Source: Tetraselmis striata
Lineage: Eukaryota; Chlorophyta; Chlorodendrophyceae; Chlorodendrales; Chlorodendraceae
DNA length: 64,000 nucleotides
Direction: 5' to 3'
NCBI GenBank assembly: GCA_006384855.1
Contig: VCJN01003039.1
Coordinates: forward strand, 186,001 to 250,000
Shown here: positions 1-64,000 of the stretch, one piece after another
How positions within the stretch are numbered: position 1 is the stretch's first letter
Layout: each line of letters starts with the position of its first letter
Position numbers and translations under genes: made by a program
The notes under the pieces: model-generated
What the model was told of the DNA's origin: nothing
Database searches by the model: none
Seen by the model: the letters and a program-made list of their open reading frames with translations, nothing else

Positions 1-3000
1 AGCTTGCGCAGATGCGCGCACTCGCCAATGTGCTGCCACCCGTGGTCACCGCGGTGCCGGGGCAGCCCGGCAACTATGACGTGCAGTGGAACGGGGACCT
101 ATCCACCTTCGGCATCTTCAGCCGCGTATTTGAAGTGCTGTACCGCATCGACGTCGAGATGGCACTGGTGGACGGCTCATTTGCGCCTGTGGCTCAGAGC
201 CCGGTGTACGCCAAACTGACCAGCGGCCCGCCCGAGGCCAGCCGCACCTTCTACGCCAGCACGCGCAGCCGCACCACGGAGCTCGCGTCAGGCGGCAACC
301 TGCTGTATGCGTTTGCTGAGATCCGTCTCCTGGATGTGCTCAACAACCTGTACGACCGCGACGAGTTTGTGGAGGTCTCTATCAGCCCCACGCTGAGCGT
401 GGACTCCACCTACGTTCCGGCATTCAGTGAGGTGGAGCGCCTGGACAACGGCGGAGATCGCCTAGCGCCTGAGACGGGCATCTGGCTGGCCGCCATCGGC
501 GACACGCGCGCGGGCGACTACCGTGTGCAGGTCACCGTCAACGGCGTCGCCGTCAGTCCCATCCCGCTCGTGCTGTATGTCGCGCCCGGCCCCACGGTCA
601 TCAGCTCCGGCTACGTTGCGCCGTTCACTGGCATTGTGGGGACCCCGGTGCAGACGAGCATCGAGGGGCGCGACAGGTTTGGCAACCCTACCAGCCTTGC
701 AGACTACATCCAGAAGAACGGCCTCAAGGACGCAGGGTCTCAACGGCAGCCCCACTGTCGCAGTCAACACGTACAAGATGTCGATGGGCCTCAAGCTGCG
801 CGTCACTAGCGGCACCAGTTTCACTGTGCTCACGGAGGGCATCGCCAACAACATCCTGGCGCCATTCTTTGTGGACAAGGAGCTCTTCCTGGGCTTCAAC
901 CCGCTGCGCAGCGGCATGATGGTAGTGACCATCACCTTCGAGTCCAACACCAATGGTGTCTACAACTCGTACACGCTCGAGGGGCTGGGCGACATTGCCG
1001 CGGGCGCGATTGATACCGACCAGATTGGCTGGGTTCAGGGCCTGGGCGCTTCGGGCGGCCTGGCCGGGCAGTCCACCACCCTTGTGCTGGCACCCACCGA
1101 CCAGAGCGGCAACCTCGTGACAGGCGGCTGCGACCGCTTTGGTCTGGCGGCCACCGACCCGGCAGGCAACCCGGTGACCATTGACTACACTGTCACCGAG
1201 GCGGCCGATGGCACCTGCGCTGCAGAGTACTCCCTCACCCCCGAGGGCAACTATGTCGTTGGTGTCACACTGGACAACCAAGAGGTGCGCACGCTCGAGG
1301 TGGAAATCCAGGCGGCGGACACGGTTCAGGTGATCAACCCACAGGGCTCGCGCATCAGCGGTTCGGGCCTCATTGGCACGGTCACCGCGGGCGTGCAGCA
1401 GCGCTTCAGCATCACGCTCGCCGACCTTCAGGGCCTGCAGTACGTGGCGGGCAACCAGGTGCCGGCAATTGCCGTCACTGGGCCCAACGGCCCTGTTCCT
1501 GTGGAAGTCATCGACAAGGCGCCCGCCGCCCTGGGCTCTTTCGACGCAGTGTACACCCCGACCGTGGCGGGCGCCTACACCGTGGCGATCTCTGTCAACG
1601 GCGTCAACGTGGACAAGACCTCGGCCAATGCCGACCTGCCCGGCAATGTGGTTGTCGCACCTGGTCCCACCACCGCCGCCAACAGCATCGTCACTGTCAG
1701 TGCGACAGCCGTCGATGCCAACGAGCCGTTCACCATTACCGTGGACCCGCGCGACGAGTTCGACAACCCGCAGGACTACACTCTGAACAGCGTGGACACG
1801 TTTTTCTACCGCGCGGAGGACCAACTGGCAAGCACTGCAAGCTCGGCACCGCTGATTGCGTTTGTGCGGAATGGCAACACCCACACCGCGACCGTCACGC
1901 TAGCCGCGGCAAGCCGCTACTCACTGTCGGTGCTCCTGAACAACGTGGTGGTCACCGACGTTCCGCCCGTGGTGGAAGTTTCTGTTGGCGCCGCCGACAG
2001 CACCAACCTTGTCATCACCGGCAGCGGCGCACAGGCCGCCAAGGCAGGCGAGCCGTCCACATTCTTTGTGGGCCTCAACGACGCTGGCGGCAACCCGGTT
2101 GACGACCCCGCCGCGTACGCTGACCTGCTCACTGCCGGCACAGTGGTGGCGGTTATGCAGCTGGTCGACCCTGAGACCGGCTCGTTTGTCCCGGGAGCGG
2201 ATGTGCCCGTGACCATTTCGTACGACGAGAGCCGCGGGCAGTTCAGCTTTGTATACGAGGCGGAGACCAGCGGGCAGTACATCCTGGACATGCAGGTGGG
2301 CGGCGTGGATGTGGAGCCCACGGGGTACGCATCGACGCAGGTTACCACCGGCACGGTGAGCACGCAGTTCAGCACGGTGGAGGGGCTGCCTGTTCTGCCC
2401 GCCAGCCGGCAGCTGAGCAGCGAACCGCTGCGCTTCTTCATCGTGGTGCGCGACCGCTTTGGCAACCGTATCCGCACCAACCCCAACGCGCTGTTCAGCG
2501 TCAAGTTCCGCCAGACCGTGGATGGTGTGCCGACGGGCGTGGTGGCCAGCGCCCGCGCCAGCAGCATTGTGTACAACCCTGCGACCGCCCAGTACGACGT
2601 GGCCGTGCAGCTCTTTGAGACAGGCACGTACGATGTGAGCATCACCCGCAGCGAGATAGTGAATGGCGAGGCGCAGAGCGTCAAGGTGGAGGACGGCAAG
2701 ACCCGCACGGTGCTCATCGTCGCTGGCCCAGCAGACCCAGCCACCAGCGTCATCAGCATGGGCGACACAGCGGACGGCTTCCAGCCAGAGATCACTGCGG
2801 GCGAGCAGATCCCCATCCGCATCCAAGCCAAGGACGCGCTCGGCAACAACAAGGTGGAGGACGGCGACCGCTTCCGCGTGGAGCTCTCCACCGTCGGCGG
2901 AGGCTTCCAGAGCGTGGAGATGGTGCCGGTGCCGGGCGAGCCCGGCGTGTACGAGGCGCTTGTCAGCACGGAGCTCGCTGGCGGCGGCAACACCAACGTG

Positions 3001-6000
3001 GACATCAAGTTCCTCGCAGCAGACGGCAGCGGCGCCATCACCGTCGCCAGCCAGACCATCACCGTTGCGCCTGCGCCATTGAGCCTGCCCGGCACCAAGA
3101 CCTCGCTCATCGAGGGCGGCGCCTGGACCGTGAATCCTGACACCGGTGCATTCAGCGGCCCCGCTGGTGAGATGCTGGAGATGATCATCACGCTCAACGA
3201 CCAGTTTGGCAATGTGCTCAGTGGCAGCGAACTTGGCGCCGCAGTCCGTGCGGAGCTGCCGGGCGGCACCACCGTCGATGGCGTTCTGCAGCCCAGCGGC
3301 AAGTACAAGCTCAGCCTGTCCCTGTCGAGTGTCGGTGACGCCACCGTGCCTGTCAGCATTGATGTTGGCGACCGCCGCCGCGGCTTGTCCGCCTTTGAGC
3401 TGGCGACGGAGGTAGTGGTGAGCGTCACCCCTGGCGCAGTAAGCCCGGTGGACACCACCGCCACTATGCCCGCACAGGGCACAACCGTGATGCAGCAGGG
3501 TGTCATCTTGCTGGCGCTCAAGGACGCCTTTGGCAACGCTGTCACCGACCGCGCTGCCTACGTGCTTGCCAATGCCAAGGTGGACAACGTCTTTGGCGTG
3601 GCGCCCGACTTCAGCTCGGTGGAGCTCGCATTCACATGCGCCAACGAGTGCACGCCCAACGCTGCCGGCGCCTACGAGCTGCGATTCACGGCAGGCGAGG
3701 TGGGCGCAGTGCGCCTGCGCCTGGTGGACCCCGACAGCGGCGACGCTCTCGTCAACCCTGCCACGAACAAGGCGTACCGCGCCCCCATCCTCGCGGGCGT
3801 GGCGTCCCCCAGCAAGAGCGTTTTCGCAGGTGCGGGCGTGAGCGGTGCTGCGACCGGCAGCACTGTCTCATTCATCCTGCAGACCAAGGACGCAAGCGGC
3901 AACGTCAAGACGACCGAGAATGTGGATCCCATCACAGGGGATCCCGCACCACCGCAGCTTGCGTTTGCGGTTGGCGGTGCCAGCGTCCTGGTCGACGCGG
4001 TGGTGACATACATTGGCAACGGGCAGTACGAGGTGGAGTACCTGGCGCCCAGCGCCAGCGAGCTCGGCATCGACAGCCAGACAGGGGTGTCTACTCTCAG
4101 CGTTGCCGTCACCATCGGCGGGCAGGTGCAGACGCAGAGTGTGCAGTTGCAGGCCAACCCTGGCGACAGCGCGGCGCCCAACCCGGCGACCAGCTTGGCC
4201 ATCTCGCCGCTTGCGCCCGCCCTGTACATTCCTGCCAAGAACCGTGCCATTCAGGTGGGCAGCCTGAGCATCCCCAGCGGCAAGCTCTATGGCTTCCGTG
4301 CCGGCGAGCCCATCACCTTCACGGTGCTTGCGCGCAATAACCAAAACGTGCAGATGCGCGCCGGTGGCGCGGCGGTCACCGTGGATGTGGTGCCCAAGCC
4401 CGTGCCCGCGACACAGCCGACCGTGGAAGACCTCGGCGACGGCACGTACCGTGTGACCTTTGCCACCACCCGTGTTGCGTCGGACGGCTATCACGTCAGT
4501 GTGCGCATAAACGGCGAGCTCATCCGCAACGGCGAGATGCAGTTCGAGGTTGCCCCTGGCCCCACCAGCGCAGAGCGTAGCTTGGTCTCCACTGGCAGCG
4601 CCTTTGCCGCCGATGTGCTCGCGTTGGAGCGCGCGGTCGCGGGCAAGGAGGCGACCGTGTTTGTGCGCGCGCTCGACGCTTACGACAACCCGCAGGTCTA
4701 CAACGAGGACGAGGGCGACGACCCTTTCAACGGACGCTTCTCCGCCGATGCGCCGCCGCCGCTGGCGCAGCGCGTCGTCGTGACCACCATCCCCTACCGC
4801 GCGCAGAACCCTGGCGTGTACGAGATGCGGCTCAAGCCAACCAAGGCGGTTTCCAGCACCCTGCTGGTGAACCTGGGTACCGCGTCTGTGGACAGCGTCG
4901 CGGTGGGCGTCATCCACTCCTTCTGGTTCCCTGGCAACACGGAGCTGGAGGAGGGCACGATGGAGATGGTGATTGCGGGTGAGGACTTCCAGGTGTTCAT
5001 CGCTGCGTTTGATGCCTACATGAACCCGTACCTCGGCTCCAAGGAACCGATCTTCTTTGTCAACGCCAAGAGCAGGGATGGTGCCACCAGCCTGGTTGGC
5101 CAGGTCGGCTACACTGGCTCAGGCGGCCGCTATGTTGGCACGCTCACCCCCACGCGCGCCGCCAACTACACCACCAACATTGCCTTCACGGACTCCAGCA
5201 TCGCCGCGCTCGACGCGCGCCGTCGCTCGATGGAAGGCGAGGAGGACGAAGAGGCTGCGTCCCGACGCCGCCTGGCTCAGATTTCGGACGAGGAGCTGTT
5301 CCTGTTCGCCGAGCTGGGCGTGCAGTTGGGTACACGCGCGATGGAGTGCGTCCCCGCAGCCATCAACCCCGCCGCCACCATTGCGTCCGGCAGTGGCTTG
5401 GTGCAGGGCCAGGCCGGCATCTCGACCAACTTCAAGATCTACCCGGTGGACGAATTCGGCAACGTCAACCTCGGCACCGAGTCGCTGGAGATCGAGTTTG
5501 ACACCGTGCCCAAGGGCGGCTTCAGCCTAGCTAACAACGTGACCGCAGATGGTGAGGGTGCCCTTGTGGCGCGCTTCCGTCCCTCATACAACCAGGACAC
5601 CGCGGGTGAGATGACGGTGGCGGTGCGTTACGGCGGCGTGAACGTTGCCGGCAGCCCCTTCACGGTGGCAGTGCAGCTGGCGCCGCCGCCGCAGCTGAAG
5701 AGCGTCCGCATGGAGGGCGCCACGCTGGGCAAGATTGTCTTTGAGTTTGACCGCCCCACGAACGGCGCTGGCCTTGTGGACGACGACTGCGCCAGCGTGC
5801 TGACGGCAGAGGCGGCGGCCAGCCTGGGCGCCTGGCGCCAAGTGCACCTTTGACGAGACCAAGACCAAGATGACCGTTCGCGTGGGCACCGACCCCACCT
5901 TCAGCGTCAGCGGTGAGCAGGGCGCCACACAGCTCGCCATCCAACCGGCCAAGCTGCTGAGCGCTGATGGCGACAGTGTCCCTGCCAGCGCAGTGGACGT

Positions 6001-9000
6001 GATCCGCCTGCCAACAGAGATCCTGGGCGCCAAGCCGCAGGCAGTGCTGACGGTGCCAGACGAGGTCGGCTTCTGCAATGAGTTCCTCATCGATGCCTGC
6101 GGCAGCACTGGCGGCGGCGGGCGGCCGCTGACCTACTCGTGGAGCGCTGACGGCTCCAGCGTGGGTGGCCTGCTAGCCACGCTCAACACCCGCCTGGCCA
6201 GCGAGACCGGGTGCGCCATCACCATTTCCCACTCGGAGGTCGCAGCCGGCACGGTGTACACCTTCCGCGTCGAAGCCGCCAACTTCCTGGGGCTGACCGA
6301 TTCGGCCACCGGCAACGTGGTGCGCAAGCAGATCCAGGCGCCCACCGTCACCATTCTCAAGACCGCGGGCGTCTACCGCCGCTCGCAGATCAACACCCTG
6401 CTCGGGCGCGCGCAGCTGCCCACCAGCGAGCTCAACGCTGCCGGCGCGTGCGTCCCCACGACTGTGGAGGCTCAGACCAGCGGGCTGAGCTGGCGCTGGA
6501 GCCCTGCAGACAACACGGACTTCAGCTTTGACGGCCAGCTGCTGGCGCAGACGCGCAACAGCATGGAGCTCTACATTGACGCTGGCTCGCTCCGCGTCGG
6601 CACCACCTACGGCTTCCAGCTGCGCGTGGCGTTCCTCAGCGACGCGCGCATAAAGAGCACCGCTCGGAGCGAGCTGACCGTGACACCCAGCGCGATTCGC
6701 GTCGCTGTGCGTGGCGGCGACCGCACCGTGGGCCCCTCGGCCAGCATCGCCTGCACCGGCGTGGACCCCGACAAGACTGCCTTCCCCTTCAACTGGGAGG
6801 TTGTCGTGCGCGACTCGGCGGGCGCCCCGGTGCGCAACCCTGCGCTCTTTGAGGATGCCGTCACCACCAGCGGCACGGTGCAGCTCAGCGGCCTGGCTGC
6901 GGGCGACTACACCGTGGAGTGCACTGGCTTTAAGGAGCCGCTCACCGCAGACGGCATCCGCGTGCAGAGTGCCACCGCCCGCCTGCGTGTGCTGGCGCCC
7001 GAGACGGCCACCGTCATCCCGGCCTCCATCGTGCCCACACGCGGTCAGGCAGACAACCTAGCTGCGTTTGACCCCGCCAAGGCGCTCAGCCTCGAGTGCA
7101 TCCCAGACACCTCGACCATGACAGCTGACTTCCGCGCGCGTGCGGGCGAGTTCGCCTATGCCTGGACCATTGCCAGCGTCACTGCTGAGGTGAACCTCGA
7201 CACGGCGGTGCTGGCCGACGCCCAGGCGGGGCTGGACAAGCGCTTCCTTCGCCTCGCCGCGCGCAGCCTCCGCGAAGCGGCGTCCTACCGCTTTCACTGC
7301 GAGATCAGCCTGGCCGCCAACTCGGCCACCAGCGCCGCGACTGGCGATGCCGAGGTGGGCGTCACCGTGAAGGTGGGCCCGTACGGTGGAAAGTGCGAGC
7401 ACAAGAGCCTGTGGAGCCCGGCGCGCGCTGCCCAGTATGCCGCCGCCAAGGGCAGCGCCATGTACATGGCGCTGCTGGAGGACGTCGAGATCTGCTGCAG
7501 TGGCTGGGTCACCGACTTTGCGGGCGTGCAGATCATGTACGAGCCCCGCGTGCTGGACGGCGACTCCACCCGCGTGATCGAGTCGCCCAGCCAGCGCAAC
7601 TGCATGCGCCCGCTGCTGAAGAGCCCCACCGACGGGCCAGACCTCACGCTGCAGGTGTACGTGCGCGAGTATGAGGTGGTGCTGGGTGGTGCCGGCGTCG
7701 GCAGCAAGCCAGCCGGCACCATGTTCCAGATGCCCGGTGTTACGGTCGCAGATTTTGAGCCTTTGGCGTCGGACATCACCGCCCTTCAGCAGCAGCGCCG
7801 CCAGCGCCGCCACCTGGCGCAGAGCGATGACCAGCTTCTCGCGCTCGAGTATCTCGTGTATGGCGTGTTCCAGCGCGTCGTGGCCGAGGGTCGCAGCTAT
7901 CCAGCGCTCACTGTCGCGGAGGCGTACGGCGACATCTACGCTCTGCCTCCGAGCAGCGACGGCCTGAGCTGCACCGACTACCGCGCCATGCCTGCTTCCA
8001 GTACCACCACCCAGGAGGTCATCAAGGCGACGCTGACAACCTCGCTTGCAGGCCTGGACACGACTGTTGCGCCGACGGGCGAGTACGTGCTCAGCAGCAG
8101 CTGCGCATTTGCGCGCCTTGGCGCCATGCCCGGCGAGACCACCGCCGACACGCTGGACGACCTCGTGGCGTACTTCTACTCCAACCTCAACGGCGTTGCC
8201 GACCCCGCAGTGCTGTTGGGCGTTGCGGCGGTGGAATCTGGCAGCCCGTACAGCTGCCTCGCCGAGGGCGTCCTGTACACCCTCAACAACGCCCTGTGCA
8301 AGGCCAGCGGCAACGCTGCCGTGGGCGACCCGCTTGCGGAGAGCGTGGCGCGCGGCACCGCTGGTTTGGAGCAGATGGTGCAGGCACTCAGCTACCTCGG
8401 TGTGGGCAGCGTGTCCGAGAGCATCACTGGCGAGCCGGCGGTCTTCCTCGACGACACCATCCCGCAGTTCTACTCCATGGGCGCCGTCAAGGGCGCCTTT
8501 GAGGCGGATCTGGCGTTTGGGGAGGGCTCCTCCGCCCTGAGCAGCATACGGCCAGAACCGCAATTTGGCCTTGCCACCAGCACACCCATCTACACGCAGG
8601 TCATTGCGCAATACGAGGTGTCGTCAAACCCAACCGCCGCCGCTATGGTCGCTGGCGCGACAGAGCGCGAGCTGCTCTCGGATCTGGTTGTCGCCTATGT
8701 GACGCCCGACCTGCCCGATGGCGAGATCACCGTGAGCATTCCCGTGGCAGCGCTGCCCGCCGACAAGTCTCGCGCGCTCTACAGCTGGGACGGCACCTTC
8801 CCCATTGCGGAGGGCGTCAACTTGATAGAGTTCAAGGCGCCCAGCCAGCCGGGCATGGACCAGAGCAGCGAGCCGATTATGCACTCGGAGGTGGTGCCGG
8901 TGTCATCCATGAATCTGGGCCGCGAGGGACGTGGCCGTTTCATTGCGCTTGTCTTCCTCTCAGACGACACGCCGCCGCCTGTGAGCCCCTCTCCACCACC

Positions 9001-9244
9001 ACCACCTCCGGTCGACGAGCAAGGCACCCCGCCCGGAGTGGTCCTGCCGCCCCCGCCGCCCCCGCCATCCTCTGGCGGGGTGCCCATTGGCCTCATCGTC
9101 GGCCCCATCATTGCCGGCCTTGTCATCTGCGCCGTGGTTGGCTTCCTGTTCTACCGCCGCCGCCGCAGCCGTATGCAGATGGTTCATCCCGGCCCCGCGA
9201 CCGCGATGATCCGTGTCGGAAACCGTGTGCGGCCGGAGCAGTAG
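1..9244 (+). CDS. Giant filamin-repeat / REJ-PKD-like surface protein (5' end outside window)
   Basis: The frame is open at the window edge, so the start lies upstream; about 3,079 residues are visible. The first ~1,900 residues are tandem Ig-like filamin/ABP280-type repeats, recognised by the linker VAPGPT (also VSVGAAD, VAPAPL) followed by a Ser-rich start and D-x-[FY]-GN turns. From about base 6070 follow PKD/REJ-like segments (DACGSTGGGG then LTYSWS) and a Cys-containing region. The tail has poly-Pro runs, one membrane helix (about 9085-9150) and a short Arg-rich cytoplasmic end; TAG is at 9242. Two RR-x-LAQ motifs (5263, 7805) resemble proprotein cleavage sites. There are no introns in 9.2 kb, unlike every other host gene here. 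The frame shifts twice by one extra base, in GGG 735-737 and CC 5831-5832, while codon character continues unbroken, so sequencing error is likelier than decay. A cell-surface adhesion or matrix role is inferred from architecture (compare GEX2 and REJ-type gamete proteins); the exact family is not established. Confidence 0.75.
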
Positions 9245-9525
9245 GGGGCTGACAATTCCAACAGCAGACAAGAATAGCATCATAACCCCCTTGAGGAGAC
9301 TCTGGCAGCGACACTCAACACAGCGACTCTCGGGCTGCATTGGATCCCCCTCTCCCTTTCATCACATCAAAGCAAACAACCACCACCATTCCCGTATGTT
9401 CTCCCTATTCATTAGTAGCAGCGGCCGAGTGCGCCTGAGCAGAATGGCCTCTGGGATGCTGTGCGTCCACACGCATGAGCTAGTCCCCATGCCGGGCAGG
9501 CACCCCCTGCATTAGCCTTTTGATG

Positions 9526-9530
9526 TGTAA
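9526..9530 (+). terminator. TGTAA polyadenylation-type signal of the giant surface protein gene
   Basis: TGTAA lies about 280 bases after the TAG stop. TGTAA is the usual polyadenylation signal in green algae. The cleavage site is not visible. Confidence 0.5.
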
Positions 9531-9625
9531 TCATTTGTCAATATTCATCAATGAGACCATTCGCCCCTGCACCCTGCAGACCATTCATAGCTGAGGAGGG
9601 TAAATTCGTGCCTGGTGAAGAGTAT

Positions 9626-9757
9626 ATAACATCCACTACTGAAATAACATTCAGTAGTTTGATCTGCGCAGTGCAGAAACATAATTTGCGAAGGCAGGAT
9701 ATCCTGACTTCTCAAATTATGTGTCAGCACTGCACACATCAAATTGCTGGATGTTAT
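9626..9757. repeat. Long imperfect palindrome (hairpin / foldback element)
   Basis: The outer ends ATAACATCCA and TGGATGTTAT mirror each other. Pairing continues through inner blocks (TTTGAT, GCAGTGC, ACATAATTTG) to the centre CAGGATATCCTG at 9695-9706. The left arm carries an extra 22-base insert that is itself palindromic (CTACTGAA ... TTCAGTAG, 9636-9657). This resembles a foldback or MITE-type element; no target duplication was identified. Confidence 0.8.
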
Positions 9758-10236
9758 GTCCGATTATTTTTCGTAGTTCCGCTTTATATCTCATCATCGT
9801 CACTGAAGTACCAACTGGGTAATAATTCACGGACGCGCGCGGTAATGTCTCACTTCTGCGCAATAATGGTTGTGTAGTACCCGACAATATAATATATGGG
9901 CCACACTACAGCACCGACGTTTGGCCTTGGGAAATTTTTAAATGGCAGGGTATTGAATGAGCTGTGAGGACTCCAGTAATGCTAAAGATCCATCCAGGCA
10001 GGCGGCACAGTAGCGACTGTATTATAGCAGTGCCCCCATGCTCAATCGTCATTAGATGATGATAGCATGATACAATGGTAAATGAGAACCTTGCAGCAGT
10101 CTTAGATGTTTCCCAGCATGGTGGATGATTATGAATAGTGAGCACGGAAGAGACGATGGGGGGCATAATGCCATGCTTCATGTGCCCGTCCGCATGTTGC
10201 TTCCCATATCCTGCTACTACTACGGTATGTATACAG

Positions 10237-10238
<2 letters not shown>

Positions 10239-10282
<44 letters not shown>
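10239..10282. repeat. (CA)22 microsatellite
   Basis: An uninterrupted CA dinucleotide run of 44 bases in non-coding sequence. Confidence 0.95.
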
Positions 10283-10283
<1 letters not shown>

Positions 10284-10921
10284 CGCAGTCATTTATGCAT
10301 AAATGTCCCAAATTGAGAGCAAATAAAACTGCAATTGCCGTCGATCACATCAGCTATTACACAAGACGCGTTGTCATCGAATTATAATCACCGCATGGCC
10401 TCTCATCAAGCGCGCCAAATAAACCTGCGATGAGGTATTCGTCCACAACTAGGGATAAGTTGGAGGTCAGTTTCGCACGCCAGTTGTAACAGGCTTCGTC
10501 AATCCCAAATATCGTGCTGGATCGCAGTAATTATATAGCATACATGATGCGTGCCATTGTGATATTTTAGCGTCAGTGAGAATGCCCAGCGGGAATAAAT
10601 GGCCAACTAACCACGAAATGTCTGCCTTACTGTCAGTACATATTCATTACTCCTCGTTCAGCCCCCCGCCGTTCGGGTGCTGGTCGTCGCGGTCCAAGAC
10701 TCCAAGGCGAATAGATGATGAAAAATGCGACGAGAGGGGGCAAGACACTTCGCATGGAGCAAACCATTCTGCGGGAGTACGTGTACTTGCGTGTATGTCC
10801 ACAATCGGAATTTCCCCTACCTCTTGGGTTGAGCGGAGGAAAAGGAGAGCCGCGTCCGAAATCGCCTGTAATACGAGAGAATAGATACCGTTTGCAATAC
10901 GGTTCTATCACGGATTTTTAG

Positions 10922-10960
10922 GCGTCCGTCCTCCGTCCTCCGTCCTCCGTCCGTCCTCCA
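10922..10960. repeat. CGTCCTC-type microsatellite
   Basis: Short tandem copies of CGTCCTC with one shortened CGTC unit, just after an AT-rich stretch. Confidence 0.8.
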
Positions 10961-11767
10961 GTGCTGCGTCTTCGCGTATGAACCGTCATACGTTCGATCT
11001 GTGCTCGTTTGATTTCTAGGCACACCTCCGACGACAGTAAGATTCTGAATGGATGCGCGTGTATTCTAGCCCAGGCACGTCATGTATTCGTCTAAAACGC
11101 CAAAATAACGCGGTACCGCAGCGCGTTTTATTGCTGAATCAGCAAGCGAGACTATTCAGCGACTATTCCTTACCTATAATACGGTAGTCGAAGTGTGGTG
11201 CTGTAAAAAGGGGTCGCCGCGGTGCGGGGGCAGTCCGCCGACCCGGGGCCCGGCGTCCGTCGACGGACGGGCGACGGTCGAGCGACGGCGTCCGGCGTCC
11301 GGTGCCGGTACAGGCGGCGGGCGTGGCGATTCGCGGCGTGCCCGCCCCGTAGACCTGACGACCGGCCCGACCTGCGCGGCCTCGTGCGGGATGCGGGCCG
11401 CCTGTAGGCGGCTTGTACTGTATTGCTGATCTTGCAGTGCTGTTTTTTTTTTTCCTTTAGCGGTGGGTTGGGTACCGGCCTTTTTGTAATGCACACCAGT
11501 AGTCAGCGGCCCGCTTTTACGCGGCTTGCAGATTTAATCTGTGTTACAAAATAATACGTCTCTTTTGAAAAATAAATTACTGACAAATCTATCTAACGCT
11601 AAAAGCATTATTACCCGGAAACAACAGTATTACAAGATCAACACTACTGTACAAGCCGGCTAAAAGCGGCCCGCACGGCCGCACCACGCTCAACCCAAGA
11701 GGTAGGGGCACCTCCACAGATCCCCGGCGCGAAGCGCCGCTTAGTATGAATAAAAAGGCAATACAGT

Positions 11768-11945
11768 GACTATACCGATATAATAAACATTGCGTCCCCC
11801 CCCCCGCCCCCGTTCACTATATCGGTATGTTCACTATAGCGGTGTTCATTATAAGCAGGCCCACCCGACCGCTATAGTAAACGGTTTACTAAATCGGTAC
11901 TATTGTTTATTGTAACGGTGACCCCGTTCACTGTAGCAGTCTGTG
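11768..11945. repeat. Dispersed TTCACTATATCGGTA repeat cluster, first block
   Basis: Several degenerate copies of TTCACTATA[T/G]CGGT occur in both orientations, next to a C-run of the form tgcgtCCCC. A second block with the same layout lies at 12418-12622. The composition is unlike the flanks. No coding capacity is seen. Confidence 0.65.
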
Positions 11946-12417
11946 CCCATGCAAGGCAACATGTGACTCTGGATTTGTGTTTCAAGACTTCTTGATTACT
12001 TTACATGGCTTTCTAAGGTGCCGGAGAGGGCAGGAGTGACTACGGTGCTAGGGGGCGGGGAGCGGGAGGGAAGAATTCACGGACGGAGGCCTGCCGTGTG
12101 CGGTTTGACGTGTGCATGGCAGCCAAGCCTTCACGCAGGATATCCACTGCAAAGTGACTGTTGTAGTCTCGGACCATCACTGATGCGTTCACTCGTTCCG
12201 CATTCTCAGTCACAAACAAGAAAACTTTCTCCACAAGCCCCCTAACCTCCTGCAATGTGGGTGCCCTCTCTGGCGGTGGGCGCAATGTGCCGCAGTGTGC
12301 CGCCGCCGCCGCCGCCGCCGAGTGGCTGTAGAGGCCTCTGCGCCCGTACTGGAACGGTACCGGCTATCGGAACACGCCAACGGCCGGGTTCGGCGTCGGC
12401 AACACTGCCGTTATGTA

Positions 12418-12622
12418 GAGAAGTTTACTATATCGGTATAGTTTGGGGCATTGTGTCCCCCCCCCCCCGTTCACTATAGCGGTAAGTTTATTATATTGGT
12501 AAGTTTATTATAGGGGTATACATAGGGACATTTCCCGGTGTTAAGAATCCGTCCCCCCCCCCCCCCGTTCACTATATCGGTATGTTTTCACTATATCGGT
12601 ATTCATTATATCGGTATAGTCA
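12418..12622. repeat. Dispersed TTCACTATATCGGTA repeat cluster, second block
   Basis: At least six copies of the T[T/A]TACTATATCGGTA-like unit occur here. Two of them directly follow a 13-15-base C-run ending GTTCACTATA, repeating the layout at 11.8 kb. Loss and gain of units is evident from spacing. This may be a piece of a dispersed element. Confidence 0.65.
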
Positions 12623-12748
12623 CTGTAATATGAACAATAATGCGACTGTGGCGTGCGGGCCCGATGATGACACCATCACTGGTGTGAATTACAAAAAGGG
12701 CAGTTCCCCAAATTAGAAAATCAACACTGGTATAGTCGCTGAGACATA

Positions 12749-12781
12749 GTAGAACCAGGGGTCCCCCGGTAGACCCCTGGT
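12749..12781. repeat. Perfect 10-bp-stem hairpin
   Basis: ACCAGGGGTC and GACCCCTGGT flank a short loop. It stands alone in non-coding sequence with no T-run and no adjacent gene, so its role is unknown. Confidence 0.6.
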
Positions 12782-13737
12782 CGAACCCATGATGGTATAT
12801 ACGCGGCGCGCATATTGAAAATATTATCACATCAAAATTACGTGTACTGCTCCATATAGCACGGTGAAATTGGACAGAGTACACAGCGGTCTAAGAATAA
12901 AGTGTATTACTACGGGCAAAGCTCGGCACATCATATAATTCTTCGTACAAATCACCCTCGGCGCTTGACACCCATTGTTGCATTGTAGTATTGTTGCTTG
13001 TGGCCACTGGGCCGTGCATGCATTTATTTACGGCATCATGCAAGGCTCCCCCGCCGAAGAGGCGCCCGTCTGTCTTGTTTACACATCGCACTTAGCTGAA
13101 ACAAAATTGTTTCAGCATTAATGCAATTATTTTGGCATATCTCGTCTCAATCGCAAAATGTTGGTTGTAAGGCCCGGGCTGCAAATTATGATACAATTAC
13201 GCATTCACGTATTTCCCACTGCCCGCCATGCGTTTCATATATTTAAACACACTTTATATAGTATATCATTTCGTATATAATATTGGCGCGTAGGCGGTTG
13301 GGAAAAACGGCGGTGCATGGCGGTGTTTTCCCACCCTTCTAGCATAAATGAGTATCGGTAAAGTTGGGATGTATTTGCACAACATTTATATACGTTTGCT
13401 GCGTGATGGTAGTGATGCGGCGTGATCGGTTACGCAATCTTATCGGTCTGCATGTAATTACACACCCCTCCACATAAGTATGGGGTTTGCGAAGTTGATC
13501 CACATGTCCATGCGCGGCTACACTGAGACCGTGCGCGCATGCATGCGCGTTACTTAGGGTCGTACGGCTGGGGGGGAATGCCGCGATAGCGCGATACACT
13601 CCATATTGCCACGCGGTGGCCGTTGCATGAGCGGTACGGCCAAGCATGAGCGGTTCGTCCTTGAGCACTGGTGGCTTGCATGAGGCAGATGTGAATCTGA
13701 GACAATCGAAAATATTTGATGGTGGATGCCCGCGGCT

Positions 13738-13764
13738 GGGGGGGGGGGGGGGGGGGGGGGGGGG
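13738..13764. repeat. Poly-G tract (about 27)
   Basis: A pure G run in intergenic DNA. Its true length is uncertain because homopolymers assemble poorly. Confidence 0.85.
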
Positions 13765-13968
13765 CGACATAATTTGGGGTGTTAGTTCCAGAGTTAAGGG
13801 ATTTATATTGTAGTCCGTTTGCGGCAACACCCGAGGATTTAATAACTGCGTTTAATTTGGGCGGGGTCTATCCCTCCTTTCCTTCACGGTGCCCTGGATT
13901 TTACTGGGAATGGGAAAATTTCCAGTTATGGCGTGGCAGGCCCTACTCCCTCACGAGAAAAGCGCAAT

Positions 13969-14039
13969 ATTATAGCGTAAACGGTAGAGGCCACTATACT
14001 TCACTTTTGACTCACTGAAAATGGGACAATTTACTAGCT
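13969..14039 (+). repeat. 71-bp inverted repeat, left copy
   Basis: This block (starting ATTATAGCGTAAACGG) is repeated in reverse complement at 22362-22432 with one mismatch. The two copies face each other across 8.3 kb holding the tandem element pair and the satellite. Similarity stops sharply on both sides. It could be a terminal inverted repeat or two independent copies of a dispersed repeat. No target duplication was found at the outer edges. Confidence 0.75.
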
Positions 14040-14154
14040 CACGCGCCAAACAATGTACTACAGAAAAAACATATACAGCGCAAAGTACTGTACTCGCCGT
14101 CGCCGCCGCCATCCCTTATCCCGCCCACTCGAGTGGAGGGGGGGCTGCGCAGTA

Positions 14155-16252
14155 TGATATAAACGTGTTTATGGGGTTTCCTAACGGACTACAGCTGTCC
14201 TAGTGCGACCCGTACGGTCTGTAGTGGTTTGAAGCCGTTACCATCGGGGTTTGGTACGGGCTACCCCATCGCCCGCGAGCCCTGCGCTCCCGGCCGGGGA
14301 GCTACTTAGGACAGCCACCAGCAGCTCGTCTGCCATCTTCCAGCTCGTTGCCTTCGGCAGCGGCTTCGCGTACTTGTGCCCGCGAGGGTCACTGAGGCTG
14401 AACAAGTCCGCACCGAGGTTCATCCACCCGCCGGTAGTGAGTCGTCGTGCCGCGCACATGCGTTACAACATCAGGCAGCGACAGACAGCCCCTCGGTAGT
14501 GTGGTTTTCCCTACTCGTGCGCCCGAGGTCGTTTTTCGTTTTTGCCCTGGCTTTGCAGCTGGGACGTTTTCGGATGGCGATGCGCACGGCAAGGAATTGG
14601 AGCTGGGGGGTCCCCGTTGGGGGGGTTTAAACCTCAACACCCGAAGTCGAGTCGCAATACAGGCCTTCGGGGCTCCCGCAGTGGAGCGCCCTCTCGCAGT
14701 AGTCAACTCTTGAGGTTTAGGTGAGGTGGACGCGCTCGGCACCATGGCCGCTGCTCGTCACGGTTGTCAACGACGACAACTACGCCCACCGCAACAAATC
14801 GGCGCGGACGGAGGAGGACGTCCGTGTCGTCGGGGCGACCACTTGTTGTCCCGCAAGACACTACAACCCAGTCCCCGTGTCCTCGCAGCAGGGCGCCGTG
14901 GCATCAACGGTCGTTACATGCTGTGGTTTTCCGGAACTACTCGCGTAATTGGCATGTTACATGGGTGGCGCCGCTCACGCGCCGGTGTTTTGAGAGGGCT
15001 CGTTGCCCTCGCCCCAATGAAGCTTCAGCAACGTTTGCTGTGGTCGCAGTGGGAGGCGTTTGTGCGGCTCGTGCCGATGCGTCTCCGACGTCTCCTACTC
15101 CAACGTCGTCGTCACAAGGACCACGACAACCTGCAGCTGCCCGCCGGGGGGCAGCTCTACCGCCTGGCGTGTCTGGCGTCTCGTGGTGTACGTAACTACC
15201 CTTGGCCAACTCTGGGTTTGGGACTTCGGCGGCCGTCGCTGGTGCAGCAGCAGCGGCCGCCTCGTCGTCACCCTCGCTCCGACATCATTGGCATCGTTAC
15301 GGGCCGGCATAGGCTACAAGGGCCTCTACGCCGGCCAACCCGCTTCCCACGTCACGGCAACGCATCTGTGACAACACGAGCTGCCCGCCGGGGGACAGCT
15401 CCGCCACCCAACGCGACTTGTGCGTTTCGTGGCATCATCCCAAGCCTACGCTTTGTGGGTTGGTCAGCAGCCGTCGTTGGTGCAGCAACGGCGGTCGGCT
15501 CATCGCTCTCCGCGAAGAAAGACCCACGGCGACAGCTAACCGAGTCGGCGGGTCTTCTGCGACGTCGCCGACAACCGACCCCGACACACCTGAACCGGTA
15601 CGGCACGACCAAACAGGGTTCCACATTTCCGCGCCCGCAGCGTTGTGCGTTTCACCCGCCGCTCTTCGCGCAAGGGGGCGAAACAACCACCGCTGGTGAT
15701 GACGGCAGCAGTACATCGCTGTCATCGCGAGTTGTTGCGTGTCCACCCCTCGTAACGTGCATCGCCAGTACAGGTACAGGGTACGAGTTATCATCGCGTC
15801 GGGTACAGTGCACCAGTACTTCACCTGACTGTACTCGGCGCGCTCGCGCGCTCGTGCGCGCAGCTGTACTCGTCCTACTCGTGCCTGTGCCGCTGCTTTG
15901 CTTGGCGCTCGTCGCCAACTTGGGCTTACCTACCCCTGCTGCTTCTACTGGCCTGCAGTTCCGGCTCGTGCCGCACGCCACCAAGGCGCGCAACCAATGC
16001 TATAGGGCGCCGTCGGGAGACGGCGCCTTAATTCCGCGACACGTCCGGCCTATGTCATGCCGGCGTCAACATCTCCCGCCCGCGTCTGATGCGCCTGCGC
16101 CTCGATCGAGGTCCTCTTGGCGCGAGACCCCTCTACAACTCAAGACATCTTCCGCCTTCGTCTGGTCGGCACGCCTGCCGACTGCCCACGCTCGCAGTCG
16201 TAAACGAACCGCGTGTAAACTGGCAAAACCAGACTCGAATGCATGATTGAAA
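14155..16252. mobile_element. Repeat element, long copy (A) of a head-to-tail pair
   Basis: This 2,098-bp unit begins TGATATAAACGTG and ends GCATGATTGAAA. Its first 208 bp recur at 16253-16460 with three mismatches, and its last 32 bp recur at 16580-16611 without mismatch. The interior has a 506-codon frame (14726-16246) whose stop lies in the shared 3' end; it is Arg-rich and matches no family I know. The interior also carries an imperfect direct duplication (about 15120-15290 against 15370-15520). The pair shares both ends, so this is a defined element. The class is unknown. Confidence 0.6.
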
Positions 16253-16611
16253 TGATCTAAACGTGTTTATGGGGTTTCCTAACGGACTACAGCTGTCCTA
16301 GTGCGACCCGTACGGTCTGTAGTGGTTTGAAGCCGTTACCATCGGGGTTTGGTACGGGCTACCCCATCGCCCGAGAGCCCTGCGCTCCCGGCCGGGGAGC
16401 TACTTAGGACAGCCACCAGCAGCTCGTCTGCCATCTTCCAGCTCGCTGCCTTCGGCAGCGCCCTCCCGTTTTCCGCCTCCGCCCTGCGGGCTCCTCCTCC
16501 GACATTCCCTCCCCTTTCGCTGAACCTTCCTAGCCATAAAATGGCGCTTTTCCGTGTAAAACAGCCTCCGCACCCTTTTTGGCAAAACCAGACTCGAATG
16601 CATGATTGAAA
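16253..16611. mobile_element. Repeat element, short internally deleted copy (B)
   Basis: It follows copy A with no intervening base, has the same 5' 208 bp and 3' 32 bp, and only ~119 bp of different interior. The 98-99% identity implies recent origin. Just outside, at 16612-16628, is ACTACTAGTCGCTACTAGT, a palindromic motif. Confidence 0.65.
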
Positions 16612-16917
16612 CTACTAGTCGCTACTAGTATACCTTTCCACCACCGCCAAGGCTGCCCAGAACCCAAACCGGGCCGTGGCAGACAGTTAGCGACTATTCA
16701 TAGGAAAGGATCCCACGCGACTCACACAGGCATGCAGGGGGTCTTAACTTACACAAAAAGGCGCGAACGCCCGGATCCGTGACATGAATGGACTCCGCCT
16801 ACCTTCGGCGTAGGTCTGCACGGCTGGTGAGTAGGCAGCTATAGAGACTTGCATCTCAAGCTATCGGTTACTGCCATGCAGGCTGGGGTAGGTCCCATCG
16901 CGATGGAGGTGCCTAGC

Positions 16918-16955
<38 letters not shown>

Positions 16956-17049
16956 CTTCCCCCCCGCACGCGGCCACCCTCTCGAGAGTCTGCCAGCCGG
17001 TCCGCCCGACCCGCTCGACCAAGGGCTGCGTCTGCTCGACGTGCCCCCA
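16612..17049. other. Spacer with 35-base poly-C run; no gene seen
   Basis: Non-coding sequence with a C-run at 16920-16954. Nothing recognisable lies on either strand. Confidence 0.5.
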
Positions 17050-17460
17050 CCCAACGCTCTCGTCGCGTGGCGACCCTTGCCGTTGGACCTAGCCGGGCCG
17101 ATACGCAGTCAGTGGCGGGTCAGGGGCAGGGCCCGCCAGCGGCAGACATGTCGCCGAGCTTGGCTGTCGCTGGCGATGCGGGCGAGGGCTGGCCTACGCA
17201 TAGCGATAGCCAGGCTGGGGAGAGCGGCGGGCAGGGAGCCGGCGCGTCGGCAGCCACACCCTGTGGACTTGCGCTCGCATTAGGCGGGGGTGGGGGCGTG
17301 CCGGATATCCCAGCGGCTCGGAGGCTGGTTAAGGCGCGACAACCACCATGCTCACGGTAAGAGCTGTGGAATAGGCGGGATGGAGGGCGTGGGGGCGGGG
17401 GGGGAGGGGGGGGGAGGTTGTGGCCGTGCTGTGATGTAATGCTGTGGTAGTGTGGTGCAC
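17050..17460. repeat. Non-satellite block, copy 1 of a higher-order repeat
   Basis: About 430 bp starting CCAACGCTCTCGTCGCGTGG recurs at 19530-19945 at roughly 90% identity by eye. In both places it is followed directly by the ~185-bp satellite. The shared order shows that block plus satellite was duplicated as one unit of about 2.5 kb. Confidence 0.75.
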
Positions 17461-18500
17461 CTTTGCATTTTTATACGGCTTGCTAATTATGTCGCCATTA
17501 CACGTTCGACTGACAGCCCCCGACTCCAAAAACTAGCACGAGCCACGCACTCCCTGCCCCCGCTGCCGACGAGTTGCAGCCGGCCTCAAAAGAAGCAACG
17601 CCAGTCGCCAAGGTGGGCGGCCGTGCTGCGATGTAAAGTTGCTGTCCTGGGCTTTTGTTGTTTTCGGCTTGCTAATTATGTCGCCATCGCGCGTTCGACC
17701 CACAGCCCCCGATTGCAAAGCACGAGCGACGCACCCCCTTGCCTTGCTGCCGACGAGTCGCAGCCGGCCTCAAATGAAGCGACGCCAGTCGCCACGGTGG
17801 GCGGCCTTGCTGTGATGTAAGGCTATGCTAGGCTGTTTTAGTTTTCGACTGGCTAATTATGTCGCCATCGCACGTTCCACCCACAGCCCCCGAGTGCAAA
17901 ACGTGGCACAAGCGACGCACCCCCTTCGCCTTGCTGCCGACGAGTCGCCGCCGGCTCGCATGCGCCACCAGTCGCAAGGGTGGGCGGCTTTGCTGCGATG
18001 TAAGGTTAAGCTAGGCTTTTGCAGTTTCCGGCTTGCTAATTATTATGCCGCCATCGCACGTTCCACCGATAGCCCCCGAGTCCCAAACCTTGCACGAGCG
18101 ACGCATCCCCTCGCCCGATGCTGACGAGTCGCAGCCGGCTTCAACCGAGGCGACGCACGTCGCCAAGGCGGGCGGCCTTGCTGCGACATAATGATGTTAT
18201 CCAACTTTGCATTTTTTATGGCTTGCTAAATATGTCGCCATCGCGCGTTCGACCCCCCCCCCCCCCCCCGACTGCTAGCTGCACGAGCGACGCACCCCCT
18301 CGCCTTGCTGTCGGCGAGTCGCAACCGGCCTCAAAAGAAGCGACGCCAGTCTCAAGGTGGGCGGCCTTGCTGCGATGTAAGGCTATGTTGGGTTTTTTTA
18401 GTTTCCGACTTGCTGATTATGTAGACGCCATCGCACATTCGACCCGTACCTCCCGACTGCACAATCTGGCACGAGCGACGCACCCGCTGCCCCCGCTGCG
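17461..18500. repeat. ~185-bp satellite array, segment 1 (6 monomers)
   Basis: Monomers are anchored by TGCTAATTATGTCGCCAT at 17481, 17670, 17851, 18034, 18224 and 18411, a spacing of 181-190 bp. Inner landmarks are the GAGCGACGCACCCCCTCGCC and AAGGTGGGCGGCC blocks. Period varies and is not a multiple of three, so the open frames running through it are not coding. Confidence 0.85.
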
Positions 18501-19180
18501 AAAGGCCCGAACGAACCTCACAGTTTGCTCACAGTTGCGGCAATCCTTTGGTGACGCCTGTGCAGGCCGGGAGAAGCAAAAAGGGGGAAAAGGCAAGGGC
18601 AAACGCGGGCAGGGTGGTGCTGGCTCCAAGCGCGGCCGTGAGGAGCGATCCCGCCGCCGATTATTGCCACTCCCGTCCCTTCCTCTTCACCCACCTCCCC
18701 CGGAGCACCGCACAAGTCCGTCCCATCCGTTGCAGTCAAGCCGCCGCGGTCCTGGTCCATCGTTCCCCAGGACGTGAGGAAGAGGGCGGAGCGCAGGATC
18801 GCCAGCTCTACTATGGGGTGGGCACCGCTGAAGTGGTGCCGGGCGCAGCGGAGCCTGAGACCCTGGTGATGTATGCAAAAGTGCCCGCCATAGATAAAGG
18901 TGGCTGCACTGCCGGCACCTTCTGGACTCGTCGCAGTCGCAGGAAACCCCATTGTCGCCCGCAGAAACGCACTTCAGTCGACAACAAACTCTGTGGACGG
19001 CTTGCAAGAAGCGACAAGGTTGGGGCAGCAATCCTCGCCTACTGTTGGTATACGCGACAATGGGCGCCTGGGTGACCTGGTACTCGGAGTGGCAGTCGTG
19101 TTGTATGGCAGTCGTGTTGACGCACCCCCTCGCGTGCCTGCTGCCGAGCCGCAGCCGGCCTCGACAAGGGCGACGCGAGT
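18501..19180. other. Non-satellite insert inside the array
   Basis: About 650 bp without the monomer landmarks. It has several overlapping open frames of 100-250 codons on both strands, none with a recognisable motif. It is probably an inserted fragment; its identity is unknown. Confidence 0.4.
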
Positions 19181-19529
19181 CGTCAAGGTGGGTTGGCCCC
19201 GTTGCACGTGCTGCCATTGCGCACCTATTACTTTTACGGCTCGCTAATAGAGTCGAAATCGCACGTTGGCCCCGCATACCCCGAGCGCAGAGGCTTGCCC
19301 GAGCGACGCTCCCCCTCGAAGCGCTGCTCCCGAGTCGCAGCCGGCCTCGACAGGGGCGCCTCATGTCGCCAAGGTGGGTTGGACCCGCTGCACCTTTGTT
19401 GCCGTTGCGCACTTGTTACTTTTACGGCATGCTAATTGAGTCGCCATCGCACGTTGGCCCCCGCAGACTCCAAGCGCAAAAGCTGGCCCGAGCGACGAAC
19501 CCCCTCGCGGCGCTGCTCCTAACCCGCAT
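19181..19529. repeat. Divergent satellite monomers (2 copies)
   Basis: Two ~190-bp units carry CGGC[T/A][C/T]GCTAAT anchors at about 19239 and 19428. They have GTTGGCCCC in place of the usual GTTCGACCC, so they form a separate subfamily. Confidence 0.7.
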
Positions 19530-19945
19530 GCCAAACGCTCTCGTCGCGTGGCGGCCCTGGCCATTGGACCTAGCTGGGCCGATACGCAGTAAGTGGCGGG
19601 TCAGGGGCAGGGCCCGCCAGCGGCATACATGTCGCCGAGTTTGGCAGCTGCCGCTGGCGATGCGGGCGAGGGCTGGCCTACGCCTAGCGATAGCCACGCG
19701 GGGGAGAGCGGCGGGCAGGGAGCCGGCGCGTCGGCAGCCACACTCTCTGGACTGGCGCTAGCATTAGGCGGTGGTGAGGGCGTGCCGGATTCCAGCGGCT
19801 CGGAGGCTAAAGGCGCGACAACCACCATGCCCATTGTAAGAGATGCGGAAAAGGCGGGATGGAGGGCAGGGTGGAGAGAGGGGGGGGGGGGGGGGTTGGC
19901 CGTGCTGCGATATAATGTTGTGGTGCACCTTTGCATTTTTACACG
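19530..19945. repeat. Non-satellite block, copy 2 of the higher-order repeat
   Basis: Second copy of the block at 17050-17460. It differs by scattered substitutions and small indels, including different G-run lengths near its end. Confidence 0.75.
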
Positions 19946-21595
19946 GCTTGCTAATTATGTCGCCATTACACGTTCGATTGACAGCCCCCGACTCCAAAAA
20001 CTAGCACGAGCAACGCACTCCCTGCCCCAGCTGCCGACGAGTTGCAGCCGGCCTTAATAGAAGCAACGCCAGTCGCCAAGGTGGGCGGCCGTGCTGCGAT
20101 GTAAGGTTATCCTGGGCCTCTGTTTTCGGCTTGCTAATTATGTCGCCATCGCACGTTCGACCCAACAGCCCCCAATTGCAAAAGCTGGCACGAGCGACGC
20201 ACCCCCTTGCCTTGCTGGCGACGAGTCGCAGCCGGCCTCAAATGAAGCGACGCCAGTCGCCAAGGTGGACGGCCTTGCTGTGATGTAAGGCTAGGGGTTA
20301 TGGGCTCATGTAGGTTCCGGCTTGCTAATTATTATGCCGCCATCGCACGTTCCACCCACAGCCACCGAGCGACGCACCCCCTCGCCTTGCTGCCAACGAG
20401 TCGCAGCCGGCTCGCAAGAGGCGCCGGGAGTCGCCAAGGTGGGTGACCTTACTGCGATGCTGTAAGGCTATCCTAGGTTGTTTCGTTATTTTCCGACTAA
20501 CTATTTTCCGACTGTCTTGCTAATTATGTCGCCATCGCACGTTCGTCCGACAGCCCCCGAGTGCAAAAGCTGGCACGAGCGACGCACCACCTCGCCTTGC
20601 TACCGACGAGTCGCAGCCGGCTTGCAAGAGGCGCCGCGAGTCGCCAAGGTGGGCGGCCTTTCTGCGAGGTAAGGCTATGCTGGGATGTTTCAGTTTTCGG
20701 CTTGCTAATTATAATGTCGCCATCGCACATTCGACCCACAACCCCCGAGTGCAAAAGCTGGCACAAGCGACGCATCTCCTCGCCCCCGTTAACGAGTCGC
20801 AGCCGCCCTCAAAAGAAGCGACACACGTCGCCAAGGTGGTCGGCCTTGCTGCGACATAGTGTTGTTGTCCACCTTTGCATTTTTATGGCTTGCTAATTAT
20901 GTCGCCATCGCACGTTCGACCCACAGCCCCCGAGCGACGCACCCCCTCGCCTTGCTGCCGACGAGTCGCAGCCGGCCTCAAATGAAGCGACGCCAGTCGC
21001 CAGGGTGGGCGGCCTTGCTGTGATGTGAGGCTATGGGATATAGGCTCCTGTAGTTTCCGACTTGCTAATTATGTCGCCATCGCACGTTCGTCCGACAGCC
21101 CCCGAGTGCAAAAGCTGGCACGAGCGACGCACCACCTCGCCTTGCTACCGACGAGTCGCAGCCGGCTTGCAAGAGGCGCCGCGAGTCGCCAAGGTGGGCG
21201 GCCTTTCTGCGAGGTAAGGCTATGCTGGGCTGTTTCAGTTTTCGGCTTGCTAATTATAATGTCGCCATCGCACATTCGACCCACAGCCCCCGAGTGCAAA
21301 AGCTGGCACAAGCGACGCATCTCCTCGCCCCCGCCAACGAGTCGCAGCCGCCCTCAAAAGAAGCGACACACGTCGCCAAGGTGGTCGGCCTTGCTGCGAC
21401 ATAGTGTTGTTGTCCACCTTTGCATTTTTATGGCTTGCTACTTATGTCGCCATCGCGCGTTCAACCTACCCACATCCCCCCGACTGCTAGCTGCACGAGC
21501 GACGTACCCCCTCGCCTTGCTGCCGCATAGTCGCAACCGGCCTCAAAAGAAGCGACGCCAGTCGCAAGGTGGGCGGCCTTGCTGCAATGTATCCG
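19946..21595. repeat. ~185-bp satellite array, segment 2 (9 monomers)
   Basis: Anchors lie at about 19949, 20131, 20322, 20518, 20703, 20890, 21063, 21247 and 21435. Bases 20516-20910 and 21061-21455 are near identical (about six differences over 395 bp at a fixed 545-bp offset), so a three-monomer block was duplicated recently. This is local higher-order structure of the kind seen in centromeric or subtelomeric satellites. Confidence 0.85.
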
Positions 21596-22361
21596 TTGGT
21601 TCAATCGCAGGTGACTGCTTCCTGCACGCGGAAATTGCTTGAGGAGGGGCAGCATACCTTTGTAGCCGCCGAGGCATACAAGAACCGCCAATTAGTAGAG
21701 AGGCCTGAGATTACCGACTTGACCGCTTCGTAGTCGGCATATTCAGTGTGGCCGTCTTCGGCAGGAAGCCAGTGACCGATATGGTGTGGTTGTACCTCAG
21801 CCCCAGCCGGGGTGGGCCGTGTGGCCCCTGCAACTGCCGTGTCGGAACGCTTAGCGCTGCCTTGCATACCGGGGCTGCCTGCGGCACCCTCTTCAGACGC
21901 CACTACTTCGGCCAAAGACGCAGGGGGGGGGCTGGCCACCCCCCCTTAACGACTCTTCCAAGGTCGCAACATCACGCAAGGCTGCCCCACGCGAGGAGAC
22001 GGGCATACCCGACGGCAGACCCGATACAACTTGTTGCCATCTCGAGAACTTCCCTACTCAACATTCCCTCATGATCTTGAATGAGTTCCCGCACCTCCCC
22101 AAGTGCAGCGCGAAGTTCGTGTATAGCCCGCAAGGGGGAACCCATACTGACCCCGCAGCCCTACTTCCTACTTGTTTCAGCGAGAGCTGTTAGATAGGTG
22201 TGGGAGGCGGAGAACTGCCTCGACTTCGCGGCAACCTACCTACCTACCTACCTTCGGAGAACCTGCCTCGACCCGCCGCCTTTGCCTCGTTCCGCCGCCA
22301 CCAAGTGATCATGTACTTTGTGCCAGTACACGCGAACCCTAAAAACCTGCACAGGGTTTAA
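21596..22361. other. Unassigned sequence beside the satellite
   Basis: There is a 112-codon minus-strand frame at 21601-21939 without recognised motifs. A CTAC tetranucleotide run lies near 22240. No supported gene. Confidence 0.4.
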
Positions 22362-22432
22362 AGCTAGTAAATTGTCCCATTTTCAGTGAGTCATAAGTGA
22401 AGTATAGTGGCCTCTACCGTTTACGCTATAAT
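22362..22432 (-). repeat. 71-bp inverted repeat, right copy
   Basis: Reverse-complement partner of 13969-14039. On its outer side (22485-22553) lies a hairpin-forming block that also occurs at 57360-57445 in the opposite orientation. That favours a dispersed repeat over a simple TIR. Confidence 0.7.
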
Positions 22433-23420
22433 CTTGTCCCATTCCCCCCCCTCACATTGCGTTTTTTTCCCACATGTATGTCACTCCCGAAATGCTTTGC
22501 TCCGCGAGATGGGGCTTGCACGCCCCAACTCGCATCGCTCGAATGGCGCGACGCCTAGCTAGAGGGAGGGGCCATTCCTTTCGCAGCCAGTGCCGGGTGT
22601 TATGCTGCCCATGTTTTCGACCGTGATTCAACAGTGAAAATAGATCACTGGCCTCCAATTAGTCTTGCGTGCAACCTTTGGCTCCTTTGCTCCTTTGGCA
22701 ACAATTCCCTTGATGACTGCAATAACGCGGAGCATCGCCTACCCGCCAGGGCGTTTCCGTAATTGGATCGCTGCCAAAAAGGCCGCGGTAGGGACGCGCT
22801 GCAAGGGTTTCACTGTTGCAAGTCCTGTCCCGGGGGCGAAAAACAGCATCGCCTAGAAATGGGGCGCGGCACAGCAAGCGAGCGACATGTCAGCAGTCAA
22901 TTGAAATAGAAATAGATTACAACTTCTAGTCTGGTGCATCCACTCGCTCAGACTGAGTTGTTCGGAGGACATGATATCTCTAACCACGATGGGGAACACG
23001 AAGTGTCATCACATCTAACGCATATAAAACGAAAAAAACTATCGGCCATCTTCATATGCTTCCTACCCCCTCTTACGTCCAACGGGCCACAGCTAAGACA
23101 GCAGCGCCCCCAAGTTGTCCCTATTTAATAAGATACATATCCATCACATCCAAAGCTTAGCTGGCAAGCTAAGGCTGTCAGAGGCGTCCCGCCCGCTGTT
23201 ACTGAGATGTGATGGAGGAGGGGAGCTAACCAGAATAGCTAAATGGTGCTTTGTATTTATACACCGCTGAGCCGGCTGGCTTGGTGGGGTGGGGGCTACA
23301 ATGTCCTCCATCTCTATTATTTTGGGCACAGTGTACTGCATATACTGGCATGATGATTTCTGGTGCATGTACCAAGCCCGCATGTCTGGCGATACACTGT
23401 CTATTACTGGCGGGGGGTAT
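22433..23420. other. Gene-free stretch
   Basis: Apart from the hairpin block at 22485-22553, nothing supported is seen. Open frames here are under 120 codons and motif-free. Confidence 0.4.
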
Positions 23421-24841
23421 GTTGTGCGCAGCGTCCCTACCAACCCGCCATGTGCTGGTCCCGGCGCGAGCCGGGCACTGTGGGAGGGAGCCTGCTGAAG
23501 CACGGAGAGTGGCTGTTTACAGAGAAGTGACCAGGCCCGCCTGGGCGCCGCACGAATCTAGCGACTAGCGTCAGTAACCGGATCCCTGGTTTGGGAGCAT
23601 CCCCTAACAGACATTGAGGGGGGGGGGAGGGGGGGGGGGGGGGGGGAGTTGACATCAGTGTTAGTACCACTAACTTGCATATGTACAATGTAAGGCTAGG
23701 GTATGCCTTAGTACTTTAGTACATACGCTCATTGATGGTCCGCACTAGCACTGCGCGCGCGCACCAGGCACCGCAATGCCTACCTATGTAGCCGGACAGT
23801 GACGAGCGAAGCAGGCTTTCGTAGAGTGACGCTTCTCCGGAAATGATAAGCTCCCGGCTGCTGGTGTGCCGAGCTTAGTCGGTAGAAGAGTTGCAGGCGG
23901 CAGTCGCTAGCCTAGAGAGGCATCCCGCCATGCCTTGACCTTGGCGTGGGTCGGGGCGGGGCCTCTAGGGAGTATGACTGCGCAGGCTGTCGAGCGGACT
24001 AAAGTCGCGGGTGACCCCTTCTCCTCGGCGCTGGTGTGCCGAGCTTCGCATACTAATTTCCCGTTGGTCGAGCCAATAAGCGTGCACATAAGTGACATAA
24101 GTGTTTATGCCTGCGCCCAGCGGCGCGGTAGCTGGCGTGGAATGGCAGGCGACGGCCATGATGTTGCCCATGTTGTCGTCTATTCGTGGTGCTGAGGCTT
24201 CCAGGGGTGCGAGAGTTGATATACGGAATTCTGACTGGTCGACGAGCGTTGCCCGAATAGTCTCGATCGGCCGAGCCGAGAAACAGCGAGTTCGGGCGGG
24301 AACTGCAATACGCGACGGTCGCTGGCGTCTTGGTTGCTGGCGAGCCCGTACATGGCGGTCGCTGGCGTCATGGTAGCCAGCTTCCGGGTGTATGTGCGCT
24401 TATTTCGCTGAAGGTACGCAAACCTTGAGGCGACATTGCGCCGCCAGTGTGATGTGTAGTCGTACGGCTGCGGTGATCTCAGTTTTACGTCCAGGCGTCC
24501 CGCCCAGACGGACTTCCTGCGAGGTCTCGCGTCGATCAGACAACTCTCCATGGTAGAGGGCCCATGACCTGTTGTGCGCAGCGTCCCTACCAACCCGCCA
24601 TGTGCGGGTCCCGGCGCGAGCCGGGCACTGTGGGAGGGAGCATGAAGCACGGCGGAGAGTGGTTGTTTACTGAGAAGTGACCAGGCCCGCATGGGCGCCG
24701 CACACATCTAGGTAGGCGTTGCGGTGCCTGGTGCGCGCGCGCAGTGCTAGTGCGGACCATCAATGAGCGTATGTACTAAAGTACTAAGGCATACCCTAGC
24801 TACATTGTACATATGCAGTAGTGTACCAACACTGATGTCAA
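23421..24841. mobile_element. Composite element with 130-bp inverted repeats and internal direct repeat
   Basis: Bases 23649-23786 and 24709-24841 are inverted copies (outer ends TTGACATCAGTGTT) of about 135 bp at ~90% identity. Separately, 23421-23559 is repeated directly at 24571-24710, just inside the right inverted repeat. A G-run (about 23620-23646) borders the left repeat. The ~920-bp interior has no transposase-like frame. It is probably a non-autonomous DNA element that captured or duplicated flanking sequence. Confidence 0.7.
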
Positions 24842-27800
24842 CCGGGCATGTGCGGGTAAAGTCGATAATATGCAACTCCGGGCGTAGCGGTTAAAACGTC
24901 CGTAGTTCTTGGGTCAAGACGTTGGCAGTCGCGGGTGTGCATCCGGTTTGGGGTTGGGCGCCTTGCCGGTGGAGATTATCAGCAGTCGGTCCACCGACGG
25001 CTGCTGCTGCGGAGGGATCGTCCGGTACGGGGCGCTCCGTAGGCGGTGGGCCTCGGCCACGAACGGGGCCGGGCGGGACCCATGGGATGGTGTGCTAGTC
25101 GGGGAGGTCTGCTCGAGGGGAGCGGTGGCCTCCGTGGCCTCCCCGGTCGTGGTGGAGGCGTGGTGTCGGCTCGATGTGCGGGGCAGGATCGGCGCATGTC
25201 GCCAGCTGGTCGAAGTCGCGTCCGATGTCCGATCTTTGTGTCTTGAGGGGCTGACGCGGCAGAGGGGTGGGCCGCATTTAGCTGGCTAGTTGGTAGTGGC
25301 GGGAGTTCCCGGGGGAGATGGCGGCGGTGCATCGCCGTCTGGTCGGTTGTAGTCGGCGCCAGTTGGCAAATAGTCGCCACCCTCTCCCGACTCTGAACGT
25401 GCATGGTACTGGCTGCGAAGAGTTTCGTGTCGGACCGGCATAAGTGAGGAGTATGGCTTTGCTCGCCCCTGCCGGGTAGGCGGCAGCTGGCCTTGGGGGC
25501 GTTGGGTCTCCACCCAGACGTCGTGAGCTGATATGTGTTCCCGAGCTTGGGGCTGATGAGGGTGCGGATCGGGTTCAAAAATATACTGCTGCGCAAGTCG
25601 TCCACCGTCGCATGGCTGAGGAGCACCATATCGTTGAACAGCATGGCCACCTGTGTGGCGTCGTCGGTACCAGAGGGGAGATCGGTTGGGGGCTGGCGGG
25701 ACAGGCGGTTCAGAACGTTAAGGTGTCGACGGGCAGCAAGTGGGAGTCAAATGCCCGCGAAATTCTTTGCGGCGATGGTTGTTCGGATCTTGGGGGGGTT
25801 GGGCTCTGCCGCCGCTCGGCGCAGCGAGAACGGCGCCGACCACGGCCTCTTGCTGCTCCTCGGGTATGTTGATATCCATGGTGGCCGTAGTGATGTTCTC
25901 CTTTGGAGCCTACTCGTCACGCCGCTGTAGTAGTGGGCGCTAGCCATCAGTTGGCTTGGTGGTGGGTCGTCCGGTCGTAGGGCGGTCCACCGGTTCACGT
26001 GAGAAGTACTACACTATCCACACAAGTGGGCGCGCCGGCTCGCCCAAATTTGTCTTCCGTCACAGTGCGTTGCATATCTACGTGCTATGGATGGCGGGTG
26101 CATATACATATATGTACTGATGAATAAGGAGTGAGTTTATTAATCCACCTCGGTGAAATGTATGACCACCGCCGCGTCGTTTCGATATGTAGCATGGCGG
26201 CGTTATTCCGCTTTCGCGCCGTGGCAATTAATATATGCATAGGTGATGACATCATTTGCAATTTATCAATAAAAACATGTAACGTGCTTCGATCCAAGTT
26301 CCGATATTATGGGTAGGGCGTAGTGATAGCTCTATCATGTTGCGATAGTCGAATATAAAATGTCGCCACTGTGGCAATCTCCACCTTTGGAGACACAAAA
26401 CCACATGTATGTGGTGGTTTGCACCAGTGGTGGTGCAAAGACAAGAAGCTGCGATGCTTTTCAGAATGCAAAAAGTTGTCACAACGCTTGCCACATGGCG
26501 GCATTATATCGCACATGTACTCGTAGTCTCACGCACACATTGTACTAGTACTCGTACTACACATGGCGCCCCCAGCGAGGGAATAGCGAAATATAAATTT
26601 CACGGTACGTTAGTTAGTATTTTATAATTGTGGATCGTGTCTATCGCTTAATTCCCGGTTTATTCCTCTCGTAATGTGCTGCGTAACAGTGCGCTAAAAC
26701 GGCCAAATGTCGGCCGCAACTGCGGAGGGGCAGTGCTCACGGAGGGAGGTCATGCTCACGGCCACATGCCCGACCCGAATAACGCTCACCACCTGCCTTG
26801 GAAATAGGCTAAGTCCATAGCCCATCTCATTAGGATGATATTCAGACATTGAGCTAGAAGTCGGGGTCTACAAGGACGGTGCCCTATGTGCCCCCGACGA
26901 TTCAAGAACCCGGCCCATCTTGGAACTCGCGTTTTCGGAAGTACGCCCCAGGCCTCAACCCCTCTTGGGGGGGCGGCTGAGGCAGCGCTCTATTTATCGA
27001 TCAGATGACCGCTAGTAGAGGCCCACACGTAGGGGTGTCGCCCGGTGGCGGTCAGTATGCGGTCAATCTCGGCCGATGCGGGCCCAATGGGGCCGATCGA
27101 CCAGGATTTTCCGCGCTCTCAACCTTATCCCGGATAAGCACTCCATGCGACCCGCAGCTAACAATCTAGCCCACCGCACATGTACCGTCCTATGGCCTAG
27201 CTCATAGGGGTGCGGTACAGCCCATGAGTGGCCCATGAGGTGGTTTATGCGCGGTGCCCCATATATCTCCCCCAATATTTCCGAGCCGCAATAAAATGCC
27301 GGAAATGGGGGCTGGTCAACCACCACCCCTAGATGCGTGGTTGACACGCCACCCATCTGCCTATGTCTATTGTAGGCGACGATACCCATACGCTAGCGAT
27401 AGAGAGCGATATGGGTCGATTCGTCTATCGTCAGCCTGCAGGTGCACCGGGATCCGATTGGTTGACACATAGCTGTGACATTCTTTAAAAATAGCGGCAA
27501 TACGGGTATCGGGCGGATGTGAGACACGGGCTGAATCGCACGATTCTTTGCCCGTGCCTCATCAAATTCCACCCGACTCGGCCCAAATCCCACCCATGGA
27601 CACTTAGGGTCCACTGATGGTGGTCTTTAGCCGATGTTTTGCGTCGAGGGCACTGCTAGTGGGCTAGTGGCCGATTCGGGCGTGGGATGGGCGCGAAAGG
27701 GGGTTATCCATGTACGACGGGGACAGGAGACAACGTACGCACGTTGTATTTGCCGATTTAAACACCGGCGGGTGCGCCGTGCACATCGTACTCGTGCTAG

Positions 27801-28696
27801 CCCGTAGTATATATCGTACTTGTATAATCGTCACGCTACATACCCCCCCCCCCCCCCCCCCCCCCCCCGGCGCCCCGGACATACAATTTGCCGGCATTGG
27901 GGTTCGAACCGTGACCTCTACGTGGGCATACCGGTGTAACAATCGAGGCATCGATGCGGCTCCGAAACCAGTGAGGCATCGATTAGGCTCCGAAACCAGT
28001 GAAACCAGAGAGAGTGAGAGCAGTCTCCATTTTTGGAGACACAAAACACATGTGGTAGTTTTTATATATTATACTGCCTCCCTTGAATAATGATTTTGAC
28101 TTTCTGGAAGTGCAGGCTATCACCTAAAATACTCATGGTGTCTAATTCGTATCTACGCGGAGCAGTCTTTTAAATGTACATGTTAAAATCACAGCGACCA
28201 TACCGATATGTAGGCTTTTTCCTCCCCCAGTACTTTGCGTGCATTCTCCGGACGCTCTCCCTATAACCAAAAAGTTTACCATACCGATAATATATCAGAG
28301 TATGGTCGCCAGCAGCCCGTCAAAATAACGGTCGTTGCGTAGTCATCCCGCCCGACGCTCGCTTGTCCGTCGTAGTAGTTTGCATGATACGCGCGCTGGA
28401 TGCTTCGCGCGGACGTCCGATTTCCAGCAGGCAGACCTGCTTTTTCCCCCCCCCCGCCCGGGACAGAACTGGTCGGCTTCCGTGAATCCCTTGCAGCGTC
28501 TTTTATATTAAGACAACGTCTCCAGGCCGAACTGCTACTGCCTCAAGCAACCTCCGGATCGTACACGCATCGATAAGGGGCGTGTTCCAACGAGCTGCTG
28601 CTAAGCAGCCTCGGGCAGTTTCAGCGTCTTACTGCCCCAACGCGGCAGGTATCGTCGGGTACATAGGCGGGTCGGCAAGGTGGGTCGTTGGCGGCG
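24842..28696. other. Gene-free stretch upstream of the transportin gene
   Basis: A 223-codon minus-strand frame (24979-25650) has no motif I can assign; it could be element debris or chance in GC-rich DNA. A short hairpin repeat (TCTCCA..TTTGGAGACACAAAAC) occurs at about 26378 and again at about 28020. A foldback lies near 26953-26985. A C-run of 26 is at 27843-27868. No host gene is supported. Confidence 0.45.
28441..28500. repeat. Dispersed motif CCCGGGACAG..CTGG, copy 1
   Basis: A ~55-bp block (T-run, C-run, GGGACAGAACTGG, then a GTGAA..CCCTTG..AGCGTCT tail) recurs at 57119-57170 and in shorter form at 39384-39415. The flanks differ, so this is probably the conserved end of a dispersed element. 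Confidence 0.55.
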
Positions 28697-31600
28697 ATGG
28701 CCGATGCGGGCGCGGCGCAGAGCGCTGTGCTGACTGCCCTGGCGGCGCTTCACTCGCCGGAGACGCCCCCCGCGGCGCGCAAGGAAGCGGGCGACTGGCT
28801 GGTGGCGTTCCGGGGGCAGAACGTCGCCTGGGAGGTGCGCCGCGGCATGCTGGACGGCGGCTGCTGATCTCAACTCGACAGATCACTGACTGGTGGCGCA
28901 GTAGTCAGCGAACCTGAGCCGGCCGACCCCCCCCCCCCCCCCCTCCCTCCCCCCCCCCCCGCCCCCCGTCGTGCGCTGGCGCCCCAACAGGTCTCGCACA
29001 GCCTGCTTTCCGGCGGCCAACAGGCGCCTGAGTCACGCCTGTTCGCCGCGCAGACGCTGAGGTTCAAGGTGCGCCTGCTCACCCTCTTGCTCCCGGCTGC
29101 ATTAACAGCCCCCCCCCCCCCCCCCCCCCTGGGGGGCTAAATTTGCACTCCCGCTGGGCCCTTGGCCGCCCTATTTGTGTAGGTCGCCAACCAGCTGGGC
29201 GGCCTGCCCGCAGCCGAGCGCGCCTCCCTGCGCGACAGCGTGCTGGGCCACCTGCAGGCGGTGGCAACTGGCAGCAGCAGCGGCGGGGAGCTCACGGTAC
29301 GGCAGCTGTGCTTGGTACTGGCCGAGCTGGTGCTGCAGTGGGGCGGCTGGGAGGCGCCGCTCGCGGACTGCGGCTCCCGTCTGCTCAGCTCCACCTTCCA
29401 CGAGTTCCTGCAGGTGTTGGCGGAGGAGACACAGAGTGCGGTCCCCCCCCCCCCCCCCCCGCCGGCCCGTGGCTATCAATCACCATGCTGCGGCAGCTGA
29501 GGGGCCACACTTCCGGGCGGGGCTGTGCAGATCTGGCAGGGCTGGGCTCCCAGACGGCTATGACCGCCCGATGCCGCGTGGACTCCTGGGCGCCCTCCGT
29601 CATGCAGCACCTTACCTCTGTAGCGGGCGCCGCGCTAGCCGGGCCGCCAGCGACGGGCGCGCCAGTGCTGGGCCGCGTCATGCTCGTGCTGGCCGCCTGG
29701 GCACGGCTGGGCTGCGTCGCCCACCTGCCCGAGTCGGACATGCAGCACCTGCTGTACGCCGCTCTCCAGGTGCCGCTCTCCCCGGCGCCATGCAATGCCC
29801 CCCTTCCCCCCCCCCCCCCCCCCCTCTTCCTTCCCGTTGTATAAACCATCGTGCTTGCCAACGCCTGCCTCCAGGCCGCGACGGCGGCGGGGGAGGGCGG
29901 CAGCGGCTGGGGCAGCGCAGCAGAGCCGGGCGCGGGTGCGCTGCTGGACGTCCTGGAGCGCCCGCCAGAAGGCATCGAGGCCTTTGTGGCGCCGCACATG
30001 GTGCAGCTCCCGCACGCGGCGCAGAGGGCGGCGCAGGCGGGCGATGCGGGCGCCGCCTCGGCCATCATTCACGTGAGTTAGCCAGGCCGGGTGCCCTGCC
30101 TGCCTCTGCGCTTGCTCTCCCCTCCACCCCTCTACTCGCGGTCATGCTTGTGAGCGAGTCTCCTTACCCCCTTGCCTCTCTGCGCCCCGCAGGCATATGC
30201 GAGCTTCTGCCAGGGCAACCTGCCCTCCCTGCTTAGTGGACCCTACAGCGAGGCGCTACGCGGGGGGCTGCTGCAGCTGGCGCTCCTACCCAGCCGTGAC
30301 CACCTCCCCCAGCCGCTGGCGCTGACCGCGCTGGAGGCGCGTCCCCTTCTACCTGTGCTCCCCCTCCCCCCCTTGTTCGCCGACCTGCCCTGGCGCCCAG
30401 TCTAACTGCATGGGCGCATGCTTGCGCAGGCAGCAGGCTGCCTGATGGAATATTCGGTGGACATTGGGGGCAACGGGGCAGAGAAGGAGGACCCTGTGGC
30501 CTTTATGGCGCGGCAGCTGTTATCCGGCCTGCTGCCCAACCTGACCATCCCGATGGAGGATGCACAGGACGCTCACTCCCCGGGTACCAGCCTGAGGTAA
30601 CCCCCCCCACTACCCCCCCACTACCCCCCCCCCCCCCCCCCACTACCCCCCCCCCCCCCCACTACGCCCCCCCCCCCCCCCCCCCCCCCCCCCCGACTCT
30701 GGCCCTCCTCTGGAGCAACAAAGAGAGAGGGGAGAGAGAGAGAGAAGGGGGTGGGGTGGGGTGGGGGGGCTTAAATGTGGAACACAGCCATGCACACTTT
30801 TGCGCGGTACCTCAGTCACATAAAGGGTATAAAAGCACCGAGTCGGGTGTGCACATATAGGCCGCCTGCTTATAATCATGTGTGTATGTGTGCCTTGGTG
30901 CCTTCCTAACGAAGAGCAGGCTGTGATGATACCTGTGAGATGCTGCAATGCACTCTCCCCCTCACCCCCCAAACCCTCTCCCCCCTGGGCAGGCCTGCTG
31001 CAGCTGATGCTCTTGCTGGCGCCGCACGCCTGCTGGGAGTTGCAGCCTGCTCCGAAGAGCTCGAGGCGTCTCGGCAGCGACAGGTCAGCAATAGCGCAGG
31101 CCCCAGCGGCGACACAGCCACCTGGCGATGGCAGTTGGCGGAGGCGAGCCTGTTTGCGCACTGCGCATGCGCGGAGGGGACCTGGGGCTCGCTGGCGCCA
31201 ATGAATCGGGCAACCGCAGGCGGCCTGTGCTCGCTGGCGCGCAGGCTCGGGACAGCGCTGTCGGCTGAGGCGGGAGGCGGCCCGCCGAGCGTGCAGCGCC
31301 TTGGCAGCCTGTGGCTCATGCGATGGGTCTCGGCTGCGCTAGACCCCATCCTGCGCGTGGACTCCAGCTGCGGCCCACAGGAGCTGGCCACGGCGCTGGA
31401 ATTCTCCGTGTTTGGGCTGCAGGTGAGGCCAGGTCGACTTGACCCTTCATGAGCGGCAACCGCAGGGTGCTCTGGGGTTGCGTTGCACAGCTGCTCAGCT
31501 GCTGGACTTGAGCTCCCTTGGTGCCCGGTAGTTTGGCTCGCGTTGCGTCACACTCGGTGTCGATGAGGGTCTATGCTGTTGGGAGCGGGGTTGCGGGTTG

Positions 31601-34290
31601 GGGATGGGGGGCGCCGTCTGTTGCGTTGCCCCTGACTGCGCACGGTCATAGGCGCAGCTGCCATGCAGGCAGGGCTGCACAGTGACAGGTGTGGTTTCCG
31701 TAGGCAGCCTGTGCTGTGCTCCGGAAGGAGGAGCCAGGGGAGGAGCGCGGCGCGCAGTCGTCAGCGAGTAAGCTGGCGCTGCGGTGCGCCATGGGTGCGG
31801 TGGACCTGCACAAGGCAATGCAAAGCCGGAGCGCCGGCGGCGCGGACAATTCCGAGGTGTTGCTGTCGGGCGCGCGTGAGATGCTGTCGCTGTCAGACGC
31901 GCAGCTGATGCACGGCGACCCGCAGATGCAGGTGAGCCCCTGGGCAGTACCTACCCCGCTGTCATGTCATGTGCTTTCCCCCCGCATCCCAAGACATCCC
32001 AAGCGCCCAACCCCTACTATTCATAAAGTAAAGTAAAGTTCGTACCGGGACATCGGCCGAAGCCGCCCCAGCACTTGACCTCTTGCGCCAACTGCAGTCG
32101 TAGGTCTGGCATAGCCCGTAGACCATTGCCTCATTCGAACCCCGAAGGGCTAATGCATCAACCGGGGAAACCCAGGACACGCCGGGACAATACTGCCGAA
32201 AATACATCGGCCAGGAATCGAACCCGGGACCTCTCGCGGACGAGACGACCGCTCGACCGAGCGGACAAGGGATCTACCTTGTGTTCATATGGTCTACAGA
32301 CGCCTCGGATGCACTGCCCCTGGCGACGCAGGTGGTTCTGGTTGGAGCAGCAGTGGCCCTGTCACAAGTCACGGCGGGCGGGGTCGTGGACCTCATACAC
32401 GCGATGCTGCAGCCGTGCGAGCCCACGCTGCAGCACGCGACGTCGCTGCTGGCATCTCGCCGCAGCAATAGCACCGCGGCCAGTGAGGCTGGCGACGACC
32501 CCTTTCGCGTGGCCAGCTGCGCGGTCACGCGTGTTTACGCAGTCGTCCGCACGCTGGTTGAGATGGAGAGCTCAGAGCCTGGGAGCGGGTGCGCCGCAGG
32601 TAGGGGTGGATCAGTGACTACCTGCCGTGGCAGCATGTTGGTGTTGCACCTGGCTGCGGCTGACTGGATGGACGCGTGTGTGCCGCGCAGATCAGCAAGA
32701 GCTGGATCAGGGCCGGCAGGCGGCGCTGTCTCGAGCGGTTGCGCTGCTCGCATCGTGCTGGCCGATGCTGCGTGGCCTGATGGCCGGCCAAGCGACGCCC
32801 GCGGGGTCGCCATCGCACGCCAAGTTTGTGGATGCGGCCTGTCGTGCAGCGGCGGTGGCGATGCGCGGTGACGGGAAGGCGTTCCTACCCGCGCTGCATG
32901 GCCTGTTGCAGCAGGTTCACACTGCACTACAGGCTGCCTCCCAGCGCGATGTGGCAGCGTCAGAGACGGCGGCGTCGCTGCTGGTGTGCGCCACACCACC
33001 TGATCTATCACCCTGTGATTCGCCGGCAGGGTGCCTTCTGGGGCAGGGATGCCAGGGGCAGTGTTGGTCGCCACCCACAAAGCTTCGTGATATCTGTTCC
33101 ATATCTCCATGTGCGAGGTGCTTGTTAGTCGTTGTACATGGAAGCGCAACAGCATCGGATCTCAGAGGCTGCTGCTCTGTGCGGTTGTGCCTGCGCAGCG
33201 CTGCCTAGCCGCGGCTGTGGAGGTTTACGGCGGCTGGAACTGGGGCAGTGGGGGCTGGCACTCGATGGCCGCCAGCGCTGGCTCGGACCCAGAGATGGCG
33301 CAGGCGCTGGTTCTGTCTGCAATGGCGGAGGCCAACGCGGCGCCCATTGTGCAGCAGATTGCCACCGCCGCCGCCGCAGAGGCCGTGCCCGACCTCGCTG
33401 TCGCCATGTGCGCGGTGGATACATGCCTTGCGCGCTTCTGCGTGCCAGTGCTGCCTCAGGAGGCCATGACCGCTGCCACAGGGCAGCTGCTGCAGGCCGC
33501 GTTGCTGCGTGCTGCCGCCTGTTCGCCCTGCAACCACAAGGTCGGGAGGCCCTAGCTGCGCCATCCTGTATGAGCAATGTCACCCCAATATTTTATATCC
33601 ATCAATTCCACTTATGCAGCGATTACTAACCGCCACCATCTCCCTTCTCTCTCTCTCTCCCTCTCTCTCTCTCCTCCTTGTTGCACCCGGCTGACTTGCG
33701 AACTGCATGCCGCTCGGCCAGAATGTTGCTCTGGCTGGCCTCTCCGCGAGCTCCGCCTTGATATCTTGCGGCGGGGGGCCGCAGCTAGCGGGACTGATGC
33801 AACAGGTGCTGCCTGCGTGCGGCGTGAGCATGGTCAGCGGCCTACTGGGCTCCTTGTTGGGCGCCGCGCCGCTGACTCGGCTCCACAAGGCTACCTCGCT
33901 GCTGGTGGAGCTCGTGGCTCTGCTTGGCCAGGTGACGCAGCAAGCGGACGTTGCCGCCTCCCTTGCCAAGGAGTGGCTCCGGGCCGCGCTGGGTACCATG
34001 CAGCGAGGCGTGCTCCTCCAGGGTGCGGCTCCACTCCCGTCTCATTCGATGTCTCCCTCTGCGCCCCACAAACAAAGAGAGCTGAATTTGCGTCTTGTTG
34101 TTGGGCGGCAGGGGAGGACAAGGAACTGCTGGAGGAATGGGGACCGCACCTGCATGCGCTGGCGCTGATGGCCGGGAGCCCTGACAGGTGGGGCGGCGCG
34201 CGGGCATCAGACCTCGTCGCCAGCCAGCACGGGCAGCGCCTGAAGAAGGCCATGCGGTCTTTTATTCAGCGGCACAGCGCAGCTACGTGA
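28697..34290 (+). CDS. Transportin-3 / importin-13-like nuclear import receptor
   Basis: Karyopherin-beta family receptor; in known members it carries cargo such as SR splicing factors into the nucleus under Ran control. The modelled exons are 28697-28834, 28991-29068, 29183-29440, 29554-29769, 29875-30072, 30193-30336, 30430-30596, 30993-31422, 31704-31931, 32332-32599, 32691-32983, 33199-33540, 33722-34022 and 34112-34290, with all phases agreeing (1,079 residues; family about 920-960). The N-terminus (VLTALAALHS, ARKEAGDWLVAF, AWE) matches the importin N-terminal helix pair; exon 2 has SRLFAAQTLRFK and exon 3 has LRDSVLGHL and QLCLVLAELVLQW, the most diagnostic stretches. The C-terminal half is HEAT-like but diverged. 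ATG 28697 gives the family start. Donors of exons 3 and 6 are uncertain: exon 3 could end at 29413, and exon 6 needs a GC donor or a shifted GT-AG pair. Poly-C runs follow several donors. Confidence 0.8.
32022..32275 (-). mobile_element. tRNA-derived SINE, antisense in transportin-like intron 9
   Basis: Read on the minus strand, the head has a tRNA-like A-box region (CGCTCGGTCGAGCGG) and a good B box (GGGTTCGATTCC). Its T-arm pairs fully if one G-T is allowed. The far end is a short-repeat tail (ACTTT)3. The length of about 250 bp fits a SINE. Exact ends and a target duplication were not resolved. Confidence 0.6.
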
Positions 34291-36416
34291 CGGGACGCTG
34301 TACTCCTTTCCAAGCCGAGGAAGCTGGGTAGAGACTGATCCGCACGAACAACAAGGCGATCCCACTGATTGCCCAGATTGTGTCAGTAATGTGGATATGC
34401 ACTGTGGACGCTCCTCCTACCTGTAGCTGGGCAGCCTTTAGGTTAGGGAGGCAATGCTGGAATCGACGCCCTGGCCAGCTTCATCTGCAGGTCACATCGT
34501 GTCAACCGTGATACGGAACCTGTTCTTTGCAATGTGTTGTGATAGATAGCGCTGCAGCTGCAATTTCATTTCGTGAGGATTATGTGGCCAGAAAATGAGG
34601 TCATTGTCGCCAGCATTGCATTCATTGACAGATAACCCCCCCCCCCCCCCCCCCCCCCACACACCTTTTCCCCCCTCTGAATTGCCGTGGTCTGCGACAA
34701 GACGCATCAGACATCGTGCTTTGGTACTGCTACAAGGTACTGATGTGGCGTCACTTCATCAGTGAATTAAAAAACATCGCCTACCAGTAATCCTTATACA
34801 CTATAGTTACGTTCCTTCTCCGCCGCTTTTTATGTTGTTAAGACAGTAGTACTTTATTCAGCATTGAAACACGTGTGGATATTTGGCGGAGAGGTATCTA
34901 CGGAGTACCTGCCGCCAGCATGGCCCACCACCCACCCCGTTTCGCCGTCGGCATCACGCCGCCGCAACGCACCGAAACCCCCATCGCCCCAACAACAATG
35001 GACCATGAGATGCAAAACTCCCCGGCGCCGTTCGCGCCGGTTCCAACCTTGGCCAACACGGCCATAGCCCGTGAGATACAGCCCCTCCGCCCTCTTCCCC
35101 GCCGAAAATTTCGGGCGTGACAGGTCCGTGGCCCTAGCCGCACTACCTTTGCCCACTGGCTCACCCATTGCATCTGATGGTGATCGACGAGCCGGGGTTC
35201 GCATCCAGAGTCGCCCACCAGGTCGCTAATCCTTAACGGCACTTTAACGGCCGGCCACCCGATCGATGCTGCCAGCCGCGCCGAGACCCAGAGGCGGGTG
35301 GTGGGGGAGAACACTCGGTGCTGGGGCTACATCCCCGCTGCCGGCGAGCGCCAAGTCTACTCCATGCCGTTGCAGACAATGCAGGCTCGGCAACCGGGGG
35401 CACATCAGACCAGGCGCGCGGCCACTACTTCCATGTGCCGCGTGAGGAAGCACGTCGTGTGCAACGACATGCCGACAGCAGGGGGACATCTCTATCGGAG
35501 CAGCTCCTCGACCAACACGAACTCCCGAATTCACCCTGGGTAGATGCGGAAGACCCGATAGACGACTCCGAACGCATGCCCCATACCGTTTGGATCGAGA
35601 GCCCGCACTTTTCGGGACTCACGGGTGAGGAAATCCACCAGCACATGGCCACCACGCTTCAGAACCCGTAAACAACGACGGGGCTAGGAGGCCCGCGTCG
35701 ACCCCCGTGAGCTAGAAGCATCAAAGCGCGACGCAACGAGAGACTAGGGCACCCGCGTCGAGCAAGGCGGCACGATGCCGCCAGAGCAGCGGGCTGAGGA
35801 GATCGGTGCGGCAATTGGTTGATACTTCCGAGGGCAAAGCAACACAAAATGTTGCCCTAGCAGCAAGCGCGTGTCCACACGACGCGCTATGCAAGAGCCC
35901 CCACCTCTCGCCGGTGGAGGCCAACAACGCGTTGGGGTAACCTGGCACATCAGGGACCCCGACCGCCCTCGAAACCAACAACTGCAGCACTGCCGGCGGG
36001 ACGCCTCGGCTGCCTTAGCCAGAGCGCCGCAACTCTACTGGTGGGGAAGTAGCGGAAGGGGAATGGGGTCCGTGGGGGCGCCCTAGTTCGAACTGCCGGG
36101 ATAGCGGGCGGTGGCTATGAATAGTAGGAACAATGAATAGGGTTTCATGGGGCCCTAAAAGCACTAGGAAGGAGGATGCTCGGCCACAGTGGACTAGGGT
36201 ATGGGTAGGGACGGGGAGGAGGTCCACCATAAATCAAAAAAGGAAAATATAACGGAGACGGGGTACGCCCGCTAGTTGAGGGAACTTGCCCTATTGAGAG
36301 GGTTGCACGCTACGCACTTCTCTAATAAGCGGACTATCCGTGTTCGTGCTGTCGGGCCGTATCAGATAACTTGCATCAAACACTAGTGGACAACCAAGAA
36401 CAAAGGTGTAGGACGC
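34291..36416. other. Gene-free stretch after the transportin gene
   Basis: A C-run (34636-34658) lies about 345 bases after the stop, possibly in the 3' UTR. A 117-codon plus-strand frame at 35318-35671 (ending QHMATTLQNP) looks protein-like but unassigned. It may be old element sequence, as everything downstream to 39 kb is. Confidence 0.45.
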
Positions 36417-36829
36417 GACTTGGGCGGTCGCGTACGCCGACCACGTGGCACGTTGCTCTGGGGGCGACTCCAATCACGGCGCAAACGAATGGGCGGCACA
36501 TGGCCTTTCCGACGTTTGCCACGACGTGAAGTCCGCCGTGGGCGTGGGTTTCCAGATCCTCACGGACCCGTCGGTGCTTGTTTGTCTTCCGAAGGGCAGC
36601 GACCGCCGGCCGGCCGATGATGGGCTTTTTGGGTATGGCGGTATCCGCGGGAACGCGGCTGCTGCTGTCGATACCACCATTGCTCCTATCCTCGGCGTGT
36701 CAAGCTCGGATCCAACGACTGCATTGCGAGCCGCAGAGCGCATCAAAATCCAAGAGTATGACGAGGGTGCCCGAAACGCCGCCGGCATGCTTCGCCAAAA
36801 ATATGTAGAGGTCGGCAGAATGCTGTAAG
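36417..36829 (+). pseudogene. Fragment of retroelement-type ORF (nuclease-like C-terminal domain)
   Basis: Over ~380 bp this matches 63437-63815 at about 90% nucleotide identity, and the encoded residues agree (HVARCSGG, HDVKSA, LPKGSD, DTTIAPILG, AAER, KIQ, YDEG). The pattern ADx..GGxxGN..DTT..AAE..K..Y resembles the restriction-like endonuclease tail found on many algal and protist reverse-transcriptase proteins. Both edges are abrupt and the frame ends soon after the similarity stops. It is a truncated copy with no promoter or N-terminus. Confidence 0.55.
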
Positions 36830-37159
36830 GATTATATCTACTACAGTCTACTACCAGGCGACTACTTTTCAGCAATAATTTTGATTTATTTGAAGGGTTT
36901 CTACCATTCGCCATCCGTACCGGTGCCCGTACTGACACATACGTATGAATCTGACGTGGCCATGTTGTAAATGTCTTAGATTTTCGCGCTTGAACAACTA
37001 ACTTTGTTCATCTTGGAAGCCGCGGTGAAAATCGTAGTTTGAAATAGTGTTTGAAAGCGCGCGCGCCAGCGCGGGCTCCGGACGGACAACCCTGGTTAAC
37101 TGGTTGGCTACAGTAATATACGGTCACATGAACATGCCTGGAGAGGTTTGCAGTACTTA

Positions 37160-38960
37160 GTATGTATAGTACTGCGCACGATCCGCCGTGCGTCGTAGCG
37201 CACGGACCGAGTACGCTCCGTACGCCCTCATCTGTTGGGGCCCACCCACGAGCACCGACATTCTTTGTCTTGCGCTCGCCACCTAGTCTCGCTTACCGCG
37301 GTCTCGGCTCTCTCGCGGCCGAGCAAGATGTAAGCTATCGACAACACATGCAAACTCGCTCATCACGAGACGTCTCCTCACATGCTCAACCTGTCTCCGA
37401 CGGCACCATTCCTAATCCGGAATAGCAAGGTGCCCGCCCAAGACGAACCGGTCAAACATGTCTTTTCACCGACGCGTTGGAGCAGCGCCTGGCGGGGTAT
37501 TCGGCGGACCTCGAGCGTCAGTTGGCCGGACAGTTTGAGGCATCGACAACTGCCCTACTCCACCGGCTCACCCCGACATGACTGCCAGGAGCGACCGTGG
37601 AAGACTCTACCCGTTTGGCCAACCCTTCGGACACGACCCACGCGGCTGAGGGTGGTAATTCCGGAGCTAGACGCCGAGCTACAACCGGAGCCCGAGGACG
37701 GCATCCTCGACCTCGACGACACTGCCCAAGCCCTAGCGGACAAATAGTCACAAGCCGCGTACGGCGAGTACGTCCACATCGGTTGCTATGCCTTCTTCAA
37801 CAGCTGCGTCAACGAGGCGCTGCGTGACGCTTTCGGCCCAACATGCTAAGGTAGGCGGCGCGAGCATGGCCCTCGCCAAGATCCGAGCATGCCTGCGCAT
37901 CTACGAGGCGACGGAGGAGGCCGCCCATCGTGCCCGGCTCGGCTACCTCCGCCTCATCAAGACAACTACAACGAGCATAGATTCGGACCGAGTCTTCGCG
38001 AAGCTCGCGTAAGGATGTTTCTGCAAGCCCCAACAGTCAGCCGTCTCAAGCACCTTCGACGAGCTTCACCGCGCCTTTGTCGACCGCACCCTCGGGGCCA
38101 GCCTCACCTCCGCCGCCAAGGCGGCTGCGGGTGCCTCGTACGCCAAAATCACGACCGAGAAGGCCGACAAGAAGACCGAGACAGCCGCGGGGAGACGCAA
38201 GCGCCAGCATGATGCGGCGGCTGCGGAAGCTGCGGCAAAGAATAAGCCAACAAACAACAGCCGGGAAAATCTAGCGAATGATGGTGTAAACCGCCGCTAC
38301 GAGTCTTGTTCCTCCACCTCCACCTATATGCGTCACCGCGTGCGGAAGAGATGGCTCGAGTGGGACAACATCGGCGCGAGCACGTTTTTGGATTGGATCC
38401 GCCGAGCGGTTCGCATCAAGCTCAAGGCAGGGCGGCGGGCGACGACCCCCCACCTTTCAACCACTACGGCACCTCGATGAAGGACGCCACCCGTCTCAAC
38501 TAGACTTCATGGCCAAGGAGCTACCGCAATTCGAGCGCGTCGGAGCGTGGGGGCGGGGACACAACGACCGTTGGGTATCCCGCATGTTGATGTTAGTCCA
38601 CAAGCCCGGCACCAAACAAATGGGGCCTCATCGTCGGCGTACGCATGCTCAACCGCTACTTCTCGGAGCTGCCGATGATGGCTTGCAAAACTCTCAAGCA
38701 CCTTCGCCACCTCGCACGGAGAGGCGACTGATTGATCTTTCTCGACCTGCAAGATGGCTACTACGCCCTCGGCATTCGGGAGGAGGACCGCGACCAAACT
38801 TCACGGTGAACTACCACTACGACGGGGAGCTTTGGCGGCTAGTGTGCCTCCCGATGGGGCGGTCCGGTTCCGCCTTCTACTTCTGAGCCACCGATGATGG
38901 CGGAGCCCCATCTCCTTCTACTGAACACCATGAGAATAGAGGTTTTAGACATACGCAAAA
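37160..38960 (+). pseudogene. Fossil retroelement, Ty3/Gypsy- or DIRS-like reverse transcriptase remnant
   Basis: Reverse-transcriptase signatures are visible near 38.6-38.9 kb, including LDLQDGYYALGI and LPMGRSGSAFYF, which belong to the palm region of this class. The preceding 1.3 kb has charged, Ala/Lys-rich protein-like stretches that may be a gag-like part. The copy is broken in several places and lacks integrase, RNase H and recognisable long terminal repeats, so it is an old fossil. Assignment to Ty3/Gypsy rather than DIRS is not settled from what is left. Confidence 0.5.
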
Positions 38961-39383
38961 GTGCCGTTCTACATCGCCATTTCAGTGGTGAAGCACTAAG
39001 ACTGCCCGGCGGTCCATTAATGGCGTGGCCACTGCCGGTGCAGAGGCCGCAAGCAGTCGATGTCGACACCCGCATATCATAATATATGAGGGTTATTGAG
39101 GGAGGGATAAAGGAAACCCCAAGAACACAGCTCCATATAAAACAGAACAACCGCTGCTACTGTGTAAATCGAGTACGCGATCGTCGTACTTGTCGTACGT
39201 TACCCGTAATGAATCCGCCTTCTCCACGGGTACCCGGGGTAGGGTGCTAGCAACACTGCGGCAACAGTACATGGTAGCGGTGCGCAACATTTCCGACACC
39301 TACATCGTTTCTGACGCCGTTTCCGACCAGCGACGTACCAGTATAAGATATATTCCGACTACACCGGCGACGACGAGTAAAGG

Positions 39384-39415
39384 TTTTTTCCCCGCCCCCG
39401 GGACATGACTGGCAT
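39384..39415. repeat. Dispersed motif CCCGGGACA..ACTGG, copy 2
   Basis: Short version of the block at 28441-28500 and 57119-57170. It ends the fossil-rich region and lies 40 bases before the TIR element. Confidence 0.45.
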
Positions 39416-39453
39416 AAGTAAGAATATTCTCACTACAAGGTAGTTTATTCACA

Positions 39454-40928
39454 ATATAATTAGGCCGTCACAACTTGATTTGTTGTTTAAGCTGCCTTTC
39501 TCTCCCTCGGAAAGGGGAGGGGGGTAAAACCAAATATCGGCAAAACAAGATGCTGAATATCCCAAAGCAGGCAGTACTTAATGCTGTATTGGAGAAGCCG
39601 TAGCGACGCGCATGGCTGCGCTTGGCCCCATGTTTGCGGCGCGCTATCCTTGGCGGCGCCACTACGTCGGTTTTAAAGGTTCCATTCGACACACCCGCCG
39701 CAGAAACCTGGCCGCATGCCGCCAGGGTCCGGCAGGATTGCAGCAAGCAGAGTCCGGCTCTAGCGCAGTAGCGCCCGGGGGGAGATTGTGCATGAGGTGA
39801 ACAAAAAGCTCTGACCGGCAAGTTTGTCAGAGGTGTTGCACCATGCATGGACTACTGCACGAAGCCCCATTGCTTGTACTGCATCCATACCGCTGAATTC
39901 AGACGGCAAGCTACTTGTCGATTGGCCGTGGGCTGAGAAGGAGACTTGTTGGTTTGTCGTTGACTGTGATGTTGGTGTGTTGAGCATAATTTGGCATGTG
40001 TGCGCTCACTGATTGCATATGTATTGTATGGTTGTAGGGAGTAAGCCGTCCGCAGTTTGCGGAGGCCTCGGATAACAACAACTTCATGTGTGGCATACTA
40101 CAACCATTCGATTGATTCCACCCTTTCTATGGCCTCATAGTCGCTAGAGCTAACCTGGACTGTAGCACGCATGTTATTGAGTTTAATTATTACCCTCACC
40201 AGGCCAAGACAACGGCCTAGTTTGATGCCCCTATTATGTGTATTTACTGTGCAGGCACACATCATCAGATCATTATAGACCCGGTATATTATAGATGAGG
40301 CCTTGACCAACGTGCAGTGGAGAACTTTGTTGCCTTTTCTGCACATACAGTGTGCACATGCATGGCGGGAGCCAAGCCGCTCGTTCGGATGCGCGACAAT
40401 GTCGGAGCAGGGAGGCATTCGAAGCAAAGGAAGGAGGCCATGATTGCGCGCGGAGAGGGCAACATCTCATCAGCAACAACCGCTCAATAATACTGCAGCC
40501 AACATGCGAGCAGACGCGGCGGCGCACGCGATGAGGGCACCCGTTAGGCGCAACACGACCATGCGCGACGTCATAGCGTATATGCGATGAGAGTAGCATA
40601 GTAGCATGCATCCATCATTACACGAGGAGCATGGTGGGCTTATTCGGCCGGGAGGGCAAGGGGTAAAACTTCCTCACTACATGTGGTTTTCTTCATAATT
40701 GTTCCTTATTTATTGTGCATATAATGCTTGAGGCAAGAGCGTGCCGGCCAAATAATGTGTGCTTGCAAGACATCACCAACCATGACACAACCGCCCAATT
40801 GCATATTTTGCAGTGCTTTTGACAATACTTTGTAGTGCATTGTGGATGCAGCAGGAGGGAAAAAAACGGCGCTCAAAAAAGGTGGGGGCACCTAAATCAC
40901 AAATCAAGTTGTGACGGCCTCATTATAT
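39454..40928. mobile_element. Non-autonomous DNA element with ~35-bp terminal inverted repeats
   Basis: The ends read ATATAAT[T]AGGCCGTCACAACTTGATTTGT on the left and the same in reverse complement on the right, with one mismatch in the first 30 bases. The 1,475-bp interior has no transposase-like frame. This fits a MITE-like deletion derivative of a cut-and-paste transposon. A clear target duplication is not visible. Confidence 0.7.
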
Positions 40929-41653
40929 TCGTCGAGCCCGCCAGCGTGCATCATCAGCGCAGGCCTGCACGGCGGGGACGACTACCTGTGGCGATTACCT
41001 GTACGTCGCGCGCGGGTGACGGGCCTATCCAAGCACCGCCTATCCGTACCAGTACTGTTTTGTAATTCAAACCAGTACTGTCCAGCATATTCTGATGTCC
41101 CCGCGCCTGCCAGTACGGTACCGGTTGTAAGCATGTCCTATGTCCTATCCTTACCAGCCCTAAACTACTTCGCAACCGATGCCTTCGCCGTATACTACCC
41201 GTCTACCCCGTGTGACCAGGTGAAGGGTAACCAAACACAGCAGCATTACTACCCACTGTCCTCCTCGTAGGTGAGTGGGTGGCCCTGCCTGTTGGCCGTT
41301 CACTCAGCGGTTCCCGATCGTCGTGGCGAGCGGGCAGCTCCAAGACAGTGGAAGCACCCGTCTCTTTGCCGGAGACGGAGCGTCGCTCAACTTCCGCGCT
41401 TCCTGCACGCACCCTTGTTGGAAGCGTTCACTCCGATAGGCAGTAGGCAGGAGGAGTGAGCGCCTGGATCGTCTGCGAGTCCAAGCGGCGCAAGTACGGA
41501 ACCGGTGCGTCAGAAATACGAAAATGGTTCCCGCCATCTCACCGACCCAGAGCACGAGGCCCAGTGGACCAGCTGACCCCTGCCGCCATGGCGCCCCGCA
41601 CCAGACCCGTTGTACTCCTCGCGCCTTAGCAGCTTGCGCCCGGCAACTAACAA
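40929..41653. other. Upstream region of the carboxylase gene
   Basis: No gene is supported. It presumably holds the promoter and 5' UTR of the next gene. A CCAGTACTG word occurs at about 41049 and 41071. An in-frame TAA at 41648-41650 bounds the coding start of the next gene. Confidence 0.4.
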
Positions 41654-44600
41654 ATGGCGGCCGTCCGTGGACAGATGTTTCGGGCGCGCAACCCCGCCGG
41701 CGGCGCGCGGCAGTCAGACGTCACGGTTGTGGTCACCGCCCACGACGCGTCGCCGCTGAAGAAGGGACACGGGTACGGAGTCGACTTCGAAAATGGTGCG
41801 GCGCGAGTGGATGATGGCAGCTTCCAGAGCAGGTTCACCAGGCTTGCGCACTATTTGCACGCCCCCACTCACTCTTCCACCATCGCGGTCTTCCGGATGC
41901 TGTACGCCTTGAGGTCGGTCCCAACAGGCCACCTCCACCCCGGCGCTTGCACCGCTTGCTTTCTGCGAGGCCCGGACTCACCGACTGCTGATGCATAATG
42001 CATGATGTGATTGTTATCAGCCGCCGTCGCGCTCGCCACCTCTGCATTGTAACGCATGCGTCCTGCTGGGTCCTTGCAGCGTTCTGGCCCAGCTATACAA
42101 GTGGGACAACATGTTCCTGAAGTTCTCGGTGCGCCCCAGCCCTCGCATGCCACCCCGGGCAACGTCTCCGCCAGTCTTCCATGGATTTCTGACATGTCGC
42201 TCTGCCGGCATTTCCCCTGCTGGACATACAGAAATCGATTCTGGTGCTTCCTTATCCTGGCTTCTCGTGGATCCGCCCCCTCAGCCCTGAGGGAGGCTTC
42301 CTGTTGATCTCCGTATGCAAGTTGGCGTCATTTTGCCAGCTCATCGGGTTCATGACACCCGTGGCAACCACGATCGCGTGGTTTACCTTCACCTGGCTCT
42401 TCAACATCTGCGAGAGCAACTTCAATAACCATTACATCCTCATGTGCCACATGCTGTTCCTTGGCATGTTCCTGCAGTGGGGCCACTGGTTCAGCATCGA
42501 TCGGCTGATTGGTCGCTGGAGAGGGTGAGGCAGCTCTTCTCCCCCTGCCCCTTCTCCCTGCGAGCGCCTTCCATAACGCGCAGAGTGGCCCACATGGGAC
42601 TTCACTCACTCAGTATTTCGGCACTATCGGTGCTTTGCAGGCGGCCAGTGGATTCCCATGTCCCTTTTTGGAACCTGCTGCTGTTGCGCATGATCATGAC
42701 ACTCCCCTATCTGTATGGCTCCTTTGCTAAGGTAAGCGCCACGGCCTGCAAGCGTCACAGGGCTCAACCGAGTCTAGGCATTTAGGGCTGATTCGCCGGA
42801 CTGGCTTTCCATCCCAATGCAGATGAACTCCGACTGGCTGTTCCGCGCGGAGCCGGTCACGATGTGGTTTAAGGACCGTGGCGGCCTATACTCCCATCCG
42901 CTGTTCCCCTGGTTCATCTGCTGGACAGGCATGTTGTTCGATCTGACGGTACGCCCCATACACACCCATCATTGCTGGACTCTGCCCCCCACCCACCCTC
43001 TACAAGTTGAAAGGAATGCGCTGGAAGCGATTGCTGACCCTGTATGCGCTGGCTGCTACGTGCCACAGATCGGCTTCTTCCTTTTCTACCGTCCGACTCG
43101 CTACTTGATTGGCTTCCCAGGGGCTCTCTGCTTCAATTTCAGCAACAAGATCATGTGACACCCCCCCCCCCCCCCCCCTCATTTTCTTCTTCAGCCAGGG
43201 GAACAATTTGCAAGCGGATCACCTGCTCACAAATGCACTTGTCACTGGCTTCTGCGTCATGCGCTGCTGCGTAATCCTGAGCGTCCACCACCCCCTGCAT
43301 GCAGGTTCAACATTGGGGTGTTCCCCTTTATGATGGTCTGCTCGCTGACTCTCTTCTTGGAGCCAAATGTCCCCGCCCGCATCGTGTCCTGGATCACACG
43401 GGTCAACGTGAGCAACACCTCTGCTTTGGTCTTGGCTCGGGTGCATTGTCAGGGGCAACACTGTTTTCAGGGCGCAACGTTTTTTCCGGGAAGGTTGTGA
43501 CTGGCGGATGGATGTGCCATGTAGGTGGATGAGAGCGCCATGGCAACCAAGCCCGCCAAGCCAGCGGAGAAGACGTGGCACTGGGGGCTGACACGCACAC
43601 AGTGGTTCGGCATGCTCTTTGTGGGCTGCTTTCTGACCTTCCACTCGATGTTCCCCTTCCGCGAGAAGGTGATGTACCCAGGTAACCCTTCATGGCACGA
43701 GGAAGGACACTTTGGTGAGCGCCCCGCGGTTGTATCGGCGCAGGGGCGGCTGCCTGCTGTTGGTTATGGGAGCTTGCCACAACAAACGAGAACAAACGCC
43801 TGCGGCTGATGTTAATGCAGGTGCATGGCACATGAAGCTGCGCACTAAGAAGGGCTTTGTCAATCTCAACTTGGTGGACTCCACCGGGCAGAACTACACA
43901 ATTGACCCCAAGATGGACCCGTTTGTCCACAGGTCACAGGTGCGACGTTCTGAGGCTGCCCAACTGTACGACCTCAGTGTGTCCTGGGAGCATGCCGGTA
44001 GCTTGTAGCGATCCATTATCCAGGTCCCTGCCGCATTGACTCACTGTGGAACACTGCTTTGCTACAGAATAACTACTTCATGAAGCCCCACTGCCTGATT
44101 TTGTACGTGGGGCGCCTGAAGCAAATTTTTGAGGCAGCGGGCACACCGCTGCAGTCTGTGATGGCAAACAACTGCTTCGGCTTGAACAGCCGGCCGGGTC
44201 ATCACCTGTACAAGGAGGACGTGAACCTGCTGGACTTTGTCGGCAAGTGTCCCAGCCACCAGCGGATGCATGCTCTGGGAGTTTGGGCTTCGCAATTATA
44301 TGCGGCAGTAGTGCCTCACCGGGCTCTGCTGTTTGCCGGACGCAGGCAAGTATGAGCTCTTTGGCGTATCGGGTGCGCGCCAGTCGCCCAACAGCCCTTA
44401 CAAGTGGCTCTGGAAGGACGAGGAGGGCCCAAGCTGCGATATCAGACAACCCTCAGATGCAAGGGATGATGCGAAATATGTGAGCACATGTCCTGCTATA
44501 TGCCATTTGACTTGTTGTGTCGTTCTTTTCGAGGCATCGTTATAGTTGTATTCGGAGAAGGGGGGTCACTGAGGCACCCGGAGCGAAAGTGACACTGCTT

Positions 44601-44761
44601 CACGGGCTTTGATTCAGGGAACAAGGAAGGGACTGCTACCCGTCTACGGCAGGGCTGGCATCATCTACCGCAAGGCGCCCTATTCAAACAAGGAGGCCTT
44701 GTTCTGGAAGGATCCTCGAGATGGTTACAAGTATGCCTACCTGATGCCGATGATTGAGTAG
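41654..44761 (+). CDS. Vitamin K-dependent gamma-carboxylase-like protein (HTTM domain)
   Basis: In animals this integral ER enzyme converts protein Glu to gamma-carboxyGlu using reduced vitamin K, CO2 and O2. Modelled exons are 41654-41913, 42080-42128, 42232-42524, 42641-42731, 42823-42948, 43069-43154, 43305-43407, 43525-43714, 43821-43939, 44068-44242, 44346-44479 and 44618-44761. All phases agree and give 589 residues (human GGCX 758). The HTTM core is clear: FNNHYILMCH (human NNHSYLYG, with His160), HVPFWN (human HVPLWN), GSFAKMNSDW (human GVKKLDADW, with catalytic Lys218), LFDLT..GFFLF, NIGVFPF and the luminal EEGHFGAWHMKLR. Both key His and Lys positions are kept. The start ATG follows an in-frame TAA by one codon. 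Intron 10 has a GC donor (GCAAGT, 44243). Intron 6 opens with a poly-C run. The C-terminal propeptide-binding part is shorter than in animals. Substrate proteins are unknown. Confidence 0.85.
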
Positions 44762-44973
44762 CGGGCAGTTCTACCACAGGCTGCTTCGCCGGCCCTGCTG
44801 CTACGGCTGCAGAATATATGCGACTCTAGAGGGTTGAGATTTATGTAGATTTTTCCATGCAGGCGTCTGTTTTGAAATGATGACCCCTTTGTATGCATAA
44901 GTTCAACAAATGTTATTTGACGCATCGTGCCGCATTCTTGTGCTCATTAATTAGCTTTATGGCTCACAGCACA

Positions 44974-44978
44974 TGTAA
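44974..44978 (+). terminator. TGTAA polyadenylation-type signal of the carboxylase gene
   Basis: TGTAA lies 213 bases after the stop, followed by an A-rich stretch. Confidence 0.5.
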
Positions 44979-46235
44979 GAAAAATCTACTTAAAATCAAT
45001 GTCAGACAGCTTGCCATATAAATATATAGGTATTTCATGTTGTCCCAGCGAATAGTTCCTCCTGCCCTAGGAATAGGCGCCGCACCGACGCTCCACCATG
45101 CGCCCCCGGGCCCTGCTATACCCAAGCGGAATCAATGTGACAATGTTGCCATAGTAGAGCAAACAATCCCAGTGGTCGTCAGCTCCTCCCTGCGACCACC
45201 TCCCAACCCAGCATATAGCCACGGCCACATACCCTTATTGGGGTGGGGCGATGCCCCTCAGCCATCCCGTGTTTGCTGCGCCCTCTGTGCCTGCCTGCAT
45301 TCAAGGGCACTCTCTGTGGTCTCCATCAAATCGCATCAGTATAAGGCGGATTATCTGTCCTTTATCATACCCTCTAATTGATGTGTGTCTAGCTACGGGT
45401 GCTACAGCCTATGGTACTAATGGGTATTATTGCTCAGCTTGTTTGCGGCATGGGATAAGGCTTGAAGCGCCTCATCCGGGGTGGGACATTTTGGTACTAC
45501 TACTACTGCTGTCCTTGTTTTGCAAGGTCCGGAGCAGGGTCATCAACATACTGACGGCACAAATCCCTTGGCTTGCAAACCTGTGCACATGGCACAAGTG
45601 GTTGGTCCTACTCTGATTAACGCTTGTCCTTCTTGCAGCCACGTGCTTCCGCCCCGCCTCTGATTAGGATCAGCACTGTATACACAATGGTTGTGACATG
45701 CCGTGATGCTGTCGTCTTGGGCGGCTATTCCATATGACATCGATTTGATGAGCAGAATTGTCTGCTCATATTTAGGGTGCATTAATCAATACACGAATGC
45801 TGGCTCGCATTTATTGCCGATTCGGTCCTTGCATCAGCAGTGCAGCAGGACGTTTCCCGTCCGACAGCGTCGCTAATATCACTTCGTCCTACTCTGGCAC
45901 GGGCGCACCGCCCCCTGCTACAACTAAATATCCGCGCGGAACGCGCGCTGCCGCGCCCCCAGCATCCGTCGACAGTATATTAGCTCAGTGTATCACCCGC
46001 GGGCGCGCCAGTTGCGATGGACCGTCTCGGTCATGCCTTCATATTGCTGGAGACATCTGCTCGCCGCAGCGCTGTGGCTCTGTTGCTCCTTACTCTACAC
46101 TAACCATACCCTCACGTTTGCCTCGTCCACCTCACGACCCACACCGCCGTCGCCCGCCCGCTCGGCGCGGGAGAGCACCGCTGTGGTGAGCGGCAGCAGT
46201 CCTGTAGCGCCAGAGGCAGCACGAGTATCGCCGTC
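44979..46235. other. Intergenic region; no gene seen
   Basis: Between two plus-strand genes. Frames are short and motif-free. It should contain the promoter of the SPIRAL2-like gene; no core element was recognised. Confidence 0.5.
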
Positions 46236-48720
46236 ATGGCGCCCGCGGGCGGCGTGACCCCGTACGAGGTTCGTCAGCGCCGGAAGGACAAGGTGCTGAC
46301 CACGCTCGGCAAGCTGGACGACCGCGATACGCAGGCGGCCGCGGTGACAGAGATCGCGGACTTAGTGAGGGTGAGTGCGCCGATGATGCGCGGTCCGGGC
46401 TCAGGCAAGCCGCCGAGGCGGACGCTTCGCCGGGCAAAAGCAACGGGGTCTCCCGCTGCGTTGACTCCCTGCTGCTGGCTGACTGACTGTCCGCAGGCTC
46501 TGGACGCTGAGGGCCTGGGCGTGCTGGTCACCTGCGTGTGCAATATCGGCGATAAGCAGAAGGTCTACTCCCGGAAGGTGAGGGGACGCCCAGCTCTGCA
46601 GTGGAGCTGAGACCGTGGCGAAGGGGGGGGGGGGGGGGATGCTAACTTTTAGTCGCTCCTATTTTAGCTTCTGCATTGCTGGGTCCGCCCACCCAGCTCT
46701 CTGGCACTGACAGCCCCCCGGTCGCCAATATATCCAGGAATGTGTCCGCTTGCTGGGCCATCTGGCCTCGGAGCGCTGCCCTGTGGCCAGGGAGGCGGTG
46801 CAGCAGCCGTATGTCGGTAAAATCATTGCTGCCGTCCGCAGCCGATTCAAGGTGAGCCCGCCGCTGGCGCTGCTGCCACTGCCAATGCCGCTGTCGCAGC
46901 GCTGGCCCGGTGTCCTGTGCTCAAGCTTCTGAGCAGGTGTCATGTGGCCTGAACGTCCTCCTGAGGGGCAGGCAAAGAGGCAGGGAGTAGATCGCATTTG
47001 GTCACACTGCGTTGTGGATAAATTAGGTGGCGTGCCAGCTGCGCACAATGGTTCGCGTTGGATGGCTGGCATGCTGGCTGGATTGGGGGGAAGAGTGGGG
47101 TGGGGAGGGGCATCTAAGCGATGTACAGCGTGGGGCAAAGCAGGCTTGCAGGGTACTGCTGCCCCAGGGAGTTCATAGGCGCTATTGAGGCAGCCGGAGG
47201 GAGAAAATGGAGTGGGAAGGGGCTGGTGACTGAGAGGGGGAGAGGGAGAGCAGTGACTCAAGAGGGGGAGGGGGGGGAACATCACTATTCCGGAAGATTG
47301 ACTGACCCCTTTCGCTTGGTTGGCCTCCTGACAGGACCAGGACTCCACAGTCCGTGACGCTGCCTCAGACGCGCTAGGCTGTATTGCGGGGGGTCTGGCC
47401 ATCCACAGCGAGAGGACGGTGGGCCTCCCCCCCCCCCCCCCCCCCCCCCTCTCCCCCCCTCCCTGGCCTCCCGGTTTTCTCCCGTGCCTGGCATTTTTGC
47501 ACCCACTGGCAGCGGCGCTATCAATCAGCAACAGCCGCTCACTGGCGGGCATGCGCATGCTGCAGCTGGACCATGAGCACCCGCTGGTCAAGGGGCTCAT
47601 TGACTCGCTCAAAGAGTCCAACCACAAAGAGGTTCAGACTGCAGCGGCAGATGCGCTGCGCAAGGTATCCCCCTCCCCCCCCCTTACTTCTCCCATCTCC
47701 TCCTCTTCCATTTCTCTTCTCTCCTTGACAAAAGTCACACTTGCTATAAGGATTAGTACACAGCGCTGGATGGGTAAGACACACACGTGAGAGTCGTCAT
47801 AAAAGCCGGCCCACCTACAAGAACCCGCACCGTGAGAATCCAATTGGGCTTACGTGCAACCTATTGGAACGCCCACTATAGTCATGCTAGCTACTGCTTT
47901 GCCTATTTCTGACCTCTGACAGAGTAACTTCAGGTAGGGCAGGGACTTAGTCTCGGTGTTCTTGCAACCGAGTTGGCATTCTGTGACAGCTGTGGTATTC
48001 AAGCTAAGGTTGCCTGTGCCACTCATGCAGGCGGTGCCGCACCTGGAGGTGACTGCGCCCCTTGTGAGAACTATTGTGAAGCTGCTTGGAAGCAAGACAT
48101 TCGTCGCCAGTGGGGCACTGCTGGCCGCGCTGGCGGGCATGCAGGACATAGAGGCGCCGGACCAAAACGACAAGCCGGTGGTCCGCCCCCCCCCCCCCCC
48201 CCCCCCCCCCCCCCCTGCTCTTCCTTCCCCCTCTACCCGGCTGAGATACGAAAACAAAACGAGGTGCAAAGGTCGCTATTGTTGGCAGAAGCTGGCCTGC
48301 TGCGGATACTTAGGGGCTGGATATTCTGTCTGCTGCAGCTGCTTGTCGAGGAGGAGAAGATTGTAGGCATGGTTAAGGTGAGCAGCCGGCAAACTGCGCT
48401 TGGATCTCCCGTGCCCCTTCCGGGCCACCTGCGTCACCTGCCCTTGAGCGGGGACTGCCCTGTGCTCAGCTTTTCACCGCCTTCTGTGTGCCGCCGCGCA
48501 GTACGTGCCTGAGCTCATGATCACGCACGTCCCCGCCATTGTGGGCAGCCCTGCGGGGGGCGGCTTGCCCGCCACCGGAATTGCGCTGCACCTGCAAAGC
48601 AAGGAGTGGACCACGCGGCGCAGCGCCTGCGAGGTGCGCCAGCTGCTGCCAGGCGCAACGCCAGACAGCATGCAGCTCTCCACCTTGGACGCTGAATGAA
48701 CCCTCCCCCGTGTCCTCCCC

Positions 48721-48751
<31 letters not shown>

Positions 48752-49125
48752 CTGCCATCTGCACCTTGCACTTCACTTGGTGGTGTAGGCCGTCTATGCC
48801 CTTGCCGCGGTGCTGGGCCCCAAGATGGACGGCGCCGTGTGCGCTCCACTTCCGGCATCCGACGCGGAGCGCACCTCAGCCCGCGCGCTGCAGCTGCTCT
48901 CCCCGATGAAATTTGATCGGGTGCGCCGCGTGCATCTCTCCTCCTGGACTCTCCAGCCCAAGTGCATGGTAGGACTGCACGAAGCTTTACTCTGTCCTCC
49001 AGATGTGATCTTGACTGGGGCGCCGTGACCCTGGCATGCATCGGTAGGTGGAGCTGGTGCGCAGGCGGGCCATCGCTGCCATTGCTGTGCTGACAGAGCT
49101 GCAGGTAAGCCCCCCTATCCCCCCC

Positions 49126-49156
<31 letters not shown>

Positions 49157-50310
49157 ACACACACACACCCAGCCCCCTTCTCTGCTATGTCAACCCTATG
49201 CCGTTCTCCCACGCCTACCCTTTCCTCTCACCGGCTGTACGTTGAGGCCCCGCCACGCTCGGCCGGACTGCGGCCCGCAGGAGTTTCTGGATGCCAACTT
49301 GCCCTATGATACCTGGTCCTGGAGCAACAGCCCCCGTGCGCGCCCTGACCCGGACGCACACTCTACACAGTGCATTCCCCCCCTTCCTTCTGTCCCGCGC
49401 ACTGAGCCCTTTTACTCACTGCTTCTGGTAGTCGCCGGCGATGGGGTCCATAACGGCAAGGAGACCCGCAAACCTGGGGGTCTGCAGTCCGGCACGATAA
49501 AGGTACTGACTGCTACATATCAGATGTGGGTGGCGCTTGTCAGCGCTGCGTGTGCGCTGTCATTATGGAGTCTCACGCTCACGGGCCGCTTGCCCTCTCC
49601 CACCAGGAGCGCTTCATGAAGAAGTCCGCCGCTGGTGATGGGGATGGGGACGGCGATGTTGACATTATCGTCAAGGCGCAGGTGGTGCAGCCGCGCAGCC
49701 GCCCTCAGACGGCGCCACCCAGGCGCACGCCCCCGGAGTCCCCCAGCAAGGGCACCCAGGCGGGGCCCGACCAGGCCGGCTCAGCGTCCAGGGCCTCCGC
49801 TGTTTCGCAGTCCGTGGATGGACCGCTGCCCAAGGCAGCCTCCCGGAGCCCAGGGAAGGTGAACTGGCGGCTCGGCCCTGCGTATGAGTGCCGCCTTGCC
49901 CACAGCCCCCTCCGCCGTGCCTTGCTGTTAGCTGCCGTAATTGTTACCCGAATGTGAGCTGGGGCTTTTGTCTCCCCCTTTTTACTCCAGGCGGCTGCCC
50001 AGGCTGGCGCTCGGCCACAGGTTATCCCCCCCCCCCCCCCCCCCCTCCCCTACCACTGGTTGCGAAGGATGTTCGGAATAAGCCTTTTCCGAAGCAGGAT
50101 GTATTAAAGGATATTAGCACTAACGGTGCGATTGCGAGAACCGCTCCGTACTACCATAAAGGATCCAAGCATGCCATGTCTTCCAAACACTCACTTCATG
50201 CGGTCAGCGGACCCAGCGACTGCCATCCCTCCTTCGGGAAGGACCCCCAAGAGCTACACAAGTAGGATTTTAAGAGGAAAAAAATTTGCACACATGATTC
50301 CATGTTATTC

Positions 50311-50343
<33 letters not shown>

Positions 50344-52672
50344 CCCCTCTTCCCCCTTGCCCCTCCTGGGTCTCCCGGACACATTGCAGACTGCCAGACC
50401 AGCAGCGAGCGAGCCTTTTGTGCCCGACCTGATCATCAAGGCCAAGCCACGGGTGGGTGCTTGCTCCCTCCCCTCTGCCCCCCTGATGCTGCCGCTGAAC
50501 TGACGCTCGCTACCTTACCCTGCACTCGCGGCGGCCGGCACAGTGCGTGCCGCTGCCGCCCTTTCTAAACGTGCACCCGTGCTGTGCAGCCCGAGAAGCC
50601 GCCAGCACCAGCGCCACCAGCGGAGCCAGAGCGCGCGCCTGGGCAGTGGGCAACCACCCGTGACGCAGGACCGCCGCCCAGTCAGGTGGCGTGCCTACCC
50701 CGCTACCCCGCAACTGATAGCCGAGCTCGGCTTGCTGTCCCTGCCGCTGACTGATGACGGGACTCTCTGCTCTGGGCAGGCTGCCGCCCCTGTTGCTTCC
50801 AATCCTCCGGCGGCCAAGCAGTCCACTGAGGGCGGCCAGCCAACGTCGCCGCAGCAGCGGATGCAGGCGAGCCGCCCTGCTACCACAGACCCCCCTGCTG
50901 CCACTGCTGCGCCCGCCGCTGTTCTGGACTTATGATTGCCTGTTGCAGCGCTCACAAGCTTCTGACAAGCTGCTCCGGCACGTTCCAGGGCGGCATGGTC
51001 GCTGTGCCGGCGGCGGAGTGGGCCGGAGTGCTGCAGCGGCTGGCGCAGCTCGAGGGCTCGCAGTCGCGCATCCAGACGATGGAGGACCAGCAGTCGCGCA
51101 TGCTGGGCATGGTGGAGAACTTCGCGCTGAACACGCAGAACGCCTTTGTGGCAGTTGAGGTGCGTTGACGCTTTGCAAACCCCCTCCTCCCGTGACGCAG
51201 CTGTCGTAGCGAGATGGACTCCCGGCAATCCCCGCGCTGGTGGCATCTTTGCATGAGGGGGCTGATATAACCTGTTGAATAAGCTGAGTCGAAACTGACT
51301 GGATGCTGACCTCTGGATGCCGCGTTAAGTATAAGCAACACATGTTTGTCATGGTTGTCTGTGCCGACACTGCGTAAATCAGGTTTCAGTAAAACTCATG
51401 ATTGTGAAGCCTTACTGGAGATACCTGCACGAACATTTTGCTATTCAGACCTTGGGATAGATAAACATTAGGGGCTGCCAGGCGTTCATGTGCGCCTCAC
51501 CCATGCCGCTTGCCTGTTGTGAGTGCAGGCGCGGGTGACGGCGCTGGAGATGGTGGTGGATGATCTCGCAAGGGCCAACACATCCGTGGAAAGCTCAGGA
51601 GCCCCCGACGCGCAGGACCCGTCAGAGTTTTTCAACGCCACCTTTGCGCCCGACCTCCCGCCCGGAAGCGCGCAGAGCGGGGAGGTGCAGGAGGCCACGG
51701 AGCTGGGCGCGCAGTACGCCGCCGCAATGAAGGGCTTCAGGGGCGGCGAGCGGGGCAGCCTGGAGGAGCTGCTGCGCCGGACGGGGCCGCAGTGGAAGCA
51801 CATGTCGGAGGGCACCGCGCTACAGGTGCTGGAGGCGATGGAGCAGCTAGTGAAGGTGCCCCCCCCCCCCCCCCCCTCAGGGACCTTTCTCTCAGCAACC
51901 ATATGACGACATCAAATGTGGGAGTGACTAACGACAGTTGTAGGATATAGAATACCCCATCTTCAAGTGGAACAAATTCAATTCAATACAGAGCAGTCAT
52001 ATATAGTACCATATGCATCAAACAACTCTCTCCCTCTCTACACACACGCACGCGCACACATCCGCTTTTATAAAAGCATGCATCATTATATACAATATCA
52101 ATCGCTCGCTCTTTCAGAAGCTGACTCCAGTCGCACGTGTTGTTATGTCATTGTTCGCTGTTTTACGCATCGCCTTATGCGGTCCCGTCTCGATGCAGGA
52201 GGACCCAATCACCACGCTACCCGGCGTGCTGCCCTGGCTGTGGCAGCTGGCCGACGAGGACATCGTGCGGCTCCCCGTGCCGTCGGGTCTCGCCGCCAGT
52301 GTGGTGGTGGCCCTGAAGGAGGTCCCGGAGGACTGCGCCGCGCTTGTGGGCGGCAACCTGCCCCTCCTCGTCTCCACGCTCGAGTGGCTGTGGAGCCTGA
52401 GCGCGCCGTCGCCCTCACCGCCGCCGGCCAGCACTCGGCCCCACCACAGGTCCGCCATCCACGCCCACGCGCCAGCCACTCCGCCCAGCGGCCTGCCGCC
52501 GGTTTCGCCGCTGTCGGTGCACGCCGCGCAGCAGCGCGCGGCGGCTCCCGACGCGAGCACACCGCGCGGGTCGCACCGCCGCCGCGCCTCCAAGGATGGC
52601 ATCCACGCGATGCAGGCGCAGCTGAATGCAATGCAGGCGGAGCTCGTCAATAGCCCGCGCGTGCGTGGCTAA
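46236..52672 (+). CDS. TORTIFOLIA1/SPIRAL2-like microtubule-associated protein
   Basis: Plant-lineage TOG/HEAT protein that binds microtubules and minus ends. Modelled exons: 46236-46370, 46497-46577, 46738-46851, 47335-47418, 47566-47664, 48031-48177, 48339-48377, 48502-48633, 48789-48920, 49048-49104, 49281-49335, 49432-49502, 49607-49858, 49991-50020, 50390-50452, 50590-50685, 50780-50866 (or 50920), 50989-51159, 51529-51855, 52199-52672; 881 residues against 864 in Arabidopsis SPR2. The N-terminal TOG HEAT repeats begin VLTTLGKLDDRDTQ and include DQDSTVRDAASDALGCIA, KEWTTRRSACEA and MKFDRVE. A Pro/Ala-rich linker follows. Then comes the family's coiled-coil block (LAQLEGSQSRIQTMEDQQSR, ARVTALEMVVDDLA) and C-terminal domain (GVLPWLWQLA, LVSTLEWLWSL). 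Exon 14 is only 30 bases. The donors of exons 6 and 17 are ambiguous. Many introns carry poly-C runs next to the donor. Convergent with the next gene. Confidence 0.85.
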
Positions 52673-53751
52673 GCCCGGCTACACGCGCAGCGGACACAGC
52701 CTGTCGAGGGGCGGGCTGGACATGGCCGCCGCCAGCCGAGCCGCGCTGTGCCATGGCGCATCGGCATGCCGTCGACTCTTATTCGTTTTTAAAAGTACAG
52801 TAGATTCAGATCCCAGAACCCCCGGCTCCACTTGCGTGCTGCCCAGGCTGTCCCCCAGTGATGGTCCCCACTATTTGCAGTTTGCTTTGTGTGTGGGAAG
52901 GCTGCACCGGTCCATTTTCTCCGCCAGTGCCAGAGGCATCTGGCGTTTGTAGCTTGTGCAGGTGGGTCAGCCAGTCGGCGTTGATACACACGTCCCGCCA
53001 AGAAATGAACCGCTGGGCCGTGTAGTAATTTTTAGCATGATTCCTCCGGCATTGTCGGGTGGAATACCTGTAGTATGTGATGAAGCTACTACAACAGGGG
53101 AGCCGACACGGTTACAAGAACACCGCAGATAAGAACCAGGTATGCCTGCCACAGATGAAATATAGATAAAACTATTTCCGGCGCTAGGGTGAATGTTATT
53201 CTTTGGTTGCATGCACGCCCAATCCGAGGCCTGGGCTAAGGGTTATTAGTCGCACGTCGGCACCCGTACCACAGTACGCACCGGTGGATACTATGTATTC
53301 TCTGTGGGGTCCGTCCCCTCTGTCTCCGCTTGCCTAAGGCACAAACGCTTCCCGACATCCTGATGTGCGGTCTGTCCTGTGTCCATCATCCATGCCAACA
53401 AAGCGCTTGGGAGCTGCCTGAATCGCATTGCCACCGGTCGTGTTGGTTCTGCCCCCTACGCCGCTTGTGATTCAGCCATGATGACAGCATGCGGTGCGGT
53501 CGGCGCTCAAACCCCACCTGGCTAACACATCCAAGCGAATCGAGCTGTAGCCTGGCCACACGGCTCTCAGTCATCTGTACAGGTTACAGGGCAATCGTGC
53601 GCGACATCAGGGTGTCGCTGACGGCCCCTTTTCGGGACGGGTTTTCTTTCGGCACTGCCGGGCTGTGGACCCTGGGCCGCAGTGCTAGGTCTACTTGCGG
53701 CAGCACTGCCTGCACCTTCCCTGGCAGCTCTTCTGCAGCGGGCGTAACCAG
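52673..53751. other. Convergent intergenic region
   Basis: 3' ends of two genes meet here. The only signal recognised is a TGTAA on the minus strand. No further gene is supported. Confidence 0.5.
53583..53587 (-). terminator. TGTAA polyadenylation-type signal of the TMEM237-like gene
   Basis: TTACA on the plus strand reads TGTAA in gene sense, 165 bases after the stop. Confidence 0.45.
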
Positions 53752-56744
53752 CTAGTGTCCGTCAGGCATGACGGTGTTGCCGGGTATCGGGCCCAGGGTG
53801 CGGCGGTCCAGGGAGCCCATGCCCGCGGATTCGGCGGCGCCCTGCGGGCCCGGAACGGAGACCACCGGGACGGTGCTGCCGTCCGGCAGGCGCTGCATGG
53901 CGATGGGGACCCCGCCCGGCCGCGGCTGCGTGGTGAAGCGCCAGTACACCATGGTGCTGATGGGCGAAAACTCCAGTGCTGCCTGCGCAACACCGGCGCG
54001 GTGCTGTTAGGAAGCAGACGCGCCTGCGGTGGGCACGGTGAACTGGGGCCAGTGATGTGCGCGAGACGAGTCGGCTTTATTCGTATTCGCGCTATCATGA
54101 CATCCTTAGTTACGGGTGCAGGCATTGTCACATGGTGTATCAGGAATCGCAGTGCCCTTGTGGCTTTACCGACGTAGGTGATTGTCGTACCAGGTTATTA
54201 CGAAAACTTCACACGGCATGTGTAGGTACCCCAAGCACCCCAATTATAAAGGGGCAAAACGGGCGGGTTTCCCATCAAAGCGCAGGCAGCCGCTCCTAAC
54301 ATTGCCCCGTGACCAATAAATGCGCCAGGAGCGACTCACCCCAATTGGTAAATAACTGGGATAAAGACATACCGAGGCTTACACACTTTGGGTCTGGGCA
54401 TAAGTATTGCTTTCGATCCCCCTTGCCCTGCAAATAGGGGATATACGATCAAACTGTCGAGATACTTCAGAACACTGGTACAACACCGGTTCACCGACGC
54501 AAATCAGTTAGTTACTTGTGGCATGCGCTAACTCAGCTAGATGATACTGTTAGGTGGGCATCCTGCGCATTCTTTCATGCATTCATCAACTGCCACCAAG
54601 CTGGGCTGTGGGCCGTGGGGTGGGTGTACTCGTACCAGCGCCCAGGCGACGAAGACAAGCACCATTCGGGTCACGCTGAGCGCGTGCCACACTTGCAGCT
54701 TGCTCATGAAGTCGTCCGTCAGCGCCATGTCGTAATAGTCTGCACAGATGCCGGGCAGTTGTGATCAGCAGGGGGAGGGGGGGGGGGGTGGGGGGGGTTG
54801 AATTGCGAGTGTGGGGGTGTGGGGGTCATGAGCACGAGTAGGGGCGGGGAAGCTTGCCTGGGATGCGCATCGAGTTGTAGGTGAGCAGGTCGTCGTAGGG
54901 GGTGATCACGACCGAGATGACGAACGCGATGAAGTAGAGAACGACCAGCACTGCGTCAAAGGCGCGCTGCCGCGAGCCGTAGGGCTTCCAGTCCCACATG
55001 GTGTTCCTGGCGTATCTGCAGCGCCCAGCAAGGGGGGAGAGGGGGAGTATGAGAGGGGGTGCGCCATCGTGGGGCGCGGAAGGTGGGAGGAGGGGCGGGC
55101 TGGAGGGCGGGCGCACACTTGTTGATGGTGGCCACCAGAGCAAAGCAGACCAGGACGTAGTAGAAGCGGTTGAGCACCATCGCCATGGGGGAGTAGTAGC
55201 GCAGGAAGCCGGTGAGGTTTATGTTGGGGCTGGAAAAGTAGGTCATCATCAGGTTGGTGAAGCCCAGGCCGCCCAGCAGGCCCTGGCGCCGCAGCAATGT
55301 TTGGCGGTTTGCTCAGGCAGTAGCCATCAGAAGCAGCTATCTCCAGCCAAAATTATGGGTGGATGGGTCTGGGTTTGGGTGTGTACATGTAAAGATATGT
55401 ATTGGGAGGGGGGGGGGGGGGGGGGGGGGCAGCGAACCTGCGACAGCAAGGATACGTAAGCTGCAAAGCTCTGGAAGCCATCCACCATCTTCTGCAGCAC
55501 CGCAATCTGACCGCCCGTGTCGTCTGCCGGCCCCCACTCATCCTCTGCCTCCGGCGCCCTCCTCTGCCACAGGCGACCCAGCAGCCCCGGCTCCTTGTCC
55601 CGCACCGTCACGCGCTTGAACCTGTTGGTGGGCTGCTCCACGTATACGGTGTCGGTGCGACCCGCGGGAGCTACGCCACCACCGGCTGTGGTCAGCAGCC
55701 CATTCTCCTCATTGTACTGCCCAGTGGCAAGAACGACGGCAAATTGGGGGGGGGGGGGGGGGGGGGGGGGGTCAGTCGCGCGTGCCAGCACCAGCTTCCA
55801 CAACGAATAATAGATAATCTTGCCCTACAGATAGTAATAGAATAATAGATAATCTTGCCACAGCAAATGGTTCGGGGATGCGCGTGCAGCCCCAGCAGAT
55901 GGTGACGCCCGGCGGCTGAGAGGAAAGCGCTGGAGGAAAGTAGTGCGAAAGAGGCTTGTGGTGACATCTGTCCGGGGGGATGCTCACGGCGTAGGTGCTG
56001 GCGTTCATGGCGGGCGCTTGCTCCGCGGACGCGCGCGTGGTGGCCTCAAGCCGGCGCGAGGCCGCCGCGCCGCTGTAGAAGCGGGACGTTTTCTGCGGCG
56101 ACTCGACGCGCGGCAGCGGCGGCAGAAGCTGTGACCCGATGCCTTCGCGCGGCTCCGTCTCGCCCGTGCTCCGCCGGCTGGTGCGACCGCTGCCCGCGCC
56201 CTCGCTGGCCGCCTCCCTCCGCTCCGTCCGCGCCGCCCGCTCCAGCTGATCCCCCGCCTCCGCCCCATTGCTGCTGCGCCTGGATCCGGGGCCACCGCTA
56301 CCTGTGCCTCTGGCGACAGCCGCGGCGCGTCGAGCCTCGCGGCGCTCCGCTCGCGAGGACGCCGACGTGCCGCTCTCGCTGGGCGGCGCTCGAGAGTCGG
56401 CGCTCACGCTGCGGCTGCGGCTGCCAGCAGATGGCCGCTCCTGCCGCACAGGTCGCCCGTCGGGGTCACGCACCAGCCGACGCGTCACGGGTGCAGGCGG
56501 CGCCTCCCCCCCAGCAGCCTCTCGGCGCACGCTGGTGCCGGCCTCCGCGGGTCGTGCGGTGGGCGCTGGCTCGTCCGCCACGCCACGGGCACCCTGCGGA
56601 GGCGGCAGCCCGCCGCCACCCCGCGGTGGTCGCCCACCCTGCGACGACAAACGCCACGGGGTCAGACGCGCGGGAGGTGGGGGCAGGCAGCGAGTAGACA
56701 CGCCGCGAGCAAGAGCTCACCTGCACTCCATTCAGTGCAGACAT
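53752..56744 (-). CDS. TMEM237-like four-helix membrane protein (ciliary transition zone)
   Basis: In animals TMEM237 is a transition-zone protein needed for ciliary gating. Modelled exons in gene order: 56744-56721, 56638-55988, 55716-55438, 55282-55119, 55015-54858, 54739-54636, 53982-53752; phases agree, 536 residues (human 408). The first ~230 residues are Arg/Ser/Ala-rich and disordered, as in the family. VYVEQPTNRFKRVTV resembles the family's VFVEKSRRFQ. Four helices follow with matching order and spacing: GLLGGLGFTNLMMTYF, MVLNRFYYVLVCFALVATI, VLVVLYFIAFVISVVITPY, TRMVLVFVAWALV. The C-terminal tail is 76 residues. Intron 5 uses a GC donor (GCAAGC, 54857). Introns 2 and 3 carry sense-strand poly-C (plus-strand G) runs. 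Gene structure is firm; the TMEM237 name rests on remembered similarity and topology. Its presence implies a ciliated organism. Confidence 0.65.
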
Positions 56745-57890
56745 CTCGACTGACCCGTACGTCTGTGGTGGTAGGCGCGGCGGAAACAACACCGCCGGTC
56801 AACGGGACACCGCAGTGGACTGCCGTCGGGACTGCCACGACGCTGCTGCTGTTGTGGCTAGCGCGCGTAGGGGGTGCCGCTAACGCCACACACGGATGAC
56901 CCCACGCTGTCTCGCTGAGGCAACTGAATGGACTTGCAGTGTGCGACGTTGCGGCTGGTGCAGCCGATGGTAGCGCTGGTGGTAGCGACCAGTTCGCTAA
57001 TCCTTATCTGTGTAGTCACTAATCCCTGCGTTTATACTGGTACCGGGTCGCTAGTCACCAACCGCGACGGTCTATTTCGCCCTCGTCGGAGCTACCGTGC
57101 GGTACAGGTATTCTTACGTTTTTCCCGCCCCCGGGACAGGACTGGCACCCGTGAAACCCTTGAAGCGTCTCCACGACGGCCGTCTAGGCAGCAATCAAGT
57201 TACGGAAAGCCCTGGGTACCTGTCGGCGACGCTCTGTTGTAGTCAAGCAAATCGCCGGAGCATTCCGCAAGACTAAGTGAAGGCTAGTGATGGAATGTCC
57301 AACACTGTTGGAACACTGCCATCAAAATTCCCGGCACTGACCACGAAAGGTTCGCCCAACCCGTTTGGGCGTCGGCCCATTCGAGTAATGCGAGTTGGGG
57401 CAAGCCCCAACCCGCGGAGCAAAGTATTTCGGGAGTGCGATGCGTGTGCTCCAAAAAAGGCAACGTGAGGGAGGGCCCGACCGACGCCATAGCTGCAAAA
57501 AATTCCCATTCCCAGTAGTAAAATCCAACGCGCCGTGAAGGGAGGGGGGTGGGGGGGGGGGGGGGGGGGGGGGGCCAAAATAAAGGCAGCTAAGTCCTCA
57601 GGTGTTGACGCAATAACCTGACTACTAATAAAATCCATGAAATGACTACTAATAAAATCGCCAGGCCACAGCCAGCCAGCGCAGCCAACCATTGCTCACC
57701 ACCGGCCCTTGGTTGTCACTCCGATGCCCCCGCCATTGCCCTCGAGTTCTCCTCCCGAGACCCCGTCAACCCGGTGCCGCGCGCAATCACAGGGTGTTGT
57801 GCCAAGCCAGCCTGCGACCCTCCATTGCGGCGGGTGTGCTTAGCCCTATATCCACGCGTGAATGGTTTGCGGGCCCACATGACCTCCAAA
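56745..57890. other. Intergenic, with dispersed repeat pieces
   Basis: Upstream of the TMEM237-like gene. It holds a copy of the GGGACAG..ACTGGC motif (57119-57170), a hairpin block shared with 22485-22553 (57360-57445), a block shared in reverse with about 13855-13945 (57478-57546), and a G-run (57551-57574). No gene is supported. Confidence 0.5.
57119..57170. repeat. Dispersed motif CCCGGGACAGG..CTGG, copy 3
   Basis: The fullest match to 28441-28500: it shares the T-run, C-run, GGGACAG core, GTGAAxCCCTTG and AGCGTCT tail. Confidence 0.55.
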
Positions 57891-57894
57891 CAGA

Positions 57895-58400
57895 CTGGTT
57901 TCGTCCCACTGATGACAACCCGATTTCGTCCCGCTGATGACAGACCTATTTTGTCCCACTGATGACAAACCGATTTCGTCCCGTTGATGACAGACCAATT
58001 TCACCCCACTGATAACAGACCGTTTTCGTCCCGCCGATGACATACCGTTTCGTCCCGCTGATGACATACCGATTTCGTCCCGCTGAAGACATACCGTTTT
58101 CGTCCTACAGTACACAACGATTATCTCCCGCTGCTGACATAGCGATTTTGTCTTGCTCGTGTTAGACCAATTCCATGCATCCCGCTACTGATAGAGCGAT
58201 TTCGTCCCGCGTTGTTGACCTTTTTTGACGGCGGACAACTTTTGATCGAACAACCGTCCCGCTTATGCTAGAATTATTTCGTCCACTTGCACCGACCTTT
58301 TCAACCCATGAATGCCCCGACGTATCATATCATTTCCGTATGCAGACCGAACTATTTTCTCCCGATGATGACAGAATCATGGCGTCCCCCTTTAGACAAA
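57895..58400. repeat. ~26-bp minisatellite (TTCGTCCCGCTGATGACA unit)
   Basis: About ten clear tandem copies of a 25-27-bp unit lie between 57895 and 58110, decaying into diverged copies to about 58400. Units differ by point changes and have no unique spacers. It ends close to the start of the mobile-element gene downstream. Confidence 0.8.
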
Positions 58401-58503
58401 CTTTTTTTGTCTCGTGGATTTTGTCCTACCTTGTCGCGTTGTACACCAAACTTGATGACTACATACTAGTGCCGATATATATTGACATTTCTATAGTCCG
58501 ATA

Positions 58504-60597
58504 TTGACTACCTTTTCCGCCGAACGGGTAAATATCGGTTTCGTTGTGCGACTATTCTATCTGCTATCGATAGCCCTTTCACGCAGACATGCAATATCGC
58601 TAACAAACCCTTTAAAACTACCTGCCGCTTTATATATAGGTTTGGCTGCCGAGACCGAAGTGAAGCTCGCGTCGTTCGACACTTTCCGATTAACTTGGAA
58701 GGAAGAGTTTCCGGATGTCACCACGCCAAAGGTGAAGCGATTCAGCCATTGTCCCATTTGTGCGGCGAGGGAAAGCGCTCAGGGACCAAGCGCGCGAGAT
58801 TTGCACAAAGGACATGACGCCCGAGGAACGTCAGGTGCACCGTCAACATTTGCAGCTCGTGAGGCGTCAAGAGCCGAGCAGAAGGTCCACCTCGAGAGAG
58901 TGCGCCAGGAACGAAGGGATCTCAACAACGCCGTCTTCCAGTCGCGCCTTGGCCATGGAAACTTCTTCTTCTTCTTCGAAACTGATAGCATGGACTCCGC
59001 GAAGAACGTGCTGCCTCACTGGGTTCGCATCCCCAAGATTGCGAAGCCCGACATGCTCCTCAAGTACCACCTCACCTGTGTGAAGTACGACGGCTACCGC
59101 CCGGACGACATATACTACTACACCAACACCATCCCCCCACGATTCATCCACTCTGATATGGATCACGATCATGAAGGTTAGCTCGTTGTCCTACCAGCTG
59201 ATTCGCCCAAGTGGTCCGGTGGTTGTGGACTGATGAAATTTGATCTGCGATGCAGGAAATTCAACTCCGTGGCAAAAAGAATTCGTACATCAGAATCCAG
59301 ATGGATAACACCGTCAGGGAGAACAAGAATAGGAACGTGGCGGCCCTCTGCAATTGGCTTGTGTCTATTGGCATTTGCGACGTCATTCATTTGGTCTTCC
59401 TGCATGTTGGGCACACTCATGAACGGGTTGACGAAATCTTCAGCCGCACCAGTCTTGCGCTATCTCGCAGCTCCGCCTACACAGTCGAGGCTTTTCTTGA
59501 CTTATTGGTTGCGAAGGCATTCTCGCCCACTCTGGAGATTGCAGAGCTCTCATTCTCCCTCGACTTCTCTGAGTGGTTAAGGCCCCATTTCCAAGACCAC
59601 ATCTAGGACATCAGTAAGCCGCACAATTTCGAGTTCCCGCGTGATGACGCCGCCGCGTATGGCGGCTCGTTGCGCACCGCCTTGTGGTCCAACACACCGC
59701 TTTCCGAGCCCGTGCACGTCTTGAAGAGCGCGCCAACTGGGACGCCCGAGATTCATGCGGGCGGCCTTTTTGTACGCTCTCTGTGACAAGAAAAAGCCCG
59801 ACGCGCTGAAGGTCCAGAGGTACTTGGATGACTTCAAGAAGGTGAGTTCGTACATCACGGACCTGTCTGTCCAGTGACACTTCTCCCTAGTCGAGCGCGA
59901 GAGCTGGAAGAACATGCTCGACGACTTGGATGAGATGCAAACTGCTCCTTCGGCAGCTTTCTCCGGGTTCTGGCCGCAGCGGAAAGAGGAAGTTGATGAC
60001 TTCTTGCGCGAGCACGGGCAGAGCGCGCCCGCTGAGGCACGTCACACGAGCGATGGCTACCAACGCCGACGACCTCAACAATGCCGAAGCCGCTCACGTT
60101 GAAGCCGAGGTTCGAGCTCAAGTGCTTCAAGATGACCGCGCCTTCCAGGGAGTGCACGCCGGCGCCAAGGAGAGGCTTCATGACAACACATCGCCCAGCG
60201 ATGCAAAGGGCACGAACCTCGTTGCTATCGACGTCTCCGATGTGAGTCCCATTGTTTGTCATTTTTTTCCTTAACGGGGCAAATGCAATTTGGTTCAGCA
60301 TTTGCGTTGCTTAGTATTTTGTCCCAGCCGGGACGAAAATGGTACGGCGTCTCGCTCGGGACTGACATAGCTCGTGGTCTTGGCCATCGTTAGGTGCATG
60401 AGGAGGACAAGTGCCCTGGAACTCTTGGTGATTGGGAGTCGAGATTCGTCATCGGGCTTGTGAAGTCGCGCGAGACTACCGAGGACACGTTGACCGCGGC
60501 CGTATACGAGCCCGTCCATGCCGATGCAAAGGGCAAACCTCTCATGCCCCTACACAGCGATTCCTCGTATTCTCCGCGCCTCTTCGCGCGACTTTAA
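58504..60597 (+). pseudogene. DUF7869-type mobile-element gene, apparently disrupted
   Basis: Three parts of the family pattern are visible: an N-terminal block with FRLTWKEEFPDV and RFSHCPICA (zinc-like Cys pair), a middle block with MDNTVRENKNR and HLVFLHVGHTHERVDEIFSR, which are the diagnostic DN..ENKN and GHTHExxD motifs of a probable RNase H-like fold, and a C-terminal tail ending SYSPRLFARL. Open frames change between these parts; at least one join near 59180-59255 could be an intron, but not all joins have splice signals, so the copy is probably broken. DUF7869 proteins are widespread in algae and oomycetes and look transposon-borne; their biochemistry is not known to me. Confidence 0.55.
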
Positions 60598-61508
60598 CTT
60601 CATCAGAGGCTAGTGTACTAGTACTTAACAATACATCGTGTGTACCAGTAAATACTCGGAGTAAATAACATATCTACCGGTACTGCCCCCTCATTCCCCG
60701 GGCGTTTCGTTACCATACCGATTATCTGCGCTGGTCCATCACTGCGACGCTCCAGTACGCGTTACAGTGATGTACGCCAGCTCAGCGCCCGCCGGTAATA
60801 TCGACTATGATTTTGACCGGGGACGCGTTTCGTGTACGCGTACGCATGACTGTACCTGGCCGTGGTTTTGAAGCAGCCACAACACTCGCGGATAACAAAG
60901 ACTACGAGGTTTTTCCGGGGCTGCGTTTCTCCCTCCGAGACTACTGGTCCATTGTTGACCGATATTTTCATACCGGTGCAGCTCGTGGTCCGGAGCGGGG
61001 AGTCACAGGTCGAAAAAAATACCGGATAAGACGACGACTACGGCAGTTTAGTAGCAGCGCAACAGCTACTGGCCGCCACAACATCTGCGACGCCCTGTCG
61101 TAACCAGTGTCGGCAACTCACTGCAACACCACCTCCCGCGCGTGAACCCCCGAGCGACCACCTACTAGCCCCGTACCCGTGACACATTGATCGCTGTGTT
61201 AACTTCTATATATTCAGCGCATGGCAACTTGTCAGAAGATAATGGCAGTTGCTATAGTGTCAACTCACCACAGTCACATCAGATCGTGCGTTTGTGCCAT
61301 GCGTCTCCATCCACAGCCGGAAGCAACAATCTTATTAAACAAATGATGCAGTGTCTGGTAACATATTCATACATTAACACAATAATAAATACCTCTCAAG
61401 CCGGTGCGTTGAATGCAAACATACAATATGGCATGCACATGAAATGCACCGACATGGATGAGCGCATGAGAACAGAAAAGAATTCAGGTCCTATTATTAC
61501 ACAAAAAA
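60598..61508. other. Gene-free stretch
   Basis: A 98-codon frame at 60807-61103 has no recognised motif. The rest is AT-richer and without protein character. Confidence 0.45.
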
Positions 61509-61513
61509 TTACA
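61509..61513 (-). terminator. TGTAA polyadenylation-type signal of the unknown gene
   Basis: TTACA on the plus strand (TGTAA in gene sense) lies 10 bases past the stop; a second copy is at 61497-61501. The close spacing means a very short 3' UTR if used. Confidence 0.4.
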
Positions 61514-61522
61514 CAAAAAGTC

Positions 61523-62773
61523 CTATGCTGCCTCCTCCCCTTGTTGCTGCTGCTGTAGGTAGAGCTCATGCTCTGCCAGCAGCTTCCTGTGAAGCTCACC
61601 TGTGGCATCTACAACCCGAGCTAGGGGCAGCACCTCGCGCCGCGGCCGCTTCCCACTTGCACGCGCCATAATGTCCCATGGCTCCATGCGACCCGTAATC
61701 TGGCCGCTAAGGTGTGGATGCATAGACCCAACCCAACTAGCCCTCTCTGGCAGGAAACCGGGGTGGGGTGGGGTGGGGAGGGGCAGTGAGGAAGGAGTAC
61801 ACACGCTGACCTAGCACCTGCCGGTAGCGTGCAGGATTCGCCAGCGCCGCCCGCTGGGCCTCTGTCAGGTCCATGCCCTGTACACTGAGGAGGTGGGTCA
61901 GATAGGCAAGATGGTAAAGTCACATACAGTCATGAGGTCAGGGCCAGGCAGGCGGTGGGCTCACCTCGTGGTTAGCAAAGGCGGGCAGGACCGGGACGCG
62001 GTTGTAGTCCAGCTTGGACAGGTCGCCGTCGGGGGGGGTTGTGGTCCAGCCAGACAGGCGCGAGGCCCATCTGCAGCTGGTCGCCCTCTGGCCGATAGAT
62101 ACCGGTGCGGAACTTCCACCGCACCTTCCCCAGGTCTCCGACTTGCTGGATCCAGGTGCCTACTAGGGGGCCGATGATCTGTATCACGTCGCCGGTCCGG
62201 GGCACACGACGGAACTGGTCCTGCCCGAATTCCGGATCGATTGACTGGAACGACGCCACCCCCGCTATCTGTCTGCACAGCCACACACATAGACCGTGAC
62301 ACGATTAAACAGAGGGTGGGCTATCCTGCGTCTAGTCAGGCCCGGGGCGCTATTGGCGGGGGGTATTCTTACCTAGGGAGGAAAAAGGTGGCGGAGAAGG
62401 TCTTGTGGTTGATGACATGGCCCTCGCTGTCCCTCTTGACGTGATGCTTCCACACGGGCCGTCCCTTGAAGTACGCCCCCCGCCACGGCTCAGCGACCAG
62501 CTCCGCCCTACTGGCCTCCGCCCACGCCGAGTACATCCGGCACAGCTCAAAGAACGCGTCGAACTGCATACCCGGTACGGTTGCTTCGGCTGATAGGTTC
62601 GGAATTACGCGGGTCGCCCGAGAGTCGAGAGTCGCCCTCCACATGGTAAGGGAGGTCAGTCGCGCAAAATGCTCCGGACCCACGGCTGACCCCCCCCGAA
62701 AAGTGCGCCACTGCTGCCCTGGCTCCACAGGACCGAGCGATAGCGCATGTGGCTGGGACGGGGGCTGAGTCAT
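61523..62773 (-). CDS. Protein of unknown function, four exons
   Basis: I do not recognise the family. Modelled exons in gene order: 62773-62373, 62272-61965, 61877-61811, 61746-61523, giving about 332 residues. Donors are GTAAGA, GTGAGC and GTCAGC; acceptors are GTGCAG, GTACAG and TGCCAG. The protein is soluble-looking with no signal peptide or membrane helix. The best-conserved-looking parts are MQFDAFFELCRMYSAWAE, RPVWKHHVKRDSEGH, GDVIQIIGPLVGTWIQQVGD and KVRWKFRTGIYRPEGDQ. The C-terminus has a Gln5 run before GEEAA. Exon 2 holds one base too many in a run of eight C (62031-62038 on the plus strand as G); with seven the frame continues as NPPDGDLSKLDYNR. An ATAG acceptor just upstream of the ATG means a 5' exon may exist. 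Confidence 0.6.
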
Positions 62774-63154
62774 CTTCACCTATAGCTGTCAGATGCGCCG
62801 GGCGTGGTGGTGGACTGGTGGGGTGTGACTGTGTGTCACTGACTGCGACCGCCTGCGCTGCCGGCTCGCGAGTACCATTAGCGACTAGTAGTCGCTAGTT
62901 CCATCACGACGTCAAAATTATATTGACATAACGCTTTCGATATTGCGCCCCTCTGCCGGTTGACCCGCGGCATATCGGTGGCATGAATTTAGTTCACTTT
63001 AAATGGCTTTGGCGCGTTAACGATCGGAGGTGCGAAACCCACGGTTGGCTCTCGGGTCGTTATTAGTATTAATTCTGCATAAATAGCATATGCGCACCGA
63101 TGAACCCTGAGCCACCGCATTCACACGGTCCGTTTCGCAAAGCTCGTTGCGCGT
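62774..63154. other. Spacer with palindromic TAGCGACTAGTAGTCGCTA motif
   Basis: Between a minus-strand host gene and a plus-strand retroelement ORF. A palindrome lies at 62879-62897. No gene is seen. A TGA at 63101 closes the next frame upstream. Confidence 0.4.
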
Positions 63155-64000
63155 ATGCCTACAAGTGGCCCTGACAGCAACCGCTTCCGAGGCCGCCTCT
63201 TACGCGCTGCGACATCGTTCCTGGTGACTGATCCTCCAAGCGAGGGTCGCCTTGGTGAAGTCCGTGAGCGTTCCCCTGAGTACTACGATTCCATGTTCCG
63301 TGTTGCCGCTTGCCGCCCATTTGGCCTTCCGGCGGCTCCTGTCCTCTCCCTTGGCGAGCCATGCCCTTGTGCTTCTTGCTCCTTCTCGGTACAAGGTATG
63401 CTGGCCCGTTTTGAGGATGCTGGCGTGGAGTTCACTCCTTCAACTTGGACGGTCGCATACGCTGATCACGTGGCACGTTGCTCTGGGGGCGTCTCCAATC
63501 ACGCCGCACACGAGTGGGCCGCACATGGCCTTTCCGACATTTGCCACGACGTGAAGTCCGCGCTGGGCGTGGGTGTCCAGATCCTCACGGACCCGTCGGT
63601 GCTTGTTTCTCTCCCGAAGGGCAGCGACGGCCGGCCGGCCGATGTTGGGCTTTTCGGGTATGGCGGTATCCGCGGAAACACGGTTGCTATCGATACCACC
63701 ATTGCCCCCATCCTCGGCGTGTCAAGCTCGGATCCAACGACTGCTTTGAGGGCTGCAGAGCGCCACAAAATCCAGAAGTATGACGAGGGTGTCCGAAACG
63801 CCGCCGGCATGCTTCGCTTTGTTCCTTTCGCCGTTTCCGAGTTTGGCTCGCTGGCCCCGCACGCCGAGGCTTTCTTGGTGGAGCTCGCGAAAGCTAGCCA
63901 CACACACACTGGCCAAAAAATCGGCCAGCTCTTGTCTGCGTGGCGCCGCCGTTTCTCCTTGCTCATCAACATGGCACATGCAGGCAACGTTCTTGGCGGG
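63155..64000 (+). CDS. Retroelement-type ORF with C-terminal nuclease-like domain (runs off window)
   Basis: Open for 282 codons from ATG 63155 to the window edge; an in-frame TGA lies 51 bases upstream. Near residue 65 is a Cys cluster (EPCPCASC) with later HVARC and NHAAHEW, possibly zinc-binding. The second half, RPADVGLFGYGGIRGN..AIDTTIAPILG..AAERHKIQKYDEG..FVPFAVSEFG, resembles the restriction-like endonuclease tail of many algal and protist reverse-transcriptase proteins (AD..DTT..AAE..KY..F[VL]PFAVE pattern). No reverse-transcriptase palm is inside the window, so this is either a 5'-truncated copy or a later exon. It is probably LINE-like. A related fragment lies at 36417-36829. Confidence 0.55.
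   Translation, partial: MPTSGPDSNRFRGRLLRAATSFLVTDPPSEGRLGEVRERSPEYYDSMFRVAACRPFGLPAAPVLSLGEPCPCASCSFSVQGMLARFEDAGVEFTPSTWTVAYADHVARCSGGVSNHAAHEWAAHGLSDICHDVKSALGVGVQILTDPSVLVSLPKGSDGRPADVGLFGYGGIRGNTVAIDTTIAPILGVSSSDPTTALRAAERHKIQKYDEGVRNAAGMLRFVPFAVSEFGSLAPHAEAFLVELAKASHTHTGQKIGQLLSAWRRRFSLLINMAHAGNVLGG

Follow-up and report, generated by a model that had tools for sequence, protein, structure and literature searches.

The introns of four neighbouring genes in the analysed stretch of Tetraselmis striata DNA (64,000 nt, hereafter the window; contig VCJN01003039.1, positions 186,001 to 250,000) carry long runs of cytosine on the sense strand, many of them close behind the 5' splice site, and this pattern is too strong for chance in these four genes of one window. 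Runs of 12 or more Cs appear in 15 of the 49 introns and runs of 12 or more Gs in one (sign test p = 0.0005), and p does not exceed 0.012 whichever gene is omitted; for runs of 8 or more the counts are 16 and 2 introns (p = 0.0013, and ≤0.023 with one gene out). The same bias is seen in TMEM237, which is encoded on the minus strand, so that it follows transcription, as the original prediction had proposed. The coding exons of these genes contain no C or G run as long as 10. A comparison set of 36,624 nt, which excludes the spans of the four genes and positions 1–9244 and may contain unmodelled genes, has six C runs and four G runs of 12 or more, giving 1.2 expected per strand in the 8,829 nt of intron. 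The 15 introns hold 19 sense C runs in total, about 16 times this expectation, and the single sense G run is close to it; runs sharing an intron are not independent, and the per-intron counts are the 15 and 1 given above. Overall G+C does not explain the excess, since the masked introns have a value of 58% versus 56.5%. Selection against sense G runs is not supported as the sole cause (1 found, 1.2 expected), an expectation of this size being too small to show depletion.

Four gene models were curated, for a transportin-3-like protein (TNPO), a VKGC-like carboxylase, a SPIRAL2/TORTIFOLIA1-like protein (SPR2) and TMEM237, with 13, 11, 19 and 6 introns, respectively. Draft junctions were obtained with a simple, region-limited HMM in which C and G runs were scored neutrally, and some exons were missed or misplaced at this stage; every junction was afterwards placed manually, with reading frame, splice consensus and homology as criteria, and confirmed by script, choices by eye being left at TNPO introns 3 and 6 and SPR2 introns 6 and 17. 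When run across the entire window, automatic gene finding joined too many genes together and was given up. Each of the four coding sequences runs uninterrupted from ATG to stop over the 49 junctions (script-checked). Introns occur about once per 190 coding bases, and two introns are of the GC-AG type (VKGC intron 10, 44243–44345, and TMEM237 intron 5, 54857–54740). SPR2 matches TOR1L1_N (E 8.9e-42) and TORTIFOLIA1-type chains (E 1.1e-25), and its C-terminal match to TOR1L1_C (E 9.4e-5) is under the curated cut-off of that family. The VKGC-like protein matches HTTM (E 2e-36), the VKGC lumenal domain (E 2.2e-16) and VKGC chains (E 8e-19), TMEM237 its own domain (E 3.9e-14), and TNPO transportin-3 chains over residues 12–219 (E 2.1e-12) together with IBN_N (E 8.8e-4, under its cut-off). 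Homology crosses six of the ten junctions that have a tract next to the donor, namely VKGC intron 6, SPR2 introns 4 and 5 and TMEM237 intron 3 and, more weakly, SPR2 intron 19 and TNPO intron 3; the junctions of TNPO intron 7 and SPR2 introns 6, 10 and 14 are based on frame and consensus. A scan for other GT dinucleotides in the same frame, reaching from 30 nt upstream of the donor as far as 12 nt beyond the end of the first run and with the acceptor fixed, returned none at five of these ten donors and one or two nearby at the other five.

The original prediction had named nine donor-adjacent tracts, starting 2 to 14 nt past the donor. All nine are present in the places it had given, all within introns, and a tenth was found in SPR2 intron 5 (C9 at +11); over the ten introns, 3 to 14 intron bases, rather than 2 to 14, precede the run. 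In TNPO intron 3 (29436–29530, plus strand, tract part 29436–29460) the C18 run proposed at 29443 was confirmed, while the donor proposed with it (GTCCCC at 29441) probably lies 5 nt too far downstream. The donor GTGCGG at 29436, which places the run at +8, is preferred because of its better consensus fit and a checked frame; the alternative GTCCCC with a later acceptor apparently keeps the frame too, as judged by eye. This junction corresponds to residue 156, and the transportin-3 alignment spans it but is poor there. TNPO intron 7 (30597–30992, plus strand, tract part 30597–30694; donor GTAACC, set by frame and consensus only) has C8 from +5 followed by C18, C15 and C28 with ACTA between them, a 22-nt unit in 3.9 copies. 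VKGC intron 6 (43155–43304, plus strand, tract part 43155–43178) has donor GTGACA and C18 from +7 (43161), and at its junction, which has no other GT in the same frame, the alignment with VKGC chains is ungapped.

Six of these introns belong to SPR2, on the plus strand. Intron 4 (47419–47565, tract part 47419–47449) has donor GTGGGC and C23 from +9 (47427), and the TORTIFOLIA1-type alignment crosses its junction with a short gap. In intron 5 (47665–48030, tract part 47665–47683; donor GTATCC) the run is interrupted and ends in the C9 mentioned above, and the alignment crosses the junction with an insertion in the TORTIFOLIA1-type chain. Intron 6 (48178–48338, tract part 48178–48215) has donor GTGGTC, set by frame only, and C30 from +9 (48186); an alternative donor 3 nt later (GTCCGC) puts the run at +6, and the homologous stretch stops 4 residues short of the junction. 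Intron 10 (49105–49280, tract part 49105–49142), whose donor GTAAGC was set by frame and has a strong consensus, shows C6, then C24 from +15 (49119) and then (CA)n. Intron 14 (50021–50389, tract part 50021–50045; donor GTTATC, frame only) has C20 from +6 (50026) and is preceded by an exon of 30 nt with no homology. Intron 19 (51856–52198, tract part 51856–51876) has donor GTGCCC and C18 from +4 (51859), and the TOR1L1_C match below its cut-off spans the junction. Finally, TMEM237 intron 3 (55437–55283, minus strand, tract part 55408–55437) has donor GTTCGC and sense C22 from +9, with the TMEM237 domain match spanning the junction.

Other tracts are found deeper in the introns. The further sense C runs named earlier do all lie inside introns: C17 from +93 in TNPO intron 1 (28927–28960, plus strand, not donor-adjacent), where a second run, C12 at 28949, was added; C21 from +41 in TNPO intron 2 (29109–29129, plus strand); C19 from +37 in TNPO intron 4 (29806–29824, plus strand); C23 from +93 in SPR2 intron 8 (48726–48748, plus strand); C31 from +292 in SPR2 intron 14, the second run of this intron, 47 nt from the acceptor (50312–50342, plus strand); and C26 in TMEM237 intron 2 (55746–55771, minus strand), which lies 29 nt from the acceptor and is a counter-example to donor proximity. 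A sense C12 run from +70, after C8 at +61, was also added in the GC-AG intron 5 of TMEM237 (54777–54788, minus strand). The one tract of opposite sense that had been reported, G16 from +46 in SPR2 intron 2 (46623–46638, plus strand), is indeed the sole sense G run of 12 or more among the 49 introns; a shorter one, G8, is present in SPR2 intron 3. Outside the models, sense C runs at 27843, 34636 and 57551 are possibly in UTRs or UTR introns.

The proposed closeness of the tracts to donors holds overall and is mainly carried by SPR2: the effect is clear with this gene, and weak, at the level of a suggestive trend, without it. Of the 15 introns, 8 have their first C run of 12 or more starting by +15, versus 1.65 expected by random placement (p = 2e-5 to 1.2e-4 across three randomisations), and with runs of 8 or more the first one starts by +15 in 10 of 16 introns (1.68 expected), which is 10 of all 49. 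Without SPR2 the counts are 3/9 for runs of 12 or more (p = 0.09) and 4/9 for runs of 8 or more (p = 0.016). The first run of 12 or more lies at +37 or beyond in 6 of the 15 tract introns; among the first runs that start within +4 to +45, 10 of 12 do so by +15 (uniform placement, p = 0.0001). Outside the four genes a GT is found within 15 nt upstream of 7 of the 10 runs read in the C orientation, so that closeness to any GT is no evidence in itself, and the donor claim rests on exon ends anchored by reading frame and, in roughly half of the ten cases, also by homology. The pattern GT, four bases, C12 has seven matches, five in introns of the four genes and two outside.

A closer inspection of the 31 introns with neither a C nor a G run of 8 or more showed that the bias is not confined to the tracts. 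In these tract-free introns C minus G amounts to +0.158 (p = 0.00014) over the first 40 nt behind the donor hexamer and to +0.061 (p = 0.018) over the 40 nt that precede the final four bases, the donor side being the higher of the two (paired p = 0.008); in the 40 exon bases upstream of the donor it is 0.000 (p = 0.96). Runs of four or more Cs outnumber those of Gs by 21:1 in the donor-side 40 nt and by 10:2 in the acceptor-side 40 nt. The C content is about 41–42% at +7 to +30 and 28% in mid-intron, and T is not raised, so that the excess is one of C and not of pyrimidine in general. The long tracts thus look like the extreme end of a donor-side sense C-excess.

The donors next to tracts may differ from the others in their intronic bases. 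Of the 10 tract-adjacent donors 4 have a G at +5, as do 33 of the other 39 (p = 0.008, in a post hoc test of one of four positions examined), a result that moves to p = 0.03 with the alternative donor of SPR2 intron 6 or with SPR2 intron 5 regrouped. The donor score over +3 to +5 is lower at tract-adjacent donors (p = 0.012); over the whole donor, −3 to +6, there is no significant difference (p = 0.19), nor do the exonic bases show any weakening. The shortage of G at +5 would be in keeping with tracts that support weak donors. However, the base that replaces the G is a C in four of the six cases, so that a growing tract may have eaten into the donor, and the loss of the +5 G fits both tract-supported weak donors and erosion of the donor by the tract just as well. 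The tract-free introns with weak +5 donors are not richer in C than the remaining ones (0.376, n = 5, versus 0.411, n = 26; p = 0.61), which counts against compensation.

These observations are compatible with an intronic splicing enhancer, one of the meanings suggested in the original prediction, and the reading that we favour, with a probability of about 40%, is that the donor-side C-rich stretch is a putative splicing-enhancer context overgrown by slippage. In this scenario the C-rich stretch behind the donor would act as an enhancer in its RNA form, where a poly(C)-binding protein of the KH type, or a similar one, may bind it and help U1 to settle on the donor. Replication slippage would expand short C seeds into tracts of 18–30 nt, and these could be tolerated or even favoured at this place owing to their sense-strand orientation and to a position that lies clear of both the donor hexamer and the branch point.

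There are precedents for an effect of such sequences. In the human SMN2 intron 7 minigene experiments described in PMC8789036, Cs placed after position 10 increased exon 7 inclusion in a length-dependent manner and with an effect at position 10 comparable to that of Us, whereas poly-C at +15 was repressive unless an upstream silencer motif formed at the junction was broken; C effects of this kind are ascribed in that report to PCBP1/2, by attribution rather than by test. A contrary case is that of CDK2 exon 5, where, in the experiments described in PMC5829739, disruption of a C-rich element 20 nt past the donor raised baseline inclusion and the element did not mediate PCBP control. The SMN2 minigene and PCBP1/2-controlled exons share with the algal introns a sense poly-C a few nucleotides past the donor; the minigene tracts are engineered, whereas those described here are natural, mostly pure runs of 18–30 nt with a putative function, and the PCBP1/2-controlled exons have C/U motifs of a few nucleotides, as opposed to runs in many introns of adjacent genes.

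U-rich tracts of the TIA-1/Nam8 type occur after weak donors. Like the C tracts, they lie directly behind the donor hexamer and are tied to donors without a +5 G, but here the base is C and T is not enriched, and a U-rich binder need not bind C. Word matching over titles and the beginnings of abstracts in openly licensed PMC articles found no description of donor-adjacent poly-C in algal introns, which is weak evidence of novelty. A further step, which we consider unlikely, would be that this green-algal lineage has shifted part of 5' splice-site recognition into the sense poly-C tract, leaving donors free to lose the +5 G, and that tracts of variable length make splicing efficiency tunable.

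Nearly as likely as the enhancer context is passive slippage, in which the sense strand of the introns is compositionally C-rich, seeds lie near the donor and functionless microsatellites grow from them in introns that tolerate them. Seeds are indeed abundant, with 81 C runs of 4–7 against 43 such G runs in the 49 introns, and starting from seeds of 6–7 the share of runs of 8 or more is alike in intron C (22:16) and in the comparison DNA (19:21; p = 0.38). The absence from coding exons of any C or G run reaching 10 and the ten runs of 12 or more in 36.6 kb outside the genes also fit passive growth. Counted from seeds of 4–7, however, intron C has the longer tail, with a ratio of long runs to seeds of 22:81 versus 19:294 in the comparison DNA (p = 3e-5) and 2:43 for intron G (p = 0.014), and the difference between intron C and comparison DNA in runs of 12 or more versus 6–11 is weak (p = 0.034). 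Tract starts crowd the interval from +4 to +15 and are closer to the donor than seeds are, 10/16 starting by +15 versus 12/81 (p = 0.0002); with first runs only, 10/16 compares with 6/23 of the C-tract-free introns having a C run of 4 or more (p = 0.046), and by +10 the numbers are 8/16 and 5/23 (p = 0.09). The seed results are therefore mixed and fit both function and passive growth, and the latter leaves the sense C-excess itself unexplained. Ordinary mononucleotide C/G microsatellites resemble the tracts in being pure runs, some of them compound (here with ACTA or CA), and differ from them in that the strand and position of the latter are biased to gene sense and donor. Quite improbable in our judgement, although in line with a bias that follows transcription in the minus-strand gene as well, is growth driven by a G-rich template past the exon ends, through G-quadruplexes or pausing, or selection of such a template for co-transcriptional splicing. 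All three runs of 12 or more that lie outside the genes and within 1 kb of one are sense C (27843, 34636 and 57551). C-sense transcripts are not of the usual R-loop sense, which was counted against this explanation, and it predicts no donor peak unless pausing peaks there. As to an i-motif or G-quadruplex element, also suggested in the original prediction, the sequence of TNPO intron 7, with its several C/G runs, would by inspection permit one.

The remaining explanations fare worse. That assembly errors or wrong gene models created the pattern is very improbable: tract lengths are uncertain since long homopolymers are error-prone, the gene models are predictions, a GT is near most runs outside the genes too and half of the adjacent donors have other GTs in frame, but sequencing error would not be expected to produce a sense bias that appears in genes of either orientation and also in introns free of tracts, the coding sequences are open across all 49 junctions, and the other half of the adjacent donors have no same-frame alternative, with homology crossing six junctions. 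The footprint of recent mobile-element insertions bringing a donor and poly-C with them, also raised in the original prediction, found no support among these introns and is scarcely credible. Introners are reported from green algae (PMC9860276) and, like the tracts, involve features repeated at intron ends; the families described in that report are of similar introns, some of them without target-site duplications and terminal inverted repeats. The runs studied here do abut donors, but the introns share no sequence once the tracts are masked: the sole match below E 1e-3 among the 49 is a GA/CT simple repeat between TNPO introns 7 and 12, apart from which no match of introns to the rest of the window was found, junctions of tract introns match at 5.7 of 14 positions versus 5.2 in other introns (p = 0.34), and intron lengths and phases vary. 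An RNA bridge, in which pairing between the C tract and a G-rich partner close to the acceptor would fold the intron, is likewise extremely unlikely. AC/GT-repeat introns of fish are bridged by pairing of complementary repeats and also have a simple repeat beside the donor, while most introns here have no partner repeat near the acceptor. TNPO intron 7 does contain GGGGGTGGGGTGGGGTGGGGGGG (+151 to +173), which pairs with a C run in the fold predicted for 30590–30800; this G-rich stretch is far from the acceptor, however, and the fold is no better than those of shuffled sequences (z −0.83, 41/200 as good). A run of four or more Gs lies downstream of the tract in 5 of the 16 C-tract introns, versus anywhere in 15 of the 33 others.

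If the pattern extends genome-wide, the tracts would constitute a natural, strand-specific and donor-anchored class of microsatellites and a test case for C-tract-driven splicing outside animals and for its tuning by slippage. If they are passive, microsatellites of this alga still follow gene sense, and caution is called for in the functional reading of strand-biased repeats.

Several other features of the window were recorded. The search for relatives returned a single bacterial locus among genome contigs (L001, 29% identical), which was unusable, and none among viral contigs; no Rfam family reached the gathering score in the window. TNPO intron 9 contains a region (32020–32270) with a likeness, by eye, to tRNA-derived elements, including a B-box-like GAACCCGGGACC on the plus strand; ARAGORN found no tRNA in the window, this region included. 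Positions 466–9244 of the plus strand hold two long overlapping ORFs of 1795 and 1146 amino acids, in which a REJ domain (E 5.8e-12) comes after filamin repeats (E 6.5e-33), so that a large near-intronless gene, or two, stands beside the intron-rich ones. A satellite with a unit of about 184–188 nt in many diverged copies occupies 17451–21591, and a 25/50-nt tandem repeat lies upstream of TMEM237 (57890–58152). Two inverted-repeat arms of 92 nt (23695–23786 and 24709–24800), 99% complementary and 922 nt apart, may belong to a mobile element, and a dispersed repeat of 246 nt occurs in two copies, 91% identical, at 36418–36663 and 63443–63688.
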